64,000 nucleotides of DNA from Oscillospiraceae bacterium. GTDB lineage: Bacteria; Bacillota; Clostridia; Oscillospirales; Oscillospiraceae. Of the stretch, positions 1 to 64,000 are shown piece by piece. The stretch's first letter is position 1. The number at the start of each line of letters is the position of its first letter. The translations under genes and the position numbers were made by a program. Under the pieces are notes generated by a model. That model was not told the origin of the DNA, searched no databases, and saw only the letters and a program-made list of their open reading frames with translations. The stretch covers positions 39,125 through 103,124 of the forward strand of contig JAGPMA010000002.1 of the NCBI GenBank assembly GCA_018053145.1, read 5' to 3'.

Positions 1-74
1 GGATATCCGAACAAATCTGTAACGCCTTGCTCAATTAAAACTTCAACGATTATTTCTGCTCCTGTCAGTTTCAA
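1..74 (-). CDS. ilvB: Acetolactate synthase large subunit, N-terminal fragment (partial)
   Basis: The first 24 codons of a gene leaving the window on the left. The translation begins MKLTGAEIIVEVLIEQGVTD and continues LFGYP, the usual N-terminus of the ThDP-dependent acetolactate synthase catalytic subunit, which makes the first common intermediate of valine, leucine and isoleucine synthesis. The start is TTG at 74, eight bases after an AGGAGG. The nearby ATG in another frame stops after 12 codons. A T-box leader lies directly upstream, which supports a branched-chain amino acid role. Only the N-terminus is visible, so another ThDP enzyme of the same family cannot be fully excluded. Confidence 0.8.
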   Translation of the reverse strand, partial: MKLTGAEIIVEVLIEQGVTDLFGY

Positions 75-139
75 AGCTCATTCCTCCTACATATATGATG
101 GTGTACACTTTACTTATCTAACGATTTAAAGTGGGGGCG

Positions 140-460
140 CTTAAGGGTATACAAAAAGCCCCTGTCTCTTTCCTATGAATATCAAGAGACAAAGGCAAAT
201 ATCCTCTGCGGTACCACTCTTATTGCTCTTATAAAGCCCTGCACTGCCTAATAAGAACCACTCTATGACGTCCAATGAACGTCTGACGCTATAACGGGCG
301 TTTACCGTTTTCACTTACACAGACTAAAAACTGTCCTTCAGCAAACTGCTCCGGGACGACCTTCTTCCATAACCACGGCGCTGTCTTTCACCATTTGACA
401 GCTCTCTGAAGCCTGTTTTCGGAATACTCTTTCCCATCAAAGCATTTGAAATATTTTATT
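140..460 (-). ncRNA. T-box leader of ilvB
   Basis: Read on the minus strand, it has a Stem I region with AGAGAG and GGTGAAAG-type distal motifs (about 400-360), the T-box antiterminator sequence AGAGTGGTACCGCAG (208-222), and a terminator hairpin (196-155) pairing GTCTCTT with AAGAGAC and ending in a T run. Uncharged tRNA binding should favour antitermination and ilvB expression. The specifier loop reads GAAGGTCG. By the GAA-codon-purine layout I cannot decide between GGU and the more sensible GUC (Val). Confidence 0.85.
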
Positions 461-466
461 ATTTTG

Positions 467-496
467 ATGATACATCACAAAAACGCATCTTGTCAA
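467..496 (-). promoter_or_regulatory. Sigma-A promoter of the ilvB T-box transcript
   Basis: TTGACA (496-491) and TATCAT (472-467) are separated by 18 bases on the minus strand, just upstream of Stem I of the T-box. Confidence 0.6.
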
Positions 497-658
497 CTGT
501 TTATTTTTCTAAAAAACTATTACATGAACAAATGTTTTATATTCATTATTGCGGTTATTCACATGGAGTTTAAGGCGTAACTAGCAAATATTGGCGTAAG
601 AATTGCTTTTGGTGCAAAGCTCTTGAAAAATTAATTTGTCTTTTTCACGCATTCGCTC

Positions 659-687
659 TTGACAAATGGGCAGATTTCGTGTAGGCT
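659..687 (+). promoter_or_regulatory. Sigma-A promoter of the leuACDB transcript
   Basis: A perfect TTGACA (659-664), a 17-base spacer and TAGGCT (682-687). It places the transcript start near 694, at the base of the T-box Stem I. Confidence 0.65.
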
Positions 688-693
688 TTAGCA

Positions 694-965
694 CAATAAA
701 GCAAATGCAGTGACAGGGACAAAGCCTATCTCTTACATTCAGAGAGCCGTTGTTTGGTGCGAAACGGTATGTATCGAAAAGGCGAACTCACCCTTGAGCA
801 GTCAGCTGAAAGCCGCAAGGCCGTAGGTGTGAACGGGTTTCCTCACCGTTACCAAAGAGGCAATATTTCTTTGTGAGATGTTGAAAGCGGACAGTTTACT
901 GTCAATTGGAGTGGTACCGCGGAGTTTGTTGCTTCGTCTTCTATGGAAGACGGGGCTTTTTTGTA
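694..965 (+). ncRNA. Leucine-specific T-box leader of leuACDB
   Basis: Stem I carries AGAGAG (about 741) and GGTGCGAAAC (about 756). The specifier loop reads GAA-CTC-A (about 785), giving CUC (Leu) as specifier. The T-box GGAGTGGTACCGCGG lies at 908-922. The terminator pairs CGTCTTC with GAAGACG (934-951), followed by a T run to about 963. Low leucyl-tRNA charging should allow read-through into leuA. Confidence 0.9.
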
Positions 966-1003
966 TTTATTTTCGTTAAACGACATGAGAAGGAGCAAGA
1001 TAC

Positions 1004-2509
1004 ATGAGACGAATTAAGGTGTTCGACACAACCTTACGCGACGGCGAGCAATCCCCCGGCTGCAGCATGAACCTTTCCGAAAAGCTGCAGATGGCGCGGG
1101 CTCTCGACGCGTTGGGTGTTGATATTATAGAGGCCGGTTTTGCAATCGCCTCTCCGGAGGATTTTAAAAGCGTTGAAGCTATAGCCCAAACCGTACAGAA
1201 CTGTAAAGTGGCCAGTCTCGCCCGCTGCACACCGGGAGATATTGATGCCGCATGGAATGCCGTTAAATGCGCGAAGTACCCGCGTATTCACGTGTTTCTT
1301 GCAACCAGTGACATACACATGGAATATAAGCTGAAAATGACCCGTGAACAGGTTCTTGAGAGCATTGCTAAGCATGTTTCTTATGCAAAGGCATATTGTG
1401 AGGACATTGAATTCTCATGCGAGGACGCCTCCCGCTCGGAATGGGCGTTTCTCGTCAAGTGCTGCGAAACAGCAATCAAAGCCGGAGCAACCGTACTGAA
1501 CATTCCCGACACGGTAGGTTATTCCTCTCCGCAGGAGATGTTTGATCTCATCACTTATCTGCGTGAGAACACTCAGGGCATTGAAAACGTTGACATTTCG
1601 GCACATTGTCACGATGACCTCGGCATGGGAGTGGCAAATTCACTGGCATGTCTGAGCGCCGGTGCATCACAGGTTGAATGCACAGTTAACGGCATCGGTG
1701 AACGTGCGGGCAACTCAAGCCTAGAGGAGATAGCAATGGCCCTCAAAACCCGACGTGATTATTTTCAAATGGAATGCGGCATAAAAACGCAACAAATATA
1801 CAAAACGAGCAAGCTGCTGTCCTCCATTACGGGTGTACCTATCTCGCCAAGTAAGTCAATCGTGGGTGCAAATGCTTTTGCGCACGAGAGCGGAATACAC
1901 CAGCACGGTGTCATTGCAAACGCTCTGACGTATGAAATCATGCGGCCCGAAGATGTTGGTATTCCACAGAATGTCATGGTTTTGGGGAAGCACAGCGGAA
2001 AACACGCTCTGCGTGACCGTCTTGTTCAGCTTGGCTATGAGGTGTCAAAGGAAGAGCTTGACGATATGTTCGTCCGCTTTAAGGCACTTGCAGACAAGAA
2101 AAAGAACCTCACCGACCACGATATCGAAGCGCTTGCGCTTTCGAATGCTCATGCTGTTACCGCCACCTATGAGCTCATGAGTCACGTGGTAAGCACAGGC
2201 AAGGATATTACCAATATTGCCTGCGTAAAGATAAAAAAGCATGACGAAACCATTGAAGAAGTTGCAATCGGCTCAGGTCCTATTGACGCTTCCTTCAAGG
2301 CCGTAGATAAAATTACGGGGCTTGACATTACGCTTGAAAACTTCAGTCTAAACGCTGTTACGGACGGCGAGGACGCCATGGGAGAGGCTGTTGTTAAGCT
2401 GCGCTACGGCAAGGATCTATACACGGGCTGCGGATTATCGACCGATGTTATCGAATCATCCATCAAGGCTTACATCAACGGTATTAACAAAATCGTCGGC
2501 GCGAAATAA
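1004..2509 (+). CDS. leuA: 2-isopropylmalate synthase
   Basis: Condenses acetyl-CoA with 2-oxoisovalerate, the committed step of leucine synthesis, in the cytosol. The 501 residues have the usual layout: an HMGL-type TIM barrel with the DTTLRDGEQSPG motif at 8-19 (metal ligand Asp13), the HCHDD motif at 201-205, NGIGERAGN near 235-245, and a C-terminal LeuA allosteric domain from about 375. The start ATG follows GAGAAGGAG at a good distance. It is the first gene of leuACDB behind a CUC-specifier T-box, so leucine charging controls transcription; feedback by leucine through the C-terminal domain is expected from the family. Homocitrate or citramalate synthase are alternatives by fold, but the operon settles the call. 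Confidence 0.96.
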   Translation: MRRIKVFDTTLRDGEQSPGCSMNLSEKLQMARALDALGVDIIEAGFAIASPEDFKSVEAIAQTVQNCKVASLARCTPGDIDAAWNAVKCAKYPRIHVFLATSDIHMEYKLKMTREQVLESIAKHVSYAKAYCEDIEFSCEDASRSEWAFLVKCCETAIKAGATVLNIPDTVGYSSPQEMFDLITYLRENTQGIENVDISAHCHDDLGMGVANSLACLSAGASQVECTVNGIGERAGNSSLEEIAMALKTRRDYFQMECGIKTQQIYKTSKLLSSITGVPISPSKSIVGANAFAHESGIHQHGVIANALTYEIMRPEDVGIPQNVMVLGKHSGKHALRDRLVQLGYEVSKEELDDMFVRFKALADKKKNLTDHDIEALALSNAHAVTATYELMSHVVSTGKDITNIACVKIKKHDETIEEVAIGSGPIDASFKAVDKITGLDITLENFSLNAVTDGEDAMGEAVVKLRYGKDLYTGCGLSTDVIESSIKAYINGINKIVGAK

Positions 2510-2560
2510 CAAATCAACCCTTAAAACACTTGAGCACAAGCTCCGAAAGGAATGACAATT

Positions 2561-3829
2561 ATGGGAATGACAATTACACAAAAAATCCTTGCCGCGCACG
2601 CGGGACTGCAAAGCGTGACGGCAGGACAGCTGATAAAAGCAAAGCTCGACCTCGTTTTGGGCAATGATATAACAGCTCCTGTTGCGATAAATGAGTTTGA
2701 GAAGGCGGGCTTCGAGAATGTTTCAAATGACACTCGTATAACCCTTGTTATGGACCATTTTGCCCCAAACAAAGACATCAAGGCGGCAGAGAGCTGTAAA
2801 AAATGCCGTGGCTTTGCAAAGCGCTTTGACCTTGAGCACTTTTACGATGTGGGCGAAATGGGCGTTGAGCACGCTCTCATTCCCGAAAAAGGGCTGATTG
2901 CCCCAGGCGAAGCCGCAATCGGAGCGGACAGCCACACCTGCACCTATGGCGCGCTCGGCGCATTTTCCACAGGCGTCGGCTCAACCGACATGGCGGCAGC
3001 CATGGCAACAGGCGAAACTTGGTTTAAGGTTCCTTCCGCCATCAAGGTCAACCTAATGGGCAAAATGAGCAGGTGGGTCAGCGGAAAGGACATTATTCTG
3101 CACCTTATCGGAATGATAGGCGTGGACGGAGCTTTATATCAGTCGCTGGAGTTTTCGGGCGAGGGACTTTGCAATCTGACCATGAGTGACAGACTTACAA
3201 TGTCCAATATGGCGATTGAAGCCGGCGCAAAAAACGGTATATTCGCTGTCGACGAGGTTACGCGCAAATATATGGAGGGTCGATGCGAGCGCAGTTGGAC
3301 AGCTTATGAGGCTGATGCGGACGCGGAATATTCTCGTGTAATCAACCTTAACCTTGCAGAGATTCCCTGTACCGTTGCATGGCCTCACCTGCCGGAAAAG
3401 ACGCATCCCGCGACAGAGGGTCGTGACATTGAAATCGATCAGGTAGTTATCGGCTCCTGCACCAACGGTAATATCGAGGACATGGCAGCGGCAGCGGAAA
3501 TACTCAAGGGTAGGCATATTAAGAAGGGGCTGCGCGGAATCGTTATTCCCGCTACACCGAAGATTTATATGGAGTGCTTCGAGCGCGGCTACACGAAAAT
3601 TTTTGTTGATGCCGGCTGTATTGTTTCCACTCCAACCTGTGGGCCCTGCCTTGGCGGTCACATGGGCATTCTCGCCGCAGGCGAGAGAGCGGTAGCCACA
3701 ACCAACCGCAACTTCGTAGGACGCATGGGACACGTTGAAAGCGAGGTCTACCTTGCTTCTCCCGCCGTTGCCGCCGCAAGCGCGATTACGGGATATATTA
3801 GCCATCCGCAGGAGGTAATAACTGAATGA
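2561..3829 (+). CDS. leuC: 3-isopropylmalate dehydratase large subunit
   Basis: The aconitase-family catalytic subunit that, with LeuD, isomerises 2- to 3-isopropylmalate using a [4Fe-4S] cluster. The sequence shows the cluster motifs GSCTNG (about residue 300) and TCGPCLGG (about 360, Cys-x2-Cys), and the ADSHTCTYG block around 130. It is about 422 residues, normal for the clostridial LeuC type. An upstream in-frame ATG at 2552 sits almost on the Shine-Dalgarno (AAAGGA). ATG 2561, about ten bases downstream of it, is the better start. The end overlaps leuD by four bases (ATGA), indicating coupled translation of the two subunits. Confidence 0.95.
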
Positions 3830-4317
3830 ATGCACACGGAAACGCTATAAAATATGGCAACCACATTGATACGGACGTTATAATTCCCGCTCGTTACCTT
3901 GCCACGCAAAACCACAAGGAGCTTGCCTCCCACTGTATGGAGGACATCGACAAAACCTTCATCGGCAGGGTCAAAGAGGGTGACATTATGGTCGCCGGCG
4001 TGAATTTTGGCTGCGGTTCCTCGCGTGAGCACGCCCCCATCGCGATTAAGGCAAGCGGTATTTCCTGCGTTATCGCAAAGAGCTTCGCGCGGATTTTCTA
4101 TCGTAACGCGATAAATATCGGTCTTGCAATCCTTGAATGTGAAGAAGCAAGCGAAAAGATTTCCGAAGGCGACGAGGTTAAAATCGATTTTGACTCGGGT
4201 ATCATCACGAACGTTACAAAAGATGAAAGCTATCAGGCACAGCCCTTTCCCGATTTCATCAAGGATATGATAACAAAGGGCGGTCTAATGGCATCGATTG
4301 CCGGAGGTTCGAAATGA
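3826..4317 (+). CDS. leuD: 3-isopropylmalate dehydratase small subunit
   Basis: The swivel-domain subunit that completes the LeuC active site. The 163-residue length and the segments [15 protein letters not shown] (about 9-23) and [12 protein letters not shown] (about 64-75) are diagnostic for LeuD. The start overlaps the leuC stop by four bases, and the stop overlaps the leuB start by four bases, so leuC, leuD and leuB form a tightly coupled translational unit. Homoaconitase small subunit is the only close alternative and does not fit the operon. Confidence 0.95.
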
Positions 4318-5384
4318 CGAAAAATATTGCAATTATCCGCGGCGACGGAATTGGCCCCGAAATAATGGCAGAGGCCATATCGGTGCTTGATAAGGTTGCT
4401 ATAAGATTTGGCCATACCTTTAACTATACGGAAGCGCCGATGGGAGGCGAAGCTATCGATAAATTCGACGACCCTCTGCCGCAGTCAAGCCTTGACAGCT
4501 GCCTTAAATCCGACAGCGTTCTGCTTTCCGCAGTCGGCGGACCTAAATGGGACGATGTTCCGAAGGAAAAGCGTCCCGAGCGCGGACTTCTGCGTCTTCG
4601 CGCCGGAATGGAGCTTTATGCTAACATCCGTCCTGCGACACTCTTTGATGAGCTTCGCGACGCAAGCCCCCTCAAACCCTCAATTGTAGACAAGGGCATC
4701 GATTTTGTCGTGGTGCGTGAGCTAATCGGCGGAGCTTACTTTGGCGAGCACAAAACAGAGCAGTGCAACGGCGAGGCTTATGCCCAGGACATCATGGGGT
4801 ATTCCGAGCACGAGATTGAGCGCATTGCTCATGTTGCCTTTCAAACCGCCCAAAAACGCCGCAAAACAGTCTGTTCAGTCGACAAGGCTAATGTCCTTGA
4901 CAGCTCCAAGCTCTGGCGCAGGGTTGTGAATAAAGTTGCTGAAAGTTATCCTGATGTGACACTTTCGCATATGTATGTCGACAATTGCGCGATGCAGCTT
5001 GTGCGCAATCCCGCTCAGTTTGATGTTATCGTAACAGAAAACCTCTTTGGTGACATTCTTTCCGATGAGGCAAGCATGATAACTGGTTCAATCGGCATGA
5101 TACCTTCATCAAGTCTTGGTACGGGTACACGCGGACTTTATGAGCCGATTCACGGAAGCGCTCCCGACATAGCCGGAAGAAACGCCGCAAACCCCATAGG
5201 CATGATACTTTCGGCGGCGATGATGCTGCGCTATTCCTTTGACATGCCCAAGGAAGCGGACACAATCGAAAAAGCAGTGGACACAGTTTTAAAATCCGGC
5301 TTCCGCACAGGCGATACCATGAGCGAGGGGAAAAAGTGCCTCGGCTGTCATGAAACCGGCGAGGCAATATGCGCTAATATATAG
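4314..5384 (+). CDS. leuB: 3-isopropylmalate dehydrogenase
   Basis: Oxidatively decarboxylates 3-isopropylmalate with NAD+ to give 2-oxoisocaproate. Visible features are the N-terminal [10 protein letters not shown] (residues 8-17), the RxxxE.YANIRP substrate loop near 100, the metal-binding [12 protein letters not shown] block near 240, and the [14 protein letters not shown] motif near 280 that selects NAD+. The 356-residue length is standard. It is the last gene of the leucine operon. No convincing intrinsic terminator follows before the nadB promoter 70 bases downstream. Confidence 0.95.
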
Positions 5385-5451
5385 CATTTATATTATGTCA
5401 GGGCAAGCTGTGGATTTATTAATTGCGAACAAAATAACAATCAAATATATG

Positions 5452-5492
5452 TTGAAAAAGTACTGTGATGTGTTACAATAAACATTACAGTA
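5452..5492 (+). promoter_or_regulatory. nadBC promoter with overlapping palindromic operator
   Basis: TTGAAA (5452-5457), a 16-base spacer and TACAAT (5474-5479). An inverted repeat, TACTGTGATGT (5461-5471) and ACATTACAGTA (5482-5492), matches at 10 of 11 positions with centres about 21 bases apart, and it brackets the -10 box. A repressor dimer bound here would block RNA polymerase. A NAD-biosynthesis repressor (NiaR or NrtR type) is an inference from the target gene only. Confidence 0.6.
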
Positions 5493-5510
5493 TTTTTTGT
5501 GAGGCCTGCT

Positions 5511-7052
5511 ATGAGATTTGCAACCGACGAGTTTTCGGACATAACATCACATCTGCGTTATGATGTGGTTATAATAGGCGCAGGAATTGCAGGGTTGTAC
5601 ACAGCTTTGCAAATTGACGACAAGCATTCCTGCTGCATTCTGACAAAGGAAGATGCCGAGGTCAGCAACTCTTGGCTTGCTCAGGGCGGAATTGCAGCGG
5701 CGCTTTCTCTTGACGATGCACCGATTTATCATTTTGAAGATACCATGATTGCCGGAGCCGGCCTTTGCGACGAAAACGCAGTGAGGGTGCTGGTTTCTGA
5801 AGGCCCGTCCGATGTTAGAAGGCTTATTGAAATGCAGGTTCCTTTCGACCTTGACAATGAGGGAGACCTTGATATTACGCGAGAGGGCGGTCATAGGCGT
5901 AGAAGAATCGTCCACGCCGGTGGCGATGCCACAGGGCGCGAAACAGTTAAAGCGCTTGCTCACCTCGTTTCACTTCGGCAAAACGTCACCTTTATGCCTC
6001 ATAATTTTTGTGTTGACATTTTAACTGACGAAAACGGAGCAGTGTCAGGCTGTGCAGTGCTCGATGTCACAGACACGCTCTTTATAATCGACACGCCGAA
6101 TGTCGTGCTTGCGACAGGTGGCATCGGCCAGGTATATAAAATCAGCACTAACCCCTCTGTTGCTACGGGCGATGGTTTGGCGGCAGCAGTTCGTGCAGGC
6201 GCTAACTTAAAGGATATGGAGTTTATTCAGTTTCATCCGACAGGGCTTTGGTCGGACAAGCATGAGAACAGAGCTTTTCTTATTTCGGAGGCAGTTCGAG
6301 GCGAGGGTGGGCTTTTGAAAAACGCCGCAGGCGAGCGCTTCATGCTGGGTACCCACGAGCTCAACGAGCTTGCCCCGCGTGATATCGTCGCAAGGGCAAT
6401 CACGAAGGAGCTCATAAGAAGCGGTGAAACTCACGCTTTTATTGACATCACCTCTGAACCTCTCGAATACCTCGAGCATCGTTTCCCCACCATTTTTAAT
6501 GAGTGCTTGAAGCGCGGAATCGATATCAGTACTGCTTGGATACCCGTCTGCCCCGTTCAGCACTACCTTATCGGCGGAATTCAAACAGATCTTGACGCAA
6601 GAACTCGCGTTGATGGACTTTATGCCTGTGGCGAGGCGGCCTCAACCGGAGTCCATGGTGCTAACCGCTTGGCCTCCAATTCAATGCTTGAGTGCCTTGT
6701 TTTTGGCAGACGTGCGGCAGACCATATTAATACTCGTCTTTTATATATGGACAAGCTTGGACCGGCAAAGCTGCCCACTTCCGAAAACAGACCCGTCATT
6801 AAGCGGAATTTTGGTGCAATTAGGATTGAAATTCAACAGCTGATGAACGACAACGGCTGTGTGCTTCGTAACGAGAAAAACATGAAAAGAGCGCTCGCTA
6901 GAATTTCAGAGATTTCAGACGAGCTTATAAACAGCTACTACCCGGGAAGAGAGTATATCGAAACGCTGAACATCGCGACCTTGGCTGTGGACATTCTCAA
7001 GGCAGCTATTCAACGCCGTGAAAGCGTCGGCGCTCACTACAGGGAGGATTAA
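5511..7052 (+). CDS. nadB: L-aspartate oxidase
   Basis: An FAD flavoprotein oxidising L-aspartate to iminoaspartate, the first step of de novo NAD synthesis; in anaerobes fumarate can accept the electrons. It shows the FAD-binding GAGIAGLYTAL near residue 25, QGGIAA near 60, the succinate-dehydrogenase-family FHPTG near 240 and EAVRGEGG near 260, and the C-terminal helical domain. A GTG at 5499 is in frame, but it belongs to the ribosome-binding site (GTGAGG). ATG 5511 is the better start, giving 513 residues. nadC follows four bases after the stop. nadA, the usual third gene, is not in the window. Confidence 0.94.
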   Translation: MRFATDEFSDITSHLRYDVVIIGAGIAGLYTALQIDDKHSCCILTKEDAEVSNSWLAQGGIAAALSLDDAPIYHFEDTMIAGAGLCDENAVRVLVSEGPSDVRRLIEMQVPFDLDNEGDLDITREGGHRRRRIVHAGGDATGRETVKALAHLVSLRQNVTFMPHNFCVDILTDENGAVSGCAVLDVTDTLFIIDTPNVVLATGGIGQVYKISTNPSVATGDGLAAAVRAGANLKDMEFIQFHPTGLWSDKHENRAFLISEAVRGEGGLLKNAAGERFMLGTHELNELAPRDIVARAITKELIRSGETHAFIDITSEPLEYLEHRFPTIFNECLKRGIDISTAWIPVCPVQHYLIGGIQTDLDARTRVDGLYACGEAASTGVHGANRLASNSMLECLVFGRRAADHINTRLLYMDKLGPAKLPTSENRPVIKRNFGAIRIEIQQLMNDNGCVLRNEKNMKRALARISEISDELINSYYPGREYIETLNIATLAVDILKAAIQRRESVGAHYRED

Positions 7053-7056
7053 CGAC

Positions 7057-7890
7057 ATGGACTATATCGGGCTTGACGATTTTTTGTTGAAGGCGCTGAA
7101 AGAGGATGTCGGCACCGGAGATATTACAACAAACTGCTGTATTCCGGCAGAAAACCATTCCGAGGCATATTTTCTTGCCAAGGAGGACGGAGTTATCTGC
7201 GGCATTGAAATCGCTCAGAGGGTTTTTAATCTGGTCGACGAAAGAATAACTCTGATTCCCAAAATAATGGACGGAGCTTTCGTAAAAAGGGGCGATATTA
7301 TCGCCGAGGTTATTGGCCCATCAAGAGGGATTCTGACAGGGGAGCGTGTAGCGCTCAACCTTATGCAGCGCCTTTCCGGAACAGCAACGGCAACCGCAAA
7401 AGCAGTAAGTTCTGTTGCGGGAACTAATGCAAAAATTGTGGACACGAGAAAGTCCACCCCCGGCCTTCGAGTTCTTGAAAAATACGCTGTGCGTGTCGGC
7501 GACGGTCACAATCACCGCTTCAATCTGTCCGATGGCGTTCTCATCAAGGACAATCACATTGCTGCGGCTGGCGGAATTGCCGCAGCTATAGCAGCTGCAC
7601 GAGCTGCTGTTCCTCACGTAATGAAAATTGAAGTTGAAACCGAAACCCTTGACGAGGTCAGTCAAGCTCTTGATGCCGGAGCAGATATCATTATGCTCGA
7701 CAATATGAGCACGGAGCTAATGGCGCAGGCAGTGGCATTAATCGATGGAAAAGCGTTGACCGAGGCCTCCGGAAATATGGGAGAAAAAAACCTCTTGGAG
7801 GTTGCTAAAACAGGTGTTGATTATATTTCCATCGGCGCGTTGACGCACAGTGTTAAATCGCTTGATATTAGCCTGAAATTTCTAAGATAA
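7057..7890 (+). CDS. nadC: Nicotinate-nucleotide pyrophosphorylase (quinolinate phosphoribosyltransferase)
   Basis: Converts quinolinate and PRPP to nicotinate mononucleotide, CO2 and PPi. Family signatures seen are EDVGTGDITT (about 13-22), NLMQRLSGTAT (about 103), DTRKSTPGLR (about 130-139), the VGDGHNHRFNL block (about 148), and the C-terminal VDYISIGALTHS. The start ATG follows AGGGAGG by nine bases, giving 277 residues. An upstream in-frame GTG at 7018 lies inside nadB and lacks such a site. It is co-transcribed with nadB and ends in front of a terminator hairpin. Confidence 0.95.
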   Translation: MDYIGLDDFLLKALKEDVGTGDITTNCCIPAENHSEAYFLAKEDGVICGIEIAQRVFNLVDERITLIPKIMDGAFVKRGDIIAEVIGPSRGILTGERVALNLMQRLSGTATATAKAVSSVAGTNAKIVDTRKSTPGLRVLEKYAVRVGDGHNHRFNLSDGVLIKDNHIAAAGGIAAAIAAARAAVPHVMKIEVETETLDEVSQALDAGADIIMLDNMSTELMAQAVALIDGKALTEASGNMGEKNLLEVAKTGVDYISIGALTHSVKSLDISLKFLR

Positions 7891-7903
7891 AAGTCGCATA
7901 TGA

Positions 7904-7943
7904 AATAGTCGGAGAAGCGTAATAATACGTTTCTCCGACTATT
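7904..7943 (+). terminator. Terminator hairpin after nadBC
   Basis: AATAGTCGGAGAA pairs with TTCTCCGACTATT around a short loop. The T tract after it is weak, so it may be inefficient. Confidence 0.6.
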
Positions 7944-7993
7944 ATTGCATGAAAAAGTTTACAATTTAGATATAAATACTCTATTAAATTCGC

Positions 7994-8021
7994 TTGACTA
8001 AGTGCTTTATCAATTTATAAT
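7994..8021 (+). promoter_or_regulatory. Promoter of the ABC exporter operon
   Basis: TTGACT (7994-7999), a 16-base spacer and a perfect TATAAT (8016-8021). The leader to the first gene is about 90 bases. Confidence 0.6.
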
Positions 8022-8118
8022 AATTGTTAGATATGATATTTAATATTACATCAATGTCTGTGTCAGCAATTTTGACGCAGTATTCGGCGGGATTTGTGCC
8101 CCGTTTAAGGAGAAATAT

Positions 8119-8823
8119 ATGGAAGGCTTCGTTCATTTTGAAAATGTCTGTAAATACTATAAAACTGGCGAGACAACAATTGCTGCCGCCGACAATGTGA
8201 GTTTTGACATTGAAAAGGGCGAGTTTTGTATTATCGTTGGGCCCTCAGGAGCTGGGAAAACCACTGTTTTGAATATGCTTGGTGGGATGGACAGCTGTGA
8301 CAAGGGCATCATCCGACTTGATGGTCAGGAAATCAGCTCTTATTCCTCAAAAAAGCTCACGGCCTATCGTCGACATGATGTGGGTTTCGTTTTTCAGTTC
8401 TATAATCTTGTGCAGAATTTAACCGCTCTGGAAAATGTTGAGCTGGCAGGTGAAATTTGCCGAAATCCTCTGCCGGCAGCAGAAACTCTTGCGAAAGTCG
8501 GTCTCTCAGAGCGGCTTGATAACTTTCCCGCACAGCTTTCCGGTGGTGAACAACAGCGTGTTTCGATAGCTCGTGCGTTGGCGAAAAACCCAAAAATTCT
8601 CCTCTGCGATGAACCGACAGGAGCTTTGGACTATGTAACAGGCAAACAGGTGCTCAAGCTTTTGCAGGACACCTGTCGAAACACGGGTCGAACTGTCATC
8701 GTTATCACCCACAACACGGCGCTTACCGCAATGGCAGACAAAGTTATCCGCGTCAAAAATGGGCAGGTAACTCGTGTCGACATCAACGAAACTCCCATAC
8801 CCGTCGAAAGGATTGAGTGGTAA
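8119..8823 (+). CDS. ABC transporter ATP-binding protein, MacB/LolD type
   Basis: The ATPase of an efflux or mechanotransmission ABC system. In order: Walker [10 protein letters not shown] (about 41-49), a Q-loop in FQFYN (about 93), the ABC signature LSGGEQQR (about 140), Walker [12 protein letters not shown] (about 160), and the H-loop THN (about 196). The DEPTGALD signature and 234-residue length are typical of the subfamily pairing with FtsX-like permeases. The stop overlaps the start of the permease gene (TAATG), so the two are translationally coupled. The exported substrate cannot be told; antimicrobial peptides or lipids are common for the family. Confidence 0.9.
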
Positions 8824-11800
8824 TGCGCAGAACCTACGGTAAAAACACTCTGCGAACCGTCAAAGAGACATTTGGGCGTTTTGCGGCCATTTTTGCAATT
8901 GTGGCGCTCGGTGTGGGGTTTTTGGTTGGACTATTATCCTCCACCCCGGATATGCGCTATTCTTTCGACGAATACTTTGACAATACCTCCATGTACGACA
9001 TCCGTGTTCTGGGCGACTTGGGACTTAGTGATGCAGATGTTTCAACGCTGACAGCTCTCGACGGTGTTGGCATTGTTCAGGCCGGCTATGTTGCCGATGT
9101 CCTTATGACTTCATCCGAGAACACAGACTACACCGTCCGCATGCATAGTATCGACACAAAAAACGATGATACGATGAACCGCCCGGAGCTTACGATGGGA
9201 CGTATACCTGAAAATTCAAATGAATGCATTGTTGTCAACGTGCCTTTGAGCAAAGCAAAGGTTGAGCTTGGCGAAATGCTGACTATCGCTGAAAAAAACA
9301 AAAACACGGATGATATACTAAACAGCAAGGAATATACAGTGGTTGGATTTGCTGACTACTGCCCATATTTTTCCGCTGAAAAGGAGTATACAAACATCGG
9401 AAGCGGAACAGTCGATATATTTGTTCTCGTACCGAACGAAAGCTTTGCAACAGATTTTTACACCGATGTTTATATTGGTGTTAAAGGCGCCGACGCACTG
9501 ACAAGTCTTACAGGCGAGTATCAAATGCTTGTTAATAAAACTTCCGAAAAAGTTGAAGCTATTGCCGACGAGCGTAGTCAGGTGCGTTATGACGAGTTTG
9601 TGAGCCAAAGCACGGAAAAGCTTGAAACGTCAAAAGCAGATTATAACGAGGCAAAAAGTGAGGCCGAAACCAAACTTTCGGACGCCGAGAAACAGATTTC
9701 GGACGGTTGGCGTGAAATTGAAAACGGCGAAATCCAGCTTGCAAGTGCATGGACGAAGATAAGCGACAACGAGAGCAAGCTCATCAAAAGCCAAGCCGAT
9801 TTGAACAAGCAGGAAAGCGAGATGTACAACGCATTTGCCGATGCGTTAACTAACATAAATAAAGCGCAGAGTGAACTTGATAATAATCTTGAGGATGCAC
9901 AAGAAAGCCAGACTGCATCCGAAAGCGAGCTAAATACTTATCATCTTAGCGAAACCCAACTATCTGCTTTTAAAGAGCTTGCTAAGCTGACAGCAACATA
10001 TCCGTCGCTTGCGGAAAATTTGCAGACGCTTCAGGATAATTCCACCAGATTAAAGGAAATTGGAACTCGCTTGGCCGCTATCGGTACGATGCAGCCTGTT
10101 GAGCAGACAACATACGCGGATGAAGTGGCGGCGCTAAAAACGGAAAGCATCACCTTGCAGGCAGATATAACAAAAATCGCTTCCGGTGGGGACTATATTG
10201 CTTATGTTAATGGCGCGACTCGGCTTGCCATGACAGGAGCTACTTCCGAGACGCTCCCGATGCTTGCGCTGAAGCTTGGTTCTGTTGACACCGCAATTCA
10301 AAAGCTTGCAGGCGGGCAATCAGAGCTTGATAAGCAGCGCGGTGAGTATGAATCCAAAAAAGCAAGCGCTGAAAAGGAAATCGCGGATGCCCGTGCTAAG
10401 ATTTCCTCAGGAAAAACAGAGCTTGCAAACGCAAAAGAAGACTATTATTCCCACCTTGAAACACTCAGCGCTTCAAAAGCAAGCCTACTAGAAAGCGAGA
10501 CTGAATATAAGAATTCGAAAGCAGACGCGGAAACAGCTCTTGCTGAAGGTGCGCAGAAAATCGCGGAAGCCGAAACAAAATTATCCGAGCTGCGTGTCCC
10601 GAGCTGGCAAGTTTATACACGTGCAGATAACATCAGTTATTCCTCCATTGAAGCAAATATAGACAAGGTAAATGCAATCGCAAAGGTGTTTCCGTTTTTC
10701 TTCTTCCTTGTAGCGGCTCTCGTTGCACTGACGACCATGACGCGCATGGTTGAGGACGAAAGGCTTCAAATCGGAACGATGAAGGCTTTGGGTTACAGTC
10801 GTTCAGAAATTTCGAGAAAATACATTTTTTACGCTCTTTCGGCCTCCGTACTTGGCAGCGTTTTCGGTGTTGCAGTCGGCTATAGGCTTTTCCCCTCGGT
10901 AATTTGGAACGCCTATACCATGATGTATGAGCTACCCAAATTCTACTGTCCCTTGAACTGGATGTTCGCACTGCTTACAAGCGCCGCAGCGGTTGCTTGT
11001 ACGCTTTTGGCAACAGTCAGTGCCTGTGGCTCCTCTTTAAAAGAAAAACCAGCACAGCTTATGCTTCTCAGAGCCCCTGAAGCAGGGAAGCGAGTCCTAC
11101 TAGAGCGCATTACACCTATTTGGAGCCGCATGAAATTCACTCACAAGGTAACGGCGCGAAACCTTTTCAGGTATAAAAAAAGATTCCTTATGACGGTCAT
11201 CGGAGTTGCCGGCTGTACCGCTCTTGTCGTAACCGGCTTTGGTCTGCGCGATTCTTTTTCTGATATTGCCGACAGGCAATTTGGCACGCTTAACACCTAT
11301 GACATCATGGTGCCAATCGCTAACGAAGACGATTTGACCAATCCAGAACTTCAGGACATATTGAACAATTCGGAAAGCATATCTGACAAAACCACAGTTT
11401 ATTACGAAAGCGTTGACGCCGAAAACGGTGACTCTTCTCTCGAAATCTATGCTTTTATCCCAGAAAGCACTTCTGATTTGGACGGTTTTGTGAGCTTCCG
11501 TAACAGAGCAAGCGGTAAAGCCCTGAGCTTTGAGGAAGGTAGCGTGATAATAACCGAAAAGGCCAGCGAGATTCTCAAGCTGAAAGTCGGAAGCGTATTG
11601 ATGCTCACAGACCCCAACGGCAACACTGGAAGCTTTAAGATTTCAGGCATTTGTGAAAACTATGCCAGAAACTATGTTTATATGAGTAAGACCACCTATA
11701 CCGAAGGCATGGGGCAGAGGCCTGAAGCGAACATGCTGGTAATCGGACTCACTGACAGCGGTCTAGTTTCGCAAAGAGATATAGGAGAACGTATTCTTGA

Positions 11801-12272
11801 AACGGGTGCTGTGAGCGGCATAAGCTATATCTCCGACTCCAAAGACGCGGTTGCTCGCGCACTGAGTAAAATTGATGTTATTGTTGTCGTTGTAATACTA
11901 TGTGCTGGACTTCTGGCCTTCATAGTTCTATATAATTTGACTAACATCAACATTTCGGAACGAGTAAAAGAAATTGCAACAATAAAGGTTCTGGGCTTCA
12001 CTGACCGGGAGGTAAACTCATACGTGAACCGCGAATCAATTTTGCTGTCAATAATCGGAACGATTTTCGGACTGGTTCTGGGTGTTTTTCTGCATCGATA
12101 TGTTATGGGCTGTGCCGAAATGACCAGCATGATGTTCGGGCGTTCGGTTAGGGCGATGAGCTTTGTATACTCTGCAGCGCTAACAATTGCATTCAGCGTT
12201 TTGGTTGACCTTATTATGCGAAGAAAGCTCCGGAACATCAGCATGGTCGAGAGCATGAAAGCTCCGGAATAA
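8823..12272 (+). CDS. Giant FtsX-domain ABC transporter permease with coiled-coil extracytoplasmic region
   Basis: About 1149 residues. An N-terminal transmembrane helix (about 20-40) is followed by an extracytoplasmic domain containing a long Ala/Glu/Lys-rich coiled coil (about 265-610). A first FtsX block of three helices (about 620-760) and a second unit (another helix near 785, an extracytoplasmic domain, and three helices near 1010-1140) complete it. This is the YvbJ/MacB-superfamily architecture of Firmicute exporters or sensors. ATG 8823 overlaps the ATPase stop; a GTG six bases upstream is less likely. The second FtsX block contains the typical motif ERVKEIATIKVLGF. It is probably the membrane partner of the preceding ATPase; the substrate is unknown. 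Confidence 0.88.
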   Translation: MRRTYGKNTLRTVKETFGRFAAIFAIVALGVGFLVGLLSSTPDMRYSFDEYFDNTSMYDIRVLGDLGLSDADVSTLTALDGVGIVQAGYVADVLMTSSENTDYTVRMHSIDTKNDDTMNRPELTMGRIPENSNECIVVNVPLSKAKVELGEMLTIAEKNKNTDDILNSKEYTVVGFADYCPYFSAEKEYTNIGSGTVDIFVLVPNESFATDFYTDVYIGVKGADALTSLTGEYQMLVNKTSEKVEAIADERSQVRYDEFVSQSTEKLETSKADYNEAKSEAETKLSDAEKQISDGWREIENGEIQLASAWTKISDNESKLIKSQADLNKQESEMYNAFADALTNINKAQSELDNNLEDAQESQTASESELNTYHLSETQLSAFKELAKLTATYPSLAENLQTLQDNSTRLKEIGTRLAAIGTMQPVEQTTYADEVAALKTESITLQADITKIASGGDYIAYVNGATRLAMTGATSETLPMLALKLGSVDTAIQKLAGGQSELDKQRGEYESKKASAEKEIADARAKISSGKTELANAKEDYYSHLETLSASKASLLESETEYKNSKADAETALAEGAQKIAEAETKLSELRVPSWQVYTRADNISYSSIEANIDKVNAIAKVFPFFFFLVAALVALTTMTRMVEDERLQIGTMKALGYSRSEISRKYIFYALSASVLGSVFGVAVGYRLFPSVIWNAYTMMYELPKFYCPLNWMFALLTSAAAVACTLLATVSACGSSLKEKPAQLMLLRAPEAGKRVLLERITPIWSRMKFTHKVTARNLFRYKKRFLMTVIGVAGCTALVVTGFGLRDSFSDIADRQFGTLNTYDIMVPIANEDDLTNPELQDILNNSESISDKTTVYYESVDAENGDSSLEIYAFIPESTSDLDGFVSFRNRASGKALSFEEGSVIITEKASEILKLKVGSVLMLTDPNGNTGSFKISGICENYARNYVYMSKTTYTEGMGQRPEANMLVIGLTDSGLVSQRDIGERILETGAVSGISYISDSKDAVARALSKIDVIVVVVILCAGLLAFIVLYNLTNINISERVKEIATIKVLGFTDREVNSYVNRESILLSIIGTIFGLVLGVFLHRYVMGCAEMTSMMFGRSVRAMSFVYSAALTIAFSVLVDLIMRRKLRNISMVESMKAPE

Positions 12273-12280
12273 ATAACTAT

Positions 12281-12316
12281 AAAAAAGAAGGGCTTATTTA
12301 TAAGCCCTTCTTTTTT
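12281..12316. terminator. Bidirectional terminator
   Basis: A-run, AAGAAGGGCTTA pairing with TAAGCCCTTCTT, then a T-run. It ends the exporter operon and, on the other strand, the hydrolase gene, whose stop codon (12298-12300) lies inside the stem. Confidence 0.85.
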
Positions 12317-13635
12317 AAATCTCCGACAAGCTGAACATAAAACTCTCGAACATCAAATCCTTCAATGTTTTCACGATTTAGGTCAATCATATCCGCGTGT
12401 GTGACTCCGCGTTTACCTGCAACGGAAATTAATCTAAAATTTTCGCCCCATTTAGCAGATTCCACCGAAACCAAGCCATCGTTTGCTCCATCAAAGTGAT
12501 GCACAAGCGGATAGCTGATATTAAGAGGGAATTTCCCACTTCGTGCATTGTTCGATTTTGACCCCACACTTTGATAGAAAACACGGTCCTTATCCTTAGC
12601 TATAGCATTAATCTCTGCGCACCTTGAGCCAGTCAAGTCGGTTACCGCTGAAATAAAATCGGGGTTTTTATCTCCGAGTCTTTTAAGAGTACTGTTATAT
12701 TTGTCAGCAAGCGAACTTTTGAGCTTTTCGGGTGCCTTATTCAATAGGTATTCCGCAAAAATGCACCCGCGATGTGGGGTGTTAATTGTTGTCAACGAGG
12801 CAACATATTCGTCTGCACCGAGGCAGCTAATTGCATATCGCGAGTCAAGTCCGCCCTTTGAGTGTGCAATAATGTTAACCTTTTCGCAGCCTGTTTTACC
12901 CACAATGTATTTTATTCGCTCCAAAATAGCCTCAGCACTTGCTTCAGCTGAAGCGGCAGATTGCTGCTCGCCATAAAAAATGCTTGCTCCGTTGCTTTTT
13001 AGTTCGGTGGGAATACGTCCCCAATAATTGAAATATCGAAAATCGCGGAAAAACACTCCATGTACCAGCAAAAGCGGATACTTGGTTTTGCAGAGCTCTT
13101 GCTCGCAACGCTCTTTATTAAGCTCAATTTTCTGTGCTTCAAAAGCACACTCGCGTGATGTTATCGTGTAAATTTTGAATAGTGCGATTACGTTTGCAAG
13201 CGGTATCCAACCCACAAGAACACCAATAATTCTTGACTTAATACCAAGCTGTATTGAGGTACAATAAACTTGAATAATGCCGTTCCAAAACACTAATGAC
13301 TCGATTATGATAACGAACATGCAATGAATATAGAACGGATAAAACAGCAGGAGACCGGGAATCGCAATTGCGAAAGCAAGCACGCCAAGTGCGTTGGCGA
13401 AGGAAGTAAACATAAACAGAGCCAAAAGCTCTGTCCCTCCGGACATAATGCAGATACGCTTATTAGGATATTTATCAACCGAAGCGCAGATGTTCAGGCG
13501 AATGAAAAGCACTGCTACCACAAGGCAGATGATGATTTTCCAGCCCACAGCCATTGAAAGCACTGAAATCAAAATATAGCTATTTGATATAATAAGCAAA
13601 AACACGGCGCTGAAAACTCGTTTTAAGCTTTTCAC
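12298..13635 (-). CDS. Membrane-anchored alpha/beta hydrolase, triacylglycerol-lipase-like
   Basis: 445 residues. Four or five hydrophobic helices fill the first 155 residues and a lipase-like alpha/beta hydrolase domain follows. HG at 192-193 fits the oxyanion hole, AHSKGG gives nucleophile Ser259 (GxSxG variant with Lys), Asp386 in GANDG and His413 in VTHAD complete a plausible triad. The start is GTG behind GGGGG. By family it hydrolyses an ester (lipid, lipoyl or acyl); the fused multi-helix anchor puts the domain at the membrane face, and I cannot tell which side. It stands alone, convergent with the exporter genes. An esterase rather than a true lipase is equally possible. Confidence 0.75.
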   Translation of the reverse strand: MKSLKRVFSAVFLLIISNSYILISVLSMAVGWKIIICLVVAVLFIRLNICASVDKYPNKRICIMSGGTELLALFMFTSFANALGVLAFAIAIPGLLLFYPFYIHCMFVIIIESLVFWNGIIQVYCTSIQLGIKSRIIGVLVGWIPLANVIALFKIYTITSRECAFEAQKIELNKERCEQELCKTKYPLLLVHGVFFRDFRYFNYWGRIPTELKSNGASIFYGEQQSAASAEASAEAILERIKYIVGKTGCEKVNIIAHSKGGLDSRYAISCLGADEYVASLTTINTPHRGCIFAEYLLNKAPEKLKSSLADKYNSTLKRLGDKNPDFISAVTDLTGSRCAEINAIAKDKDRVFYQSVGSKSNNARSGKFPLNISYPLVHHFDGANDGLVSVESAKWGENFRLISVAGKRGVTHADMIDLNRENIEGFDVREFYVQLVGDLKKKGL

Positions 13636-13730
13636 TTAATACCCCCTTTGTTTATGAGCATATTAGCACAAATATTGCTCAACTTCAATGCTAGGCGATT
13701 TTTTGTGTTAGAGCAATTGTCAACTAAAAG

Positions 13731-13754
13731 GGGAACGGGCATTTGCCCGTTCCC
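13731..13754 (-). terminator. Terminator of hpf
   Basis: GGGAACGGGC pairs with GCCCGTTCCC around a four-base loop, followed on the minus strand by CCTTTTAG. Confidence 0.75.
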
Positions 13755-13794
13755 TTGTCATATGTCGATAATATTAATTTTTATAATTTTAAAT

Positions 13795-14328
13795 TCAGTT
13801 GGCATCCGAAATTAAGCCGTAGCCGCCGTTTTTGCGGCGATAGACGATTGCAAAAGCGTTGTCATCCGACTGATTTTTGAAGGCATAGAACTCGTGCTCC
13901 AAAAGGTTCATTTGCAAAATCGCTTCCTCAGGCGTCATGGGCTTCATTGGGAAGCGCTTTGAACGGACAATTTCGAAATCAGCTTCTTCTTCCTCAGGAA
14001 GAAAGCTGTCAACAGGTTCTTTTTCAAGTACGCCCTCGCGCAGACGCTTTTCAAGACGTGTCTTATTTTTCATAATCTGTCGGTCAATAGATGCGCAGGC
14101 TGAGTCGATAGACGCGCGCATATCGCTTGTTAGCTCGCTGACACGGTAAAACATGCCGTTGTTTTCGATGGTAACCTCCGCCTTATATCTGCCCCTTTCG
14201 GAGCTGAAGGTGATAAAGGCTTCTGCATCTCCGCGGAAGAAGCGATCAATCTTGCCGATTTTACGTTCGGCATATTCTTTGATCTCATCAGGTACTTTAA
14301 TTTTCTTTTCTGTGATTGTAAATTTCAT
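13795..14328 (-). CDS. hpf: Long-form ribosome hibernation promoting factor
   Basis: Binds the 30S subunit and dimerises 70S ribosomes into inactive 100S particles in stationary phase. The N-terminal RaiA/YfiA domain occupies about residues 1-100. After a charged linker, a C-terminal domain (about 120-177) holds the conserved KRFPMKPMTPEEAILQM-type segment and the YRRKNGGYGLI end that mediates dimerisation in long HPF proteins. The start is ATG 14328, nine bases after GAAGGAG; a TTG three codons upstream overlaps that spacer. It is a single gene with its own terminator, divergent from htpG, so two stress-related genes flank one intergenic region. Confidence 0.93.
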   Translation of the reverse strand: MKFTITEKKIKVPDEIKEYAERKIGKIDRFFRGDAEAFITFSSERGRYKAEVTIENNGMFYRVSELTSDMRASIDSACASIDRQIMKNKTRLEKRLREGVLEKEPVDSFLPEEEEADFEIVRSKRFPMKPMTPEEAILQMNLLEHEFYAFKNQSDDNAFAIVYRRKNGGYGLISDAN

Positions 14329-14642
14329 AAAGTCCAACTCCTTCTTGTGGCAAAACGCCCAGTTTAAGTAGAGAAATAATATTGCACTGTACTGTACTTC
14401 CTTTACTTAACTTAATTATAACATGAATCTTCCGTAACACAATCACATTCTTTTTAATTCCTGAATACGTAAGCCGATTATTTTTCGCAGAGTGGTCGCC
14501 AAGAGAAACATTAGTAAAAAAATGACGGCTTCAATTTCAACTTTTACTTCTTTATTGCTTTTTGGAGTTGAAAAACCGCAGATAAGTGTTATTATATAAG
14601 GTATGCTATATTTTTCTATTGCTTGGGAGGTTACTATAAGTT
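14329..14642. other. Divergent hpf/htpG intergenic region
   Basis: About 310 bases. It holds a TATAAT on the minus strand near 14420 (likely hpf -10, weak -35), and the htpG promoter at 14568-14596. No CIRCE-like inverted repeat (TTAGCACTC-N9-GAGTGCTAA) is visible. Confidence 0.5.
14568..14596 (+). promoter_or_regulatory. htpG promoter
   Basis: TTGAAA (14568-14573), a 17-base spacer and ATTATA (14591-14596), about 45 bases upstream of the start codon. Confidence 0.5.
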
Positions 14643-16559
14643 ATGGCAAAGAAACAGTTTAAAACGGAATCAAAAAGAGTTCTCGACCTAATGATCAACT
14701 CTATTTACACGCATCCCGAAATCTTTTTAAGAGAAATAATCTCAAACGCGAGCGACGCCATTGACAAGCTCTGCTATATGTCGCTGACAGATGAAAGCGT
14801 TGGGCTTTCGCGCAACGACTTTAGAATCAAGCTCGGCGTTTCCGAAGAAAATCGCATTATCAGCGTTTCCGACAATGGCATCGGCATGACAAAGGAAGAC
14901 TTGGAAAACAACCTTGGAATCATTGCAAAGAGCGGCTCACTCAAATTTAAAAGTGAAATGGAAAAAACCGGCGAAGCCTCCGATTTGGACATAATCGGAC
15001 AGTTTGGCGTCGGCTTCTATTCCGCATTTATGGTTGCCGATAAGGTTTCTGTCATCACAAAGGCTTTCGGCTCTGACACCGCATATAAGTGGGAGAGCGA
15101 AGGAACAGACGGTTACACCATCGAAGAATTTCAAAAGGACAGCGTCGGCACAGACGTTATCATGCACATCAAAGAAGACGTTGAGGAAAGTGAATACACC
15201 AGATTTTTGAACGAAATGTCCATCGGTCAACTCGTTAAAAAATACAGTGACTTTATCCGCTGGCCCATCGTTATGGACGGAGTCGAGGCCGAGGAGGTCG
15301 AAACCGGTGAGCTTGACGCAGACGGCAAGCCCATCATGACTCAGGTTCCGAAGATTGTTGAGGAAGTCATCAACAGCATGGTTCCCATCTGGCAACGCAG
15401 CAAGGACGAAGTCTCCAAAGAGGAAAACGACGAGTTCTATAAAAACATCTACTACGATTATGAGAATCCCGTTTCCACCATCCGCGTCAATGCTGAGGGT
15501 CAGGTTTCCTATAAAGCCATGATTTTTATCCCCGGAAGAGCACCTACGAACTTCTTTTCCGACCTGTTTGAGCCTGGACTTCAGCTCTATTGCAACGGCG
15601 TTATGATTATGGAACGCTGCAAGGACGTAATCCCCGATTGCTTCCGTTTTGTGCGCGGTGTCGTCGACAGTCCAGATTTTCCTCTCAACCTCTCCCGCGA
15701 GACTCTGCAACACGGCAGACAGCTTAAAATTATCTCCACTAACCTTGAAAAGAAAATTAAAAACGAGCTGAGCAGACTTATGGAGGATGAACCTGAGGAA
15801 TACGAGAAGTTTTACAATGCCTTCAGCCTCCAGCTCAAATATGCACTTGTAGCAAACCACGGCGAGAAAAAAGAGCTTCTTACCGATTTGCTTATGTTCT
15901 ATTCCAGTAAGGAAAAGGAGCTTATTCCCCTACGCGAATATAAGGAAAAAATGCCCGCGGAACAAACACGCATCTATTACGTCTGTACAGAGAGTATTGC
16001 CCGCGCGGAAAACCTTCCTCAGGCTGAGCAGATTCGTGACAAGGGCTTTGAAATTCTCTATTTGACCGACGAGGTGGACGACTTTATAATGCGTCAGCTG
16101 GAAAGCTATGCTGATATTAAGGTTTGCAACATAACAAACGACGAGCTCGGACTTGAATCCGAAGAGGAAAAGATTGAAGCCGACAAGAAGCAGGAAGAAA
16201 ACCGTGAGCTTCTCGACTTTGTTAAGGAGACTCTAGGTGACAGCGTTGTTGACGTGCGAATCAGCCACAAGCTGAAAAGCCATCCCGTTTATCTCACCTC
16301 GGACGGCGAAATCTCCATAGAAATGGAAAAATATTTTTCGATGATGAAAAACGAAGCCGCTATGAAGATTAAAGCACAGAGAGTACTCGAGCTAAACAGC
16401 GATAACCATGCTTTTACAGCGCTGAAGGAAGCCTTTGAATCAGACAAGGAAAGGGCTGCAAATCTTTCCAAAATACTTCATTCTCAGGCTCTTCTTATTG
16501 CTGGTCTTCCGCTTGAAAATGCAGCTGAGTATACCGAGCTCATCTGTCAGTTATTCTAA
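14643..16559 (+). CDS. htpG: Chaperone HtpG (bacterial Hsp90)
   Basis: An ATP-dependent homodimeric cytosolic chaperone. The 638 residues begin with the GHKL ATPase domain: FLREIISNASDA (about 27-38, catalytic Glu and ATP-Mg Asn), DNGIGM near 80, and GQFGVGFYSAF near 120. The middle domain holds LNLSRETLQ near 350 with the catalytic-loop Arg, and a C-terminal dimerisation domain follows. The reading frame is intact and of ordinary length. The start codon follows GGGAGG at about ten bases. It is monocistronic, with its own promoter and a strong terminator just downstream. Confidence 0.97.
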   Translation: MAKKQFKTESKRVLDLMINSIYTHPEIFLREIISNASDAIDKLCYMSLTDESVGLSRNDFRIKLGVSEENRIISVSDNGIGMTKEDLENNLGIIAKSGSLKFKSEMEKTGEASDLDIIGQFGVGFYSAFMVADKVSVITKAFGSDTAYKWESEGTDGYTIEEFQKDSVGTDVIMHIKEDVEESEYTRFLNEMSIGQLVKKYSDFIRWPIVMDGVEAEEVETGELDADGKPIMTQVPKIVEEVINSMVPIWQRSKDEVSKEENDEFYKNIYYDYENPVSTIRVNAEGQVSYKAMIFIPGRAPTNFFSDLFEPGLQLYCNGVMIMERCKDVIPDCFRFVRGVVDSPDFPLNLSRETLQHGRQLKIISTNLEKKIKNELSRLMEDEPEEYEKFYNAFSLQLKYALVANHGEKKELLTDLLMFYSSKEKELIPLREYKEKMPAEQTRIYYVCTESIARAENLPQAEQIRDKGFEILYLTDEVDDFIMRQLESYADIKVCNITNDELGLESEEEKIEADKKQEENRELLDFVKETLGDSVVDVRISHKLKSHPVYLTSDGEISIEMEKYFSMMKNEAAMKIKAQRVLELNSDNHAFTALKEAFESDKERAANLSKILHSQALLIAGLPLENAAEYTELICQLF

Positions 16560-16589
16560 CACACTTGCTCATTTTGAGCTTTTGGACAA

Positions 16590-16624
16590 GCCGATAAGCG
16601 TTTTTTAAGAAAACGCTTATCGGC
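16590..16624 (+). terminator. Terminator after htpG
   Basis: GCCGATAAGCGTTTT pairs with AAAACGCTTATCGGC around a short loop. A strong stem, but it is not followed by a clean T tract. Confidence 0.65.
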
Positions 16625-16679
16625 GAAATCTGTAAAACACAATCTTTCATTTTGTCGGCGGATATACCGGTACATTACA

Positions 16680-16707
16680 TTGACAGCGTCCTTCATTTTG
16701 ATATAAA
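16680..16707 (+). promoter_or_regulatory. hemW promoter
   Basis: A perfect TTGACA (16680-16685), a 16-base spacer and TATAAA (16702-16707). Confidence 0.6.
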
Positions 16708-16780
16708 ATGAGGTTTATTAATAATCACCTGCTTGTCCGTAAACGGACAAATTGATACTCTTATGAAAGGAGCGCACAAT

Positions 16781-18010
16781 ATGGAGCGTATGCTCGGAAT
16801 CTACATTCATATACCCTTCTGCGCGAGCAAATGCACATACTGCGACTTCTATTCGCTGGCGGGGCACGAGAGCAAAATGGATAAATACCAGAACGCTCTT
16901 ATTAAGCATATCGAAGAAACCGCTCCTCAGATGGAACCTTACTATATCGACACGCTTTATTTCGGCGGCGGTACACCAAGCTTCTACGGCTCAAAGCGAA
17001 TCTGTGAGCTTTTCAACACACTGAAGCGGTCGGCAAAGGTGCTTAAATCCGCGGAGGTTACTGTCGAAATGAACCCCGACAGCGTCACGCAGGAAGACCT
17101 GAAAATGCTCAGAGCAGAGGGGGTCAACCGAATTTCCCTCGGCGTTCAGTCGGCAAACGATGACATTTTAAAACTTATCGGCCGCCGTCACACCTTTAAA
17201 CAGGCAGAGCAAGCCGTTAGAATGGCAAGAGCTGAGGGCTTTGACAACATCAGTATCGACCTTATCTACGGTCTTCCGAGCCAGACAAAAAACGATTGGG
17301 CGGATACTCTTTCGAAGTCTATCGCGCTTCGTCCCGCTCATTTCTCTTGTTACGGACTTAAGGTTGAGGACGGCACCCCGATGTGCAAATATCGAGGCTC
17401 ACCGTTTTTACCCGATGATGACGAGCAGGCAGATATGTATCTTTACATGACTGAAATTTTGGAGCATTACGGCTATCCACAATATGAAATCTCAAATTTT
17501 TCGCTGCCCTCCAAAGAGTCAAAGCACAACCTTAAATATTGGCGACTTGACAACTACATGGGCTTCGGCCCCGGAGCGCACTCCTGCGTGGACGGCCTGC
17601 GATACAGCTACGTTCGTGATTTGGATAAATACATTGACGGAGTTTTGGGCAACTCGGACATAATAGATGAATATGAAAAAACCGACAGACTGGACAAGGC
17701 GGCTGAATATATTATGCTAGGCATGAGAACTGTTCGCGGCATTTCACGAAATGAATACAATTCCGTTTACAGAAGCGGTTTTGACAGAATTGAATACCTT
17801 TTAGGCGAATATGCAAAAAAAGGCTGGACCATTTTGAACGGAGACCGATGGAGCTTTACCTCATCGGGATTTCTGCTTTCAAATATCCTAATCGGCACAT
17901 TGCTGGAAGCACAATCGCAGGAAAAAATGACCGCGAATCCATGGATTGCTGATGCCTCTGCCGAGGCTGAGCCGGAGCTTTCGATTGCCGATGACACACA
18001 CCTTGAATAA
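16781..18010 (+). CDS. hemW: Radical SAM HemW-type protein (heme chaperone / coproporphyrinogen oxidase-like)
   Basis: Starts at ATG 16781 behind AAGGAG; upstream in-frame ATGs lack a site. The radical SAM motif is C14-x3-C18-x2-C21 (FCASKCTYC). FGGGTPS (about 61), GVQSANDD near 120 and the HemN C-terminal domain follow, giving 409 residues. The CxxxCxxC followed by D rather than the HemN CxxxCxxCxC pattern favours HemW, which family members use for heme trafficking, over true coproporphyrinogen III oxidase. No other heme gene is nearby, so the physiological role here is inferred from the family only. A VanW-domain gene follows 62 bases downstream. Confidence 0.87.
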   Translation: MERMLGIYIHIPFCASKCTYCDFYSLAGHESKMDKYQNALIKHIEETAPQMEPYYIDTLYFGGGTPSFYGSKRICELFNTLKRSAKVLKSAEVTVEMNPDSVTQEDLKMLRAEGVNRISLGVQSANDDILKLIGRRHTFKQAEQAVRMARAEGFDNISIDLIYGLPSQTKNDWADTLSKSIALRPAHFSCYGLKVEDGTPMCKYRGSPFLPDDDEQADMYLYMTEILEHYGYPQYEISNFSLPSKESKHNLKYWRLDNYMGFGPGAHSCVDGLRYSYVRDLDKYIDGVLGNSDIIDEYEKTDRLDKAAEYIMLGMRTVRGISRNEYNSVYRSGFDRIEYLLGEYAKKGWTILNGDRWSFTSSGFLLSNILIGTLLEAQSQEKMTANPWIADASAEAEPELSIADDTHLE

Positions 18011-18072
18011 AGAAGATAAAACAGCGCAAATATACATTATAAAAATATAAGCTACATACAGCATTAGGGGAA

Positions 18073-19866
18073 GTGGACAATATAAAACTGGTAAGCGGAA
18101 AATCAACCTCAGCCCAAGCTTCAAGCAAGTCCGACAGAAGCTCAAATACGGTAACGGCTCCAAGCCGCCAAAGTAGGCCTGTGCAAAGCTCACCTGTAAA
18201 AAAGGCGCAGAGCAAGCCTGCACCAAAAGCTCAAAAAATGAAAAAGCAAAAAGGAACCGGCGGCAGAAAAGCAATAATTATTTCTGCTGTTATTCTGGCT
18301 GTGGTTTTTGCCTCTTTTACGGGTTTGGGCGTTTATGCCAACGGACTTGAAACCATTTTTCCCAACGTCACTATGGAGGGCACTGCACTTGAAGGGTTGA
18401 CCGTTGCCGAGGCGGCGGATGCTCTTGTTGCAAACAATGTCGGAACAGCTGAGGACAAGTCTCTTAGCGTTTCTCTGCCTGCCGGCTGCGAGCTTACTGT
18501 CAGTGGCAAAGACTCCGGCTGTTATCTCGCTGCTCCGGATGCTGCGGTCTATGCTTATGATGTCTGCCACGGCGGCGGGTTTATCGCAAATGCAATCCGC
18601 TACATAAAGTGCGCTTTGTCAGGGGTGGAGCTAACCGCATCCAGTGGCGAAAAACTTGACGAAAGCTACCTGCACTCTAAAATTGACGAGGGTGTCAAGC
18701 AGTCAAGCTTAGCACTTATGGAATCTAGCGTTGATATCGGCGACGCAAGCATAACCGTCGTCAAAGGTGCCAGCGCCGTTAAAATTGATTCCGACAAGCT
18801 ATATGCCACGGTCAAAGACGCTCTGATCAACGGCAAATATGAGCCAATAACCTACACTGCTGAGGCGGTTGATGGCGCGGATGCGGAAGAAATTGACCTT
18901 CAGGAGCTTTATGATACCATTTTTGAGGAACCAGCAAATGCAGAATATGACCCCGAAACAAAGCAGGCAACCGCACACGTTATGGGCCGCAGTTTTGACA
19001 TTGATGCCGCAAAAAAGCTCTGGAAAGATGCGAAAAATGGCGATCAGGTTGTTATTCCACTTATTTTGACAGAGCCGGAAATCACTACCGAAAAGCTTAA
19101 CTCAATGCTCTTTTCTGAGGTTCTTGCCCAAAAGTCAACCTCACTGACCGGCAGCAGCTCCGCGCGCATTAACAACATCACGCACGCCGCCGCTTCTATT
19201 AACGGGCTTGTTTTAAACCCCGGCGAGGAGTTTTCATATAACAAGACACTGGGGCAGCGCACCACTGCGGCTGGCTATCAGGCGGCCGGAGCATATTCGG
19301 GAGGTCAGGTTGTTCAGGAGGTCGGCGGCGGAATCTGTCAGGTATCCTCCACTTTGTATTATTGTACCTTGATTTCAAACCTTGAAATCACTGAGCGTAG
19401 TTGCCACTATTTCGGGGTATCCTATCTTCCTGCCGGCCTTGACGCAACCGTCAGCTGGCCGACACCTGATTTTAAATTTAAAAACAACGGCACTTACCCC
19501 ATCAAGATTGAAGCCTCGGTTGACAAGGCCGCAAACGCGGTTGTTGTTAAAATATATGGTTCAAATCCCGATGGAATCAGAGTGGAAATGACCACCACGC
19601 CCGTGTCGTATGCAGACGGGTTTGGCGCAGTGTCATATCGCAATGTCTATGACAAGGACGGCAACTTGATAAGCACAAAACAGGAATCCAAAAGCAGGTA
19701 CTATTATCATGTATCTCCGAGTCCGTCCCCAAGTCCTTCGGAATCCCCCAGCGCTTCGCCGTCTCCCAGCGCAACTTCTTCCCCCTCGCCGACACCGACA
19801 CAGCCCGTAACCCCCTCTCCAAGCGCATCGGTTGCGCCGGCCTCCGGTACGGATGTCATCGCGTGA
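18073..19866 (+). CDS. VanW-family cell-surface protein with peptidoglycan-binding-like domain
   Basis: 597 residues: a basic cytoplasmic N-terminus (1-65), one transmembrane helix (about 66-88), extracytoplasmic domains of the type found before VanW domains (about 95-340), then the VanW domain (about 370-500) with PGEEFSYN and GGGICQVSSTLY. A Ser/Pro repeat tail (SPSPSPS-rich, about 550-590) probably threads through the wall. VanW proteins are linked by family to cell-wall metabolism and glycopeptide-resistance clusters, but the biochemical function is unknown and no van genes are here. The start is a GTG only a few bases after AGGGG, an unusually tight spacing; no better start is visible. 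Confidence 0.8.
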   Translation: MDNIKLVSGKSTSAQASSKSDRSSNTVTAPSRQSRPVQSSPVKKAQSKPAPKAQKMKKQKGTGGRKAIIISAVILAVVFASFTGLGVYANGLETIFPNVTMEGTALEGLTVAEAADALVANNVGTAEDKSLSVSLPAGCELTVSGKDSGCYLAAPDAAVYAYDVCHGGGFIANAIRYIKCALSGVELTASSGEKLDESYLHSKIDEGVKQSSLALMESSVDIGDASITVVKGASAVKIDSDKLYATVKDALINGKYEPITYTAEAVDGADAEEIDLQELYDTIFEEPANAEYDPETKQATAHVMGRSFDIDAAKKLWKDAKNGDQVVIPLILTEPEITTEKLNSMLFSEVLAQKSTSLTGSSSARINNITHAAASINGLVLNPGEEFSYNKTLGQRTTAAGYQAAGAYSGGQVVQEVGGGICQVSSTLYYCTLISNLEITERSCHYFGVSYLPAGLDATVSWPTPDFKFKNNGTYPIKIEASVDKAANAVVVKIYGSNPDGIRVEMTTTPVSYADGFGAVSYRNVYDKDGNLISTKQESKSRYYYHVSPSPSPSPSESPSASPSPSATSSPSPTPTQPVTPSPSASVAPASGTDVIA

Positions 19867-19985
19867 AACATAGCTCACATAGGTATCTTATCTTTCAAGA
19901 ATTATCGACCGCTACTATTCCAGCTTTGCGCAGAAGACAACAGTAGGCTGTGCCATATGCGCTTAAAAATACAGGAGGAACCGAA

Positions 19986-21914
19986 ATGACTAAAGGAACA
20001 TTCTACATCACAACACCGATTTATTATCCATCGGATAAACTGCACATCGGCCACGCTTATTGCACCGTTGCAACGGACACTATCGCGCGATATAAGCGAA
20101 TGTGCGGCTATGATGTTATGTTCCTCACAGGTACTGACGAACACGGCCAGAAGATTGAAGAAAAGGCAAAGGCAAAGGGCGTTACACCAAAGCAGTTTGT
20201 TGACGACATTGTTGAAAGCAAAGGCGGAATACTAGACCTGTGGAAACTCATGAATATCTCTAACGACCGTTTTATTCGCACAACGGACGATTATCATGTT
20301 GAGGCGATTCAAGCCATCTTTAAAAAAATGTACGACAAAGGCGATATTTATAAAGGCTCTTACAAGGGCAAATACTGCACTCCGTGCGAAAGCTTCTGGA
20401 CTGAAAGCCAGCTTGTCGACGGCAAATGCCCCGACTGCGGTCGCGAAGTCCACGACGCGGAGGAGGAAGCGTATTTCTTCCGCCTTTCAAAATATGCGGA
20501 TAGGGTTCAAGCTCTTTTGGAAACTCCCGGTTTTCTTGAGCCCGCCTCTCGCGTAAACGAGATGATAAACAATTTTATCAAACCCGGTCTTGAGGACCTG
20601 TGCGTTTCGCGTACAACCTTCACCTGGGGCATTCCCGTAAGCTTTGACCCCTCACACGTTGTGTATGTATGGGTCGACGCGCTTTCAAATTATATCACAG
20701 CTCTTGGCTACGCGAACGACAGGCATAACGACTTTGACAAGTATTGGCCGGGCGTTCACATGGTCGGCAAGGAAATTGTCCGCTTCCACTCCATAATTTG
20801 GCCGGCAATGCTCATGAGCTTAGAGCTGCCTATGCCCACAAAGGTCTATGGTCACGGTTGGCTGCTCATGGATGGCGGAAAAATGTCAAAGAGTAAAGGT
20901 AATGTCGTTGATCCCTATCTGTTATCGGAGCGCTACGGAGTTGACAGTCTGCGCTATTTCCTCATGCGCGACTTTCCCCTCGGAAGCGATGGCAGCTTTA
21001 CAAATGAGCTTCTCATTAACCGCATAAACTCAGACCTTGCAAACGATTTTGGAAATCTCGTTTCGCGCACGGTTGCAATGGTGCTTAAATATTTTGACGG
21101 CACCTTACCCGAAGAGCGTGAAGCGGCACCGGTTGACGACGAGCTTGTCGGCATGGCAAAGGCCCTGCGCGACATCTATGAGCAGAACATGGAAAGCTAT
21201 TTAACACAAGCAGCTGTTCTTGAGGTATTCAAGGTCATCTCCCGCGCTAACAAATACATTGACGAAACCGCCCCCTGGGTGCTGGCAAAGGACGAGAAAA
21301 ATAATTCACGCCTTGCCACAGTCATGTACAACCTCCTCGAAACTATCCGCATAACCACAACTCTTCTTCAGCCCGTAATGCCCAAGAGCTGTGAAAAGGC
21401 TTTCGACCAGATTGGGGCAAAGGAGCAGGCCAGGACTTGGGATAACGCTAATATTTTCGGCGTGCTTGACGCAACGGTAACAGTCTGCAAGGGCGATACC
21501 CTTTTCCCACGTATTGATTTGGAGAAAGAGCTTGCCGCACTCGAAGAACTCGGCACAAAAAAAACAGCGGCCGAAGTACCTTCTGTGCCTACCGTCACAA
21601 TAGATGAATTTGCAAAGGTTCAAATGACCGTGTGCAAGGTGCTTGAGTGTGAGAATGTAAAAAAATCCGAAAAGTTGCTTCGCTTCAAGCTTGACGATGG
21701 CTCCGGAACTCCGCGCCAAATTTTTTCCGGTATTGCAAAGTTTTATAAGCCGGAGGAACTCATCGGAAAGACAGTCATCGCCTGTACAAATCTGCCTCCA
21801 CGCAAGATGATGGGTGAGGAATCCAACGGTATGCTGCTCTCTGCCGAGAAAGACGAAAAGCTTAACCTTCTTATGCTCGACGATGCTGTTCCCGCAGGCG
21901 CAACTCTCTGCTAA
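19986..21914 (+). CDS. metG: Methionyl-tRNA synthetase with C-terminal tRNA-binding domain
   Basis: Charges tRNA-Met. The class I signatures are HIGH at 20-23 and KMSKS near 300. The zinc knuckle has CTPC and CPDC pairs around 128-146. The anticodon-binding domain is followed by a Trbp111-like domain (about 545-642), seen as FAKVQMTVCKV and CTNLPPRKMMG. 642 residues, normal for Firmicutes. ATG 19986 follows CAGGAGG; an in-frame ATG 12 codons upstream is less likely. No T-box is present in the 119 bases upstream, unlike the leucine genes here. Confidence 0.96.
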   Translation: MTKGTFYITTPIYYPSDKLHIGHAYCTVATDTIARYKRMCGYDVMFLTGTDEHGQKIEEKAKAKGVTPKQFVDDIVESKGGILDLWKLMNISNDRFIRTTDDYHVEAIQAIFKKMYDKGDIYKGSYKGKYCTPCESFWTESQLVDGKCPDCGREVHDAEEEAYFFRLSKYADRVQALLETPGFLEPASRVNEMINNFIKPGLEDLCVSRTTFTWGIPVSFDPSHVVYVWVDALSNYITALGYANDRHNDFDKYWPGVHMVGKEIVRFHSIIWPAMLMSLELPMPTKVYGHGWLLMDGGKMSKSKGNVVDPYLLSERYGVDSLRYFLMRDFPLGSDGSFTNELLINRINSDLANDFGNLVSRTVAMVLKYFDGTLPEEREAAPVDDELVGMAKALRDIYEQNMESYLTQAAVLEVFKVISRANKYIDETAPWVLAKDEKNNSRLATVMYNLLETIRITTTLLQPVMPKSCEKAFDQIGAKEQARTWDNANIFGVLDATVTVCKGDTLFPRIDLEKELAALEELGTKKTAAEVPSVPTVTIDEFAKVQMTVCKVLECENVKKSEKLLRFKLDDGSGTPRQIFSGIAKFYKPEELIGKTVIACTNLPPRKMMGEESNGMLLSAEKDEKLNLLMLDDAVPAGATLC

Positions 21915-21949
21915 ATACAACTAAATAGCCAGTTTATCATTTATATGAC

Positions 21950-21982
21950 AAAGGCTACATCTCATTTTGAGATGTAGCCTTT
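21950..21982. terminator. Bidirectional terminator between metG and mnmA
   Basis: AAAGGCTACATCTCA pairs with TGAGATGTAGCCTTT around a short loop, followed by T-rich sequence on the plus strand and serving the convergent mnmA as well. Confidence 0.85.
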
Positions 21983-21990
21983 TCTTTTTA

Positions 21991-22989
21991 CTAAACAATA
22001 AAACCGCTGCCGATGACCTCATCGCCGTTATAAAACACTGCAGTCTGCCCTTTTGTCGGCGCTCGCACTGGCTCAACAAAGCAAATATCTGCACCGCTTC
22101 CGGTTGGTGTTATCTCTGCCGCTGTGCTTACCTTCGAATGGCGGACGCGCACATCCGCTTTAAATGCCGAGTTGTGCGGGACGAGCCAGTTTACATCACA
22201 AGCGCTTATGTTTGTTGTGAAAAGCTCTTCGCCGTCCGACAAAACCACTTCGTTTGTTTCTGTCCGGATAGCTGAAACGAAAATCCTCTTTCCGGCGGCA
22301 ATATTTAGTCCTCTCCTCTGACCGATTGTGTAGCGGTGTATTCCTTTGTGCTGTCCGAGGATTCTCCCGTTCTCGTCGACGTAATTCCCCTCCGGCGGAA
22401 CTATTCCTCGCTTTTCTATATAAGCGCCGTAATCCTTGTCCGGAATAAAGCAGATTTCCATGCTGGCGGGCTTATGTGCGATGGGCAAATCGAAGCTTTC
22501 CGCAAGCAGCCGAACCTCAGCCTTGTTGTAGTCTCCTAGCGGCAGAACAAGACGTTCCACCTGTTCTTTTCTGAGCCTTGAAAGCATATAGCTCTGGTCA
22601 TTTTCCGGCTTGCCCTTATACAAGTGGCCATCGATTGCTTTCGCATAATGTCCCGTTGAGACACAATCCGCTTGTATACTATCCGCATATTCCAACAACA
22701 TCTTGAATTTAACATTAGGATTGCATAGTATGCAGGGGTTTGGGGTTTCGCCACGAAGGTACGCCTCGACAAAAGGGAGGCAAACCTTTGCCTCAAGCTC
22801 AGCTCCAATATCCGCAATTTTTATCGAAACTCCCAGTTTTTCTGCAACTAATTTTGCATCCTCGCGCGATTCCTCGCCTGCGATATCAAGGTAAAGCCCA
22901 TGAACTTCAAAACCGCGCTGCTGTAAAAGGCGCGCCGCAACTGCGGAATCAACTCCGCCAGAAAGTCCTAAAACGACCTTATTCCCCAT
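21991..22989 (-). CDS. mnmA: tRNA-specific 2-thiouridylase
   Basis: Installs the 2-thio group of s2U34 in Glu, Gln and Lys tRNAs. The PP-loop LGLSGGVDSAV is at 7-17; NPC followed by ILCN (about 93-99) holds the nucleophilic Cys, and MEICF near 184 the second catalytic Cys. TGHYA and the C-terminal beta-barrel domain are present. At 332 residues it is somewhat shorter than the usual 355-370. The start ATG follows AGGTGG. It lies 88 bases downstream of mnmG on the same strand; both enzymes modify U34 of the same tRNAs, so an operon is likely. Confidence 0.94.
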   Translation of the reverse strand: MGNKVVLGLSGGVDSAVAARLLQQRGFEVHGLYLDIAGEESREDAKLVAEKLGVSIKIADIGAELEAKVCLPFVEAYLRGETPNPCILCNPNVKFKMLLEYADSIQADCVSTGHYAKAIDGHLYKGKPENDQSYMLSRLRKEQVERLVLPLGDYNKAEVRLLAESFDLPIAHKPASMEICFIPDKDYGAYIEKRGIVPPEGNYVDENGRILGQHKGIHRYTIGQRRGLNIAAGKRIFVSAIRTETNEVVLSDGEELFTTNISACDVNWLVPHNSAFKADVRVRHSKVSTAAEITPTGSGADICFVEPVRAPTKGQTAVFYNGDEVIGSGFIV

Positions 22990-23077
22990 TGACGCACCAC
23001 CTATCTATTTTTTGCATTTTTTTGATAGTAATCTTTTAAAGTTGCCCCACAAGAAATTGTTAAATAATAATAAGCTA

Positions 23078-24964
23078 CTACTCTTGCTCACGACTATTTC
23101 TGCGACTTTCAACGAAAACCATCAACGCCGCAACGTCCGCAGGCGATACACCGGAAATCCTACTTGCCTGTCCAAAGTTCTCCGGACAAATTTTTGACAG
23201 CTTCTGACGTGCCTCAATTCGCAAGCCCTGTACAGCCGAGTAGTCGATATCCTTCGGCAGCTTGCGACTTTCCATTTTTCCAAACTCCTTGACCTGTTTA
23301 AGCTGTCGGTCAATGTACCCGGCGTATTTAAGCTTGATCTCGACCTGCTCAGTCACCACTCGCGGTAGCTCAGGTCGGTTTATGTCAAAGGGCGTAAGGT
23401 CACAATATTCAATTTGCGGACGGCGCAGTAGAGTCGCCAGACTGATTCCGGAACTGGGAGGAGTCGTTTCTTTATTAATTAGCATTTCACAAAGCTCTTC
23501 CGTGGGCGGTAGATACGTATTTTCAAGGCGTTCTGTTTCCCTGTCAACCGCCGCGTATTTTTCAAGCACAGTGTTATGGAATTCTTCGGACACAAGCCCA
23601 ATTATCAGTCCCAAATGAGAAAGCCTTAGGTCGGCATTGTCCTGCCGGTGCAAAAGCCTGTACTCCGAGCGTGAGGTCATCATGCGGTATGGCTCGTTAG
23701 TGCCCTTGGTCACAAGGTCGTCTATCAGCGTGCCGATATATCCGTCACTTCTTTTCAGTATAAGCTCCGGCTCTCCCTTGATTTTTAAAGCGGCATTCAC
23801 GCCGGCGACAAAGCCCTGAGCGGCCGCCTCCTCATAGCCGGAGGAACCATTAAACTGTCCGGCACCGTAAAGCCCGGAAATTTTCTTCGTTTCGAGTGTG
23901 GCATAAAGCTCCGTTGGGTCCACGCAGTCATATTCAATAGCATAGGCTGGGCGCGTCATTTCAGCGTGCTCAAGCCCCGAAATCGTGTGGAGCATTTCAA
24001 TCTGCACCTCCTCGGGGAGTGAGGAGGAAAAGCCCTGAATATAAAGCTCCTCAGTGTCCATACCCATCGGTTCAACGAAAAGCTGATGGCGCAGCTTATC
24101 GGCAAAACGAACAACCTTGTCCTCAATCGAAGGGCAATAGCGCGGCCCGACACCCTCAATAACCCCGCTGTAAAGCGGGCTGCGGTGAAGATTGGCGCGG
24201 ATTATCTCGTGCGTGCGCTCGTTTGTATAGGTAAGGTAGCAATCCGCGCGATTCGTGAGTGTTTCGGTTGTGCGGAAAGAAAACGGAACTATTACTTCAT
24301 CTCCAGGCTGGATTTCCATCTTTGATAAATCGACTGTTTTACGATTAACGCGCGGCGGCGTTCCTGTTTTGAAACGTCTTATATTAAGCCCCAAATCCGT
24401 CAGGCAGGCGCTGAGCGGCAAGGCCGCTGCAACGCCGTCAGGTCCCGATTGAATTAGGACATCGCCGATGATTACACGTCCTTTTAGGTACGTTCCGGTG
24501 CAAATAACCGCCGCTTTGCAGCAATAGGTCGCCCCGGTGTGTGTTCTTACAAAGGCGACTTTTCCATCAGGCGCACCAATCTCGACTATTTCCGCCTGCT
24601 TCACTCGCAAGTGCTCCTGCTGCTCCAGCGTATGCTTCATAACGCTCTGATATTTACGTCTGTCTGCTTGAGCGCGAAGTGAATGTACGGCAGGGCCTTT
24701 TCCGCAATTTAGCATTCTGTACTGTATGCAGGCCTTGTCCGCGGCAACACCCATTTCACCGCCCAATGCATCTAGCTCGCGCACAAGATGACCCTTTCCC
24801 GTCCCCCCGATAGCGGGGTTGCAGGGCATATTACCGCATGTATCAAGATTTATTGTAAATATTATCGTGTCAAGTCCCATTCGGGCGCAGGCAAGAGCCG
24901 CCTCTATCCCCGCGTGACCCGCCCCAATAACCGCAACGTCGCAATTTCCCGCTTCATAGTTCAT
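23078..24964 (-). CDS. mnmG: tRNA uridine 5-carboxymethylaminomethyl modification enzyme
   Basis: The FAD-dependent partner of the GTPase MnmE in making cmnm5U34. [17 protein letters not shown] (about 9-25) is the FAD fold and [15 protein letters not shown] (about 50) the family signature, with [10 protein letters not shown] and [16 protein letters not shown] further on. The start ATG 24964 follows AGGAGG by 11 bases, giving 628 residues; upstream in-frame codons are unlikely. In many Firmicutes mnmG sits beside mnmE and parAB near the origin; here it is paired with mnmA, and parAB lies about 29 kb away. Confidence 0.96.
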
Positions 24965-25118
24965 ACTAAGTGAAACCTCCTGTGCGCCTTTGCGCACAAA
25001 TCAATAAGAAACACCTCCCATTAGGAGGCCTTTAAACAAAACAATCAGCACCTTAAAACACAAAAGCCTGTACTTGTGAACACAAATGCAAGACTAACTA
25101 TATTCACTAATACTGACT

Positions 25119-25147
25119 ATTATAATCTAACTTCAATACGCATGCAA
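25119..25147 (-). promoter_or_regulatory. mnmG-mnmA promoter
   Basis: Minus strand TTGCAT (25147-25142), a 17-base spacer and a perfect TATAAT (25124-25119). Confidence 0.6.
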
Positions 25148-25202
25148 ATATTTTTGCTTTTACTTAATTATTACATTAACTTTGCGTTTGAATATATAAT
25201 TC

Positions 25203-25258
25203 TTGACATTCACAAGGATTTAGGATACATTGACTGTGTTAGTACAAATAGTACAGAC
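25203..25258 (+). promoter_or_regulatory. Promoter and candidate operator of the GntR-ABC operon
   Basis: A perfect TTGACA (25203-25208), a 17-base spacer and TACATT (25226-25231). Immediately downstream, GTGTTAGTACAAATAGTACAGAC (25236-25258; two GTAC cores) is a near-inverted repeat placed where autorepression by a YtrA-type regulator is expected. Confidence 0.6.
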
Positions 25259-25284
25259 GAATTTCGGTCATTGGGGGTGCTTGT

Positions 25285-25659
25285 TTGTTTTCCATAAATT
25301 ACAGGGATTCGCGGCCTATCTATGAACAAGTTCGGGACAGCTTGCGCCGAGCTATCATTACTGGTGTGATGCGAACGGACGACAAAATTCCCTCCGTCCG
25401 CGACTTGGCAGGACAGCTCGCGATAAATCCTAACACAATTCAAAAAGCCTATCGGGAGCTGGAAACCGAAGGCTACATCTACTCCGTTCCCGGTAAAGGC
25501 AGTTTTGTCGGCGAATGTCTGGAAGCGCGTGAAGTTCGCAAAAACGAGCTTTTCGGTAAGCTTGATTCGACGGTAACGGAGCTTAAGCATCTTAATGTGA
25601 CAACCGACGAAATTTTCAGTCACATTGAGAGTTCTAAAATCAGGGAGGAACAGGCATGA
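25285..25659 (+). CDS. GntR-family transcriptional regulator, YtrA type
   Basis: 124 residues with an N-terminal winged helix (about 9-75: PIYEQVRDSLRRAI, then VRDLAGQLAINPNTIQKAYR as the recognition helix) and only a short C-terminal helical tail. That is the YtrA subfamily layout, which lacks a large effector domain and usually represses its own ABC-transporter operon, often induced by cell-wall antibiotics. The start is TTG at 25285 behind GGGGG. Its stop overlaps the ATPase start by four bases, so the two are coupled. Inducer unknown. Confidence 0.9.
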   Translation: MFSINYRDSRPIYEQVRDSLRRAIITGVMRTDDKIPSVRDLAGQLAINPNTIQKAYRELETEGYIYSVPGKGSFVGECLEAREVRKNELFGKLDSTVTELKHLNVTTDEIFSHIESSKIREEQA

Positions 25660-26549
25660 TAGAGGTCAGAAACGTCAGCAAAAGCTTTGATGGTTTCAAA
25701 GCACTAAACCAGCTTTCGATAAATGTTCCCACAGGCTCGATTTACGGTCTTGTCGGACCAAACGGTGCGGGAAAGTCGACAATAATTCGTCATATAACCG
25801 GAATCTACCGTCAGGATGAAGGCGAAGTGCTTGTTAATGGTGAGCCGGTTTACGAAAACCCGAGTATTAAAAAGGAGATCGCATACATTCCCGACGATGT
25901 GTTTTTCTTTGCCCAATCAAGCATCAAGGACATGATGAAGTTTTATAAAGGCGTTTGCCCAAGCTTTTCGGTCGAGCGTTATGAAAAGCTGCGCGAAGCC
26001 TTCAACTTGAATGAGAACAGTAAGATGCGCAGTCTTTCAAAGGGCATGCAGAAGCAGGCGGCGTTCTGGCTGATGGTTTCCATGTGTCCGAAGGTGCTGG
26101 TTCTGGACGAGCCTGTGGATGGGCTTGACCCCGTAATGCGCCGTCAGGTTTGGGGAATTCTTATGGCTGATGTTGCCGAAAACGGGACAACAGTATTAGT
26201 TTCCTCACATAATCTGCGTGAGCTTGAAGATGTCTGCGACCACGTCGGCATTATGAACAAGGGTCAGCTCCTGTTAGAGCGCAATCTTTCAGACCTGCAA
26301 GACAATATTGCAAAGGTACAGCTAGCGTTACCCGACGGAAAAACTCTTCCAAATGAGCTCAATGTGCTCCATCATAGCAGCACTGGAAGACTACAGACAA
26401 TAATCGTCCGAGGAAAGTCGGAGGAAATAACAAATCAGCTTGCGACCTGTGAACCTCTATTTATGGATGTTATCCCCCTGTCGCTTGAAGAAATTTTTAT
26501 TTACGAATTGGGAGGCGAACACTATGAAGTCAAAGACATCATTCTTTAA
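25656..26549 (+). CDS. ABC transporter ATP-binding protein (YtrB-like)
   Basis: 297 residues. Walker A GPNGAGKST (about 36-44), signature LSKGMQKQ (about 128, a degenerate LSGGQ common in this subfamily), Walker B VLVLDEPVDGLD (about 148), and H-loop SSHN (about 188). A C-terminal extension (about 215-297) is typical of drug-exporter type ATPases. It is coupled to the upstream regulator by a four-base overlap, and to the permease, whose start lies 26 bases inside this gene. Likely function: energising export or sensing of an envelope-active compound, inferred from the YtrA context. Confidence 0.9.
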   Translation: MIEVRNVSKSFDGFKALNQLSINVPTGSIYGLVGPNGAGKSTIIRHITGIYRQDEGEVLVNGEPVYENPSIKKEIAYIPDDVFFFAQSSIKDMMKFYKGVCPSFSVERYEKLREAFNLNENSKMRSLSKGMQKQAAFWLMVSMCPKVLVLDEPVDGLDPVMRRQVWGILMADVAENGTTVLVSSHNLRELEDVCDHVGIMNKGQLLLERNLSDLQDNIAKVQLALPDGKTLPNELNVLHHSSTGRLQTIIVRGKSEEITNQLATCEPLFMDVIPLSLEEIFIYELGGEHYEVKDIIL

Positions 26550-28437
26550 CCGCACTCTGTTTTTGAATCTTCTGAAGCGTTATTGGCCTATATTTGCGGG
26601 ATATTTTTTAGTATGGCTGATAGTTCTGCCAATTGCGCTTACAAACATACTTCAATACAACACATACACAGCGGAATTTAGCAATAATATTCTCGCGTTT
26701 GCAGCAGCTGCAGGCAGACAAATTCTGAATTCCGGACTTTACGGCGGAGTAATTATATCCGGAATATTCGGACTGCTTATCGCTATGGCGGCGTTCAACT
26801 ATCTTTATAACGCTCGCAGTGTTTCCATGATATGCTCTCTTCCTATTAAGCGCGAGGGAACTTTCTTCTCGGTATTTTCATCGGGACTTGTTACGATGTT
26901 CGCAATCAACCTCTTTGTATTTCTCATATCACTATCCGTCACAGCAGCATACGGCGTGCTTTCCTTGAGCTATGTTTATCTTCTACAATGGCTCGCAATG
27001 GTCTGTATGTTGAACCTGTTTTTCTTTGGCTTTGCCTCACTTATCGCAGGTCTTACTGGACATATTTTGGTTCTCCCTATGGTTTATATTGTTCTCAATT
27101 TCACCGTATATGTTGTTGAGATGCTTGTGAGAACAATTATGGGTCTGTTCATTTACGGCTTTAGTGGAAACACTTCCTCAGTTTTGGCCGTACTCTCTCC
27201 CCCGGTTAAGCTGCTTATGAATTCCGGCATATCGGGTATTCTTGAGGAACCTGACAACTACAACAGTGCAGTCATCGGCTATAACTACACTGAATGGAAA
27301 ATTGTTATAATTTATGCCGCGGTCGGAGTCTTATTTGCTTTATTGGCAATGCTTTTAATCAAGCATCGTCGTATGGAAACGGCCGGAGATGTTGTTGCCG
27401 TTAAGCCACTTAGACCCATCTTTAAATACTGCTTATCCGGTGGTTGCGCACTCGTTTTGGGGCTACTGATTTTTACAACGGCCTTCAATAGCCCAACCAC
27501 TCTTACCGGAGTTCGCGGCACGATGCTTATGCTGGCATTTATGCTTTTTGGCGCTTTTATCGGCTATTTTGCCGCAGAAATGCTGATGCAGAAAACTTTG
27601 CACGTGTTTAAGGGCGGCAAATGGATTGGCTTCGGCATTACAGCCGTTTTAATTTCGGCATTTTTGATCGGATGTGAATTTGATGTTTTTGGGATTGAAA
27701 GCAAGCTGCCGGCGGCAAGTGAGGTAAAAGGCGTTTCAATCAACTCCGTTGGTGAAGCAGTGTTCTTTGAAGAACCGGAAAGCATTGCCTCTGCAATCAA
27801 GCTACACAGCGATATCATCACACACAAGGACGCAAACGAGCAATACACCGGAAACTATAACGTAAATTCTTACTATGTCACCATCATTTATACCTATAAT
27901 AATGGAAAAACTCTGACCAGAGAATATCAACTTTACTCGGAAGCGAGCGACGACATCTATGCTCTTAACGATTTAATGAATGTAAAGGAAGCTATCGATT
28001 TCCGCAAGGAGCTTTCTGTCTCAGTCAGCATAGATACCATTGCGGATGCTTATATAAGCTATTTCGATAAGGCATCTGAAACCTACGCGAACATTGAGCT
28101 TTCTCCCGAAATGGCCTATCAACTATATTCAGAATGCATTATTCCTGACATAGAGGATTGCGTCTTGGGGAAAATCTGGATTGTGACAGACGAAACTTAC
28201 AACAATAATGTTTATGATTGCACCGTGAATTTCTCGGTTGAGCAGCGAGTTAAGGACAATGTTTATAATAGCGACTACTTTTACACAACCCTTAATGTGG
28301 ACTCAAAGAGAACGAATAATTGGATCGTTGAAAACTGCGGAATCACCTTAGCTACCATGGGAGAGAGTTCCGCTATGCAATATGCTTATTCAGACGGTAA
28401 GGTTTATGCGGAGAAAGCTGCCGAATCCATTGGATAG
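26524..28437 (+). CDS. ABC-2-like membrane permease with C-terminal extracytoplasmic domain
   Basis: ATG 26524 follows GGGAGG at eight bases and starts inside the ATPase gene, giving 637 residues. Roughly seven or eight hydrophobic helices lie between residues 20 and 395, including pairs around 20-40, 75-100, 110-140, 150-220, 265-285 and 310-395. A soluble domain of about 230 residues follows (about 405-637), rich in Tyr and acidic residues and probably extracytoplasmic. It is the membrane component of the GntR-regulated transporter. I recognise no substrate signature. Confidence 0.8.
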   Translation: MKSKTSFFNRTLFLNLLKRYWPIFAGYFLVWLIVLPIALTNILQYNTYTAEFSNNILAFAAAAGRQILNSGLYGGVIISGIFGLLIAMAAFNYLYNARSVSMICSLPIKREGTFFSVFSSGLVTMFAINLFVFLISLSVTAAYGVLSLSYVYLLQWLAMVCMLNLFFFGFASLIAGLTGHILVLPMVYIVLNFTVYVVEMLVRTIMGLFIYGFSGNTSSVLAVLSPPVKLLMNSGISGILEEPDNYNSAVIGYNYTEWKIVIIYAAVGVLFALLAMLLIKHRRMETAGDVVAVKPLRPIFKYCLSGGCALVLGLLIFTTAFNSPTTLTGVRGTMLMLAFMLFGAFIGYFAAEMLMQKTLHVFKGGKWIGFGITAVLISAFLIGCEFDVFGIESKLPAASEVKGVSINSVGEAVFFEEPESIASAIKLHSDIITHKDANEQYTGNYNVNSYYVTIIYTYNNGKTLTREYQLYSEASDDIYALNDLMNVKEAIDFRKELSVSVSIDTIADAYISYFDKASETYANIELSPEMAYQLYSECIIPDIEDCVLGKIWIVTDETYNNNVYDCTVNFSVEQRVKDNVYNSDYFYTTLNVDSKRTNNWIVENCGITLATMGESSAMQYAYSDGKVYAEKAAESIG

Positions 28438-28471
28438 GATTTACGAATTTCCACTAGTGTAAAATGTATAT

Positions 28472-28505
28472 AAAAAACGAAGCCGAAATTTCGGCTTCGT
28501 TTTTT
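28472..28505. terminator. Bidirectional terminator (perfect palindrome)
   Basis: A-run, ACGAAGCCGAAATTTCGGCTTCGT, T-run. It ends the ABC operon and the convergent monooxygenase-like gene. Confidence 0.9.
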
Positions 28506-28511
28506 ATATCA

Positions 28512-28799
28512 TTATTCTTCCTCGTACATTGAGAGCTTTGATCTAACTCCGTTTGCCTTGCATACAGGACGGAACTTCTGGAAAAGCTCAGTTTCGGAAT
28601 GCGCCTGAAGGTCATCGAAGGTTTCCCACTTTTCGATGAGCATCATACGCTTTGGATCGTCAACGCTGATGAAAAAATCATACATTATGTTTCCCTTATC
28701 AGCGCGAGAGCCTTCAACAAGACCCTCAGTGCATAGTATCTTATAAAAATCCTTCATTTCAGTCGTTTCGCTGGTGAAAAGACAGTTGCAGATAACCAT
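28512..28799 (-). CDS. Antibiotic-biosynthesis-monooxygenase (ABM) domain protein, YgiN-like
   Basis: 95 residues from ATG 28799, which sits eight bases after ACGGAGG; further upstream start codons lack a site. The ABM dimeric alpha-beta-barrel fold is suggested by ICNCLFTSE at the N-terminus, the central MLIEKWETFDDLQAHSET block and the C-terminal basic strand. Family members include quinol monooxygenases and heme-degrading enzymes, but many have no demonstrated activity; in an anaerobe an oxygenase role is doubtful. It stands alone between a terminator and the CoA-transferase block. Confidence 0.75.
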   Translation of the reverse strand: MVICNCLFTSETTEMKDFYKILCTEGLVEGSRADKGNIMYDFFISVDDPKRMMLIEKWETFDDLQAHSETELFQKFRPVCKANGVRSKLSMYEEE

Positions 28800-28936
28800 T
28801 GTCGAGTCCTCCGTAAATATAATTGCCTTTCGGCTTATGACAATTATGATATCACTTTTAGTTACCAAATGCAACGCAATTTGCCCCTTTTCCGCCTAGT
28901 TTTCTTTTTCACAATAACAAATTTAACAAATAGAAA

Positions 28937-28982
28937 CCGGCATGAGCAGCTCGTCCGAAAATCGGATGAGCGCCCATGCCGG
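28937..28982 (-). terminator. Hairpin after CoA-transferase 1
   Basis: CCGGCATG and GCTCGTCCGA pair with TCGGATGAGC and CATGCCGG (one small internal asymmetry). The minus-strand continuation TTTCTATTTGTT is moderately T-rich. Confidence 0.65.
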
Positions 28983-29026
28983 CAATGTCTCAGCGAGGCA
29001 TTAAGCCCACGTCGAGTAATATTATA

Positions 29027-30460
29027 TTAGGGCTTGGGGAAGTTGTACTCTCTGGTGGGAACAACCGTGTTGGGTTGTCTGGGAGGTGCGGGAGTATAGT
29101 CGTTCATATCGTAATCTCTGAAGTCCCACTCTTCAATAAGCGGGGTTGTGAGGATTTGATCCTTCAGCCACTGACGGAAATCAGGATGAGCAATCTTGAT
29201 AAGAGCTTTGATACGATCAACATAGCTCTTGAGGTAAACATCGGCAAGACCGTACTCGGAAACTACGAACATAACATAGTTTTTGAGCATGGAAACGATG
29301 GAGCCTTCCGGCAGCCAAGGAACGATGTTTGACTTTGTTTCACCACAACTGCTGTCAACATAGGTTGAGCGCAGGCAAATGAAACTTCTGCCGCCCTTTG
29401 CGCGCTGTGCACCATAAATGTATGCAAAGGAGCCGCCCATGCCGGTATAGGGCTTAAGTCCCTGAGCTTCGGAGCAGGCCTGACCGAGAAGGTCAACCAT
29501 GAAGGTTGCGTTGATAGCGACAATGTTCTCCTGCTCCATTGTGGAAAGCATTTCGATGCAGGTGGTTCTCGGATACAGTCTTACATCGTGCTGTGTGGTT
29601 GCAAGCCACTGGAAGCATTCCTCTGTGCAGGCGCCGGGGCTGGAGGCGCGGATTCTTGTAATCTTGCCGCTCTCGACCAGAGGCATCATGCTGTCGCAGA
29701 GAACCTCGGAGAAAACCTCGAAAGAACCGGGAAGCTTAGCAAGGTTCGCGAGAATCGCCTCGCCCAGTCCGCCGAAGCCGATCTGGACTTTATCGCCTTC
29801 TCTGATATACGGAAGGATGTAAGAAGCGACTATTTCGTCCATAGCTGTGGGCTGAGGAATGGGCAGCGCCATCATCTCGGTATCGTTTGAAATTATGTAG
29901 TCGAACTCGGTAATATGGATGAAGTTATCATCAAGTGGGCCGGGAGCAGGATAAACGCCGGTTGCGTCTATAAATCCGAATTTCTTGACAATACGCGGAT
30001 CAAGGTTTGTTGTGCTGTTTGTTGTAACACCGTAGCATCCAACATTGCAATAGCCGTTTGCATCCGGGGGGCAAATCTGCAGAGCAGAGGTGTTTACACC
30101 GTATTCCCACATACACCAGGTGTATGAGTCATATCCGGCGCCGAGCACTTCAACTGTGTGCTCATCAATTCCCATGCGGTCTACTGGAAGGTTGTAGATG
30201 TTGAGAAGACGGAAGTGCTCCTTGGTGTCGTGATCAAAAATCATGTTTGCCGGGTAGTTAAATACATTGTACCAGAAAGTTACGTCATGGTACTCTTCCT
30301 TGTGCTCATAGAGGTAATCAAGGAAAGCGTAAGGAATGTTTGTTGCCTGTCCCATGTAGATTACATCGCCGGGCTGGATAGCCTTTGCAGCCTCTTCGAT
30401 TGATACGAGATGCGATTTGTAGTATTCTTGCCAGTCAACGCTTAAGTCTTTCTTTGCCAT
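29027..30460 (-). CDS. Acetyl-CoA hydrolase/CoA-transferase family protein (CoA-transferase 1)
   Basis: 477 residues of the family containing 4-hydroxybutyrate and butyryl-CoA:acetate CoA-transferases. QIGFGGLGEAIL (about 222) is the CoA-binding glycine loop; VFSEVLCD (about 245) carries the Glu that aligns with the catalytic Glu that forms the thioester; GMGGSFAYIYGA and GGRSFICLRST (about 340-365) form the C-terminal signature. The SFAYIYGA segment replaces the usual QxDFxRGA, shared with the two paralogues below, so the trio is a distinct clade. It has its own promoter, GGAG-type start and terminator. Probable job: charging acids for the neighbouring dehydratases. The substrate is unknown. 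Confidence 0.82.
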   Translation of the reverse strand: MAKKDLSVDWQEYYKSHLVSIEEAAKAIQPGDVIYMGQATNIPYAFLDYLYEHKEEYHDVTFWYNVFNYPANMIFDHDTKEHFRLLNIYNLPVDRMGIDEHTVEVLGAGYDSYTWCMWEYGVNTSALQICPPDANGYCNVGCYGVTTNSTTNLDPRIVKKFGFIDATGVYPAPGPLDDNFIHITEFDYIISNDTEMMALPIPQPTAMDEIVASYILPYIREGDKVQIGFGGLGEAILANLAKLPGSFEVFSEVLCDSMMPLVESGKITRIRASSPGACTEECFQWLATTQHDVRLYPRTTCIEMLSTMEQENIVAINATFMVDLLGQACSEAQGLKPYTGMGGSFAYIYGAQRAKGGRSFICLRSTYVDSSCGETKSNIVPWLPEGSIVSMLKNYVMFVVSEYGLADVYLKSYVDRIKALIKIAHPDFRQWLKDQILTTPLIEEWDFRDYDMNDYTPAPPRQPNTVVPTREYNFPKP

Positions 30461-30532
30461 TTAAATAAACAACTCCTTCTCCAAAAATGTTTTCAAAGTT
30501 CTTCAACTTTTGTTCAACATACGAGTAGATTT

Positions 30533-30561
30533 ATTATACAACATATTGGAAATTTATGCAA
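30533..30561 (-). promoter_or_regulatory. Promoter of CoA-transferase 1
   Basis: Minus strand TTGCAT (30561-30556), a 17-base spacer and TATAAT (30538-30533), about 75 bases upstream of the gene. Confidence 0.6.
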
Positions 30562-30807
30562 GCAATAAAAAGGCTCAAGCGACGTCAAATGCGTGTTTTG
30601 GTCAATTACTATGAAATTATAAGAATATTTTGATATAATTATATAAAACTTAAGCTTCTATACATATATGCCTGAGCGCTTCGCAAATTGCTTGATAATA
30701 TCCATATTTGACAGCTTAATATTACAATAGTATTTTATAAATAATTAGCCTACATTATCAGTTTTTCCTAAAACCAATCATGTATTTACATGTTGGAAAA
30801 AATTTAA

Positions 30808-30835
30808 ATCCGAATAATATGAATATTATTCGGAT
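30808..30835. repeat. Isolated perfect inverted repeat
   Basis: ATCCGAATAATAT (30808-30820) and ATATTATTCGGAT (30823-30835), 13-base arms with a two-base centre. It lies about 250 bases upstream of the CoA-transferase 1 promoter; its form suits a regulator-binding site. Confidence 0.6.
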
Positions 30836-30856
30836 ATAATGCATATTTATGCAATT

Positions 30857-30907
30857 AAGCACTCCCAAACGTCCTCATCCAATAGGATTATTACGCAGGG
30901 AGTGCTT
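30857..30907 (-). terminator. Hairpin after CoA-transferase 2
   Basis: AAGCACTCCC and GGGAGTGCTT close a loop of about 31 bases that itself contains ATCC/GGAT. It begins 37 bases after the stop codon. Confidence 0.6.
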
Positions 30908-30943
30908 ATCATTAGTAATAATTAAATATTTTGCTGCTGAATG

Positions 30944-32299
30944 TTAATTGAACGGGTCATATCCTTCAAAATCGTCTTCCTTAATAAGCGGAGTTGTGCA
31001 AATCTTTTCCATCAATTCTTTTCTGAAATCAGGATGAGCAATTTTGATGATAGCCTTAATTCGGTCCTTCAAAGTCTTCATGAAGACATCTGCAACGCCG
31101 TATTCAGTAACGATATTCATGACATATACCTTCGTGGTAGTGACGATGCAGCCTTCGGGCAACCACGGATGGACATTGGAGTGGAGATTGCCATCGTGGT
31201 CGGTATATGTGGAGCGCAGGCAGGTGAAAGCTCTGCCGCCCTTTGAGCGGATTGCGCCGTAAAGGTATGCGAAGGAGCCGCCGGGCCCGCTGTATGGGTT
31301 GAGTCCCTGAGCTTCGGAGCAGCACTGACCGATAAGGTCAATCTGGAAGGTAGCGTTGATGGCAACGATGTTATCGTTCGGCATAATTCCGAGCGGATCG
31401 ATGCAAAGATTCTGTGGCAGGAAGCGGATTCTGCTGTCGGTAGCTGCCCACTCGAAAAATTCCTTTGAGCAAGCAGCAGGGCTTGAGCAGGTGATCTTTG
31501 TGAGGACGCCCTCTTTGCAGAGGTTCATCATGGATTCGCAGGCAACCTCGGAATAAACCTCAACGTGGCCGACATCGCGGAGGTTATTCAGAATTTCTTC
31601 GCCAAGCCCGCCGAAGCCAATCTGAACCTTATCGCCTTCCTTGAGGTAGGGCAGGATGTGATGAGCAATGTCCTTATCAAGCTCTGTCGGAGGAGATGCG
31701 GGGAATGAAACGAGATCTGTGGGGTTGTCAACGATGCAGTCAAGCTCGGAGACGTGTATGTAGTGTGTTTCATGAGGTCCGGGAACAGGATATTGGCCAG
31801 TCGGATCTATAAAACCGATTTTCTTTTTGATGCGCGGATCCTGAGTAACGGGTCCGTGTGTGCATACCTGATATGCGCCGACATTGCACCAGCCGTCTTC
31901 ATCGGGAGGACAAAGCTGAATTGCAGCGATGCTTGCATTGTAGGCAAAAGGTCCCATCGGGAACAGGTCATAACACATACCGCCGCAGTCGATGTTGTTC
32001 ATGCCAATCGCGACTCTCTCGAGGGGGAGGTTGAAGGCACTGAACATTTTAAAGTGTTTTTTTGCGTCAGGATTGAACACGATATCGGTGGGCATGTTCA
32101 TTGCGTTGTAAACAAGAGTTACGTTGTGATATTCTTCACAGTGCTCATTGAGAAAATCAAGGAACGCATACGGTGTGCAAGCCGCGTTGCTTAGCCAAAC
32201 CGTTTCGCCGTCCTTAATAAGGGCAGCAGCATCCGCCATTGTGCCGTGATGCTCCTCATAGTATTTTTTCCAGTCGATGCTTAAATTCTTCTCTGCCAT
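30944..32299 (-). CDS. Acetyl-CoA hydrolase/CoA-transferase family protein (CoA-transferase 2)
   Basis: 451 residues, closely related to the flanking paralogues along the whole length. QIGFGGLGEEIL near 220, catalytic-type Glu in VYSEVACE near 243, GPGGSFAYLYGA near 335 and GGRAFTCLRST near 355. The N-terminal WKKYYEEHHGTM and the C-terminal IKIAHPDFRKEL are also shared with the paralogues. Compared with CoA-transferases 1 and 3 it lacks a short C-terminal tail. It is a separate transcription unit with its own promoter and terminator. Differences in the central region (about 95-190) may set acyl specificity; that is inference. Confidence 0.82.
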   Translation of the reverse strand: MAEKNLSIDWKKYYEEHHGTMADAAALIKDGETVWLSNAACTPYAFLDFLNEHCEEYHNVTLVYNAMNMPTDIVFNPDAKKHFKMFSAFNLPLERVAIGMNNIDCGGMCYDLFPMGPFAYNASIAAIQLCPPDEDGWCNVGAYQVCTHGPVTQDPRIKKKIGFIDPTGQYPVPGPHETHYIHVSELDCIVDNPTDLVSFPASPPTELDKDIAHHILPYLKEGDKVQIGFGGLGEEILNNLRDVGHVEVYSEVACESMMNLCKEGVLTKITCSSPAACSKEFFEWAATDSRIRFLPQNLCIDPLGIMPNDNIVAINATFQIDLIGQCCSEAQGLNPYSGPGGSFAYLYGAIRSKGGRAFTCLRSTYTDHDGNLHSNVHPWLPEGCIVTTTKVYVMNIVTEYGVADVFMKTLKDRIKAIIKIAHPDFRKELMEKICTTPLIKEDDFEGYDPFN

Positions 32300-32374
32300 A
32301 GTAGAATTACTCCCTTACCGAAAAATTATTTATACCGTATGCATTAAAAAATTACCAAACGCACCAGTAGAATA

Positions 32375-32403
32375 ATTTTACATCAGGCAAAAATAAATTG
32401 CAA
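32375..32403 (-). promoter_or_regulatory. Promoter of CoA-transferase 2
   Basis: Minus strand TTGCAA (32403-32398), a 17-base spacer and TAAAAT (32380-32375); about 75 bases upstream, the same geometry as CoA-transferase 1. Confidence 0.55.
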
Positions 32404-32534
32404 CGAATTTGAGGTGTTTAAAAAGCCAGACTTTATGCAAAAAATTGTACAATTTGTATTATGTATTCATATCTATTAAGTAATGATTCGTTAATCAAGA
32501 CCTGAGCATCCAGACATTCGCTCACGGATGCACA

Positions 32535-32563
32535 AAAACCGCGCAGTATTTCTGCACGGTTTT
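32535..32563 (-). terminator. Terminator after CoA-transferase 3
   Basis: AAAACCG-GCAG pairs with CTGC-CGGTTTT with one mismatch, followed on the minus strand by TTTTTG. Confidence 0.75.
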
Positions 32564-32596
32564 GCTTAGTTCGTGGACAAGTGCTTTAGAGGCGAA

Positions 32597-34006
32597 TCAG
32601 ATGAATATTCTCTTGAAATCGGGGTTACCGAGAACCTTTTGGTCATTAACCGGATTATAGTCGCTGAGATTCTCAAAGTCTTCCTCTTCAATGAGCGGAG
32701 TAGTGCAAATCTTCTCTTTGAGTTCCGCTCTAAAATCTGAATTCGCAATTTGTATAAGAGACTTAATGCGGTCCTTTAAGGTTTTGAGAAACACATCGGC
32801 TATTCCGTGCTCTGTTACAACAAACATTACAAAGTTTTTCGGAGTTGTCACAATGGAGCCTTCGGGCAGCCACGGTACAATGTTAGAATGGGTAACTCCG
32901 TCGTGGTCAAGATAGGTGGAACGCAGACATAAGAAGCTCCGTCCGTTTTTGGCTCTGGTCGCACCATAAAGATATGCAAAGGAGCCGCCTGTTCCGCTAT
33001 ATGGTTTCAATCCCTGAGCCTCGGAGCATGCTTGACCGATAAGGTCTATCATAAAGGTTGCGTTTATGGCAACAATATTTTCCTGCGGAATAACGCCCAG
33101 CGGATCGACACAATTGTAGATTGGCAGAAAATTAGCTCTAGTATCATCACGAATAAAATCGAAAAACCGCTGAGAGCAGGCGGCGGGGCTAGTAGCGGTT
33201 ATCTTTGTAAGAACTCCTTCTTCGCAAAGGCCTGCCATGTTATCACAGGCGACCTCGGAATAGATTTCAAAATTACCGATGCTTTTTAGATTTGCAAGAA
33301 TCTCTTCGCCAAGTCCGCCAAACCCAATTTGTACCTTGTCTCCCGAATGAATATACGGAAGTATATAGGAAGCAATCTTCTTATCATATTCAGAGGGAGG
33401 CATTGCTGGTATTGCATTGAATTCTGTATCGTTCTCGCAAACGTAATCAAACTCGGTTATGTGGATGCAAGTATTCTTTTTTTCGCCTTTCACAGGAAAT
33501 TGACCTGTTCTGTCAATGAAAGCGATTTTCTTTGTAATTAGAGGATTGTTACAAATTATATCATTTGTGGACTGCCCATATGCCCCAACATTGCACCAGC
33601 CATCCGTATCCGGAGGGCAAACCTGAATCGCCAACGCATTGCATCCATAGACAAAGGGCCCCATGTGAAGCTGGTCATAATTGCAACCAGCAGACTCGGC
33701 AATGCCCATTTCTATTGACATTCGTTCAAGAGGTAAATTAAAGAAGCTAACGTTACGGAAATGCTTTTTTGTCTCCGGGTCGAAAAGCATGTTGAAGGGC
33801 ACATTTGCACAATTGTGTATTAAGAAGATATCGTGATAGTCGTACTCAGGCTCGCTCATGTGCGCATGCATCTCATCGAGCATTGCATAAGGAATCTGAG
33901 TTGCCTGTCCCAGCCAAACTCTGTCGCCGGGCTTTATGGCACGAGCTGTTTCGTTCATTGTAATAAGGTGGTCTTCGTAGTACTTCTTCCAATCTGCCAT
34001 TATCAT
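32597..34006 (-). CDS. Acetyl-CoA hydrolase/CoA-transferase family protein (CoA-transferase 3)
   Basis: 469 residues starting MIMADWKKYY, with ATG seven bases after AAAGGAG. QIGFGGLGEEIL near 232, IYSEVACDN near 255 (putative catalytic Glu), GTGGSFAYLYGA near 348 and GGRS-like NGRSFLCLRST near 365 define the family. It is the third copy of the tandem array and the one nearest to the dehydratase operon, from which a strong terminator separates it. The promoter is not clear; weak -10-like TAAACT lies near 34115. As for its paralogues, the acid substrate is unknown. Confidence 0.82.
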   Translation of the reverse strand: MIMADWKKYYEDHLITMNETARAIKPGDRVWLGQATQIPYAMLDEMHAHMSEPEYDYHDIFLIHNCANVPFNMLFDPETKKHFRNVSFFNLPLERMSIEMGIAESAGCNYDQLHMGPFVYGCNALAIQVCPPDTDGWCNVGAYGQSTNDIICNNPLITKKIAFIDRTGQFPVKGEKKNTCIHITEFDYVCENDTEFNAIPAMPPSEYDKKIASYILPYIHSGDKVQIGFGGLGEEILANLKSIGNFEIYSEVACDNMAGLCEEGVLTKITATSPAACSQRFFDFIRDDTRANFLPIYNCVDPLGVIPQENIVAINATFMIDLIGQACSEAQGLKPYSGTGGSFAYLYGATRAKNGRSFLCLRSTYLDHDGVTHSNIVPWLPEGSIVTTPKNFVMFVVTEHGIADVFLKTLKDRIKSLIQIANSDFRAELKEKICTTPLIEEEDFENLSDYNPVNDQKVLGNPDFKRIFI

Positions 34007-34183
34007 TTCTAATCTCCTTTGTTATACCTTTCTTTGCAATATTGCTAATCCTGTCGCACTTCGCGCCATTATTGCTATCAATCCTTCGACTTATCTTCAG
34101 CCCACAGTGACACAAGTTTACACTAAATACCAGCAAAAATAAAGGTGTTTGTTAATTTATTAATAATGTGACAAATTTAAAAA

Positions 34184-34245
34184 GAAGCCGACCCGCACTT
34201 TCGTGTTTTATGCCAGTGCATGGGCACACGGTGCGAATCGGCTTC
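34184..34245 (-). terminator. Terminator of the activator/dehydratase A operon
   Basis: GAAGCCGA-CGCAC and GTGCG-TCGGCTTC form a long hairpin, followed on the minus strand by CTTTTTAAATTTG, 26 bases after the CsoR-like stop. Confidence 0.8.
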
Positions 34246-34270
34246 ATATTTTCCTAATTAATTCAGGCCC

Positions 34271-34636
34271 TTATTTCATGAACTGCTCAATAGCCTTGTT
34301 CAAATCAACTAGTTTTTGTTTATCGTCATTAGCTACAGCTTCGGTAATACACTCAGTAATATGGTCCTGTAAAAGAACCTTTCCTGCATTATTTATCGCG
34401 GATCTAACAGCAGCCAGTTGAACAAGAACCTCGGCACAATCCCTGTCGGTATCTATCATTCGGATAACAGATTCCAAATGCCCGTTTGCTTTTGAAAGGC
34501 GGTCATGTACCGCCTTTTTATTGGTATGCACATGAGGGTGCGCACTCCCGTGCTCATGCTCATGCTCGTGACTATGTGCAGTCCCATCAGCATGGACATG
34601 ATATCCCTGTTCGTCATACTCGGTTACATCATGCAT
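34271..34636 (-). CDS. His-rich CsoR/RcnR-family metal-sensing repressor (InrS-like ligand set)
   Basis: 121 residues. Residues 1-40 are a His-rich tail with eleven His in the first 37. A DUF156 all-helical domain follows. Candidate ligands are His35, Cys67, His92 and Cys96. The spacings 32, 25 and 4 are those of the RcnR/InrS/CsoR metal site, and the H-C-H-C combination matches the nickel sensor InrS; Cu-sensing CsoR shares C-H-C. His35 lies in the His-rich tract, so its match may be fortuitous. It is the last gene of the operon, 24 bases after the CooC-like gene. It may sense nickel or copper and regulate this operon; the target operator was not found. Confidence 0.85.
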   Translation of the reverse strand: MHDVTEYDEQGYHVHADGTAHSHEHEHEHGSAHPHVHTNKKAVHDRLSKANGHLESVIRMIDTDRDCAEVLVQLAAVRSAINNAGKVLLQDHITECITEAVANDDKQKLVDLNKAIEQFMK

Positions 34637-34660
34637 AGCGGGTCACTCCTTTTACAGAAA

Positions 34661-35422
34661 TTAATACTCGGGAATAATTTTCTTTAGGATTGCAATAACA
34701 GCCTGCGGGCAAGCGCTGTCAAGGGGAAGCTCAAACAATGAGGTGTTCTCGCGGTCATACTTGTTAACATCAGCATCTTCGGGCAGTTCGCCAAACACTT
34801 CAAGTCCGACCTTTTTTAGAAGCTCTTCCTTAGGCTGATCGTTGCGGACACGATTTAGCACAAGGCCTGTCATCTTAACATCGATGTTGTTTTCACCGGC
34901 ATTAGCAACAGAAATAATTCCGGCCGCTGTCTGAAGGCTTCTGGCGGACATATCCGCCATAACGAGCAGACAATCAACGCTCTTAACAACGCGGCGGTTA
35001 AGCTGCTCGGGGCCTGCCTCGCCATCGATTACAACATAATCATAATCACCCGCGAGAGTATCAATTCCGAAACGCAGCAGCTCGTTGCAGGCGCAGAAGC
35101 AACCCGGCTCTTCCGGGCGCCCCATTGTCAACAGGTCAAAACCCTTGCCGTGAGCAAGAATGCTGCGCATTAGGTCTTTTGTCGGACCGTTGTTGAGCTG
35201 ATCTCTGGCCTGACGCATACCGACAAGCTCGGCGCGAAGATTACTGACGGTCTTATCAACCTTCAAACCGGTTGTATAGCACAGGCTCATTGCCGAGTCA
35301 GCATCAATTGCAAGCACTCTTCCGGGAAAACGGTCTGCAAGTAAACGGATAAGAAGAGTCGAAACAACAGTTTTTCCTGTTCCGCCTTTTCCTGTAACGG
35401 CAATAGATTTAATTTTTTCCAT
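34661..35422 (-). CDS. CooC/MinD-type P-loop ATPase, metallocenter maturation-like
   Basis: 253 residues from ATG 35422, six bases after GAGGGA; a longer in-frame ORF upstream is antisense to nothing known and has no site. Deviant Walker A GKGGTGKT (11-18, signature Lys11), switch region DADSA near 40, YDYVVIDGEAGPE near 130, and a CxCxC motif at Cys108, Cys110 and Cys112. CooC proteins, which insert nickel into CO dehydrogenase, bind metal through a CxC at almost the same position. No CODH is in the window. It sits between dehydratase pair A and a metal sensor, so it may mature or supply metal to an enzyme of this operon; this is inference. Confidence 0.82.
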   Translation of the reverse strand: MEKIKSIAVTGKGGTGKTVVSTLLIRLLADRFPGRVLAIDADSAMSLCYTTGLKVDKTVSNLRAELVGMRQARDQLNNGPTKDLMRSILAHGKGFDLLTMGRPEEPGCFCACNELLRFGIDTLAGDYDYVVIDGEAGPEQLNRRVVKSVDCLLVMADMSARSLQTAAGIISVANAGENNIDVKMTGLVLNRVRNDQPKEELLKKVGLEVFGELPEDADVNKYDRENTSLFELPLDSACPQAVIAILKKIIPEY

Positions 35423-35468
35423 ATCATGTCCCTCGCTTTCCAATATGAATAATATGAATAGCTTTTGA

Positions 35469-35501
35469 CCACGACCGTAGTTTTTTATGCTACGGTCGTG
35501 G
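35469..35501 (-). other. Intercistronic hairpin between pair A and the CooC-like gene
   Basis: CCACGACCGTAG and CTACGGTCGTGG, a perfect 12-base stem with a nine-base loop, and almost no T tract. More likely an mRNA-processing or partial attenuation element than a terminator. Confidence 0.6.
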
Positions 35502-35519
35502 ACAATATTCAGTAAATGC

Positions 35520-36845
35520 TTATTTGGTAAAGTTCTTTGCGCCGACAACGGATTCCATGTACTCGCCAATTTGAGCACGGAGCTCATCGTTGGATTTGTA
35601 ACGAGGATCAATAGCGTCGACATCGACGTACAGGGTGGGGATACCGTACTTTTCCTGAATGTAGTCTGTTACTATCTTTCCGGAAGCCCAAGTGTGCTTG
35701 CAGCCGACATGGCCCATGAAGATGGATACGTTAACCTTGAAATCGTCATACATCTTATCGATGGTCTTCAGCCAGTACTCAGTCGGGCCAGTTGCACCGT
35801 GGATCATCGGAACGAGAAGCATAGACTCAGCAAGCTGAAGCTTAACGTGCTCCCAGTTGTCAAGATCGTCGAAGATAAGACCATCTTGATAGCCGAAACC
35901 ATCCATAACGGTGATTGCGCCGTAGGTCTTTTCCATCCAGTCCATTATGCCGGTGTTGGACCACATCATGTTCTGCATTAGGCATACGCGATAGGGCTGC
36001 TCGCCATCTGGGCATCTTGTTGCTGTCATACCCATATCGGTGAGCATGTTGCCCATCTCGAGCTGAGTCTGGAGCATTGAAGTAACCTCGGGAGTACCTG
36101 CCAGAGGAGCGATGATTTCGTTAAGAACAAGCATACGTCCGGGCAGTACGCAAGGAGTCTTTTTACGAAGATCGCCAAGCTCTGCGAGGATTGCGTAAGC
36201 CTTGTTGGATTCTTCGGTGATTTCTTTAAACTTCTCGTAACGAGCAGCATCCCACTTCATTCCGGTCAACTCTTCCATGAAGGGAACAAAAGCTTCAATC
36301 TGCTGTGCAAGATACTCATAGCCCTTCTGGTCATGACGGAAGGGGCAGTCAAAGGTAAAGCACGGGCAATCGAACAGACGCTCCATCATGGGGTATGCTA
36401 TACGAGCGGAGTCGCAGGGAACGGTTGCGTGTACGAATGCATCAATCTTAACGCCGAACTCGCCCTTGAGTGCGCAGCCAAGCTGTGCCTTGTCGATAGC
36501 GCACATGCTGGTGGGAGCATACTTCTCTGTCTCGTCGATGTAGCGGCTGCAAAGGTCTTCCATTGAAGCGATACGGGTGGGGATGGTATCAAGGAAGAAG
36601 GGAACACAATCAAATGCGCGCATAATGGTTACGGGAACAGGTCCGCCGAAGGCAATAAGCTTTTTGCCGGCTGCCTTTGCGTCACGGATTTCTTCCCAAG
36701 TGAACTTCTGGATATCAACTGTCCACATTACTTCGGGCATGCCCTTGGAGAGCATGTGCTGATAAATGCTGTCAACCTGGTTGCAGGTCAAATCTATCAT
36801 GTTAACCGGCTGGGTGGGATCAAAGTTCTGCTTTACTTCTGCCAT
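35520..36845 (-). CDS. 2-hydroxyacyl-CoA dehydratase/benzoyl-CoA reductase family, alpha-type subunit A
   Basis: 441 residues. Cys80 (AFDC), Cys115 (SMCAIDK), Cys144 (VPCDSAR) and Cys382 (GHVGCKHTW) are the Cys conserved in all four alpha copies here; three of them should bind a [4Fe-4S] cluster. The C-terminal TLYVDVDAID-RYKS block is the family's end motif. It forms the heterodimer with the beta gene 19 bases upstream. It is in the only operon that also encodes activators and ferredoxin. The family either removes water from 2-hydroxyacyl-CoA through a ketyl radical or reduces aromatic acyl-CoA; sequence reading alone cannot separate these. It has its own GGAGG site, unlike copies B-D. Confidence 0.85.
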   Translation of the reverse strand: MAEVKQNFDPTQPVNMIDLTCNQVDSIYQHMLSKGMPEVMWTVDIQKFTWEEIRDAKAAGKKLIAFGGPVPVTIMRAFDCVPFFLDTIPTRIASMEDLCSRYIDETEKYAPTSMCAIDKAQLGCALKGEFGVKIDAFVHATVPCDSARIAYPMMERLFDCPCFTFDCPFRHDQKGYEYLAQQIEAFVPFMEELTGMKWDAARYEKFKEITEESNKAYAILAELGDLRKKTPCVLPGRMLVLNEIIAPLAGTPEVTSMLQTQLEMGNMLTDMGMTATRCPDGEQPYRVCLMQNMMWSNTGIMDWMEKTYGAITVMDGFGYQDGLIFDDLDNWEHVKLQLAESMLLVPMIHGATGPTEYWLKTIDKMYDDFKVNVSIFMGHVGCKHTWASGKIVTDYIQEKYGIPTLYVDVDAIDPRYKSNDELRAQIGEYMESVVGAKNFTK

Positions 36846-36864
36846 TGTATTATCCTCCTTCTTC

Positions 36865-37986
36865 TTACTTATCTAACATTTCAACGAATGCTTCTGCACG
36901 GATAGCAAGCTGTCCGGCATTAGCCATCTGCTCTTCACGCTCAAGCTGAAGCATTGGAAGCCCGATAGCCTTAAGTTCCGGCTCGAGATAATAAGACTCG
37001 CCGCCCCAGCATTCGCAGTTCTGCATCTTCTGATAAATGACACCCTGTACGCCATAAGCCTTGCAATCTGCGACAATGTCCTTATGAAGAGCAGGACGAC
37101 TGTCGAGGCTGCGAGGGCAAGCGATACGGTCGAGGTAATACTTAGCAATAGAACCCATAATGTCCTTGTCGTCAACAACGATCTGCTCGCCGAAGGCCTT
37201 GTAGCCGAAGCACATATTGTCAGCAACTATAAGTCCACCCTTGTCCTCGATAACCTTGAGGTACTCGGGGTTATCAAGTGCGGAGCCGATGAGCATCAGA
37301 CGTGCGCGTGCTTCGATGGGCTTACGGTTCTTAGCTTCAGCAAGGAAATCCTTGAGAGCTGCGATGTACTCATCGATTGTCATGTCGCACTCTGCAAGAG
37401 TGATGGAGAGAACTTCTGCTCCGGTTACAACGGGCTTTTCAGCCTTGCGGAGATCATAGATCTGAGCGATAAGGGCGCGCATTTCATTTGTCTTTGCGAT
37501 TGCGGCCTTAAGTGACTCATCAGTAATTTTTTTGCCGGAAACTTCTCCGAGCTTGTCTGCAAGAGTCTGGAGCTCAGCCTTGTAGTATCCGATAGTGGTT
37601 TCATTGGTTATACGGGGTGCACCGATCTGATAAATGAAAAGATTCTTTCCGGCCTTCTTGGAAATGTGATCCCAGTTGTCGAGGATGCGTGTGGGCATCA
37701 TACAGCCGTCGGACTGAACCAGACCATCGAGGTCGTATGTACCATTCATAAGGTACTGGAGAATGGAGCGTGCATAGCTGCAGCTGAAGCTGGACATCCA
37801 TGCTTCTGCGTCACTGCTGTCAACACAGTTTGTTGCTCTGAGACGTACGGGAAGAATATCAGCTGCATAGAAAAGTTCTTCAGGAACGTGGCAGCACACA
37901 TATCCTAATGCCTTTTTGCCGGAAGCTTTCCAAGCTTTTACGGATTCGCTTGAAATGTTGGTCTCGAATAATTTTTCGTAACTCAT
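36865..37986 (-). CDS. 2-hydroxyacyl-CoA dehydratase/benzoyl-CoA reductase family, beta-type subunit A (HgdB-like)
   Basis: 373 residues. CCHVPEE (31-37) is the family N-terminal motif; Cys69 (FSCSYAR), Cys95 (SDGCMM) and Cys324/Cys326 (NCECWGGE) are candidate cluster ligands. The tail LEREEQMANAGQLAIRAEAF is the classic HgdB/FldC/HadC C-terminal signature. Cys54 (TNC) is shared with copies C and D but not B. It is translated just before alpha A. Its 40-base leader around the AAAGGAGGAGACACATG start is nearly identical to that of beta B, a sign of duplication. Confidence 0.87.
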   Translation of the reverse strand: MSYEKLFETNISSESVKAWKASGKKALGYVCCHVPEELFYAADILPVRLRATNCVDSSDAEAWMSSFSCSYARSILQYLMNGTYDLDGLVQSDGCMMPTRILDNWDHISKKAGKNLFIYQIGAPRITNETTIGYYKAELQTLADKLGEVSGKKITDESLKAAIAKTNEMRALIAQIYDLRKAEKPVVTGAEVLSITLAECDMTIDEYIAALKDFLAEAKNRKPIEARARLMLIGSALDNPEYLKVIEDKGGLIVADNMCFGYKAFGEQIVVDDKDIMGSIAKYYLDRIACPRSLDSRPALHKDIVADCKAYGVQGVIYQKMQNCECWGGESYYLEPELKAIGLPMLQLEREEQMANAGQLAIRAEAFVEMLDK

Positions 37987-38086
37987 GTGTCTCCTCCTTT
38001 AATTTCTTAGGAAAAAATAATTTCAATCTCGCCAGACCATTTTAATCGACAGCCTGGTGCGAAATAAAATTCTATACTTGTGCTCC

Positions 38087-38362
38087 TCACCAAGAGAAGC
38101 CGATTGCGTTGGCTGTACAGGCGGTTGCGCAGAGTTCCTTATCTGCGCCCGACTTGCATTGCGCGCAGCTTGTTTGCAAGGTGTTGCGGGCATCCTCCCG
38201 AATCAGCACTACTTCGTCGTCAAAATCGTCCAACTCTGTTGCAAAAAGCTTTTCTGGACAAGCACTGATGCAGCCCTTGTCCGAGCACTCCGCACATTTT
38301 GAGGTGTCAATTTTAATGTAATAGTGACCGGAACCATCTTCATAGCCATAATTTGCTATCAT
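38087..38362 (-). CDS. 2[4Fe-4S] ferredoxin
   Basis: 91 residues, cytosolic electron carrier. The first cluster motif is Cys23-x2-Cys26-x4-Cys31-x3-Cys35-Pro. The second is Cys66-x2-Cys69-x8-Cys78-x3-Cys82, with an insertion between the second and third Cys. Such insertions occur in Chromatium (Alvin)-type ferredoxins, which have very low potentials and donate electrons to class I benzoyl-CoA reductase. Its position between activators and dehydratase A makes it the likely electron donor to the activator pair. It ends 100 bases before the beta A start. Confidence 0.88.
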   Translation of the reverse strand: MIANYGYEDGSGHYYIKIDTSKCAECSDKGCISACPEKLFATELDDFDDEVVLIREDARNTLQTSCAQCKSGADKELCATACTANAIGFSW

Positions 38363-38381
38363 GATTTTTGACTCCTTCCAA

Positions 38382-38420
38382 CTTGCGCTTACGCACTGAG
38401 CACCCGCTCATGTGCGCAAG
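38382..38420 (-). other. Intercistronic hairpin between activator 1 and ferredoxin
   Basis: CTTGCGC and GCGCAAG enclose TGAGC/GCTCA (or the alternative GCAC/GTGC). It is a GC-rich stem without T tract, possibly an mRNA stability or processing signal setting ferredoxin level. Confidence 0.5.
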
Positions 38421-38430
38421 GACTTGATAC

Positions 38431-39321
38431 TTACAGACCTTCTTTTGCTCTCTTCTTCTCAACGAGTTCCTTTGCGATTAAAGCAGCACCCAAAGCACCG
38501 GCAATCTGAGTATCCATGGTGGGGGCGAGAGCTTTAATGTTCATCAGCTTCTCGATGCGGCGTGTTACACCGATGTTTTTTGCGATACCGCCGGTGATAG
38601 CGAAATCCATTTCCATCCCGTTGCGCTCAAGCAGACGTACAACACGAAGTGCCATAGCGTGGCAATATGCCGCCAAAACCTTTTCCTTTGTCCAGCCGGC
38701 GCGCATGAGCTTTGTTGCTTCGCTCTTTGCGAAGATGACGCAGGTCGAGGAGACCGGTGCGGGTTCTTCGTCGATCTTGAAGGACATTTCACCGATATCT
38801 TCAACGCGAACTGCGAGCAGGTTTGCGATAACTTCCATGCCGCGGCCTGTTCCGGCTGCACACTTATCGTTCATCATAAAGGATGTAACTGTTCCTTTTT
38901 CATCGCAGTGAATGGCTTTGCAGTCCTGTCCGCCCATGTCGAGGATGGTGCGAACTGTGGGTCCGTAGATGTAGTTGGCCCCTCTTGCGTGGCAAGTGAT
39001 TTCCGTAACCGTTTTGTTAGAGAAAGGTACGTTAACACGGCCGTATCCGGTTCCTATTGTATAAGTAATATCCTCAAGTGTCAATCCGGTGTCTTTCATA
39101 GCCCAGTTGATTGCGCCGATTGCTGAGTCAGGGCTGTTCGAACCGGTTCTCATGTTTGAATAAGCATAGGGTACGCCGTCTGCCAGAATGACAGCCTGGG
39201 TGCTAGTGGAGCCGATGTCAACACCGGCGGTGATGAGCTTTCCGTGCCAATCAGGAATTTCTGGATTCTTCCAATTGGACTCTGTCCATCTCCAATAATC
39301 TATTTTCTCAATTTCAGCCAT
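38431..39321 (-). CDS. ATP-dependent dehydratase activator 1 (BcrA/HgdC-type ASKHA ATPase)
   Basis: 296 residues. After a Trp-rich N-terminal extension of about 28 residues come the ASKHA phosphate loop GVDIGSTSTQ (33-42) and the segment YSNMRTGSNSPDSA (54-67). NDKCAAGTGR carries Cys154 and SSTCVIF carries Cys194, the two Cys per subunit that bridge the [4Fe-4S] cluster between protomers in activators. ATP hydrolysis drives one low-potential electron into the dehydratase. The long N-terminus and MRTGSNSP stretch look more like the A subunit of benzoyl-CoA reductase than the short HgdC; this is from memory and needs alignment. It lies 15 bases downstream of activator 2, so a heterodimer is likely. 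Confidence 0.88.
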   Translation of the reverse strand: MAEIEKIDYWRWTESNWKNPEIPDWHGKLITAGVDIGSTSTQAVILADGVPYAYSNMRTGSNSPDSAIGAINWAMKDTGLTLEDITYTIGTGYGRVNVPFSNKTVTEITCHARGANYIYGPTVRTILDMGGQDCKAIHCDEKGTVTSFMMNDKCAAGTGRGMEVIANLLAVRVEDIGEMSFKIDEEPAPVSSTCVIFAKSEATKLMRAGWTKEKVLAAYCHAMALRVVRLLERNGMEMDFAITGGIAKNIGVTRRIEKLMNIKALAPTMDTQIAGALGAALIAKELVEKKRAKEGL

Positions 39322-39336
39322 TGTCTTATCCTCCGT

Positions 39337-40107
39337 TTACTGATTCTCGGCAGCAAAAAGCGCCGCGCCGATTGCACTTATGTACTGGTTATTATCGGGC
39401 GTTATGATTTCTCTGCCGAAAACCTTCGACATGCAGCTGACTAAGCCCTTGTTGAATGCAGGTCCACCTATCATTGAAAAGTGGTCAGTGAGGCCCACTC
39501 TGCGTATCATGGATGCAATGCGGTTTGCAATACCCATATGAACACCGTATGCGATGTCTTCTCTGGTTTCCTTAGCGTGAATCAGAGAAATAACCTCGGA
39601 TTCGGCGAAAACAACGCACTGAGCGTTGGTAGCCAGTTCCTTAGTATGGCGGAGAGAAAAATCCCCCATTTGCTCTGTCGTAATTTGAAGAGCACGCGCC
39701 ATCGCTTCAATGAAGGTTCCTGCGCCGGAAGCGCACTTGTCATTGACTTCGTACTTCATAACAGTTCCGTCGCTGTTCAGACGGATGACACGGCAACTAT
39801 CTGCGCCCATATCAATAACTGTGTCGGTTTCCGGAAGCACAAATTTTGCGCCTCTTGCTGCAGCGCCAACTTCGTTAATCTCGGAATCGCCCCATTTGAC
39901 AATTTCGCGCCCAACGCCGGTAATTACCAGACGGCTAACGTCAACCTTCGCAATACCTGCTTTTTCCAAAGCGATTTCATAAACTTTCTGTGCTGCTAAA
40001 TCTGCGTCGAACTCTGTCGGGAGTAGTGCCATAGCAACAACCTTGTTGTCCTTTATTATGACTCCTTTAGTGTTCTGACTGCCACAATCGATTCCTGCGG
40101 TTATCAT
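39337..40107 (-). CDS. ATP-dependent dehydratase activator 2 (BcrD/HgdC-type ASKHA ATPase)
   Basis: 256 residues, close to the 260 of the HgdC activator. Phosphate loop GIDCGSQNTK (5-14); NDKCASGAG with Cys125 and NAQCVVFAESE with Cys164, almost the positions of the HgdC cluster ligands; GGPAFNKGLV and a C-terminal IGAALFA ASKHA end. It is the first gene of the operon, with AAGGAGG before ATG and a sigma-54 type promoter 85 bases upstream. Two unlike activators in tandem is the arrangement of class I benzoyl-CoA reductases (A and D subunits), whereas most dehydratases use one homodimeric activator. It probably serves all four dehydratases in the window. Confidence 0.88.
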   Translation of the reverse strand: MITAGIDCGSQNTKGVIIKDNKVVAMALLPTEFDADLAAQKVYEIALEKAGIAKVDVSRLVITGVGREIVKWGDSEINEVGAAARGAKFVLPETDTVIDMGADSCRVIRLNSDGTVMKYEVNDKCASGAGTFIEAMARALQITTEQMGDFSLRHTKELATNAQCVVFAESEVISLIHAKETREDIAYGVHMGIANRIASMIRRVGLTDHFSMIGGPAFNKGLVSCMSKVFGREIITPDNNQYISAIGAALFAAENQ

Positions 40108-40192
40108 ATATTGTTCCTCCTTATAATGCTATGCCAACGGATAATAAGTTATCTGTTTTTCGCCGGCATCTGGATCCACATAGCTATTATTG

Positions 40193-40209
40193 AGCAAAAA
40201 ATGTGCCAA
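40193..40209 (-). promoter_or_regulatory. Sigma-54 (-24/-12) promoter of the activator/dehydratase A operon
   Basis: The minus strand reads TTGGCACATTTTTTGCT. It matches the sigma-54 consensus TGGCACg-N4-TTGCW, with GG and GC exactly the right distance apart and only the seventh base different. The expected transcript start is near 40183, leaving a leader of about 75 bases before the first activator. It would need an enhancer-binding protein, not present in the window. Confidence 0.75.
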
Positions 40210-40509
40210 TTCGTCGACTTTTTACAAAGTATTACGCTTATCACAAATTATCAAACCTATTTTTGTGATTAATGATAAAAGGCCTGCTTTTCTGAGCCTA
40301 TCTGCGCCCTTTTCAATTATAATCAAATCTTAACCAGGTCTAAAACCGTCGTATATCGGTCGCAACTGATACACATGTTGTTCCATTATTGTTTCTGATA
40401 TGCGTCATTTGAGGCAGCAATTTGTGTTTTCGCTTCAAATAAGGGGGAGTAATAAGAGATTTTATGTTATATTTTGAAGTCTTTTATGCATATCATGATG
40501 CATTTTTCA

Positions 40510-40552
40510 ATAGTTTGTTTGAAAGAAAATTCTTTTCTTTCAAACAAACTAT
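40510..40552. repeat. Perfect 20-base inverted repeat, candidate enhancer site
   Basis: ATAGTTTGTTTGAAAGAAAA (40510-40529), three bases, then its exact complement (40533-40552). AT-rich, no T tract, about 300 bases upstream of the sigma-54 promoter: placed like an upstream activator sequence, or a transcript hairpin. Confidence 0.7.
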
Positions 40553-40781
40553 CTATTAATGAAGTATTTTTCGGTCTGTTTTGCTTGGGTTAGGACAAGC
40601 AGAAAACATCAACTCACAGTTATATATTAGAGCAATAGGGAAGCCAATTTAATTAGCACAATATAATTAGTCATTAGTCTACAAATATGGCCGTTATAAT
40701 ATGGCACTTGTGCTATGTGGCCACTCGTTTTTATATCTGAATTGTTATACTTAATGCACTTTACGTAAAAAGCGCTCCGAG

Positions 40782-40828
40782 GGCAAATAATGTGCCGAGC
40801 TTGTTTCCGAGTGGAATAAGTGTGCCAA
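40782..40828 (-). promoter_or_regulatory. Two imperfect sigma-54-like elements
   Basis: Minus strand: TCGGCAC-N5-TTGCC (40798-40782; GG and GC correctly spaced) and TTGGCAC-N5-TTCCA (40828-40812; the invariant GC is altered). They share GGCACA with the strong element at 40193. They may be decoy or secondary binding sites. Confidence 0.35.
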
Positions 40829-40853
40829 TTGTGCTTCACTGTGTATAGAAAAA

Positions 40854-40881
40854 GGGCGGAAGCAAATAATTGCTGCCGCCC
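40854..40881 (-). terminator. Terminator of dehydratase B operon
   Basis: GGGCGG-GCAA and TTGC-CCGCCC stem followed on the minus strand by TTTTTCTATAC, 30 bases after the alpha B stop. Confidence 0.85.
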
Positions 40882-40911
40882 TCTGAACGCTGAAATGTAG
40901 TATTTTCCTTA

Positions 40912-42207
40912 TTACTTGTTGACGACTGTGTCAAAGTAATCGCCGAGAGAAGCCTGGATTTCCGGCAAAGACTTATAACGTCCATCAATACCATCGATGT
41001 CAAGATACAGGGACGGAATGCCGTACTTGTTCTGAATCATATCGGTAACAATCTTTGCAACAGCCCAGGTGTGCTTGCAGCCGATGTGGCCGAGGAAGAT
41101 GGAAACATCGGGTTCGTAATCTGCGAAAATCTTGTCTACGAGATAGGTGTATGTATCGACCGGACCGGCAGCGCCGTGTATCATGGGGTTATTCTGCATC
41201 TTCTTGCCCATGGTTGCAAAACAGTCATGTCTGTTGTTGAGATCTTCATAGATATCGCCGTGCTGGAAGCCGAAAGCGTCCATTATTGCGACGGTATCGT
41301 GCTCTCTTTCCATCCAGTCCATGATACCCGAGGAAGACCAAGGCATGTTCTGAAGCAGAGCTGCACGATGCTTCTCGCCGTTGGGGCAGGGACCCATGCC
41401 GAGCTCAATCATCATCTGTCCGACTTCAAGCTCCTGCTGGAGCAGGTTGCCCATTTCTGGATAGCAGGCCATAGCGTTGGAGGTTCCGTTAAGAACCAGC
41501 ATACGTCCGGGCAGCGGGCAGGGCTTATTCTTGCGTAAATCGCAGCATTTGCCCTGAAGATCGAAGGTTACGTTGGAGTAGCCCATAGCTTCCTTCATTT
41601 TGTCCCAGTCGAGCTTCTTGCCGGTGAACTCTTCCATGAAGAGAACAAATCTTTCGATCTGGTTGACCATGTATTCTGAACCGCGCCAATCTCTGCGGAA
41701 GGGGAAGTCGAAGGCGAACGTCGGAACCTTCATCATTCTCTCCATGTTGGGATATACAACACGGGATGAGTCGCAGGGAACGGTGGAATATACAAACGCG
41801 TCAGCCTTAACGCCGTATTGATCCTCAACGAGAGTGCCGAGATAAGTCTTGCACAAACCGCAGGTTGTTGGGGGAACGTAACGCTCAGCAGCATCGATGA
41901 ACTTACCTGTCAAAACCGGGTTCGGGGAAAGACGGATGGGAATTGTGTCCAGATAAACAGGAACACAGTCAAAAGCGACAATGATGTCAACAGGAACCGG
42001 GCCGCCGAAGAAAACGAGCTTTTTGCCGTTCTTGTGAGCGTCACGAACCTGATGCCACATATCATACTGAATCTGGAGAGTCCAAAGGAGATCTGGATTC
42101 TTTTCCTTCATACGCTCCATTTGGCCTTCTACCTTTTCGCAGCAGAAGTCGAAAACGGACATTTCTCCGGCCATTACGGCATCTTCAAGTCTAGTATCCT
42201 TTGCCAT
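40912..42207 (-). CDS. 2-hydroxyacyl-CoA dehydratase/benzoyl-CoA reductase family, alpha-type subunit B
   Basis: 431 residues with the family Cys: Cys81 (AFDC), Cys116 (TTCGLCK, with an extra Cys119), Cys145 (VPCDSSR) and a C-terminal GHIGCKHTW. NMPWSSSGIMDWME near 295 replaces the NMMWSNTGIMDWME of copy A, a region likely near the acyl pocket. The start codon lies three bases after the beta B stop, and its Shine-Dalgarno is formed by the last codons of beta B, so equal synthesis of the two subunits is expected. No activator is in this two-gene operon; it probably depends on the shared activators downstream. Confidence 0.85.
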   Translation of the reverse strand: MAKDTRLEDAVMAGEMSVFDFCCEKVEGQMERMKEKNPDLLWTLQIQYDMWHQVRDAHKNGKKLVFFGGPVPVDIIVAFDCVPVYLDTIPIRLSPNPVLTGKFIDAAERYVPPTTCGLCKTYLGTLVEDQYGVKADAFVYSTVPCDSSRVVYPNMERMMKVPTFAFDFPFRRDWRGSEYMVNQIERFVLFMEEFTGKKLDWDKMKEAMGYSNVTFDLQGKCCDLRKNKPCPLPGRMLVLNGTSNAMACYPEMGNLLQQELEVGQMMIELGMGPCPNGEKHRAALLQNMPWSSSGIMDWMEREHDTVAIMDAFGFQHGDIYEDLNNRHDCFATMGKKMQNNPMIHGAAGPVDTYTYLVDKIFADYEPDVSIFLGHIGCKHTWAVAKIVTDMIQNKYGIPSLYLDIDGIDGRYKSLPEIQASLGDYFDTVVNK

Positions 42208-42210
42208 GTT

Positions 42211-43353
42211 TTAGTCCTCCTTTTCAATCATTTCGATGAATGCTTCCGCACGGATAGCAAGCTGTCCGGCATTTGCAAGGTGCTCTTCGCGCTCAAGCGT
42301 AAGCATCGGGATTCCGGCTTCCTTGAGCATCGGCTCGAGGAACATACTCTCGCCGCCCCAGCACTCGCAATACTGCATTTTCTCGTATACAATGCCCTCA
42401 ACGCCGAATTCCTTGGCAGTGTCGACAATCCACTCCTGCATTCTTTCGCGGTTGTCAAGCATACGAGGACAGACAAGACGGGTCAGGTAGTAATCGGCGA
42501 CAGAACCAAGAACGTCCTTGTCGTCAACTTCAATGGAATAGTTAAAAGGTCTGGAACCGTAGCAGAGAGCGTCGTGTACGAACAGGCCGCCCTTATCCTC
42601 GATGACCTTGAGGTAACCGGGGTTGTCCAGAGCGGAGCCGATGATCATAAGACGTGCGCGCTTATCTGTGATTGGTGCGCGGTTTTTGGCGTCTGCAAGG
42701 AAAGCCTTGAGGAGCTCGATGAACTCTTCAACGGTGAGATCACTGTAAGCCAGAGTAATCTTGAGGCAGTCTTCGCCGCTGATGACGGGGTTTTTCTCCT
42801 TGCGGAGCTCATAAACCTTCTGAACCAGCTCGCGAGCTTCGTTGTACTTTGCTATGGAAGCCTTCAGCTTCTCATCGGTCAACTTGTTGCCGGTGAGCTT
42901 CTCAAGAGCCTCAATGAGATCCTTAAGCTCGTCGACATAAAACGAATGTCCAAGATCTTTGTAGGTTCCGTATACACGGGGAGCAGCAAACATCATGTGG
43001 AAATTGCCGCTGTTCTTGATCTCGTCAGTATACTTTGCGTTATCAAACGCACGCCATGACATCATGCAACCATCAGTTGCTACGATACCATCGAGGTCCG
43101 AATACACGCCATCGAGCCAGTGCTGAACGATGCCTCTTGCATAGCTGCAGCTAAATGTGGACATCCATGTGTCTCCGTCGGGAGTTTCGGTAAGGCCTGT
43201 TGCTCTTAGACGGACGGGCATAATATCCAGTGCGTGCAGAATTTCTACAGGTACATGGCAACATACAACACCAAGTGCTTTTTTACCTTGTGCTTTCCAT
43301 GCTTTTACTGAATCGCTCGAAATCTCTGAATTGAATAATCTCTGGTAATCCAT
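42211..43353 (-). CDS. 2-hydroxyacyl-CoA dehydratase/benzoyl-CoA reductase family, beta-type subunit B (HgdB-like)
   Basis: Starts at ATG 43353 (MDYQRLFNSE) behind AAAGGAGGAG; the longer in-frame ORF upstream has no site. 380 residues. CCHVPVE near 31, FSCSYAR near 69, TDGCMM near 96, YCECWGGE about 50 residues from the end, and EREEHLANAGQLAIRAEAF at the end. It differs from the other beta copies by lacking the TNC cysteine near 54 and by an insertion near 105-112. The final codons for EKED plus stop contain AAGGAGG, the ribosome-binding site of alpha B. Confidence 0.86.
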   Translation of the reverse strand: MDYQRLFNSEISSDSVKAWKAQGKKALGVVCCHVPVEILHALDIMPVRLRATGLTETPDGDTWMSTFSCSYARGIVQHWLDGVYSDLDGIVATDGCMMSWRAFDNAKYTDEIKNSGNFHMMFAAPRVYGTYKDLGHSFYVDELKDLIEALEKLTGNKLTDEKLKASIAKYNEARELVQKVYELRKEKNPVISGEDCLKITLAYSDLTVEEFIELLKAFLADAKNRAPITDKRARLMIIGSALDNPGYLKVIEDKGGLFVHDALCYGSRPFNYSIEVDDKDVLGSVADYYLTRLVCPRMLDNRERMQEWIVDTAKEFGVEGIVYEKMQYCECWGGESMFLEPMLKEAGIPMLTLEREEHLANAGQLAIRAEAFIEMIEKED

Positions 43354-43731
43354 GTGTCTCCTCCTTTTAATTCTTGGGGCAATAATTTCAAGCCTATGGA
43401 GGTGTCCAACCTGCAATTCAGGCCAAAACACCTCATAAGTTAAAATTTAAGGTTGTTGATACTCACCAGCGTGAGTACCTGCGGTTCAACATTAGAAACG
43501 CTATTTCGTATGAACGACCATTGAATTAAGCCAATCATACGTCTTATATTCTACAATCCTAACTTAGAAATGTCAATTCGCGAAAACATTTCTGTTGTTT
43601 AAACGATAAAAGGCGCGGAATTTTGTGCAATACTGCAAGGAATTTTGCAATACATATAACTAATCAGATATGTATATATCTCATAATATTTATGTATCGC
43701 TTTTTTGAAATATGCACAAGTCCGTACCAAA
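43354..43731 (-). promoter_or_regulatory. Promoter and structured leader of dehydratase B operon
   Basis: TTGACA (43576-43571), a 17-base spacer and TAGAAT (43553-43548) form a clear sigma-A promoter. The resulting leader of about 190 bases has two hairpins: TACTCAC/GTGAGTA (43460-43477), and GAGGTGT/ACACCTC (43399-43434) with an inner CCTG/CAGG. I recognise no known riboswitch. Right of the promoter I see no clear terminator for operon C, only a weak ATACATAT/ATATGTAT stem (43650-43675). Confidence 0.6.
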
Positions 43732-45024
43732 CTACTTCATTACTACCGTTTCAAAGTATTCAGCTATTTGAGCTTTGATTTCGTCGCCGGATTTATAGCG
43801 ACCGTCAATAGCATCAAGGTCGACATACAGTGTCGGCATGCCGAATTTCTCCTGTACCATATCAGTAACCATCTTTGCAGAAGCCCAAGTATGCTTGCAT
43901 CCGACATGTCCGAGGAACATCGACACATTGGGGGAATACTGCTCGAAAATGTGTTCAACCATTTTCACGTGGTTTTCGCTCGGTCCGGAAGCGCCGTGAA
44001 TCATTGGGTTGTTCTGCATCTTTCTGCCCATTACCTTCAAACAATCACGCCTGTCATCCATGTGCTCATACATAATATCGCCTTGGAATCCAAAGGCATC
44101 CATTACCGCAACAGCATTATATTCCTTTTGCATCCAATCCATGATACCGGCATTGCCCCAAATCATGTTTTGCAGCATTGCAATACGGTATTTTTCATCT
44201 TCGCAGGCGCCCATGCCGAGTTCAACCATCATTTTTCCGACTTCAAGCTCACTCTGATAGAGGTCTCCCATGATGGGATAGCAGGCAACGGCATTTGTTG
44301 TTCCATTCAAGACCAACAGACGTCCAGGCAGGGGACAGGGCTTATGCTTACGCAAATCAGCGCACTGCCTTTGAAGGTCGAAGTTCCGGTTTGCATTTTC
44401 CATAAAATATTTGAGTTTGTCCCAATCAAGCTTATGGCCTGTGTGCTCTTCCATGAAAGCAATTAAATCTTCCATTTGATCCGCGAGGTATTCGGCACCG
44501 CGCTCGTCCCTGCGGAAGGGCATGTCAAAGCTGAAGGTAGGAACGCCGATAATCTTTTCCATCGCAGGGTATGCAACACGTGAGCTATCGCAGGGAACAG
44601 AGTTGTAAATGAACAAATCGGGCTGCATGCCATAATCTCCGCAAAGCCATGCTCCGAGCTCAACCTTGTCAAGTCCGCACATAGAAGCGCCGACATATTT
44701 TTCGGTTTCGTCTATGTATTTCGCTGTCAATGTGGGGTTGGTGGACAGACGGAAGGGAATGGTGTCAAGATAAAAGCCGACACAATCGAATGCCGCGATG
44801 AGCTCTGTAGGTACAGATCCGCCGTAAAAAACAAGTTTTTTGCCGTTTTTGTGAGCATCACGGAAACCATCCCACATAAACTTCTGAATTTCCATCGTCC
44901 AAAGCATATCGGGATTTCTTTCCTTCATGCGCTCAATGGAGGCGTCTACCTTTGCGCAGGCAAACTCCGTTATTGTCATTTCGCCTTTTAAAACGAGTCC
45001 TTCAAGATCTTTAACGTCAGCCAT
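43732..45024 (-). CDS. 2-hydroxyacyl-CoA dehydratase/benzoyl-CoA reductase family, alpha-type subunit C
   Basis: 430 residues. Conserved AFDC near 81, SMCGLDK near 116, VPCDSSR near 145 and GHVGCKHTW near 375, the last followed by ASAKMVTDM and the LYVDLDAIDGRYKS end. The acyl-pocket candidate segment reads NMIWGNAGIMDWMQ. It is coupled to beta C: three bases separate stop and start, and the ribosome-binding site lies in the beta C terminal codons. Overall it resembles copy B most in the N-terminal third (RMKE-NPD-LWT). Substrate unknown. Confidence 0.85.
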   Translation of the reverse strand: MADVKDLEGLVLKGEMTITEFACAKVDASIERMKERNPDMLWTMEIQKFMWDGFRDAHKNGKKLVFYGGSVPTELIAAFDCVGFYLDTIPFRLSTNPTLTAKYIDETEKYVGASMCGLDKVELGAWLCGDYGMQPDLFIYNSVPCDSSRVAYPAMEKIIGVPTFSFDMPFRRDERGAEYLADQMEDLIAFMEEHTGHKLDWDKLKYFMENANRNFDLQRQCADLRKHKPCPLPGRLLVLNGTTNAVACYPIMGDLYQSELEVGKMMVELGMGACEDEKYRIAMLQNMIWGNAGIMDWMQKEYNAVAVMDAFGFQGDIMYEHMDDRRDCLKVMGRKMQNNPMIHGASGPSENHVKMVEHIFEQYSPNVSMFLGHVGCKHTWASAKMVTDMVQEKFGMPTLYVDLDAIDGRYKSGDEIKAQIAEYFETVVMK

Positions 45025-45027
45025 GTC

Positions 45028-46158
45028 TTAGTCCTCCTTCTCTATCATTTCGATGAATGCTTCGGCACGAATTGCAAGCTGACCCGCGTTAGCCATCTGC
45101 TCTTCACGTTCAACTGTCAGAAGTGGGATACCCTCGTCTTTAAGTCTCTTCTCAAGCAAGACATTTTCTCCGCCCCAGCACTCGCAGTTCTGCATTCTCT
45201 GATAGATTATGCCGTCCGCTTTGAAGTCTCTAACTGACTTGATCACGTAATCGTGCATTTCTATGTGTTTATCCATCATTCTCGGGCACACAAGACGCTC
45301 AAGATAATACTTTGCAATAGAGCCCAGAACATCCTTTTCGTCGATTTCCATAGGTTCTCCGAAGCCTCTTTCGCCGAAGCAAAGAGCATCCGCCACAACG
45401 AGTCCTCCCTTGTCCTCGATGACCTTCAAATATTCAGGGTTGTCAAGCGCCGAGCCAATTACCATAATTCGAGCACGGGCATCCGTTATCGGAGTGCGGT
45501 TCGCAGCGTCAGCAAGAAAAGCCTTGAGCAGCTCTATATATTCATCGACAGGCATATTTGTTGAAGACAGTGTCAGCTTGAGCATATCGGTCCCGCTGAT
45601 AACAGGGTTTTCCGCTTTGCGCAGTTCGTTAACCCTCTTCATAAGTACGCGAGCCTCGTTTTGCTTTTCCACAGCAGCTTTAAGCTTATCGTCGGTTATT
45701 TTATTGCCGGTGAGCTTTTCAAGGCCTTCGATAAGATCCATAAGCTCAGCCTTGTAGAAGGGCGTCGTTCTGGCATTGCTGAGGCGAGGAGCTCCAATCT
45801 GCATTATGAAACGGCCCTTGCCCTCTTTTGCATCAATATACTTTGCGTTATCGTAAATACGCGCCGCCATCATGCAGCCATCTGATGCTACAAGCCCATC
45901 AAGCTCATAGGTCCCGTCAAGCCAATACTGCAATATAGCCTTGGCAAAGCTGCAGCTGAAACTGGACATCCATGTTTCAGCTTCGCTGCTGTCAACGCAA
46001 TTTGTTGCTCTCATGCGAACAGGAAGTACATCCGCCGCATAAAAAATTTCCTCCGGAACATGACAGCAAATAACACCCAGTGCTTTTTTACCTTGGGCTC
46101 TCCATGCTTTTGCTGCCTTCGTTGAAATGTCTGAGTCAAACAACTTCTGGTAATCCAT
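45028..46158 (-). CDS. 2-hydroxyacyl-CoA dehydratase/benzoyl-CoA reductase family, beta-type subunit C (HgdB-like)
   Basis: Starts at ATG 46158 (MDYQKLFDSD), six bases after GGAGG; the in-frame extension upstream is unlikely. 376 residues with CCHVPEE near 31, TNC near 54, FSCSFAK near 69, SDGCMM near 95, NCECWGGE near the end and the VEREEQMANAGQLAIRAEAF tail. FSCSFAK differs from the FSCSYAR of copies A and B and is shared with copy D. It ends EKED, doubling as the Shine-Dalgarno of alpha C. Confidence 0.86.
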   Translation of the reverse strand: MDYQKLFDSDISTKAAKAWRAQGKKALGVICCHVPEEIFYAADVLPVRMRATNCVDSSEAETWMSSFSCSFAKAILQYWLDGTYELDGLVASDGCMMAARIYDNAKYIDAKEGKGRFIMQIGAPRLSNARTTPFYKAELMDLIEGLEKLTGNKITDDKLKAAVEKQNEARVLMKRVNELRKAENPVISGTDMLKLTLSSTNMPVDEYIELLKAFLADAANRTPITDARARIMVIGSALDNPEYLKVIEDKGGLVVADALCFGERGFGEPMEIDEKDVLGSIAKYYLERLVCPRMMDKHIEMHDYVIKSVRDFKADGIIYQRMQNCECWGGENVLLEKRLKDEGIPLLTVEREEQMANAGQLAIRAEAFIEMIEKED

Positions 46159-46570
46159 GTCTTTCCTCCTTCTTTTTTGAACCGCGCCTGCTTTGTTAAA
46201 GATTGACAGCACTAAATCGCATTGGCCCTGTCCCGACCAATGCCAACATAGGTACTCGGATGCCTGCGTCCCTGCATCGCGAATGCTTTTGTTTGCCTAA
46301 TTAATGCTGTGAACCTGCTTAGTTTTGCGGGGGGAAATGAATTCTTTTGCTACGCCTCTGTGTGTATTTATTGTAAAATCACGAAATTAATAGCGCATTT
46401 ACACATCTGAAACAATAGATATTATGAAATCACGTGAAAATTATAACACCGCACTTCAAGTAAATAAAGTCTTTTTGTCTTTGTGACGTCTACACTTGTT
46501 CACAAAAATTAGGCTGAATTTTCGCTATTTTGTCTTTTTAGGTATTTCCTAGAAAAAATTTCGTTAACGG
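46159..46570 (-). other. Leader region of dehydratase C operon
   Basis: About 410 bases. A possible promoter is TTGTTT (46415-46410), 17 bases, TATTAA (46392-46387). Downstream in the leader, GCATTGG/CCAATGC forms a seven-base stem (about 46219-46243) and GATGC/GCATC another (about 46259-46278). No ORF with a ribosome-binding site was seen. Confidence 0.45.
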
Positions 46571-46604
46571 AAGAAGGCACGAATCAATAAATTCGCGCCT
46601 TCTT
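46571..46604 (-). terminator. Hairpin after dehydratase D operon
   Basis: AAGAAGGC-CGAAT pairs with ATTCG-GCCTTCTT with one mismatch; the T tract is weak and lies a little downstream (TTTTTTC). Confidence 0.6.
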
Positions 46605-46693
46605 AAATGCTGCATATTAATTTGTATTTTACTTGAAAAATAAATTAGAATACTTAACAATCATACTTTTTGCTCATTTATGACGCAAGCAAA

Positions 46694-47989
46694 CTAAATT
46701 TTGACGACAGTTGTGAGGTATTCACCGATTGCGTCCTGAACCTCTTCAGCGGATTTATAACGTCCGTCAATGCAGTCAACGTCAAGCAGCAGAGTTGGGA
46801 TATCGTATTTCTCCTGAATGAAATCGGACAAAATTTTTGTAGAAGCCCAAGTGTGCTTGCAGCCGACGTGTCCGAGGAAGACTGAGGTGTTGATGTTGAA
46901 GTTGTCCATAAGGTAGCTAATTCTGTCACAATAATAATCGACAGGACCGGCGGCACCGTGGATCATCGGAAGGTTCATCATCTTAACCGCCATAACCTTT
47001 AAGCAGTCATCAAAATTGCTCAAATCCTCATAAATGTCGGGGTGATAGTGTCCCAGAGCGTCCATGATGCAGATAGCGCCGTATTCGCGCTCTAAGTAGG
47101 AATAAGCCTTGAGCTGAGTCCAGAGCATGTTCTGGAGGAAGAGCATTCGGTATTTTTCACCGTTCATGCAAGCGCCCATCTCCATGGCAATCATCATCTC
47201 GCCCATTTCGAGCTCTTTTTCGAGGAAAGCAATCATAGCAGGGTCAGCTGCCATTCCGCTCATGCAGGCGTTTGTGACAAGAAGCATCCCAGGCAGCGGA
47301 CAGGGGGTATGCTTTCTAAGGTCTGCCAGTTTTCCGATAAGCTCGTTTGTCTTATTGGCGACCTCCATGCTGGCTCTCATCTTGTCCATGTCAAGTTTTT
47401 TGCCTGTGAGCTCTTCCATGAAGGTGATGAATTCCTTAGTCTGCTGGACGAGGTACTCTACGCCGCGCGCATCTCTGCGGAAGGGAAGATCGATGTTAAA
47501 TACGGGGCAGCCCCACATTTTTCCCATAATCGGATATGCAATTCTTGAAGAATCGCAGGGAACTGTCGAATATACAAAAGCGTCAGGTACAACACCATAT
47601 TGATCAGCGAGAAGTGCACCCATCTCGACTTTGTCGATTGAACACATACTCTGGTTTGTCTTTGCCTCACACATATCTACAAACTTTGAGTTCATATCGC
47701 CTTTTGGAGCGGTGCTCAAAGGTAGCTGGTCCAGATAGTAGGGCTGGCAGTCAAAAGCATAGATGATATCAACGGGCATAGGTCCGCCGAAAGCGATTAG
47801 CTTTTTACCGTTCTTGTGAGCATCACGAATCTGTCCCCACTGTGCAACCTGTAGGTCATAAATCCATGCGCTGTCCGGGTCCTTGTTAAGAGTATGTGCA
47901 AGCTTACCTTCGCACTGGCTTGCAATATAATCGGTGGTGCTTAGCTCTCCACTCATAACCTTTAATAAGTCAGTATCAACCATTGCCAT
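46694..47989 (-). CDS. 2-hydroxyacyl-CoA dehydratase/benzoyl-CoA reductase family, alpha-type subunit D (divergent)
   Basis: 431 residues. The four conserved Cys are present (AFDC near 79, SMCSIDK near 115, VPCDSSR near 144, GHVGCKHTW near 376), so cluster binding should be intact. Elsewhere it is the most divergent alpha: the N-terminal LWT motif becomes AWIYDLQVAQW, and the GIMDWME stretch near 297 becomes LKAYSYLER. Such changes point to a different acyl-CoA substrate; this is inference. Start ATG lies three bases after the beta D stop with the shared embedded ribosome-binding site. Confidence 0.84.
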   Translation of the reverse strand: MAMVDTDLLKVMSGELSTTDYIASQCEGKLAHTLNKDPDSAWIYDLQVAQWGQIRDAHKNGKKLIAFGGPMPVDIIYAFDCQPYYLDQLPLSTAPKGDMNSKFVDMCEAKTNQSMCSIDKVEMGALLADQYGVVPDAFVYSTVPCDSSRIAYPIMGKMWGCPVFNIDLPFRRDARGVEYLVQQTKEFITFMEELTGKKLDMDKMRASMEVANKTNELIGKLADLRKHTPCPLPGMLLVTNACMSGMAADPAMIAFLEKELEMGEMMIAMEMGACMNGEKYRMLFLQNMLWTQLKAYSYLEREYGAICIMDALGHYHPDIYEDLSNFDDCLKVMAVKMMNLPMIHGAAGPVDYYCDRISYLMDNFNINTSVFLGHVGCKHTWASTKILSDFIQEKYDIPTLLLDVDCIDGRYKSAEEVQDAIGEYLTTVVKI

Positions 47990-47992
47990 ATT

Positions 47993-49123
47993 TTAGACCT
48001 CCTTTTCAATCATCTCGATGAATGCTTCCGCGCGGATTTCAAGCTGACCTATATTTGCCAACTTCTCTTCACGCTCAAGGTAGAGGATTGGAACTCCAGC
48101 ATCCTTGAGAGCCGGCTCGAGGTATGTGTTTTCGCCGCCCCAGCATTCGCAGTTCTGCATTTTTACATAGAGGAGGCCGTCTACCTTATAGTCTGTTGCT
48201 CTGTTTACGATGAGATTATGAAGCTGGGGGCGATTGTCAATCATGCGAGGGCAAACGATGCGGGTAAGATAATAATCAGCGATTGAGCCGATGACATCAT
48301 TTTTGTCAACCTTAAGCTCATCACCGAAAGTCATGCTACCAAAGCAAAGCGTGTCGGCAACGATTAGTCCGCCCTTGTTTTCAATTGCTTCGATATATCT
48401 TGGATCATCAAGAGCACTGCCAATAACCATTAGACGAGCGCGATAATCAGCTACAGACTTCCTGTTTGGAACATCTGCAAGCAAGGCCTTAAGCAGCTCT
48501 ATGTATTCCTCGACAGGCATATTGGTTGAAGCAAGCATAACTCTCATTACCTCGGCACCAGTAAGCACCGGGTGTTCTGCTTTTTGAAGTTCGAGCACCT
48601 TCTTTACGAGAACGCGAGCTTCGTTATAGGTTTCAACGGATTTGATGAGCTTTTCATCAGTGACCTTGTTCCCGGCGAGCTTCTCCAAGCCCTCAACAAG
48701 AATCTGTAACTCGCCCTTGTAATAGGCCCTCGTTGTAGCGCTGTTCATGCGCGGTGCGCCAATCTCGATAATTGTCTGCTCTTTGCCGGCCTTTTTGGAA
48801 TAGGCCTTCCAGTTGTCATAGATTCTTGCAGCCTGCATGCAGCCATCGGAGGTGACAAAGCCGTCCAAATCGTACACGTTGTCAATTAGATACTGAAGGA
48901 TTGATTTCGCGAAGCTGCAGCTAAAGCTGGACATCCATACTTCCGCTTCACTGTAGTCCTCGCAGCCTGTGGCGCGAAGTCTAACGGGCAGCACATCCGC
49001 CGCATGGAGTAATTCCTGCGGGACGTGGCAGCAAACTACACCTAGAGCTTTTTTTCCCTGTGCTCTCCAAGCGCTGATTGCGTCTTTGTTGATTTCCGAT
49101 TCGAATAGTTTCTGATAGTTCAT
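47993..49123 (-). CDS. 2-hydroxyacyl-CoA dehydratase/benzoyl-CoA reductase family, beta-type subunit D (HgdB-like)
   Basis: 376 residues from MNYQKLFESE. CCHVPQE near 31, TGC near 54, FSCSFAK near 69, SDGCMQ near 95 (Met to Gln against the other copies), NCECWGGE about 50 from the end, and EREEKLANIGQLEIRAEAF. It ends EKEV plus stop, still forming AAGGAGG for alpha D. It is the first gene of the minus-strand block, facing the divergent thioesterase gene. Its promoter is unclear; a TATAAT lies near 49245 without a good -35. Confidence 0.86.
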   Translation of the reverse strand: MNYQKLFESEINKDAISAWRAQGKKALGVVCCHVPQELLHAADVLPVRLRATGCEDYSEAEVWMSSFSCSFAKSILQYLIDNVYDLDGFVTSDGCMQAARIYDNWKAYSKKAGKEQTIIEIGAPRMNSATTRAYYKGELQILVEGLEKLAGNKVTDEKLIKSVETYNEARVLVKKVLELQKAEHPVLTGAEVMRVMLASTNMPVEEYIELLKALLADVPNRKSVADYRARLMVIGSALDDPRYIEAIENKGGLIVADTLCFGSMTFGDELKVDKNDVIGSIADYYLTRIVCPRMIDNRPQLHNLIVNRATDYKVDGLLYVKMQNCECWGGENTYLEPALKDAGVPILYLEREEKLANIGQLEIRAEAFIEMIEKEV

Positions 49124-49493
49124 GCGTGTCCTCCCTTTTCGTCCATATAATAAATGCTTAGCTGATTAATGCATATATTGCTCCTTAATATGAAAGGATT
49201 ATGGGAATTAGCTCTTCCCGGAACGAAATTTCTTCTAATATAACGATTATATTCGCGAAGATGTCCAAATTTCCTCAAATAACCCCCCTATAGGGTAACG
49301 CCTTTTTACCCGAAACGCAACGCAATATATGCACCATTTACAAAGTTTGTCAGTAATGCCATAAAGGAATTGTTATAAATTCATATGCAATTCTGATATG
49401 GATCTGCCTTAAGGGTACAATTTTTTATTTATTTCGGGAATCAATATATATCTAGATATGAACACAAAAGTTGAAAAATAATTTCTATAACAG
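49124..49493. other. Divergent intergenic region between dehydratase D and the thioesterase operon
   Basis: About 370 AT-rich bases. A GGGT/ACCC stem lies near 49293-49310. A TATAAT-like box for dehydratase D lies near 49245 on the minus strand. No sigma-54 element and no supported ORF were seen. Confidence 0.45.
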
Positions 49494-49522
49494 TTCACTT
49501 TCAACAAATAATGAGTTATAAT
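49494..49522 (+). promoter_or_regulatory. Promoter of the thioesterase/CoA-transferase 4 operon
   Basis: TTCACT (49494-49499), a 17-base spacer and a perfect TATAAT (49517-49522). It places the transcript start near 49529, which excludes translation starts further upstream. Confidence 0.6.
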
Positions 49523-49652
49523 GCCAGAAGTGTTGCTAAAAAGACAGTTTACAAGAGCTTTTTCTATAAATGAATATAAAAAATTCGTGCCTCGTTACAA
49601 CGACTGCATATTGTTTTGTTTCATGAGCACATCAAAAGGAATGGTAAATTAT

Positions 49653-50186
49653 ATGATTAAAAAAGTTATCAAAAAACAGGAAAATGCATACGATTGCTTT
49701 GTGTGCGGATTGGATAACAACAGCGGACTTAAAGCCGCTTTTTATGAATTGGAAGACGAATCGGTGGTCGCTTTAGCAGTTGCTCAGTCAATTCATCAAA
49801 GCTATACAAACACAGTACACGGTGGGGTCATCACCGCCCTTTTGGACGAAACCATTGGCAGAGCTGTTAAGATTAACGAGCCCGAAACCTGGGGAGTAAC
49901 TGTTGAAATTAACGTAAGCTTTAAAGCGCCAGTGCCTTATGATTCTCAGCTGCTTATTACCGGCAGAATAACAGAGAACAGCACAAAGATTTTTGTTGGT
50001 GAGGGTGAGCTGATTTTGCCCGACGGCACTGTTGCAGCTTTGGCTACCGGCACTTTTTATAAAATGCACGCAAGTCGTCTTGAAAGCAGGGGCGCGGACA
50101 GAAACATGATGCAGCTATATATTTTTGATACCGATCCAACGGAAATAGATATTCCGATAAATGTACATAACGAGGTTAACGCTTAA
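49653..50186 (+). CDS. Hotdog-fold thioesterase, PaaI/acyl-CoA thioesterase type
   Basis: About 177 residues from ATG 49653; the ORF is open up to 49521, but that overlaps the promoter -10 box. CFVCGLDN at the N-terminus, then the hotdog signature HGGVITALLDETIGRA (about 50-65), in which HGG and the Asp/Glu are the catalytic region, and VEINVSFKAPVP near 82. A 60-residue tail past the hotdog domain is unassigned. By family it hydrolyses acyl-CoA thioesters; with the dehydratases it may release stalled CoA esters or recycle CoA. It is followed 41 bases later by CoA-transferase 4. Confidence 0.8.
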   Translation: MIKKVIKKQENAYDCFVCGLDNNSGLKAAFYELEDESVVALAVAQSIHQSYTNTVHGGVITALLDETIGRAVKINEPETWGVTVEINVSFKAPVPYDSQLLITGRITENSTKIFVGEGELILPDGTVAALATGTFYKMHASRLESRGADRNMMQLYIFDTDPTEIDIPINVHNEVNA

Positions 50187-50227
50187 TCTTAACAAACAAT
50201 AATAACAAACAACGGCAGGTAAGGATA

Positions 50228-51685
50228 ATGTACTGTGAGAGAATTAAGTGCAGGGAGCTTGAAAAGCACATCATGAGTGCCGAAGAGGCTGGGTCTTACA
50301 TAAAATCAAATATGACAATCGGCATGAGCGGCTTTAGTACGGGTTCCCCAAAAGCAATTCCAATTGAAATGGTAAAACATACAACGGGCCTGACTGTTAT
50401 TCAAGGTGCCGGGCTTGGAGTTATTGACGAGCTGGCTCACTCCGGTGCAATCTCGCGATATGCCGCTTTCCAATGGAGCCGAGATATGCGTAATACGATT
50501 AACAACGGAGAAGTAGCGTTTACGGATATTCACTTGAGTCAGCTTTCCGATAAGCTTCGAAAAGGCGTTTTCGGAAAAATCGATTATGCGATAATTGAGT
50601 GCTCCAAAATTAATGAAGATGGCGGAATTGTGCCCTCCCTTTCGCTTGGTGTGTCAAATGTACTTCTCGAATGTGCCGACAAGGTTCTTTTAGAAATAAA
50701 TTTGAAGGTTCCTACACAAATTGAGGGCATACACGATATCAGCAGCAATCCCTATAAACCGCTAAACGGTATTCTTGAAAGAACAGGCGAAACCGTGTTT
50801 CACTGTGATCCGAGCAAAATTGTGGGTATAGTAATCACAGAAAAAGAAGAAGAAAAAATCAACTTCAGAGATACAAATGTGCTTTATCAAGACATAGCAC
50901 ATCAAGTGCTTCGCCTTTTGGAGAAAGAAATAACCGAAAATCGCTTGCCGCGAGATTTCACATTACAGGCCGGCGTCGGAGGCGTTGCAAATGCTGTGCT
51001 TCAGGGTTTGAGCGAAGGCGGGTTTACGGGACTGAAAATGTATACCGAGGTTTTGGCAGACGGAGCTCTTAGTTTTATAAAAAGCGGTGTTATAACCGAG
51101 GCTTCGACAACAACTCTTGATTTATCGCCGGTGGGACTTGAGTCATTTTTCGAGAATATTGATTTTTATAAGAAGCATATCATTTTGCGCCCACTTGAAA
51201 TTTCAAACGGCATAACACAGATAACAACGCTTCAGCCTGTGGCGATGAACACGGCGCTTGAGGCTGATATTTACGGAAATGTCAACTCCACTAACGCAAT
51301 GGGCTCAACTATGCTAAATGGAATTGGCGGGTCGAACGACTTTTGCAGATGCTCTAGGCTCTCGATATTCATTACGCCCTCCACTGCGAAAAACGGCGCA
51401 ATTTCGAGCATTGTTCCGATGGTATCACATGTGGACAGCACAGAGCACGATGTCGACATTATAGCTACGGAATATGGTTATGCCGACCTGCGAGGCAAAT
51501 CACCCAAGGAGCGCGTCAAAGAAATCATCGAAAACTGCGCTCATCCTGACTATCGCCAACCGCTATGGGACTACTTTAACAGCGCGGTTTTGTTATGTGG
51601 CCCGTGTCAGACACCGCATGACCTTTCAAATGCTTTTTCATGGCATCAACGGTTTTTGAAAACGGGTAGTATGAAGAACACCTAA
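50228..51685 (+). CDS. Succinyl-CoA:CoA-transferase/acetyl-CoA hydrolase family protein (CoA-transferase 4, Cat1-like)
   Basis: 485 residues. SGFSTGSPKAIP near 38-49 is the CoA-binding N-terminal motif; AGVGGVANAVL near 258; MYTEVLADG near 283 carries the expected catalytic Glu; GIGGSNDF near 380 and the C-terminal TEYGYADLRGKSPKERV complete the Cat1/AarC-type signature. It is clearly a different clade from CoA-transferases 1-3, which have GGSFAYxYGA at the equivalent place. Transcribed divergently from the dehydratases with a thioesterase. Acetate or succinate as partner acid is suggested by the family, not shown. Confidence 0.85.
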   Translation: MYCERIKCRELEKHIMSAEEAGSYIKSNMTIGMSGFSTGSPKAIPIEMVKHTTGLTVIQGAGLGVIDELAHSGAISRYAAFQWSRDMRNTINNGEVAFTDIHLSQLSDKLRKGVFGKIDYAIIECSKINEDGGIVPSLSLGVSNVLLECADKVLLEINLKVPTQIEGIHDISSNPYKPLNGILERTGETVFHCDPSKIVGIVITEKEEEKINFRDTNVLYQDIAHQVLRLLEKEITENRLPRDFTLQAGVGGVANAVLQGLSEGGFTGLKMYTEVLADGALSFIKSGVITEASTTTLDLSPVGLESFFENIDFYKKHIILRPLEISNGITQITTLQPVAMNTALEADIYGNVNSTNAMGSTMLNGIGGSNDFCRCSRLSIFITPSTAKNGAISSIVPMVSHVDSTEHDVDIIATEYGYADLRGKSPKERVKEIIENCAHPDYRQPLWDYFNSAVLLCGPCQTPHDLSNAFSWHQRFLKTGSMKNT

Positions 51686-51696
51686 TAGAAGTAAAC

Positions 51697-51731
51697 AAAA
51701 AGTGCGCCATTGTGTTGATGGCGCACTTTTT
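51697..51731. terminator. Bidirectional terminator between CoA-transferase 4 and serS
   Basis: AAAAAGTGCGCCAT pairs with ATGGCGCACTTTTT around a seven-base loop. Confidence 0.9.
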
Positions 51732-51734
51732 GTT

Positions 51735-51772
51735 ATATGCTGTCCCAACGAGATACTGTTGAGACAGCATAT
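51735..51772 (-). terminator. Second hairpin downstream of serS
   Basis: ATATGCTGTC and GACAGCATAT with an inner CAAC/GTTG. It is placed 31 bases after the serS stop and next to the bidirectional terminator. Confidence 0.5.
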
Positions 51773-51803
51773 ATCTTATTAGGACAGTAAATTGTATTTT
51801 CGC

Positions 51804-53135
51804 TTAGCCGCAGGTGAGAGGGTTTTTTATTTGCGCTCTTTTTAGGTCGTCCTTTGTGATCATCTCTCTGCCTCTTAAGAAGCGCTTTAAGGCCTGCGGA
51901 ACCTCAATTGATCCATCCGCCTGCTGATATTGCTCTACTATTGCGGGCAGAACTCTGCTGGTTGCAAGGCCCGAGCCGTTAAGCGTGTGGCAAAATTCAA
52001 TCTTGCTCGAATCCTCACGGCGGAATCTGATTTGTCCGCGGCGTGCCTGATAGTCGCGTGCATTGCTGACAGAAGACACTTCTTTGTAGCCGCCCATAGA
52101 GGGAATATATACCTCAATGTCGTAGGTTCTCGACATTGAAGCGGAACAATCGCCGGCGGCAAGTTTTACAGTGCGGAATTTGAGTCCCAAATTCTTTACC
52201 AGCATCTCTGCCTTTGTAACAAGCTCTTCGAAAGCAGCGTCAGAATCCTCCGGTTTTGTTACTTGGAACATCTCAACCTTGTTAAACTGATGTCCCCTTA
52301 TCATACCACGCTCCTCGGCGCGATAGGAGCCGGCCTCGCGGCGGAAGCAGGGGGTATAGGAAATGTACTTTCTGGGCAGATCTTCCTCTGTAAGAATTTC
52401 ATCTCTGTGAATACTCACCAGCGCTGTTTCGGCTGTTGGAAGCAGAAAACGACGTTGTTCCTCTGTTTCTGACTCGACCCAATATACCTCATCCTTAAAT
52501 TTGGGGAATTGGCCCGCGGCGAGACCGCACTCGTAATTGAGCATGTGCGGAACCATTAGTAATTCATAGCCTTCAAGCTGATGGGTTTCAATAAAGTAAT
52601 TGAGTAAGGCCCACTCAAGACGAGCGCCCATTCCGCGATAAATCCAGTATCCGTTCCCGGCAAGCTTTGTGCCTCTGGGGTAATCGATAAGTCCCAAATC
52701 GGTGCAGAGATCGACATGGCTTTTGGGCTCAAAGTCCATTGTTCTGACAGAACCGAAAAATCGTAGCGGAGTGTTGTTCTCTTTTCCACCAAACTTCAAA
52801 TCCGTGTCAGGGAGATTGGGAAGTGAGAGCATAAGCTCTGTGTACTCATCCTCAATTTGTTTGAGTTCGTTATCTAGAAGCTTAATCTCATCCTTAAGCG
52901 TATTCATTCGATTTAGAATTTCTGTAGTATCCTCACCGGCTTTTTTTAGTTGAGGAATCTCCTTAGAAACCTTGTTTTGCTCACTTTTAGCGCTTTCCGT
53001 TTTAAAAATTAACTCGCGGCGCATTCCGTCGAGAACTATAATTCTATCAACCGCCGTGTCACAGTCAACAAGCTTTCCCTTTAGGCGGGTTTTTACATCT
53101 TCTGGGTTCTCACGAATAATTTTAATGTCCAGCAT
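51804..53135 (-). CDS. serS: Seryl-tRNA synthetase
   Basis: 443 residues. The N-terminal coiled-coil arm (about 30-105) contacts the long variable arm of tRNA-Ser. Class II motif 2 is visible as PRKYISYTPCFRREAG (about 258) and EERGMIRGHQFNKVE, and motif 3 as LNGSGLATSRVLPAI near 380. The start ATG follows AAGGAGAG. Slightly longer than the usual 425 because of the C-terminal tail. No T-box precedes it. It follows a small membrane gene and parB on the same strand, a gene order seen near the origin of many Clostridia. Confidence 0.96.
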   Translation of the reverse strand: MLDIKIIRENPEDVKTRLKGKLVDCDTAVDRIIVLDGMRRELIFKTESAKSEQNKVSKEIPQLKKAGEDTTEILNRMNTLKDEIKLLDNELKQIEDEYTELMLSLPNLPDTDLKFGGKENNTPLRFFGSVRTMDFEPKSHVDLCTDLGLIDYPRGTKLAGNGYWIYRGMGARLEWALLNYFIETHQLEGYELLMVPHMLNYECGLAAGQFPKFKDEVYWVESETEEQRRFLLPTAETALVSIHRDEILTEEDLPRKYISYTPCFRREAGSYRAEERGMIRGHQFNKVEMFQVTKPEDSDAAFEELVTKAEMLVKNLGLKFRTVKLAAGDCSASMSRTYDIEVYIPSMGGYKEVSSVSNARDYQARRGQIRFRREDSSKIEFCHTLNGSGLATSRVLPAIVEQYQQADGSIEVPQALKRFLRGREMITKDDLKRAQIKNPLTCG

Positions 53136-53201
53136 TTGTTTCTGCTCTCCTTAATATATTATCATCAAAAATAATTAGAATCCGAAATTGTCAATAAAAG
53201 C

Positions 53202-53387
53202 TCAAACCGCTATGATAGTACTTTCAGTTATACTGAATTGTGGGGTATATGAGGCAAGCTCTCGGTTATTTCTAAGCTCAACAAGATATGAAAGAAGAAC
53301 AATAACAATAACTGTTATAAAAAGACCAATCAAATAAGGCAGCAAGGGATATGTCTTCTTTTTTTCTTTGTTTTCAGTCTGTTTCAC
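53202..53387 (-). CDS. Small single-pass membrane protein, unknown function
   Basis: 61 residues starting at GTG, preceded by AAAGGAGGG eight bases upstream, a strong site that lies inside the last codons of parB. The two genes overlap by 14 bases. A very Lys/Glu-rich N-terminus (1-11) is followed by a hydrophobic helix (about 14-36: PYLIGLFITVIVIVLLSYLV) and a short Ser/Thr-rich tail. Positive residues before the helix suggest N-in, C-out. I recognise no family; the overlap argues that it is really translated. Confidence 0.65.
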   Translation of the reverse strand: MKQTENKEKKKTYPLLPYLIGLFITVIVIVLLSYLVELRNNRELASYTPQFSITESTIIAV

Positions 53388-54285
53388 GGCTTAGCCCTCC
53401 TTTTATACTTCCGTATTTTAGAAGGGTGTCGATTAATGTTTCTCTATCGTCGCTACCATAATATGCCAATTCTATAGTTCCCTTTTTGCTGCTATCCTTT
53501 ATAATTACCTTTCTGCCTAAGGCAACCTCAAGCTGTCTTTCGGTGTCCGCAAGATAATTGATTTTTATAGTTGTATTCGCTTCCGTCGGCTTCTCGCTTT
53601 TCGCCGTAATTAAAGCAACTTTTGATGCTAATATTTCTGTTTGGCGAACAGACAAGCTTTCTGAAACAACTTTTGTCGCAATTCGCAACTGCTCAGCCTC
53701 ATCTTTCAGCGTTAACAAGGCTCTCGCGTGTCCTGCCGATATATCTCCGTCCTCAACCATCGCCATAACGGGTGGTGTCAGATTTAGCAGCCTCAGTGAG
53801 TTTGCAACTGCAGATCGTGATTTTCCAATGCTTTGCGAGGCTTCTTCTTGTGTCATTCCGTATTCTTCCATAAGAGTACGATAGCCTTTTGCTTCTTCTA
53901 TAGCGTTTAAATCTTCGCGCTGCAGGTTTTCAACGAGTGCAAGCTCCATTGCCCTCTTATCGTCGGCTTCGATCACCCGGACCGGAACGTCGCGGAGACC
54001 GACTATTCGCGCTGCTCTCCATCTGCGTTCACCCGCGATTATTTGGTAATATCCTGAATCAAGCTTTCTAACTGATATCGGTTGAATCATTCCGAATTGT
54101 CTAATTGATTCCGCAAGTTCTTGTAGAGCCTCTTGATTAAAGACGTTTCGTGGCTGATCTGCTCGCGGTTCAACTTTTTCTATTGGTACGTTTAGCGCAC
54201 CATTAAGTTCGTTTTCAAGCGAATCATCACCAAACAATGCCCCAAGACCCGTTCCAAGACCCCGTTTGTGTGTTTTTTCGGTCAT
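53374..54285 (-). CDS. parB: Chromosome-partitioning protein ParB/Spo0J
   Basis: 303 residues. The ParB N-terminal CTPase domain contains ENLQREDLN-type box I near 110 and GERRWRAAR (about 83-91) box II. The helix-turn-helix (MTQEEASQSIGKSRSAVAN, about 141-159) recognises parS. The C-terminal dimerisation domain ends the protein. Start ATG follows GGGAGG. It works with ParA and the two parS sites found 0.9 kb away to segregate the origin and load SMC; in spore formers Spo0J also affects sporulation. It is translated 43 bases after parA. Confidence 0.96.
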   Translation of the reverse strand: MTEKTHKRGLGTGLGALFGDDSLENELNGALNVPIEKVEPRADQPRNVFNQEALQELAESIRQFGMIQPISVRKLDSGYYQIIAGERRWRAARIVGLRDVPVRVIEADDKRAMELALVENLQREDLNAIEEAKGYRTLMEEYGMTQEEASQSIGKSRSAVANSLRLLNLTPPVMAMVEDGDISAGHARALLTLKDEAEQLRIATKVVSESLSVRQTEILASKVALITAKSEKPTEANTTIKINYLADTERQLEVALGRKVIIKDSSKKGTIELAYYGSDDRETLIDTLLKYGSIKGGLSRETD

Positions 54286-54327
54286 ATTGACCTCCCGTTT
54301 GTGTTTTCTTCTCTCCGTTGGTGTACA

Positions 54328-55107
54328 TTACCAAAATAGTCTTGGCTGTTTTTCTCCTTGGGCAACAAGAAATTCGCTGGCAAGCTTCATATATGCCTTG
54401 CTTCCTTTTGATGACTTGTCATATGCGATTACCGGTTTTCCGTGACTCGGAGCCTCGCTGATTCGTACATTTCTTGGTATTCTGACATTATACACTTTAT
54501 TTCCGAAAAATTTATTAATCTCTTGCTCGACCTCAAGTGAAAGATTTGTACGAGGATCATACATCGTAAGAATAAATCCTTCAAATTTTAAGTCCGGATT
54601 TAATCGCTTATTTACAGTCTTTACTGTATTTACAAGATCCGTCAGGCCCTCTAACGCGAAATATTCGCATTGAACCGGTACAATCACACTGTCTGCGGCG
54701 CATAGGGCGTTGAGCGTCAGAAGCTCCAGTGACGGCGGACAATCAATAAAGATATAGTCATATTTATCCTTTAATGGGGCTAACGCTTTTTTTAAAACGA
54801 ACTCTCGTTCCTCTGTATTAACAAGCTCAATAAGCGCACCTGTAAGGTTTCTGTTTGCCGGAATTACACTCCCGTATTTTGTCGCAACAATTGCGCTTTC
54901 TGGGTTTTCACCGTTCATTATAACGTCGTATGTGTTTGGGGTGGTATTTTTGTCGACTCCAAGGCCTGAAGTGCTGTTCCCCTGTGGGTCGCAGTCGCAC
55001 AGCAAGACTTTTTTGCCCCTCAGATGTAGCGCGTGAGAAAGATTAACGCTGGTTGTAGTCTTTCCGACTCCGCCTTTCTGATTAACTATTGCAATTATTT
55101 TGCCCAT
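54328..55107 (-). CDS. parA: Chromosome-partitioning ATPase ParA/Soj
   Basis: 259 residues. Deviant Walker A KGGVGKTT (11-18), DCDPQGNSTSGLG near 40, switch II FIDCPPSLELLTLNAL near 120, and the C-terminal SKGSKAYMKLASEF helix. The lack of an N-terminal HTH identifies the chromosomal Soj type rather than a large plasmid ParA. It is the first gene of parA-parB, with its start 100 bases from the parS sites, so ParB bound there may also influence its promoter. Confidence 0.96.
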   Translation of the reverse strand: MGKIIAIVNQKGGVGKTTTSVNLSHALHLRGKKVLLCDCDPQGNSTSGLGVDKNTTPNTYDVIMNGENPESAIVATKYGSVIPANRNLTGALIELVNTEEREFVLKKALAPLKDKYDYIFIDCPPSLELLTLNALCAADSVIVPVQCEYFALEGLTDLVNTVKTVNKRLNPDLKFEGFILTMYDPRTNLSLEVEQEINKFFGNKVYNVRIPRNVRISEAPSHGKPVIAYDKSSKGSKAYMKLASEFLVAQGEKQPRLFW

Positions 55108-55210
55108 ATTTGTCTCCCTGAACGCTTTGTCTATTTCGTTTTTTCATTATAACAGTATGCTTTCTTGTTTTCAATGCTTTTGTTATAATCTTTTCATTTA
55201 TGTAAACGTA
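55108..55210. other. Short AT-rich region upstream of parA
   Basis: About 100 bases; it probably contains the parA promoter, which I cannot fix precisely. Confidence 0.3.
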
Positions 55211-55220
55211 GCCATCAAAA

Positions 55221-55236
55221 TGTTTCACGTGAAACA
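55221..55236. other. parS site 1, inside a 36-base perfect palindrome
   Basis: TGTTTCACGTGAAACA, an exact match to the bacterial parS consensus. It is the centre of a perfect palindrome from 55211 to 55246 (outer arms GCCATCAAAA and TTTTGATGGC). ParB nucleation site. Confidence 0.95.
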
Positions 55237-55266
55237 TTTTGATGGCACTTCTGACAAATATCTATA

Positions 55267-55282
55267 TGTTTCACGTGAAACA
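55267..55282. other. parS site 2
   Basis: A second exact TGTTTCACGTGAAACA, 46 bases from the first and ten bases beyond the gpr stop codon. Confidence 0.95.
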
Positions 55283-55291
55283 TTAAAAGCA

Positions 55292-56182
55292 TTAATTTAC
55301 AAGCAAGTCTATATCCTCAACAGTTAGCTCATTATGGAGAGCTAAATTAATGGCATATGCAACAACGCGACTTGCGCAAACCACCTCACTGTCAATGTTT
55401 CTCGGGGTAACTATCATATCATTTGTTTTAACAACAGCTTCTGAATTTTTCCCATCACCCATATCCGTTAGAAGACTTCGAATATCAACTACCGTCGGAA
55501 CACCTATAGCAACAACAGGAACTCCGAGCACGTCCTTATTAACGGCGCTTCTGCTGTTTCCAACTCCGGATCCCGGGGTAATTCCGGTGTCTGTAATTTG
55601 AACGGTTCTGCAGAGCCGATCTAAGCTTCTTGCCGCAAGTGCATCTATAACAATTACTCTTGCCGGTTTCAGATTGTCACAAACCCATTTAATATAATCA
55701 GCACTTTCTATCCCGCTTGTGCCCAGCACTCCTGGAACAATTGCGGCGACCGGACTCATTGATTCAAAATCTTTCGATGCATATTCTTTTAAATGACGAG
55801 TGACCAAAACAGACTCAGCGCAAAGCGGCCCAATTATATCTGGTGTTATATCTCTATTTCCCAATCCGACAACAAGCGTGCAGCCGTCGTTGTCAGGTTC
55901 ACCTGCAACGCTTCTGACAAGAGTTGCCAAACCACAAACTGTTTCAATGAAGGATTCGCTTTCACGCCTAATTACAGACTCTATTTCGGCGGTATAATAA
56001 GTTCCAATTGGCTTCCCGATTGCTTCTTGACCCTTTAGGTTGATTACTGTCAATTTATGGTATTTAATGCCATTCATTTCCGCTTGCTCAAATTCAACTC
56101 CTTCCACATCTTGGAGGCTCTCTCCAAGCGCCAACTCTCTAGCTTCGGCCGCCAGATCTGTTCGCTGGGCAAATCTTATCAT
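55292..56182 (-). CDS. gpr: Spore germination protease GPR
   Basis: An endopeptidase made in the forespore as a zymogen; it degrades small acid-soluble spore proteins at germination. 296 residues, slightly shorter than the Bacillus form. Family segments are the N-terminal RTDLAAEARE region (site of propeptide removal), VVGLGNRDITPD near 110, SPVAAIVPGVLGTSGIES near 150, and VIDALAARSLDRLC near 180. A sigma-G-like promoter is possible on the minus strand (GTATA, 17 bases, AAGAATA near 56245-56217), low confidence. It is divergent from rpsT, a common clostridial arrangement. This gene is the main evidence that the organism forms endospores. Confidence 0.93.
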   Translation of the reverse strand: MIRFAQRTDLAAEARELALGESLQDVEGVEFEQAEMNGIKYHKLTVINLKGQEAIGKPIGTYYTAEIESVIRRESESFIETVCGLATLVRSVAGEPDNDGCTLVVGLGNRDITPDIIGPLCAESVLVTRHLKEYASKDFESMSPVAAIVPGVLGTSGIESADYIKWVCDNLKPARVIVIDALAARSLDRLCRTVQITDTGITPGSGVGNSRSAVNKDVLGVPVVAIGVPTVVDIRSLLTDMGDGKNSEAVVKTNDMIVTPRNIDSEVVCASRVVAYAINLALHNELTVEDIDLLVN

Positions 56183-56277
56183 ATTATCAATTCCCTATCT
56201 ATATTTTGTGGTTATTCTTTGTCGAATACGCTTGCTTATACAATAGATAATTAATTTAAAAAAATATTAAATATTGC

Positions 56278-56306
56278 TTGCAAAATGAATTTATTGGTGG
56301 TAAAAT
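56278..56306 (+). promoter_or_regulatory. rpsT promoter
   Basis: TTGCAA (56278-56283), a 17-base spacer and TAAAAT (56301-56306). Confidence 0.55.
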
Positions 56307-56360
56307 TAACATCCGCGGAACGTATATTCCCGCGACTATTATAGGAGGAGGTGGCAACTA

Positions 56361-56624
56361 GTGCCCAATATTAAATCTTCGGCTAAGAGAGACGCCCTTG
56401 CCAAGGCTCAGAACGCGATGAACAGGGCGGCAAAAACACAGCTTAAGACTAATCTTAAAAAATTCGATGCTGCAATTGCAGAGGGCGATCGTGAAACAGC
56501 CGTCAGTGCCTATAAGGTCGCTGTAAAAACTGTTGATCATGCTGCATCAAAGCATCTTATTCACAAAAACTGCGCTGCAAACAAAAAGTCCAAGCTTACA
56601 CTTAAACTTAACGATATGCAGTAA
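56361..56624 (+). CDS. rpsT: 30S ribosomal protein S20
   Basis: 87 residues, Lys/Ala-rich and helical, beginning MPNIKSSAKRDALAKAQNAM, which is characteristic of S20, a primary 16S rRNA binder. The start is GTG ten bases after AGGAGGAGG. Monocistronic with its own promoter and terminator. Confidence 0.95.
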   Translation: MPNIKSSAKRDALAKAQNAMNRAAKTQLKTNLKKFDAAIAEGDRETAVSAYKVAVKTVDHAASKHLIHKNCAANKKSKLTLKLNDMQ

Positions 56625-56674
56625 TCTATTCTAAATCTTCACTTTATCCAATTCAAAGATCATGTATACATGGT

Positions 56675-56707
56675 AAAGTCCGAGAGAATGGTTTTCTCTC
56701 GGACTTT
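56675..56707 (+). terminator. Terminator of rpsT
   Basis: AAAGTCCGAGAGAA pairs with TTCTCTCGGACTTT around a five-base loop. Confidence 0.85.
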
Positions 56708-56777
56708 CTGCTGGTATGAAGGTAAATATTGTAAGTATGTTTTTAGGCCTATTCTGTCGAATATTAATAGGTTTTGA

Positions 56778-56806
56778 TTGATTATTTATTTATATTAATG
56801 TATAAT
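56778..56806 (+). promoter_or_regulatory. Promoter of the type IV pilus operon
   Basis: TTGATT (56778-56783), a 17-base spacer and a perfect TATAAT (56801-56806). Confidence 0.65.
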
Positions 56807-56942
56807 TAGAAATAGTTCGAAAAGATTTTAGATACAGATGCTCTTTTTGCGGTATTTTGGGATTTATTCCACAATTGAATGGCTTATTTGCATCTTTCGA
56901 CGGAACACAGTCCTGAAATAAATGTTTTGCGGAGATATTATT

Positions 56943-58646
56943 ATGGTCCAGAAAAACCAAAAATACAAATTGGGTGACATATTGGTTCAGCAGGGCTATC
57001 TTTCCGATAAACAGCTCAAGTCTGCGCTTGAATCCCAAAAAAAGACAAAGCAGCGTTTAGGAGATTACCTCATCGATTCCGGCATAGTTTCTGACAAGGA
57101 TATTGCTAGAGCTCTTCATATCCAGCTGGGAATAGGAATAGTCGAGCTTCGCGGAGTCGACATACCGGAGGACGTGATTTCTCTAGTAAACGGCAGCATT
57201 CTGCGAAAGCACAATGTTCTTCCGCTCGCTTTTGAGGGCTCCTCCAACAATACGCTGATTCTTGTTATGTCCGACCCGCTTGACATGGTCGCTCAGGACG
57301 ATATCTCAATTATTACAAATTGCTTTATCGAACCTCGTATATCCACAGGGCATGAGATTAATGCAGTTCTAGACAGATACTTTGGAACTGACGAAACTCT
57401 GTCTGCCGCCGATAAGTTCACAAAGGAAAAAGCAATAAAGGACCATGACCTTGTTGCCGCCGCCGCAGAGGAAGCTCTTGATTTGAGCTCAGCGCCGATT
57501 GTTCAGATTGTCAAGTCCATAATTGAACAGGCAGTTCGCTCCCGAGCCTCAGATATTCACATCGACGCTTTAGAAAAGGAACTCCGCGTCCGCTACCGAA
57601 TAGACGGCGTCCTTAATGAAAAAATGGTCTATGACCTTGCTCTTCTACCGGCTCTATCTGCCCGAATCAAAATTTTGGGCGGCATGGATATTGCCGAAAA
57701 GCGCAAACCTCAGGACGGGCGTATAACCGTGGCTGTTGACAGATCCGAATATGACATCCGAGTCGCAATCCTTCCATCGTATTTTGGCGAGAAAATCGTT
57801 ATGCGTCTTGCAAATAAAGCAGCACTTACAAAAACCAAAGCTGAACTGGGCATGAGAAGTGACGAATTGTCTCGCTTTGACCATATTCTTTCCAACCCAA
57901 ACGGCATTTTGCTTGTTACAGGACCAACCGGAAGCGGAAAGTCCACAACTTTATATACCGCGCTGTCCGAGCTGAATTCCGAGGCCGTAAACATAATAAC
58001 CGTTGAAGACCCTGTCGAGGCAAGTATCCCCGGTATAAATCAGGTTCAGGTCAATCCTAAAGCCGACCTCACCTTTGCCTCAGCACTTCGCTCAATTCTT
58101 CGTCAGGATCCCGATATTATTATGATTGGAGAAATCCGCGACTACGAAACAGCGTCAATCGCTGTTCAGGCCTCCATTACGGGACATCTTGTTGTTTCAA
58201 CGCTACATACTAACAGCGCCGCCGCAACGGTAACACGCCTTATGGACATGGGAATTGAGAGCTATCTTTTGGCTGATTCTCTTGTGGGTGTAATAGCTCA
58301 GCGTTTAGTTCGAAAGCTCTGCCCCCACTGCAAAAAAGCGCGGCAGGCTATTCCAGCCGAAAAGCGCATGCTGGGCAGGGATGTTATCACCGAAACAACA
58401 GTATACGACCCTGTCGGTTGTCCGATGTGCGCCGATACAGGGTATTTCGGACGTATAGGCGTATACGAAATAATGGAAATAACTCAAGAGCTCAAGCGCT
58501 TAGTCGCTACCAAAGGAAATACCGGAGACATTCAGAATGTTGCAATCTCCGAAGGCATGAAAACTCTGCACATGAGTGCTGCCGAATATGTTTTGGACGG
58601 GACAACCTCGATTGCCGAAATGCTGCGTGTTTCTTTTGATGAATAG
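56943..58646 (+). CDS. pilB: Type IV pilus assembly ATPase PilB
   Basis: Hexameric cytoplasmic ATPase that powers pilin polymerisation. ATG 56943 follows GGAG by eight bases, giving 567 residues. An N-terminal MshEN/GspE_N domain (about 1-150: GDILVQQGYLSDKQL) precedes the ATPase core: Walker A GPTGSGKST near 325, the Asp box and Walker B LRQDPDIIMIGEIRD near 390, His box, and a tetracysteine zinc site CPHC...CPMC (about 460-495). MshEN domains can bind c-di-GMP, so ligand control is possible. First gene of the operon. Confidence 0.94.
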   Translation: MVQKNQKYKLGDILVQQGYLSDKQLKSALESQKKTKQRLGDYLIDSGIVSDKDIARALHIQLGIGIVELRGVDIPEDVISLVNGSILRKHNVLPLAFEGSSNNTLILVMSDPLDMVAQDDISIITNCFIEPRISTGHEINAVLDRYFGTDETLSAADKFTKEKAIKDHDLVAAAAEEALDLSSAPIVQIVKSIIEQAVRSRASDIHIDALEKELRVRYRIDGVLNEKMVYDLALLPALSARIKILGGMDIAEKRKPQDGRITVAVDRSEYDIRVAILPSYFGEKIVMRLANKAALTKTKAELGMRSDELSRFDHILSNPNGILLVTGPTGSGKSTTLYTALSELNSEAVNIITVEDPVEASIPGINQVQVNPKADLTFASALRSILRQDPDIIMIGEIRDYETASIAVQASITGHLVVSTLHTNSAAATVTRLMDMGIESYLLADSLVGVIAQRLVRKLCPHCKKARQAIPAEKRMLGRDVITETTVYDPVGCPMCADTGYFGRIGVYEIMEITQELKRLVATKGNTGDIQNVAISEGMKTLHMSAAEYVLDGTTSIAEMLRVSFDE

Positions 58647-58706
58647 CTTCAAAAACGCAAACACCGGCAAAAGCAATAATTTCATCTGTGTAAGTTGGAG
58701 AAATAT

Positions 58707-59759
58707 ATGTTGACGTTTCAGGAACTCATAAGTATAGCCATTGAAAAAGGCGCTTCCGATCTCCATCTGAGCGTCGCGGTTCCTCCATGTATGAGAATCA
58801 ACGGTTCCGTCGTCAGGATGGAAGCGGAGGCGATGCTGCCAAAGGATATAGAGGATATCGTGTATGCGATAATGGACGAGCGACACCGCGAGGTTCTCAA
58901 TCGACTTGGCGAGGTAGATTTTGCGTATTCACTTCGGGCTATCGGAAGATTCCGCGTCAATGTTTTCCGTCAACGGGGAAGCCTGTCGATGGTTGCGAGA
59001 ATCCTTAACCTTAGAATCCCATCGCCTGAGGAGCTTGGCATTCCGGAAGCTGTCGTGGAAATGACCGAAAAGCGCCGCGGACTGGTTCTTGTAACCGGAG
59101 CCACCGGAAGCGGCAAATCGACAACTCTGGCCTCACTTATTAATGTTATCAACGCCAAACATGAGTACAATATTATAACGCTCGAAGACCCTATCGAATA
59201 TCTCCACAAACACAACAAGTCAATTGTTAACCAACGCGAAATGGGCGCTGATTCGCAAAGCTACTCTGCGGCGCTGCGTGCGGCGCTGCGTCAGGACCCC
59301 GATGTTATTCTCGTCGGAGAAATGCGCGACCTTGAGACAATCTCGACGGCGGTAACCGCCGCTGAAACAGGGCACCTCGTCTTCTCAACCCTTCACACGA
59401 ACGGCGCGGCAAACACCATCGATCGTATTATCGACGTTTTCCCGCCGCATCAGCAGCAACAGATTCGAACACAGCTCTCGGACGTTTTGCAATGTGTTGT
59501 TTCCCAACAGCTAATACCGAAAAAATCCGGCGTTGGTCGTGTCGCAGCGTTTGAGGTTATGCTTGCCAACAACGCAATTCGCAACCACATCCGCGAGGCA
59601 AAAACCTATCAAATACCCACTGTCATGCAGACAAATGCAAAATTCGGCATGAAAACAATGGACGATGCGTTGTTTGAGCTCTGCACGAAAAACATAATTA
59701 CCGAAGAAAACGCTTTGCTGTATGCGCAGGACAGAACAATTCTTGCGAAGCGATTTTAA
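58707..59759 (+). CDS. pilT: Twitching motility ATPase PilT
   Basis: Retraction ATPase of the type IV pilus. ATG 58707 follows GGAG by six bases; a TTG four codons upstream is inside the ribosome-binding site. 350 residues: the N-terminal PAS-like domain starting LTFQELISIAIEKGASDLHLS, Walker A GATGSGKST near 132, Walker B RQDPDVILVGEMRD near 195, HLVFSTLHTN His box, and the retraction motif AIRNHIRE near 290 (consensus AIRNLIRE), which separates PilT from PilB. Its presence implies retractile pili. Confidence 0.94.
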   Translation: MLTFQELISIAIEKGASDLHLSVAVPPCMRINGSVVRMEAEAMLPKDIEDIVYAIMDERHREVLNRLGEVDFAYSLRAIGRFRVNVFRQRGSLSMVARILNLRIPSPEELGIPEAVVEMTEKRRGLVLVTGATGSGKSTTLASLINVINAKHEYNIITLEDPIEYLHKHNKSIVNQREMGADSQSYSAALRAALRQDPDVILVGEMRDLETISTAVTAAETGHLVFSTLHTNGAANTIDRIIDVFPPHQQQQIRTQLSDVLQCVVSQQLIPKKSGVGRVAAFEVMLANNAIRNHIREAKTYQIPTVMQTNAKFGMKTMDDALFELCTKNIITEENALLYAQDRTILAKRF

Positions 59760-59795
59760 TATTAAGCACTTATCCCATTTCAGGAGAGTGATATT

Positions 59796-61013
59796 TTGGC
59801 AGTATTTTCATATCTTGTCATAGATAAAAGAGGAAAAGAGATAAAGGGCAATCTGGATGCCGAAACGCAGGAAGCGGCCCTTGCGGAGCTTCGTCAAAGG
59901 GGTGACATGGTCATCTCCGTTGAACAGGTCGGCGTTCTTAACCGTGATATTAACATCACAATCTTTTCCGAAAAGCCGAAGCCCAGAGACCTTTCGGTTT
60001 TCTGCCGTCAGTTTGTCAGCATTGTTGACGCGGGCGTACCGCTGGTCACGGCGTTTGAAATGCTCGGAGAGCAGACCGAAAACAAAATGCTGGCCAAAGC
60101 AATCATCGAGTGCAAAAAAACAGTTGAACAGGGCGAAACTCTTTCACACGCTATGAGCATGTGGCCAAAGGTTTTTCCGCCGATGTTCGTCACAATGGTC
60201 GAGGCAGGCGAAGCCTCCGGCACACTGGATGTTTCCTTTACGCGTATGGCTATGCAGTTCGAAAAGGAAACTAAGCTAAAGGCCTCAGTCCAGAAAGCAA
60301 CGATATATCCTACAGTCATTTCCATTGTTGCACTCATCGCTGTTTCAGTTCTATTGACCTTTGTCGTTCCCACTTTCGAGGACGTTCTTAATCAGATGGG
60401 CGTAAAGATACCGACAATAACAGCAGTTGTTCTCGCTATTTCAAGATTCATGCAGAAATTTTGGTATATTCTGCTTGCGCTCATAATCGCATTAGTCTTT
60501 GCCCTACACGCATACAAAAGAACAGATTCGGGCCTATATTTTTTTGGCAAGCTGGAGCTCCGTCTTCCTCTCTTCGGAGACCTTGCCAAAAAAACAGCCT
60601 CCGCAACAATGGCAAGAACGCTTGAAAACCTCCTTGTTGCCGGTCTGCCTCTTGCCGATGCGCTGAGCATTGTGTCGAACACAATGAAAAATGTCTATTA
60701 TAAGGGTTCGCTGCTCGCGGCGCGCGAAGCAGTTTTGCTCGGTTCTCCTCTCGCAGCACAGTTTGCAAGGGATAATCTTTTTCCCCCACTCGTCCGTCAT
60801 ATGATTGGCATTGGCGAAGAAACGGGTTCGATTGAAACGATGCTTACAAAGCTAGCGGATTATTTTGAAGAAGAGGTCGAAAGTGCAACAGATAGGCTTA
60901 TGGCAGCTCTCGAACCCGCAATAATCGTTGTGTTGGCAGTTGTTATAGGAACAATTATCATCTCGATAATTCTGCCGATGGCTTCGATGTACAACGGACT
61001 CAGCAACATGTAA
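59796..61013 (+). CDS. pilC: Type IV pilus inner-membrane platform protein PilC
   Basis: 405 residues with two GspF/T2SSF domains (about 65-190 and 270-395) and three predicted membrane helices (about 170-190, 215-235, 370-395). FCRQFVSIVDAGVPL and ARTLENLLVAGLPL are the duplicated family motifs. It contacts PilB and PilT and anchors the pilin during assembly. The start is TTG behind AGGAGAG at a proper distance. Confidence 0.93.
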   Translation: MAVFSYLVIDKRGKEIKGNLDAETQEAALAELRQRGDMVISVEQVGVLNRDINITIFSEKPKPRDLSVFCRQFVSIVDAGVPLVTAFEMLGEQTENKMLAKAIIECKKTVEQGETLSHAMSMWPKVFPPMFVTMVEAGEASGTLDVSFTRMAMQFEKETKLKASVQKATIYPTVISIVALIAVSVLLTFVVPTFEDVLNQMGVKIPTITAVVLAISRFMQKFWYILLALIIALVFALHAYKRTDSGLYFFGKLELRLPLFGDLAKKTASATMARTLENLLVAGLPLADALSIVSNTMKNVYYKGSLLAAREAVLLGSPLAAQFARDNLFPPLVRHMIGIGEETGSIETMLTKLADYFEEEVESATDRLMAALEPAIIVVLAVVIGTIIISIILPMASMYNGLSNM

Positions 61014-61101
61014 CAAAGTAAAGAACGTCATTGCAAACATATTAAAGCAACGGCGTTTATATAATTGCAATTGGGAAGTAAATAAAAAAAGGAGTATTAT
61101 T

Positions 61102-61515
61102 ATGATTCAAAAACTCAAAAAAAGCAACGCTGGCTTTACACTCGTTGAGCTTATCGTTGTAATCGCAATCCTCGGCATTCTTACAGCAGTCCTTGTTCCC
61201 CAGTACATTCAGTACATTGAAAAGTCCAGAGTTGCTGCCGATAACAACATGGCTGCCACACTTCTGTCCGAGGTTCAGAATGGCATTGTTATAGCTGGTG
61301 AATCCAACATTACCTATACCGATGGAACTATTAAAGTTTCAGCTGGAAGCTGCGTGGATAGTGCAGCTGCCGCTGGTATTGGGGTAAAGGTCCTTGCCGG
61401 TTCCGATCCCAACTGGGCCACAGCAAGAGTTAAAAACACAAAGGGCACACCAGGACTCGTTTATACAATTACCTATTCATCTACCGGAGCAACAGGTGCT
61501 TGGGGAGCAACGTAA
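61102..61515 (+). CDS. Type IV major pilin-like prepilin
   Basis: 137 residues. A short basic leader (MIQKLKKSNAG) precedes the class III cleavage motif: cut after Gly11, mature Phe12, Glu16 (FTLVE), then the hydrophobic helix VVIAILGILTAVLVPQYI that packs the pilus core. The C-terminal globular part is short and Gly/Thr-rich (about 90 residues). Strong AAAGGAG before the ATG suggests high expression. It needs prepilin peptidase, whose gene follows but is frameshifted. Confidence 0.92.
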   Translation: MIQKLKKSNAGFTLVELIVVIAILGILTAVLVPQYIQYIEKSRVAADNNMAATLLSEVQNGIVIAGESNITYTDGTIKVSAGSCVDSAAAAGIGVKVLAGSDPNWATARVKNTKGTPGLVYTITYSSTGATGAWGAT

Positions 61516-61560
61516 ACTTGAGGTAACACTTATCCAAGTCTAACTGAAAGGGACGCCGTT

Positions 61561-62315
61561 ATGGATGTTTTCACGGCTCTGATGTATACAATTGTATTTA
61601 TCTTCGGAATCACGGTCGGCAGCTTTCTCAACGTCTGCATACTGCGCATTCCGGCACGTGAGAGTATCGTAACGGTTCCTTCACATTGCACGAGCTGCGG
61701 CAAGAGGCTGAAATGGTATGAGTTAATACCGCTCTTCAGCTATCTTGCCCTGCGCGGGCGGTGTTCGGCCTGCAAAGCCCGCATATCCCCTCAGTACCCA
61801 ATTGTTGAGGCTGTGAACGGCGGGCTTTGGCTGCTCACTTTTTGCGTTTTGGGCTTTACGCTCCAAGCCGTGCTTGCGTGTCTGCTTGCTTCCGCGCTTC
61901 TTGCGCTTTCCGTCATTGACGCGCGAACACGCCAAATTCCCCCCGGGTTCACAATTTTCATCCTCGTTATCGGCGTTGTCGCAACGTTTTGGATTTGCAA
62001 AACTGGCTGACTCACCTCATCGGCTTTTTCGCAATGTCCCTGCCGCTTTATCTTATCCTGCTAGTAACAGGTGGAAGAGGTATCGGCGGAGGCGATATTA
62101 AGCTCATGGCTGTTTGTGGGCTTTTCGTCGGATGGAAGCTCGTTGTTTTCGGTTTTTTTCTTGGCTGTATTGCCGCAACCGTTATCCATCTGACACTAAT
62201 GGCTTTCAAAAAGGCAGACCGAACTCTTTCGTTCGGCCCGTATCTCTCTGTTGGGATTTTCGCCGCTTTCCTCTGGGGAAGCCCGGTTATTAACTGGTAT
62301 CTAAATATGTTCTAA
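61561..62315 (+). pseudogene. pilD: Prepilin peptidase (PilD-like), split by a frameshift
   Basis: Two ORFs in different frames together form one peptidase of about 250 residues. 61561-62010 holds the N-terminal domain with two CxxC pairs (CTSC, CSAC) and the first catalytic Asp (VIDARTRQIP). The sequence from about 61989 to 62315 holds the second catalytic Asp (GGGDIKLM). The frame is lost near 61984-61990 (ACGTTTTGG); adding one T would restore ATF-LDLQNWLTHLIG. Each half has one catalytic Asp, so neither is active alone. It may be a sequencing error, a real mutation, or a slip at the T run; the rest of the pilus operon looks intact, which favours an error or recoding. Confidence 0.85.
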
Positions 62316-62433
62316 CGACCTGCGCCGAATAATGCGGCGCATTCTTGGCATTTTCCAGAATGATTTTGACTTTTAAACCCCTTGTCGGGTTTCGAGATAT
62401 TTTGTTGTTGTTTTCAAATGAGAGGAGAATTCT

Positions 62434-64000
62434 ATGGCTGTTAAGGTACTGAATATTGAAGCCTGCGACCAGACCATATCAGTTTGCCGCACCGAACGTA
62501 AGGGCAAAGGTGTGCGTGTTTTCGATTCTTTCATTTTCCCAACTCCATCAGGCACCGTTGCGGATGGATTAATCGTTAACCCGATAATCCTAGCCGAAGA
62601 ACTTAAACGGCAGCTTGCTTCTCACGGAGTGAGTAAAATTAAAACCGTTATCTTTTCTCTCTCTTCAAGCAGGATTGCAATCCGCGAGGTCAAGCTTCCG
62701 CCGATGAAGGACAAGCTAATTGCCACCGCAATTCACACAAACGTGGCAGACTATTTTCCTATAGATTTGAAGAACTATCACATAAGCTACAGCATCCTTG
62801 ATGCTGCCTCGACCGCAAAGCCCTATACCAGGGTTCTCGTTATGGCCATTCCCTTTACGATGCTCGAAAGCTATTTTCAGCTTGCGGACAGAGCGGGATT
62901 AAATATTAAAGCCATCGACAGCAGCGGAAACAGCCAGTTTCAGGCACTTAAGAAGGTGAACCTGAAGGGCGTTACAATATTCACGGATGTGGGCTGCTCC
63001 TCGAGCATTGTCAGCTTCGTTAGAGAGGGCAAGCTTTTACTTCAACGAAACTTTGCCTTCGGCGCGGACGAGCTGATTTCTCACTATATGAGCGTTAGCG
63101 GCAAAACCAAGGACGATTTTCTTTCCGTTTTGCACGAAACAGATATTACACATCCGGATTTTGCTGCGGACAAACTGCTATCTCTCAGCGAGATTCAGGC
63201 TGACCTTTCAAAACTCGTAAGCGGTATTCTGCGCTCGATTGATTATTACAGCTCAAGTCAGTGGGACGCCGCGGCTTCCCGCGTTGTTCTAATCGGGCGT
63301 AATCGTCATGTTGTGGGCCTTCGTGAGCTGATTTCCGAAGCCACCGGACTTGAAACCATATATTTAGACGAGTTACCCGACTTTGCGGCTTTTACAAACA
63401 ATTTTCCAGAGGCTCCCTCTTTTATCAATTGTATCGGTGGCTCTCTTGCTCCGCTTGACCTTATCCCGAAACAGCTGCGCCCCACGAAAAGACTCACCAC
63501 CGAAGACGATGATTCGTCCATCGTTCCCGGAATCATTATGTGCGGCATAATAGTCGTTGGAGCAATACTAATCTCGATTTCCTCCTGGCTCGGCTATGCC
63601 TCCACAAAGGAGGATTACGCGTCCCTCCAGTCCGAAATAACGAGCCTTCAGCCGGCCAAACAGATTTACGACAACTACCTTTCCTTTCAGGATAGCGGGA
63701 AGTCGGTTGAGGCTTTGACCGCACTGACGGAAACTCCAAACTCAAAGTTAGTCAGCTTCCTTGAGCAGCTCGAGAAACAAATGCCCTCCAGCATTTTGAT
63801 TCTTTCTGCCGTCTACAGCAATGACGGTGTTTCTATGAACATTACCGTCGGAAGCTATACCGACGCCGCCGCCGTTATTTCGGCGCTGCGTGGCTTTGAC
63901 AGCATTTCTCAAGTTGACGTAAGCGACCTATCCATCTCTTCCAACGAGGTCGGTATTGAAAGGGTTTCGTTTACGGCAAACTGCTTCTATGGTATTAACC
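62434..64000 (+). CDS. PilM-PilN fusion protein of the type IV pilus (partial at window end)
   Basis: An open frame of 522 codons from ATG 62434 (behind AGAGGAG) to the window end, without stop. Residues 1 to about 345 are a PilM actin-like domain (KVLNIEACDQTISV at the start, FTDVGCSSSIVSFV as the phosphate-2-like motif, VLIGRN near 285). A membrane helix follows (about 367-389, IIMCGIIVVGAILISI), then a coiled coil and a PilN-like periplasmic domain (about 430 on: LEQLEKQMPSSILI). In most species PilM and PilN are separate proteins joined by the PilN tail; here the order and topology are kept in one chain. Confidence 0.82.
   Translation, partial: MAVKVLNIEACDQTISVCRTERKGKGVRVFDSFIFPTPSGTVADGLIVNPIILAEELKRQLASHGVSKIKTVIFSLSSSRIAIREVKLPPMKDKLIATAIHTNVADYFPIDLKNYHISYSILDAASTAKPYTRVLVMAIPFTMLESYFQLADRAGLNIKAIDSSGNSQFQALKKVNLKGVTIFTDVGCSSSIVSFVREGKLLLQRNFAFGADELISHYMSVSGKTKDDFLSVLHETDITHPDFAADKLLSLSEIQADLSKLVSGILRSIDYYSSSQWDAAASRVVLIGRNRHVVGLRELISEATGLETIYLDELPDFAAFTNNFPEAPSFINCIGGSLAPLDLIPKQLRPTKRLTTEDDDSSIVPGIIMCGIIVVGAILISISSWLGYASTKEDYASLQSEITSLQPAKQIYDNYLSFQDSGKSVEALTALTETPNSKLVSFLEQLEKQMPSSILILSAVYSNDGVSMNITVGSYTDAAAVISALRGFDSISQVDVSDLSISSNEVGIERVSFTANCFYGIN

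Follow-up and report, generated by a model that had tools for sequence, protein, structure and literature searches.

Four double-cubane-type enzyme pairs and one BZD-like activase gene pair in a gene block of an Oscillospiraceae bacterium

To our knowledge, class I reductases and dehydratases have been described with one catalytic pair per activator, and the Had activator that has been studied is homodimeric. Among the systems that resemble the locus analyzed here, BzdNOPQ with BzdM from Aromatoleum CIB (PDB 8s02) shares with it a small subunit N with six double-cubane cysteines and two conserved arginines, a large subunit O with three cluster cysteines, two activase genes, and a ferredoxin gene in the operon; our block differs in holding several N/O pairs per P/Q and in adding CooC and CsoR genes to the operon. 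Passages of PMC5736913 name bzdM as the ferredoxin partner of bzdNOPQ, and passages of PMC11971306 give Cys36, Cys73, Cys100, Cys263, Cys293, and Cys327 as the [8Fe-9S] ligands of BzdN and predict that P/Q of this type bind N/O only transiently. HadBC with HadI (PDB 3o3m) resembles the block in fold, in the three-cysteine catalytic cluster of the large subunit, and in activase family, but only four of the six double-cubane cysteines of block N occur in HadC. MbdONPQ (PDB 9g87, 9gai) likewise has the same fold and two unlike activase subunits, but MbdN has three of the six. All six are present in DCCP/YjiM (PDB 6eno, 7yyl), as in block N; DCCP is a homodimer according to a passage of PMC11971306, whereas the block has paired N/O genes, an O subunit with three cluster cysteines, and CoA-transferases. 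The paired genes, and an O without the double-cubane set, led us to reject a plain DCCP.

Layout and distribution of the block

The window, that is, the whole stretch of DNA analyzed, spans 64,000 nt of an Oscillospiraceae genome, and profile searches found four HGD-D pairs in it, all on the minus strand and within a block at 28937-51685. The genes that a first-pass annotation had named were all found in place, with families confirmed by profile matches or, for the ferredoxin, by cysteine motifs; its placement of all four pairs in one activase operon did not survive, as only N1/O1 lies there and the other three form separate units with a spacing of ∼375-804 nt. These units are N4 (47993..49123; PF06050 from the genome search) with O4 (46694..47989), N3 (45028..46158) with O3 (43732..45024), and N2 (42211..43353) with O2 (40912..42207), PF06050 also matching the latter five. 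The activase operon, on the same strand and with intergenic gaps of 15-100 nt, comprises the activase genes P (39337..40107) and Q (38431..39321), a ferredoxin gene (38087..38362), N1 (36865..37986), O1 (35520..36845), a CooC/MinD-like ATPase gene (34661..35461; start uncertain, an ATG at ∼35422 being likely), and a gene for a CsoR-family metal-sensing regulator with a His-rich N terminus (34271..34636; PF02583). The ATPase, whose best PDB match is CooC (3kje, E 3.2e-14), is a possible cluster- or metal-loading factor. Three 4-hydroxybutyrate-CoA-transferase-like genes, also on the minus strand, are spaced by 264-483 nt: CT3 (32597..34006; TIGR03948, 155.8 bits against a cut-off of 674.8), CT2 (30944..32299; 166.5 bits, below the same cut-off), and CT1 (29027..30460; match to PDB 3eh7, E 4.9e-47). 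A divergent plus-strand unit holds a hotdog thioesterase (49521..50186; PF03061; start uncertain) and CT4 (50228..51685), a ScpC-type succinyl-CoA:acetate CoA-transferase (NF053853, 534.4 bits; cut-off 500). A promoter and terminator scan gave 43 and 23 hits, with 30.5 and 19.7 expected from shuffles, from which we draw no inference.

The system is present in 10 of 11 genomes of one genus and, in single copy, in 3 of 40 genomes of another family. Synteny bears the block out: the core order P-Q-Fd-N1-O1-CooC-CsoR recurs in eight genomes (the window, G001, G002, G004, G006, G007, G008, and G010, with G004 counted although its P runs into a contig end); G003 and the bin JAHAWY show the same order up to where their contigs stop. 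This conservation of order is more than chance. The CooC-like gene is kept beside N/O across relatives. A literature search on the enzyme family in Oscillospiraceae returned nothing on this block.

Ligand sets of the N and O subunits

Alignment with BzdN shows that all six [8Fe-9S] cysteines are kept in 37/37 block-type N rows, the window's four included, as are Arg53 and Arg290. The full six-cysteine set occurs in none of five orphan N rows, and a Fusobacterium row has 0/6. An AlphaFold2 (AF2) model of N1 (mean pLDDT 91.7) has BzdN (8s02_B) as its best fold match in the PDB (E 1.5e-24, TM 0.88, 28% identity in the Foldseek alignment). The curated models tell the N subunits apart from each known family tried: N1 to N4 score 128-156 against a BzdN cut-off of 453.8, and the N subunits reach 114-124 against the HadC-type cut-off of 700 and 173-186 bits against the double_cubane (DCCP) cut-off of 350. 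In the tree they form a clade of their own, whose join with BzdN is weak (90/45).

On the O side, 45/45 family rows, the window's four included, keep the cysteine triad that binds the catalytic [4Fe-4S] cluster. The same 45 rows all carry aspartate where other O-type rows have the catalytic glutamate (8/9) or glutamine (1/9). In O1 this residue is Asp86, which falls at the position of HadB Glu55 in multiple and profile-profile alignments (6/6 runs) and of Glu67 in MbdO; residue 73 of O1 (T/D/E), an earlier candidate for the catalytic acid, was dropped because the alignment assigns that role to Asp86. Compared with BzdO, the family has aspartate for the catalytic Glu65 and, in all 45 rows, alanine or serine for the catalytic His131, besides Ile/Leu/Met for Tyr97 (HadB has tyrosine here) and glycine for Ser44. 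At the His131 position MbdO has phenylalanine, and HadB has valine in our alignment versus alanine in the published account. The AF2 model of O1 (mean pLDDT 90.0) matches MbdO, HadB, and BzdO about equally. O2 to O4 score ∼33 against the BzdO cut-off of 448.6, O1 has no match to the BzdO model at E 0.001, and the O subunits reach 25-39 against the HadB-type cut-off of 750. Their tree shows a separate clade that groups with no known family. Alignments and trees omit every row from G003, whose O1 contains an internal stop, as well as three N sequences (a fragment in G005, the split N2 of G007, and a truncated orphan of C76). They likewise exclude O copies that stand alone or are remote, namely, L101, L106, and the one on contig C73 of G005.

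The earlier view that all pairs keep the cluster cysteines is therefore correct, and N goes beyond the dehydratase pattern by its six-cysteine double-cubane set. So is the view that the system stands outside the clades of characterized relatives, at least those compared, with N and O scores far under every curated cut-off tried. On the basis of the curated scores and ligand sets we rejected an ordinary array of HadBC type.

The activase genes and their number

P and Q are two adjacent, unlike activase genes, which had initially been taken for two separate activators. P is of the BcrAD_BadFG type (PF01869; TIGR00241, 221.7 bits, cut-off 125.4), and Q, with 402.0 bits, exceeds the BzdQ cut-off of 380.2 (TIGR03192), as does the Q-type protein of G239 with 420.7 bits. 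We therefore read P and Q as the apparent halves of a single heterodimeric activase of the BZD type. The ferredoxin gene beside them was assigned from its two four-cysteine motifs (C23,26,31,35 and C66,69,78,82), its sole Pfam match, Fer4_6, being weak and under the cut-off; the PDB returned just an unrelated weak match.

Genome-wide, only two activase genes accompany four pairs in the window's genome (G000) and in G006. The G000 assembly consists of 106 contigs and, at 95% completeness, might lack a second activase; the sister genome G006 is rated 100% complete. G008 has a further activase at 31.8 bits (cut-off 31.5), on a contig without a listed HGD-D match, and the count for G004 is unsure because two of its contig ends carry P sequence, one a gene and the other a fragment. 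At the level of gene content, there seems to be one activase pair for four to six N/O pairs, which would then share it; the predicted transient binding of BZD-type P/Q to N/O makes such sharing mechanically possible. In this respect the first-pass annotation is supported: the system looks functional, is diversified and specific to its lineage, and combines several catalytic pairs with few activators.

Reductive and dehydrating readings

We consider it somewhat probable that the block encodes a one-to-many BCR/HAD machine of the BZD type (class I) that uses ATP and ferredoxin to reduce CoA-activated acids by two electrons; the BzdN double-cubane ligand set in N is what inclines us to reduction. 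The ferredoxin would pass electrons to a heterodimeric P/Q, which would spend ATP to drive them to very low potential, dock transiently on any of several N/O pairs, and charge the [8Fe-9S] double-cubane cluster of N; from there O would take them up at its [4Fe-4S]-water cluster and reduce the CoA-bound acid, probably unsaturated or aromatic, by two electrons via a radical, with Asp86 replacing the usual glutamate as the proton donor. Each N/O pair may have its own substrate, activated by one family I CoA-transferase, and the CooC-like ATPase may help to load or maintain a cluster. The system likely handles several acids; the first-pass annotation had allowed for 2-hydroxy acids as well as aromatic ones.

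Several observations weigh against reduction, namely, the replaced BzdO His131, the distance of N/O from the BzdN and BzdO cut-offs, the weak N-BzdN join, an O subunit allied to no known family, and a search that found no ring-opening genes, a further difference from the BZD system: the Oah and Had models (TIGR03200, TIGR03201) exceeded their cut-offs in 0/11 genomes of the genus, and also in none of 14 control genomes, so that this search had no positive control. On that result, which covers the Oah and Had models only, we rejected a canonical benzoate pathway. The neighborhoods of relatives add to this. A dehydrogenase or acyl-CoA dehydrogenase is indeed missing from the block, as first noted, but not from relatives: in G239 and G459 the single-copy system adjoins an enoyl-CoA hydratase/3-hydroxyacyl-CoA dehydrogenase and a thiolase, in an operon that lacks an acyl-CoA dehydrogenase, and these beta-oxidation-type neighbors suit an enoyl-CoA product at least as well. 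Such a product would arise if the pairs were diversified 2-hydroxyacyl-CoA dehydratases. Each CoA-transferase would then form a 2-hydroxyacyl-CoA, from which O would eliminate water with a single catalytic electron from P/Q; the resulting enoyl-CoA would enter beta-oxidation or be passed to an acyl-CoA dehydrogenase, and the double cubane would be a retained ancestral feature. Dehydration also agrees with an acyl-CoA dehydrogenase that lies, like a MarR regulator, convergent to the N2-type pair in two genomes (L068, L072). The window's genome points the same way: it has two acyl-CoA dehydrogenases and, as judged by eye, genes for thiolase, crotonase, 3-hydroxyacyl-CoA dehydrogenase, and Etf-like proteins, as would fit an amino-acid or butyrate fermenter. 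We regard dehydration as a strong competitor but less likely than reduction, since HadC lacks two of the cysteines that block N keeps, two unlike activase halves contrast with the homodimeric Had activator, and two genomes of the genus (L087, L105) have a separate pair that groups with HadC (100/95); the L087 pair scores 521.0 and 549.0 bits against NCBIfam cut-offs of 700 and 750. An ATP-driven side activity that serves as an electron sink, by reductive dehydroxylation or partial aryl-CoA ring reduction without carbon degradation and with CoA-transferases swapping CoA between product and substrate, would account for the double-cubane N, for the failure to find ring-opening genes, and for the several CoA-transferases (the block holds four of the genome's nine PF13336 matches); the neighbors in G239 and G459 suggest carbon use, at least there, and we regard this activity as improbable.

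Building on the shared-activase reduction, we suggest, tentatively and with more doubt than confidence, a third functional class of BCR/HAD radical enzymes, in which Asp-type double-cubane heterodimers, forming at least four substrate-specific pairs in one genus, would be served by one ATP-dependent activase, with the CooC-like ATPase as double-cubane maturation factor. The literature search gave no precedent for a CooC-type maturation of this cluster, the passages found dealing with DCCP regulation only.

What sets the block apart is an activase pair that seems to serve four to six catalytic pairs, together with an active site whose proton-donor position is unlike that of the relatives compared. 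It may provide a naturally occurring series of substrate variants that depend on a single activase, and the CooC-like ATPase is a candidate for double-cubane maturation. Passages of PMC11971306 and PMC5736913 argue that the ATP cost of class I enzymes is a bar in fermenting Clostridia; if the chemistry is reductive, the block would bring new low-potential reductions to these bacteria. If the third class is real, the cell could draw on a single low-potential electron source to reduce a range of carboxylic acids.

Organization of the gene block and its activase genes

The block at 28937-51685 contains, as the first-pass annotation had proposed, four HGD-D heterodimer pairs with CoA-transferases, activators, a ferredoxin and metal genes, all recovered by sequence and family matches. 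The minus strand reads N4-O4, N3-O3, N2-O2, P-Q-Fd-N1-O1-CooC-CsoR, CT3, CT2 and CT1, where N and O are the small (double-cubane) and large catalytic subunits, P and Q are BcrAD/BadFG activase genes, Fd is the ferredoxin and CT1 to CT3 are 4-hydroxybutyrate-CoA-transferase-like; the plus strand carries a thioesterase and the ScpC-type CT4. Intergenic gaps are 15-100 nt in the core unit from P to CsoR, whereas pairs 2, 3 and 4 form separate units with gaps of about 375, 535 and 804 nt, so that a single pair (N1/O1), and not all four as initially claimed, belongs to the activase operon. The CoA-transferases are spaced 264-483 nt apart. The CsoR-family protein (34271-34636) has a His-rich N-terminal tail, which is unusual in its family. 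A GntR/ABC-transporter cassette (25285-28437; names by eye) adjoins the block, and its ABC and membrane genes (clusters c8 and c6) recur close to family genes in five sister genomes; two divergent T-box leaders (182-449, minus strand; 701-944, plus strand) exceed the Rfam gathering score.

A genome-wide profile search of this assembly (2.25 Mb, 106 contigs, 95% complete) returned 12 HGD-D matches vs two BcrAD/BadFG matches, both inside the window. The sister genome G006, rated 100% complete, has two activases only and four block-type pairs. Three other sister genomes have six (G001) or five (G007 and G008) block-type pairs, with one P/Q adjoining N1/O1 in each; further over-cut-off activases of G001 and G007 adjoin other HGD-D families, as does one extra activase of G008, which also has a weak match (31.8 vs a cut-off of 31.5 bits) on a contig without a listed HGD-D match. 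Q (38431-39321) scores 402.0 bits against the BzdQ equivalog (cut-off, 380.2) and its counterpart in G239, a genome of another family, 420.7 bits; P scores 221.7 bits against a general activase model (cut-off, 125.4). Since the ATP-binding part of a class I reductase is itself a dimer (in BZD-type enzymes BzdPQ, predicted to dock only transiently on the catalytic dimer; PMC11971306), these matches suggest that P and Q together form one activase.

Cluster ligands and active site

PMC11971306 gives Cys36/73/100/263/293/327 as the [8Fe-9S] ligands of BzdN. All six, together with Arg53 and Arg290, which contact the distal half of the cluster, are present in 37/37 block-type rows of N from the window, the genus, bin JAHAWY and G239, and the six positions are invariant across an alignment of 34 N rows. 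Among 16 outside rows, seven have six Cys (BzdN, DCCP, YjiM, Acetoanaerobium, Sulfurovum and two L086-type rows), six have four (HadC, two HadC-like, Azoarcus KH32C, Rhodococcus and Rhodobacteraceae QY30), MbdN and a Rhizobium row have three and a Fusobacterium row has none; BzdN alone combines six Cys with both Arg. It is also the best structural match of the N1 AlphaFold model (mean pLDDT, 91.7; E, 1.5e-24; TM, 0.88; 28% identity). Five orphan N rows carry Ser at position 263. One genome harbors two full-length orphan N genes with Ser at one double-cubane Cys (L015 4269-5405; L016 10239-11369), a third truncated by its contig start (L017 95-697) and an orphan O gene (L018 11699-12994) with NadA- and NifS-like genes in its vicinity; in L071, L075 and L079, a NifS-like and an Rrf2-like gene lie close to the orphan O (all names by eye).

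On the O side, the three cluster Cys are kept in 45/45 family rows, and the position of the catalytic Glu (BzdO Glu65, HadB Glu55) is Asp in all 45; in nine other O-type rows it is Glu in eight and Gln in the O520 protein of L086. Asp86 was placed on the catalytic Glu in 6/6 profile-profile alignments (led by HadB, MbdO or BzdO; local and global), which draw on a common set of reference rows. At the Tyr97 position the family has Leu (24 rows), Ile (19) or Met (2) and the eight Glu-type rows have Tyr (7) or Phe (1); Ser44 is replaced by Gly, as in three of those eight, and His131 by Ala or Ser. Since the O1 model (mean pLDDT, 90.0) resembles MbdO, HadB and BzdO to a similar degree (query-length TM, 0.74-0.78), O is neither clearly reductase-like nor clearly dehydratase-like. 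The system would work like a BZD-type machine but falls outside that type by its catalytic residues and the curated N and O cut-offs. Class I bzdNOPQ genes are reported in Desulfotomaculum gibsoniae, where they share 47-68% identity with those of the Azoarcus type and do not form a single unit (PMC4148979), and in deep-sea Chloroflexi (PMC5736913); in the open-licence PMC literature, we found no paper on the genus (by bin name only), the array or the Asp variant.

Descent and distribution

N1-N4 form four orthologue groups (11, 10, 7 and 8 rows), as do O1-O4 (12, 11, 7 and 8 rows). Because every group has rows from at least seven assemblies, the duplications appear to be as old as the genus or older; G239 branches as the sister. 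The phylogeny proposed earlier was realized in part, for BzdNO and HadBC out of a list that also had HgdAB, FldBC, LcdAB and BcrBC; the references were PDB entries (BzdNO, MbdNO, HadBC and DCCP), plasmid-collection records and two other genus families. In these trees, whose long branches were flagged by the program, N joins BzdN weakly (support, 90/45) and O groups with no known family of the reference set.

The family is present in 10/11 genomes of the genus, the exception being 78% complete. Two short peptide patterns, which miss any relative without either exact peptide, found 36 loci in the contigs of 84,980 species: L021-L047 reach at least 30% identity and lie in ten metagenome bins labelled Clostridia, Clostridiales, Oscillospiraceae, Firmicutes or Bacillota, and the remaining nine are remote or partial. 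Nine sister genomes (G001-G008 and G010) coincide with scan contigs by length and position, and the two sets are therefore not independent. Only the window's genome and G239 passed 1e-30 among 391 genomes drawn from the class, and only the former passed 1e-60 among 398 drawn from the phylum, a draw evidently without G239, which would pass. Forty genomes of G239's family gave three near full-length matches (G239, G450 and G459) and two partial remote ones; an internal stop codon is reported for G450 and G459, yet their 422-residue O frames are open.

Predicted function and modularity

In G239 (3.39 Mb, one contig), a sigma-54 regulator, enoyl-CoA hydratase, FadB-like 3-hydroxyacyl-CoA dehydrogenase/hydratase, thiolase and acyl-CoA ligase precede P and Q, followed by two transposase-like ORFs, N, O, CooC and a CoA-transferase; the two ORFs (L126/L127; named by eye) lie on the opposite strand and split this single-copy operon. 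The order in G459 is N, O, CoA-transferase, dehydrogenase and thiolase, and the 3.1-kb contig of G450 ends before its neighbors. A separate double-cubane-type system in the genus (L086 3858-14255; L097 3191-13566) comprises a 520-residue O, a double-cubane-type N, one activase, a CooC-like ATPase, an uncharacterised protein of about 240 residues, a 3-hydroxyacyl-CoA dehydrogenase, a thiolase and a CoA-transferase that shares about 60% identity with CT3.

As judged from sequence, reduction is the somewhat more probable function of the N/O system, because double-cubane N, BZD-type Q and a ferredoxin share the operon; the double cubane is argued to be capable of accumulating two or more electrons that the reductase needs, and dehydratases to recycle one (PMC11971306). 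Dehydration to an enoyl-CoA product is the less probable reading, though a strong rival, and the beta-oxidation partners of the relatives, which fit such a product, speak against reduction. Reduction is also weakened by a search, without positive control, for ring-opening genes (TIGR03200 and TIGR03201), in which none of the 11 genus genomes had an over-cut-off match; sub-cut-off matches occurred in 9/11 and 7/11 of them vs 11/14 and 13/14 controls. An electron-sink variant is improbable. The genome encodes two acyl-CoA dehydrogenases and, as read by eye, has thiolase, dehydrogenase, crotonase and Etf-like genes, so that the host is likely a butyrate-type fermenter.

CooC-like ATPases recur next to three different HGD-D families (window 34661-35461; L086 7606-8364; L097 6916-7689; L136 7844-8644; L137 6847-7761), which suggests a role in loading HGD-D clusters. 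Within the genus, a TetR gene adjoins N4/O4 in five genomes, its place being taken by the thioesterase unit in the window, LysR adjoins N3/O3 in L077 and an N1-type pair in L089, and MarR with a convergent acyl-CoA dehydrogenase (the latter by Pfam, all regulators by eye) adjoins N2/O2 in two genomes. These satellite pairs with regulators of their own support the view that pair, CoA-transferase and regulator constitute cassettes that plug into one activase unit.
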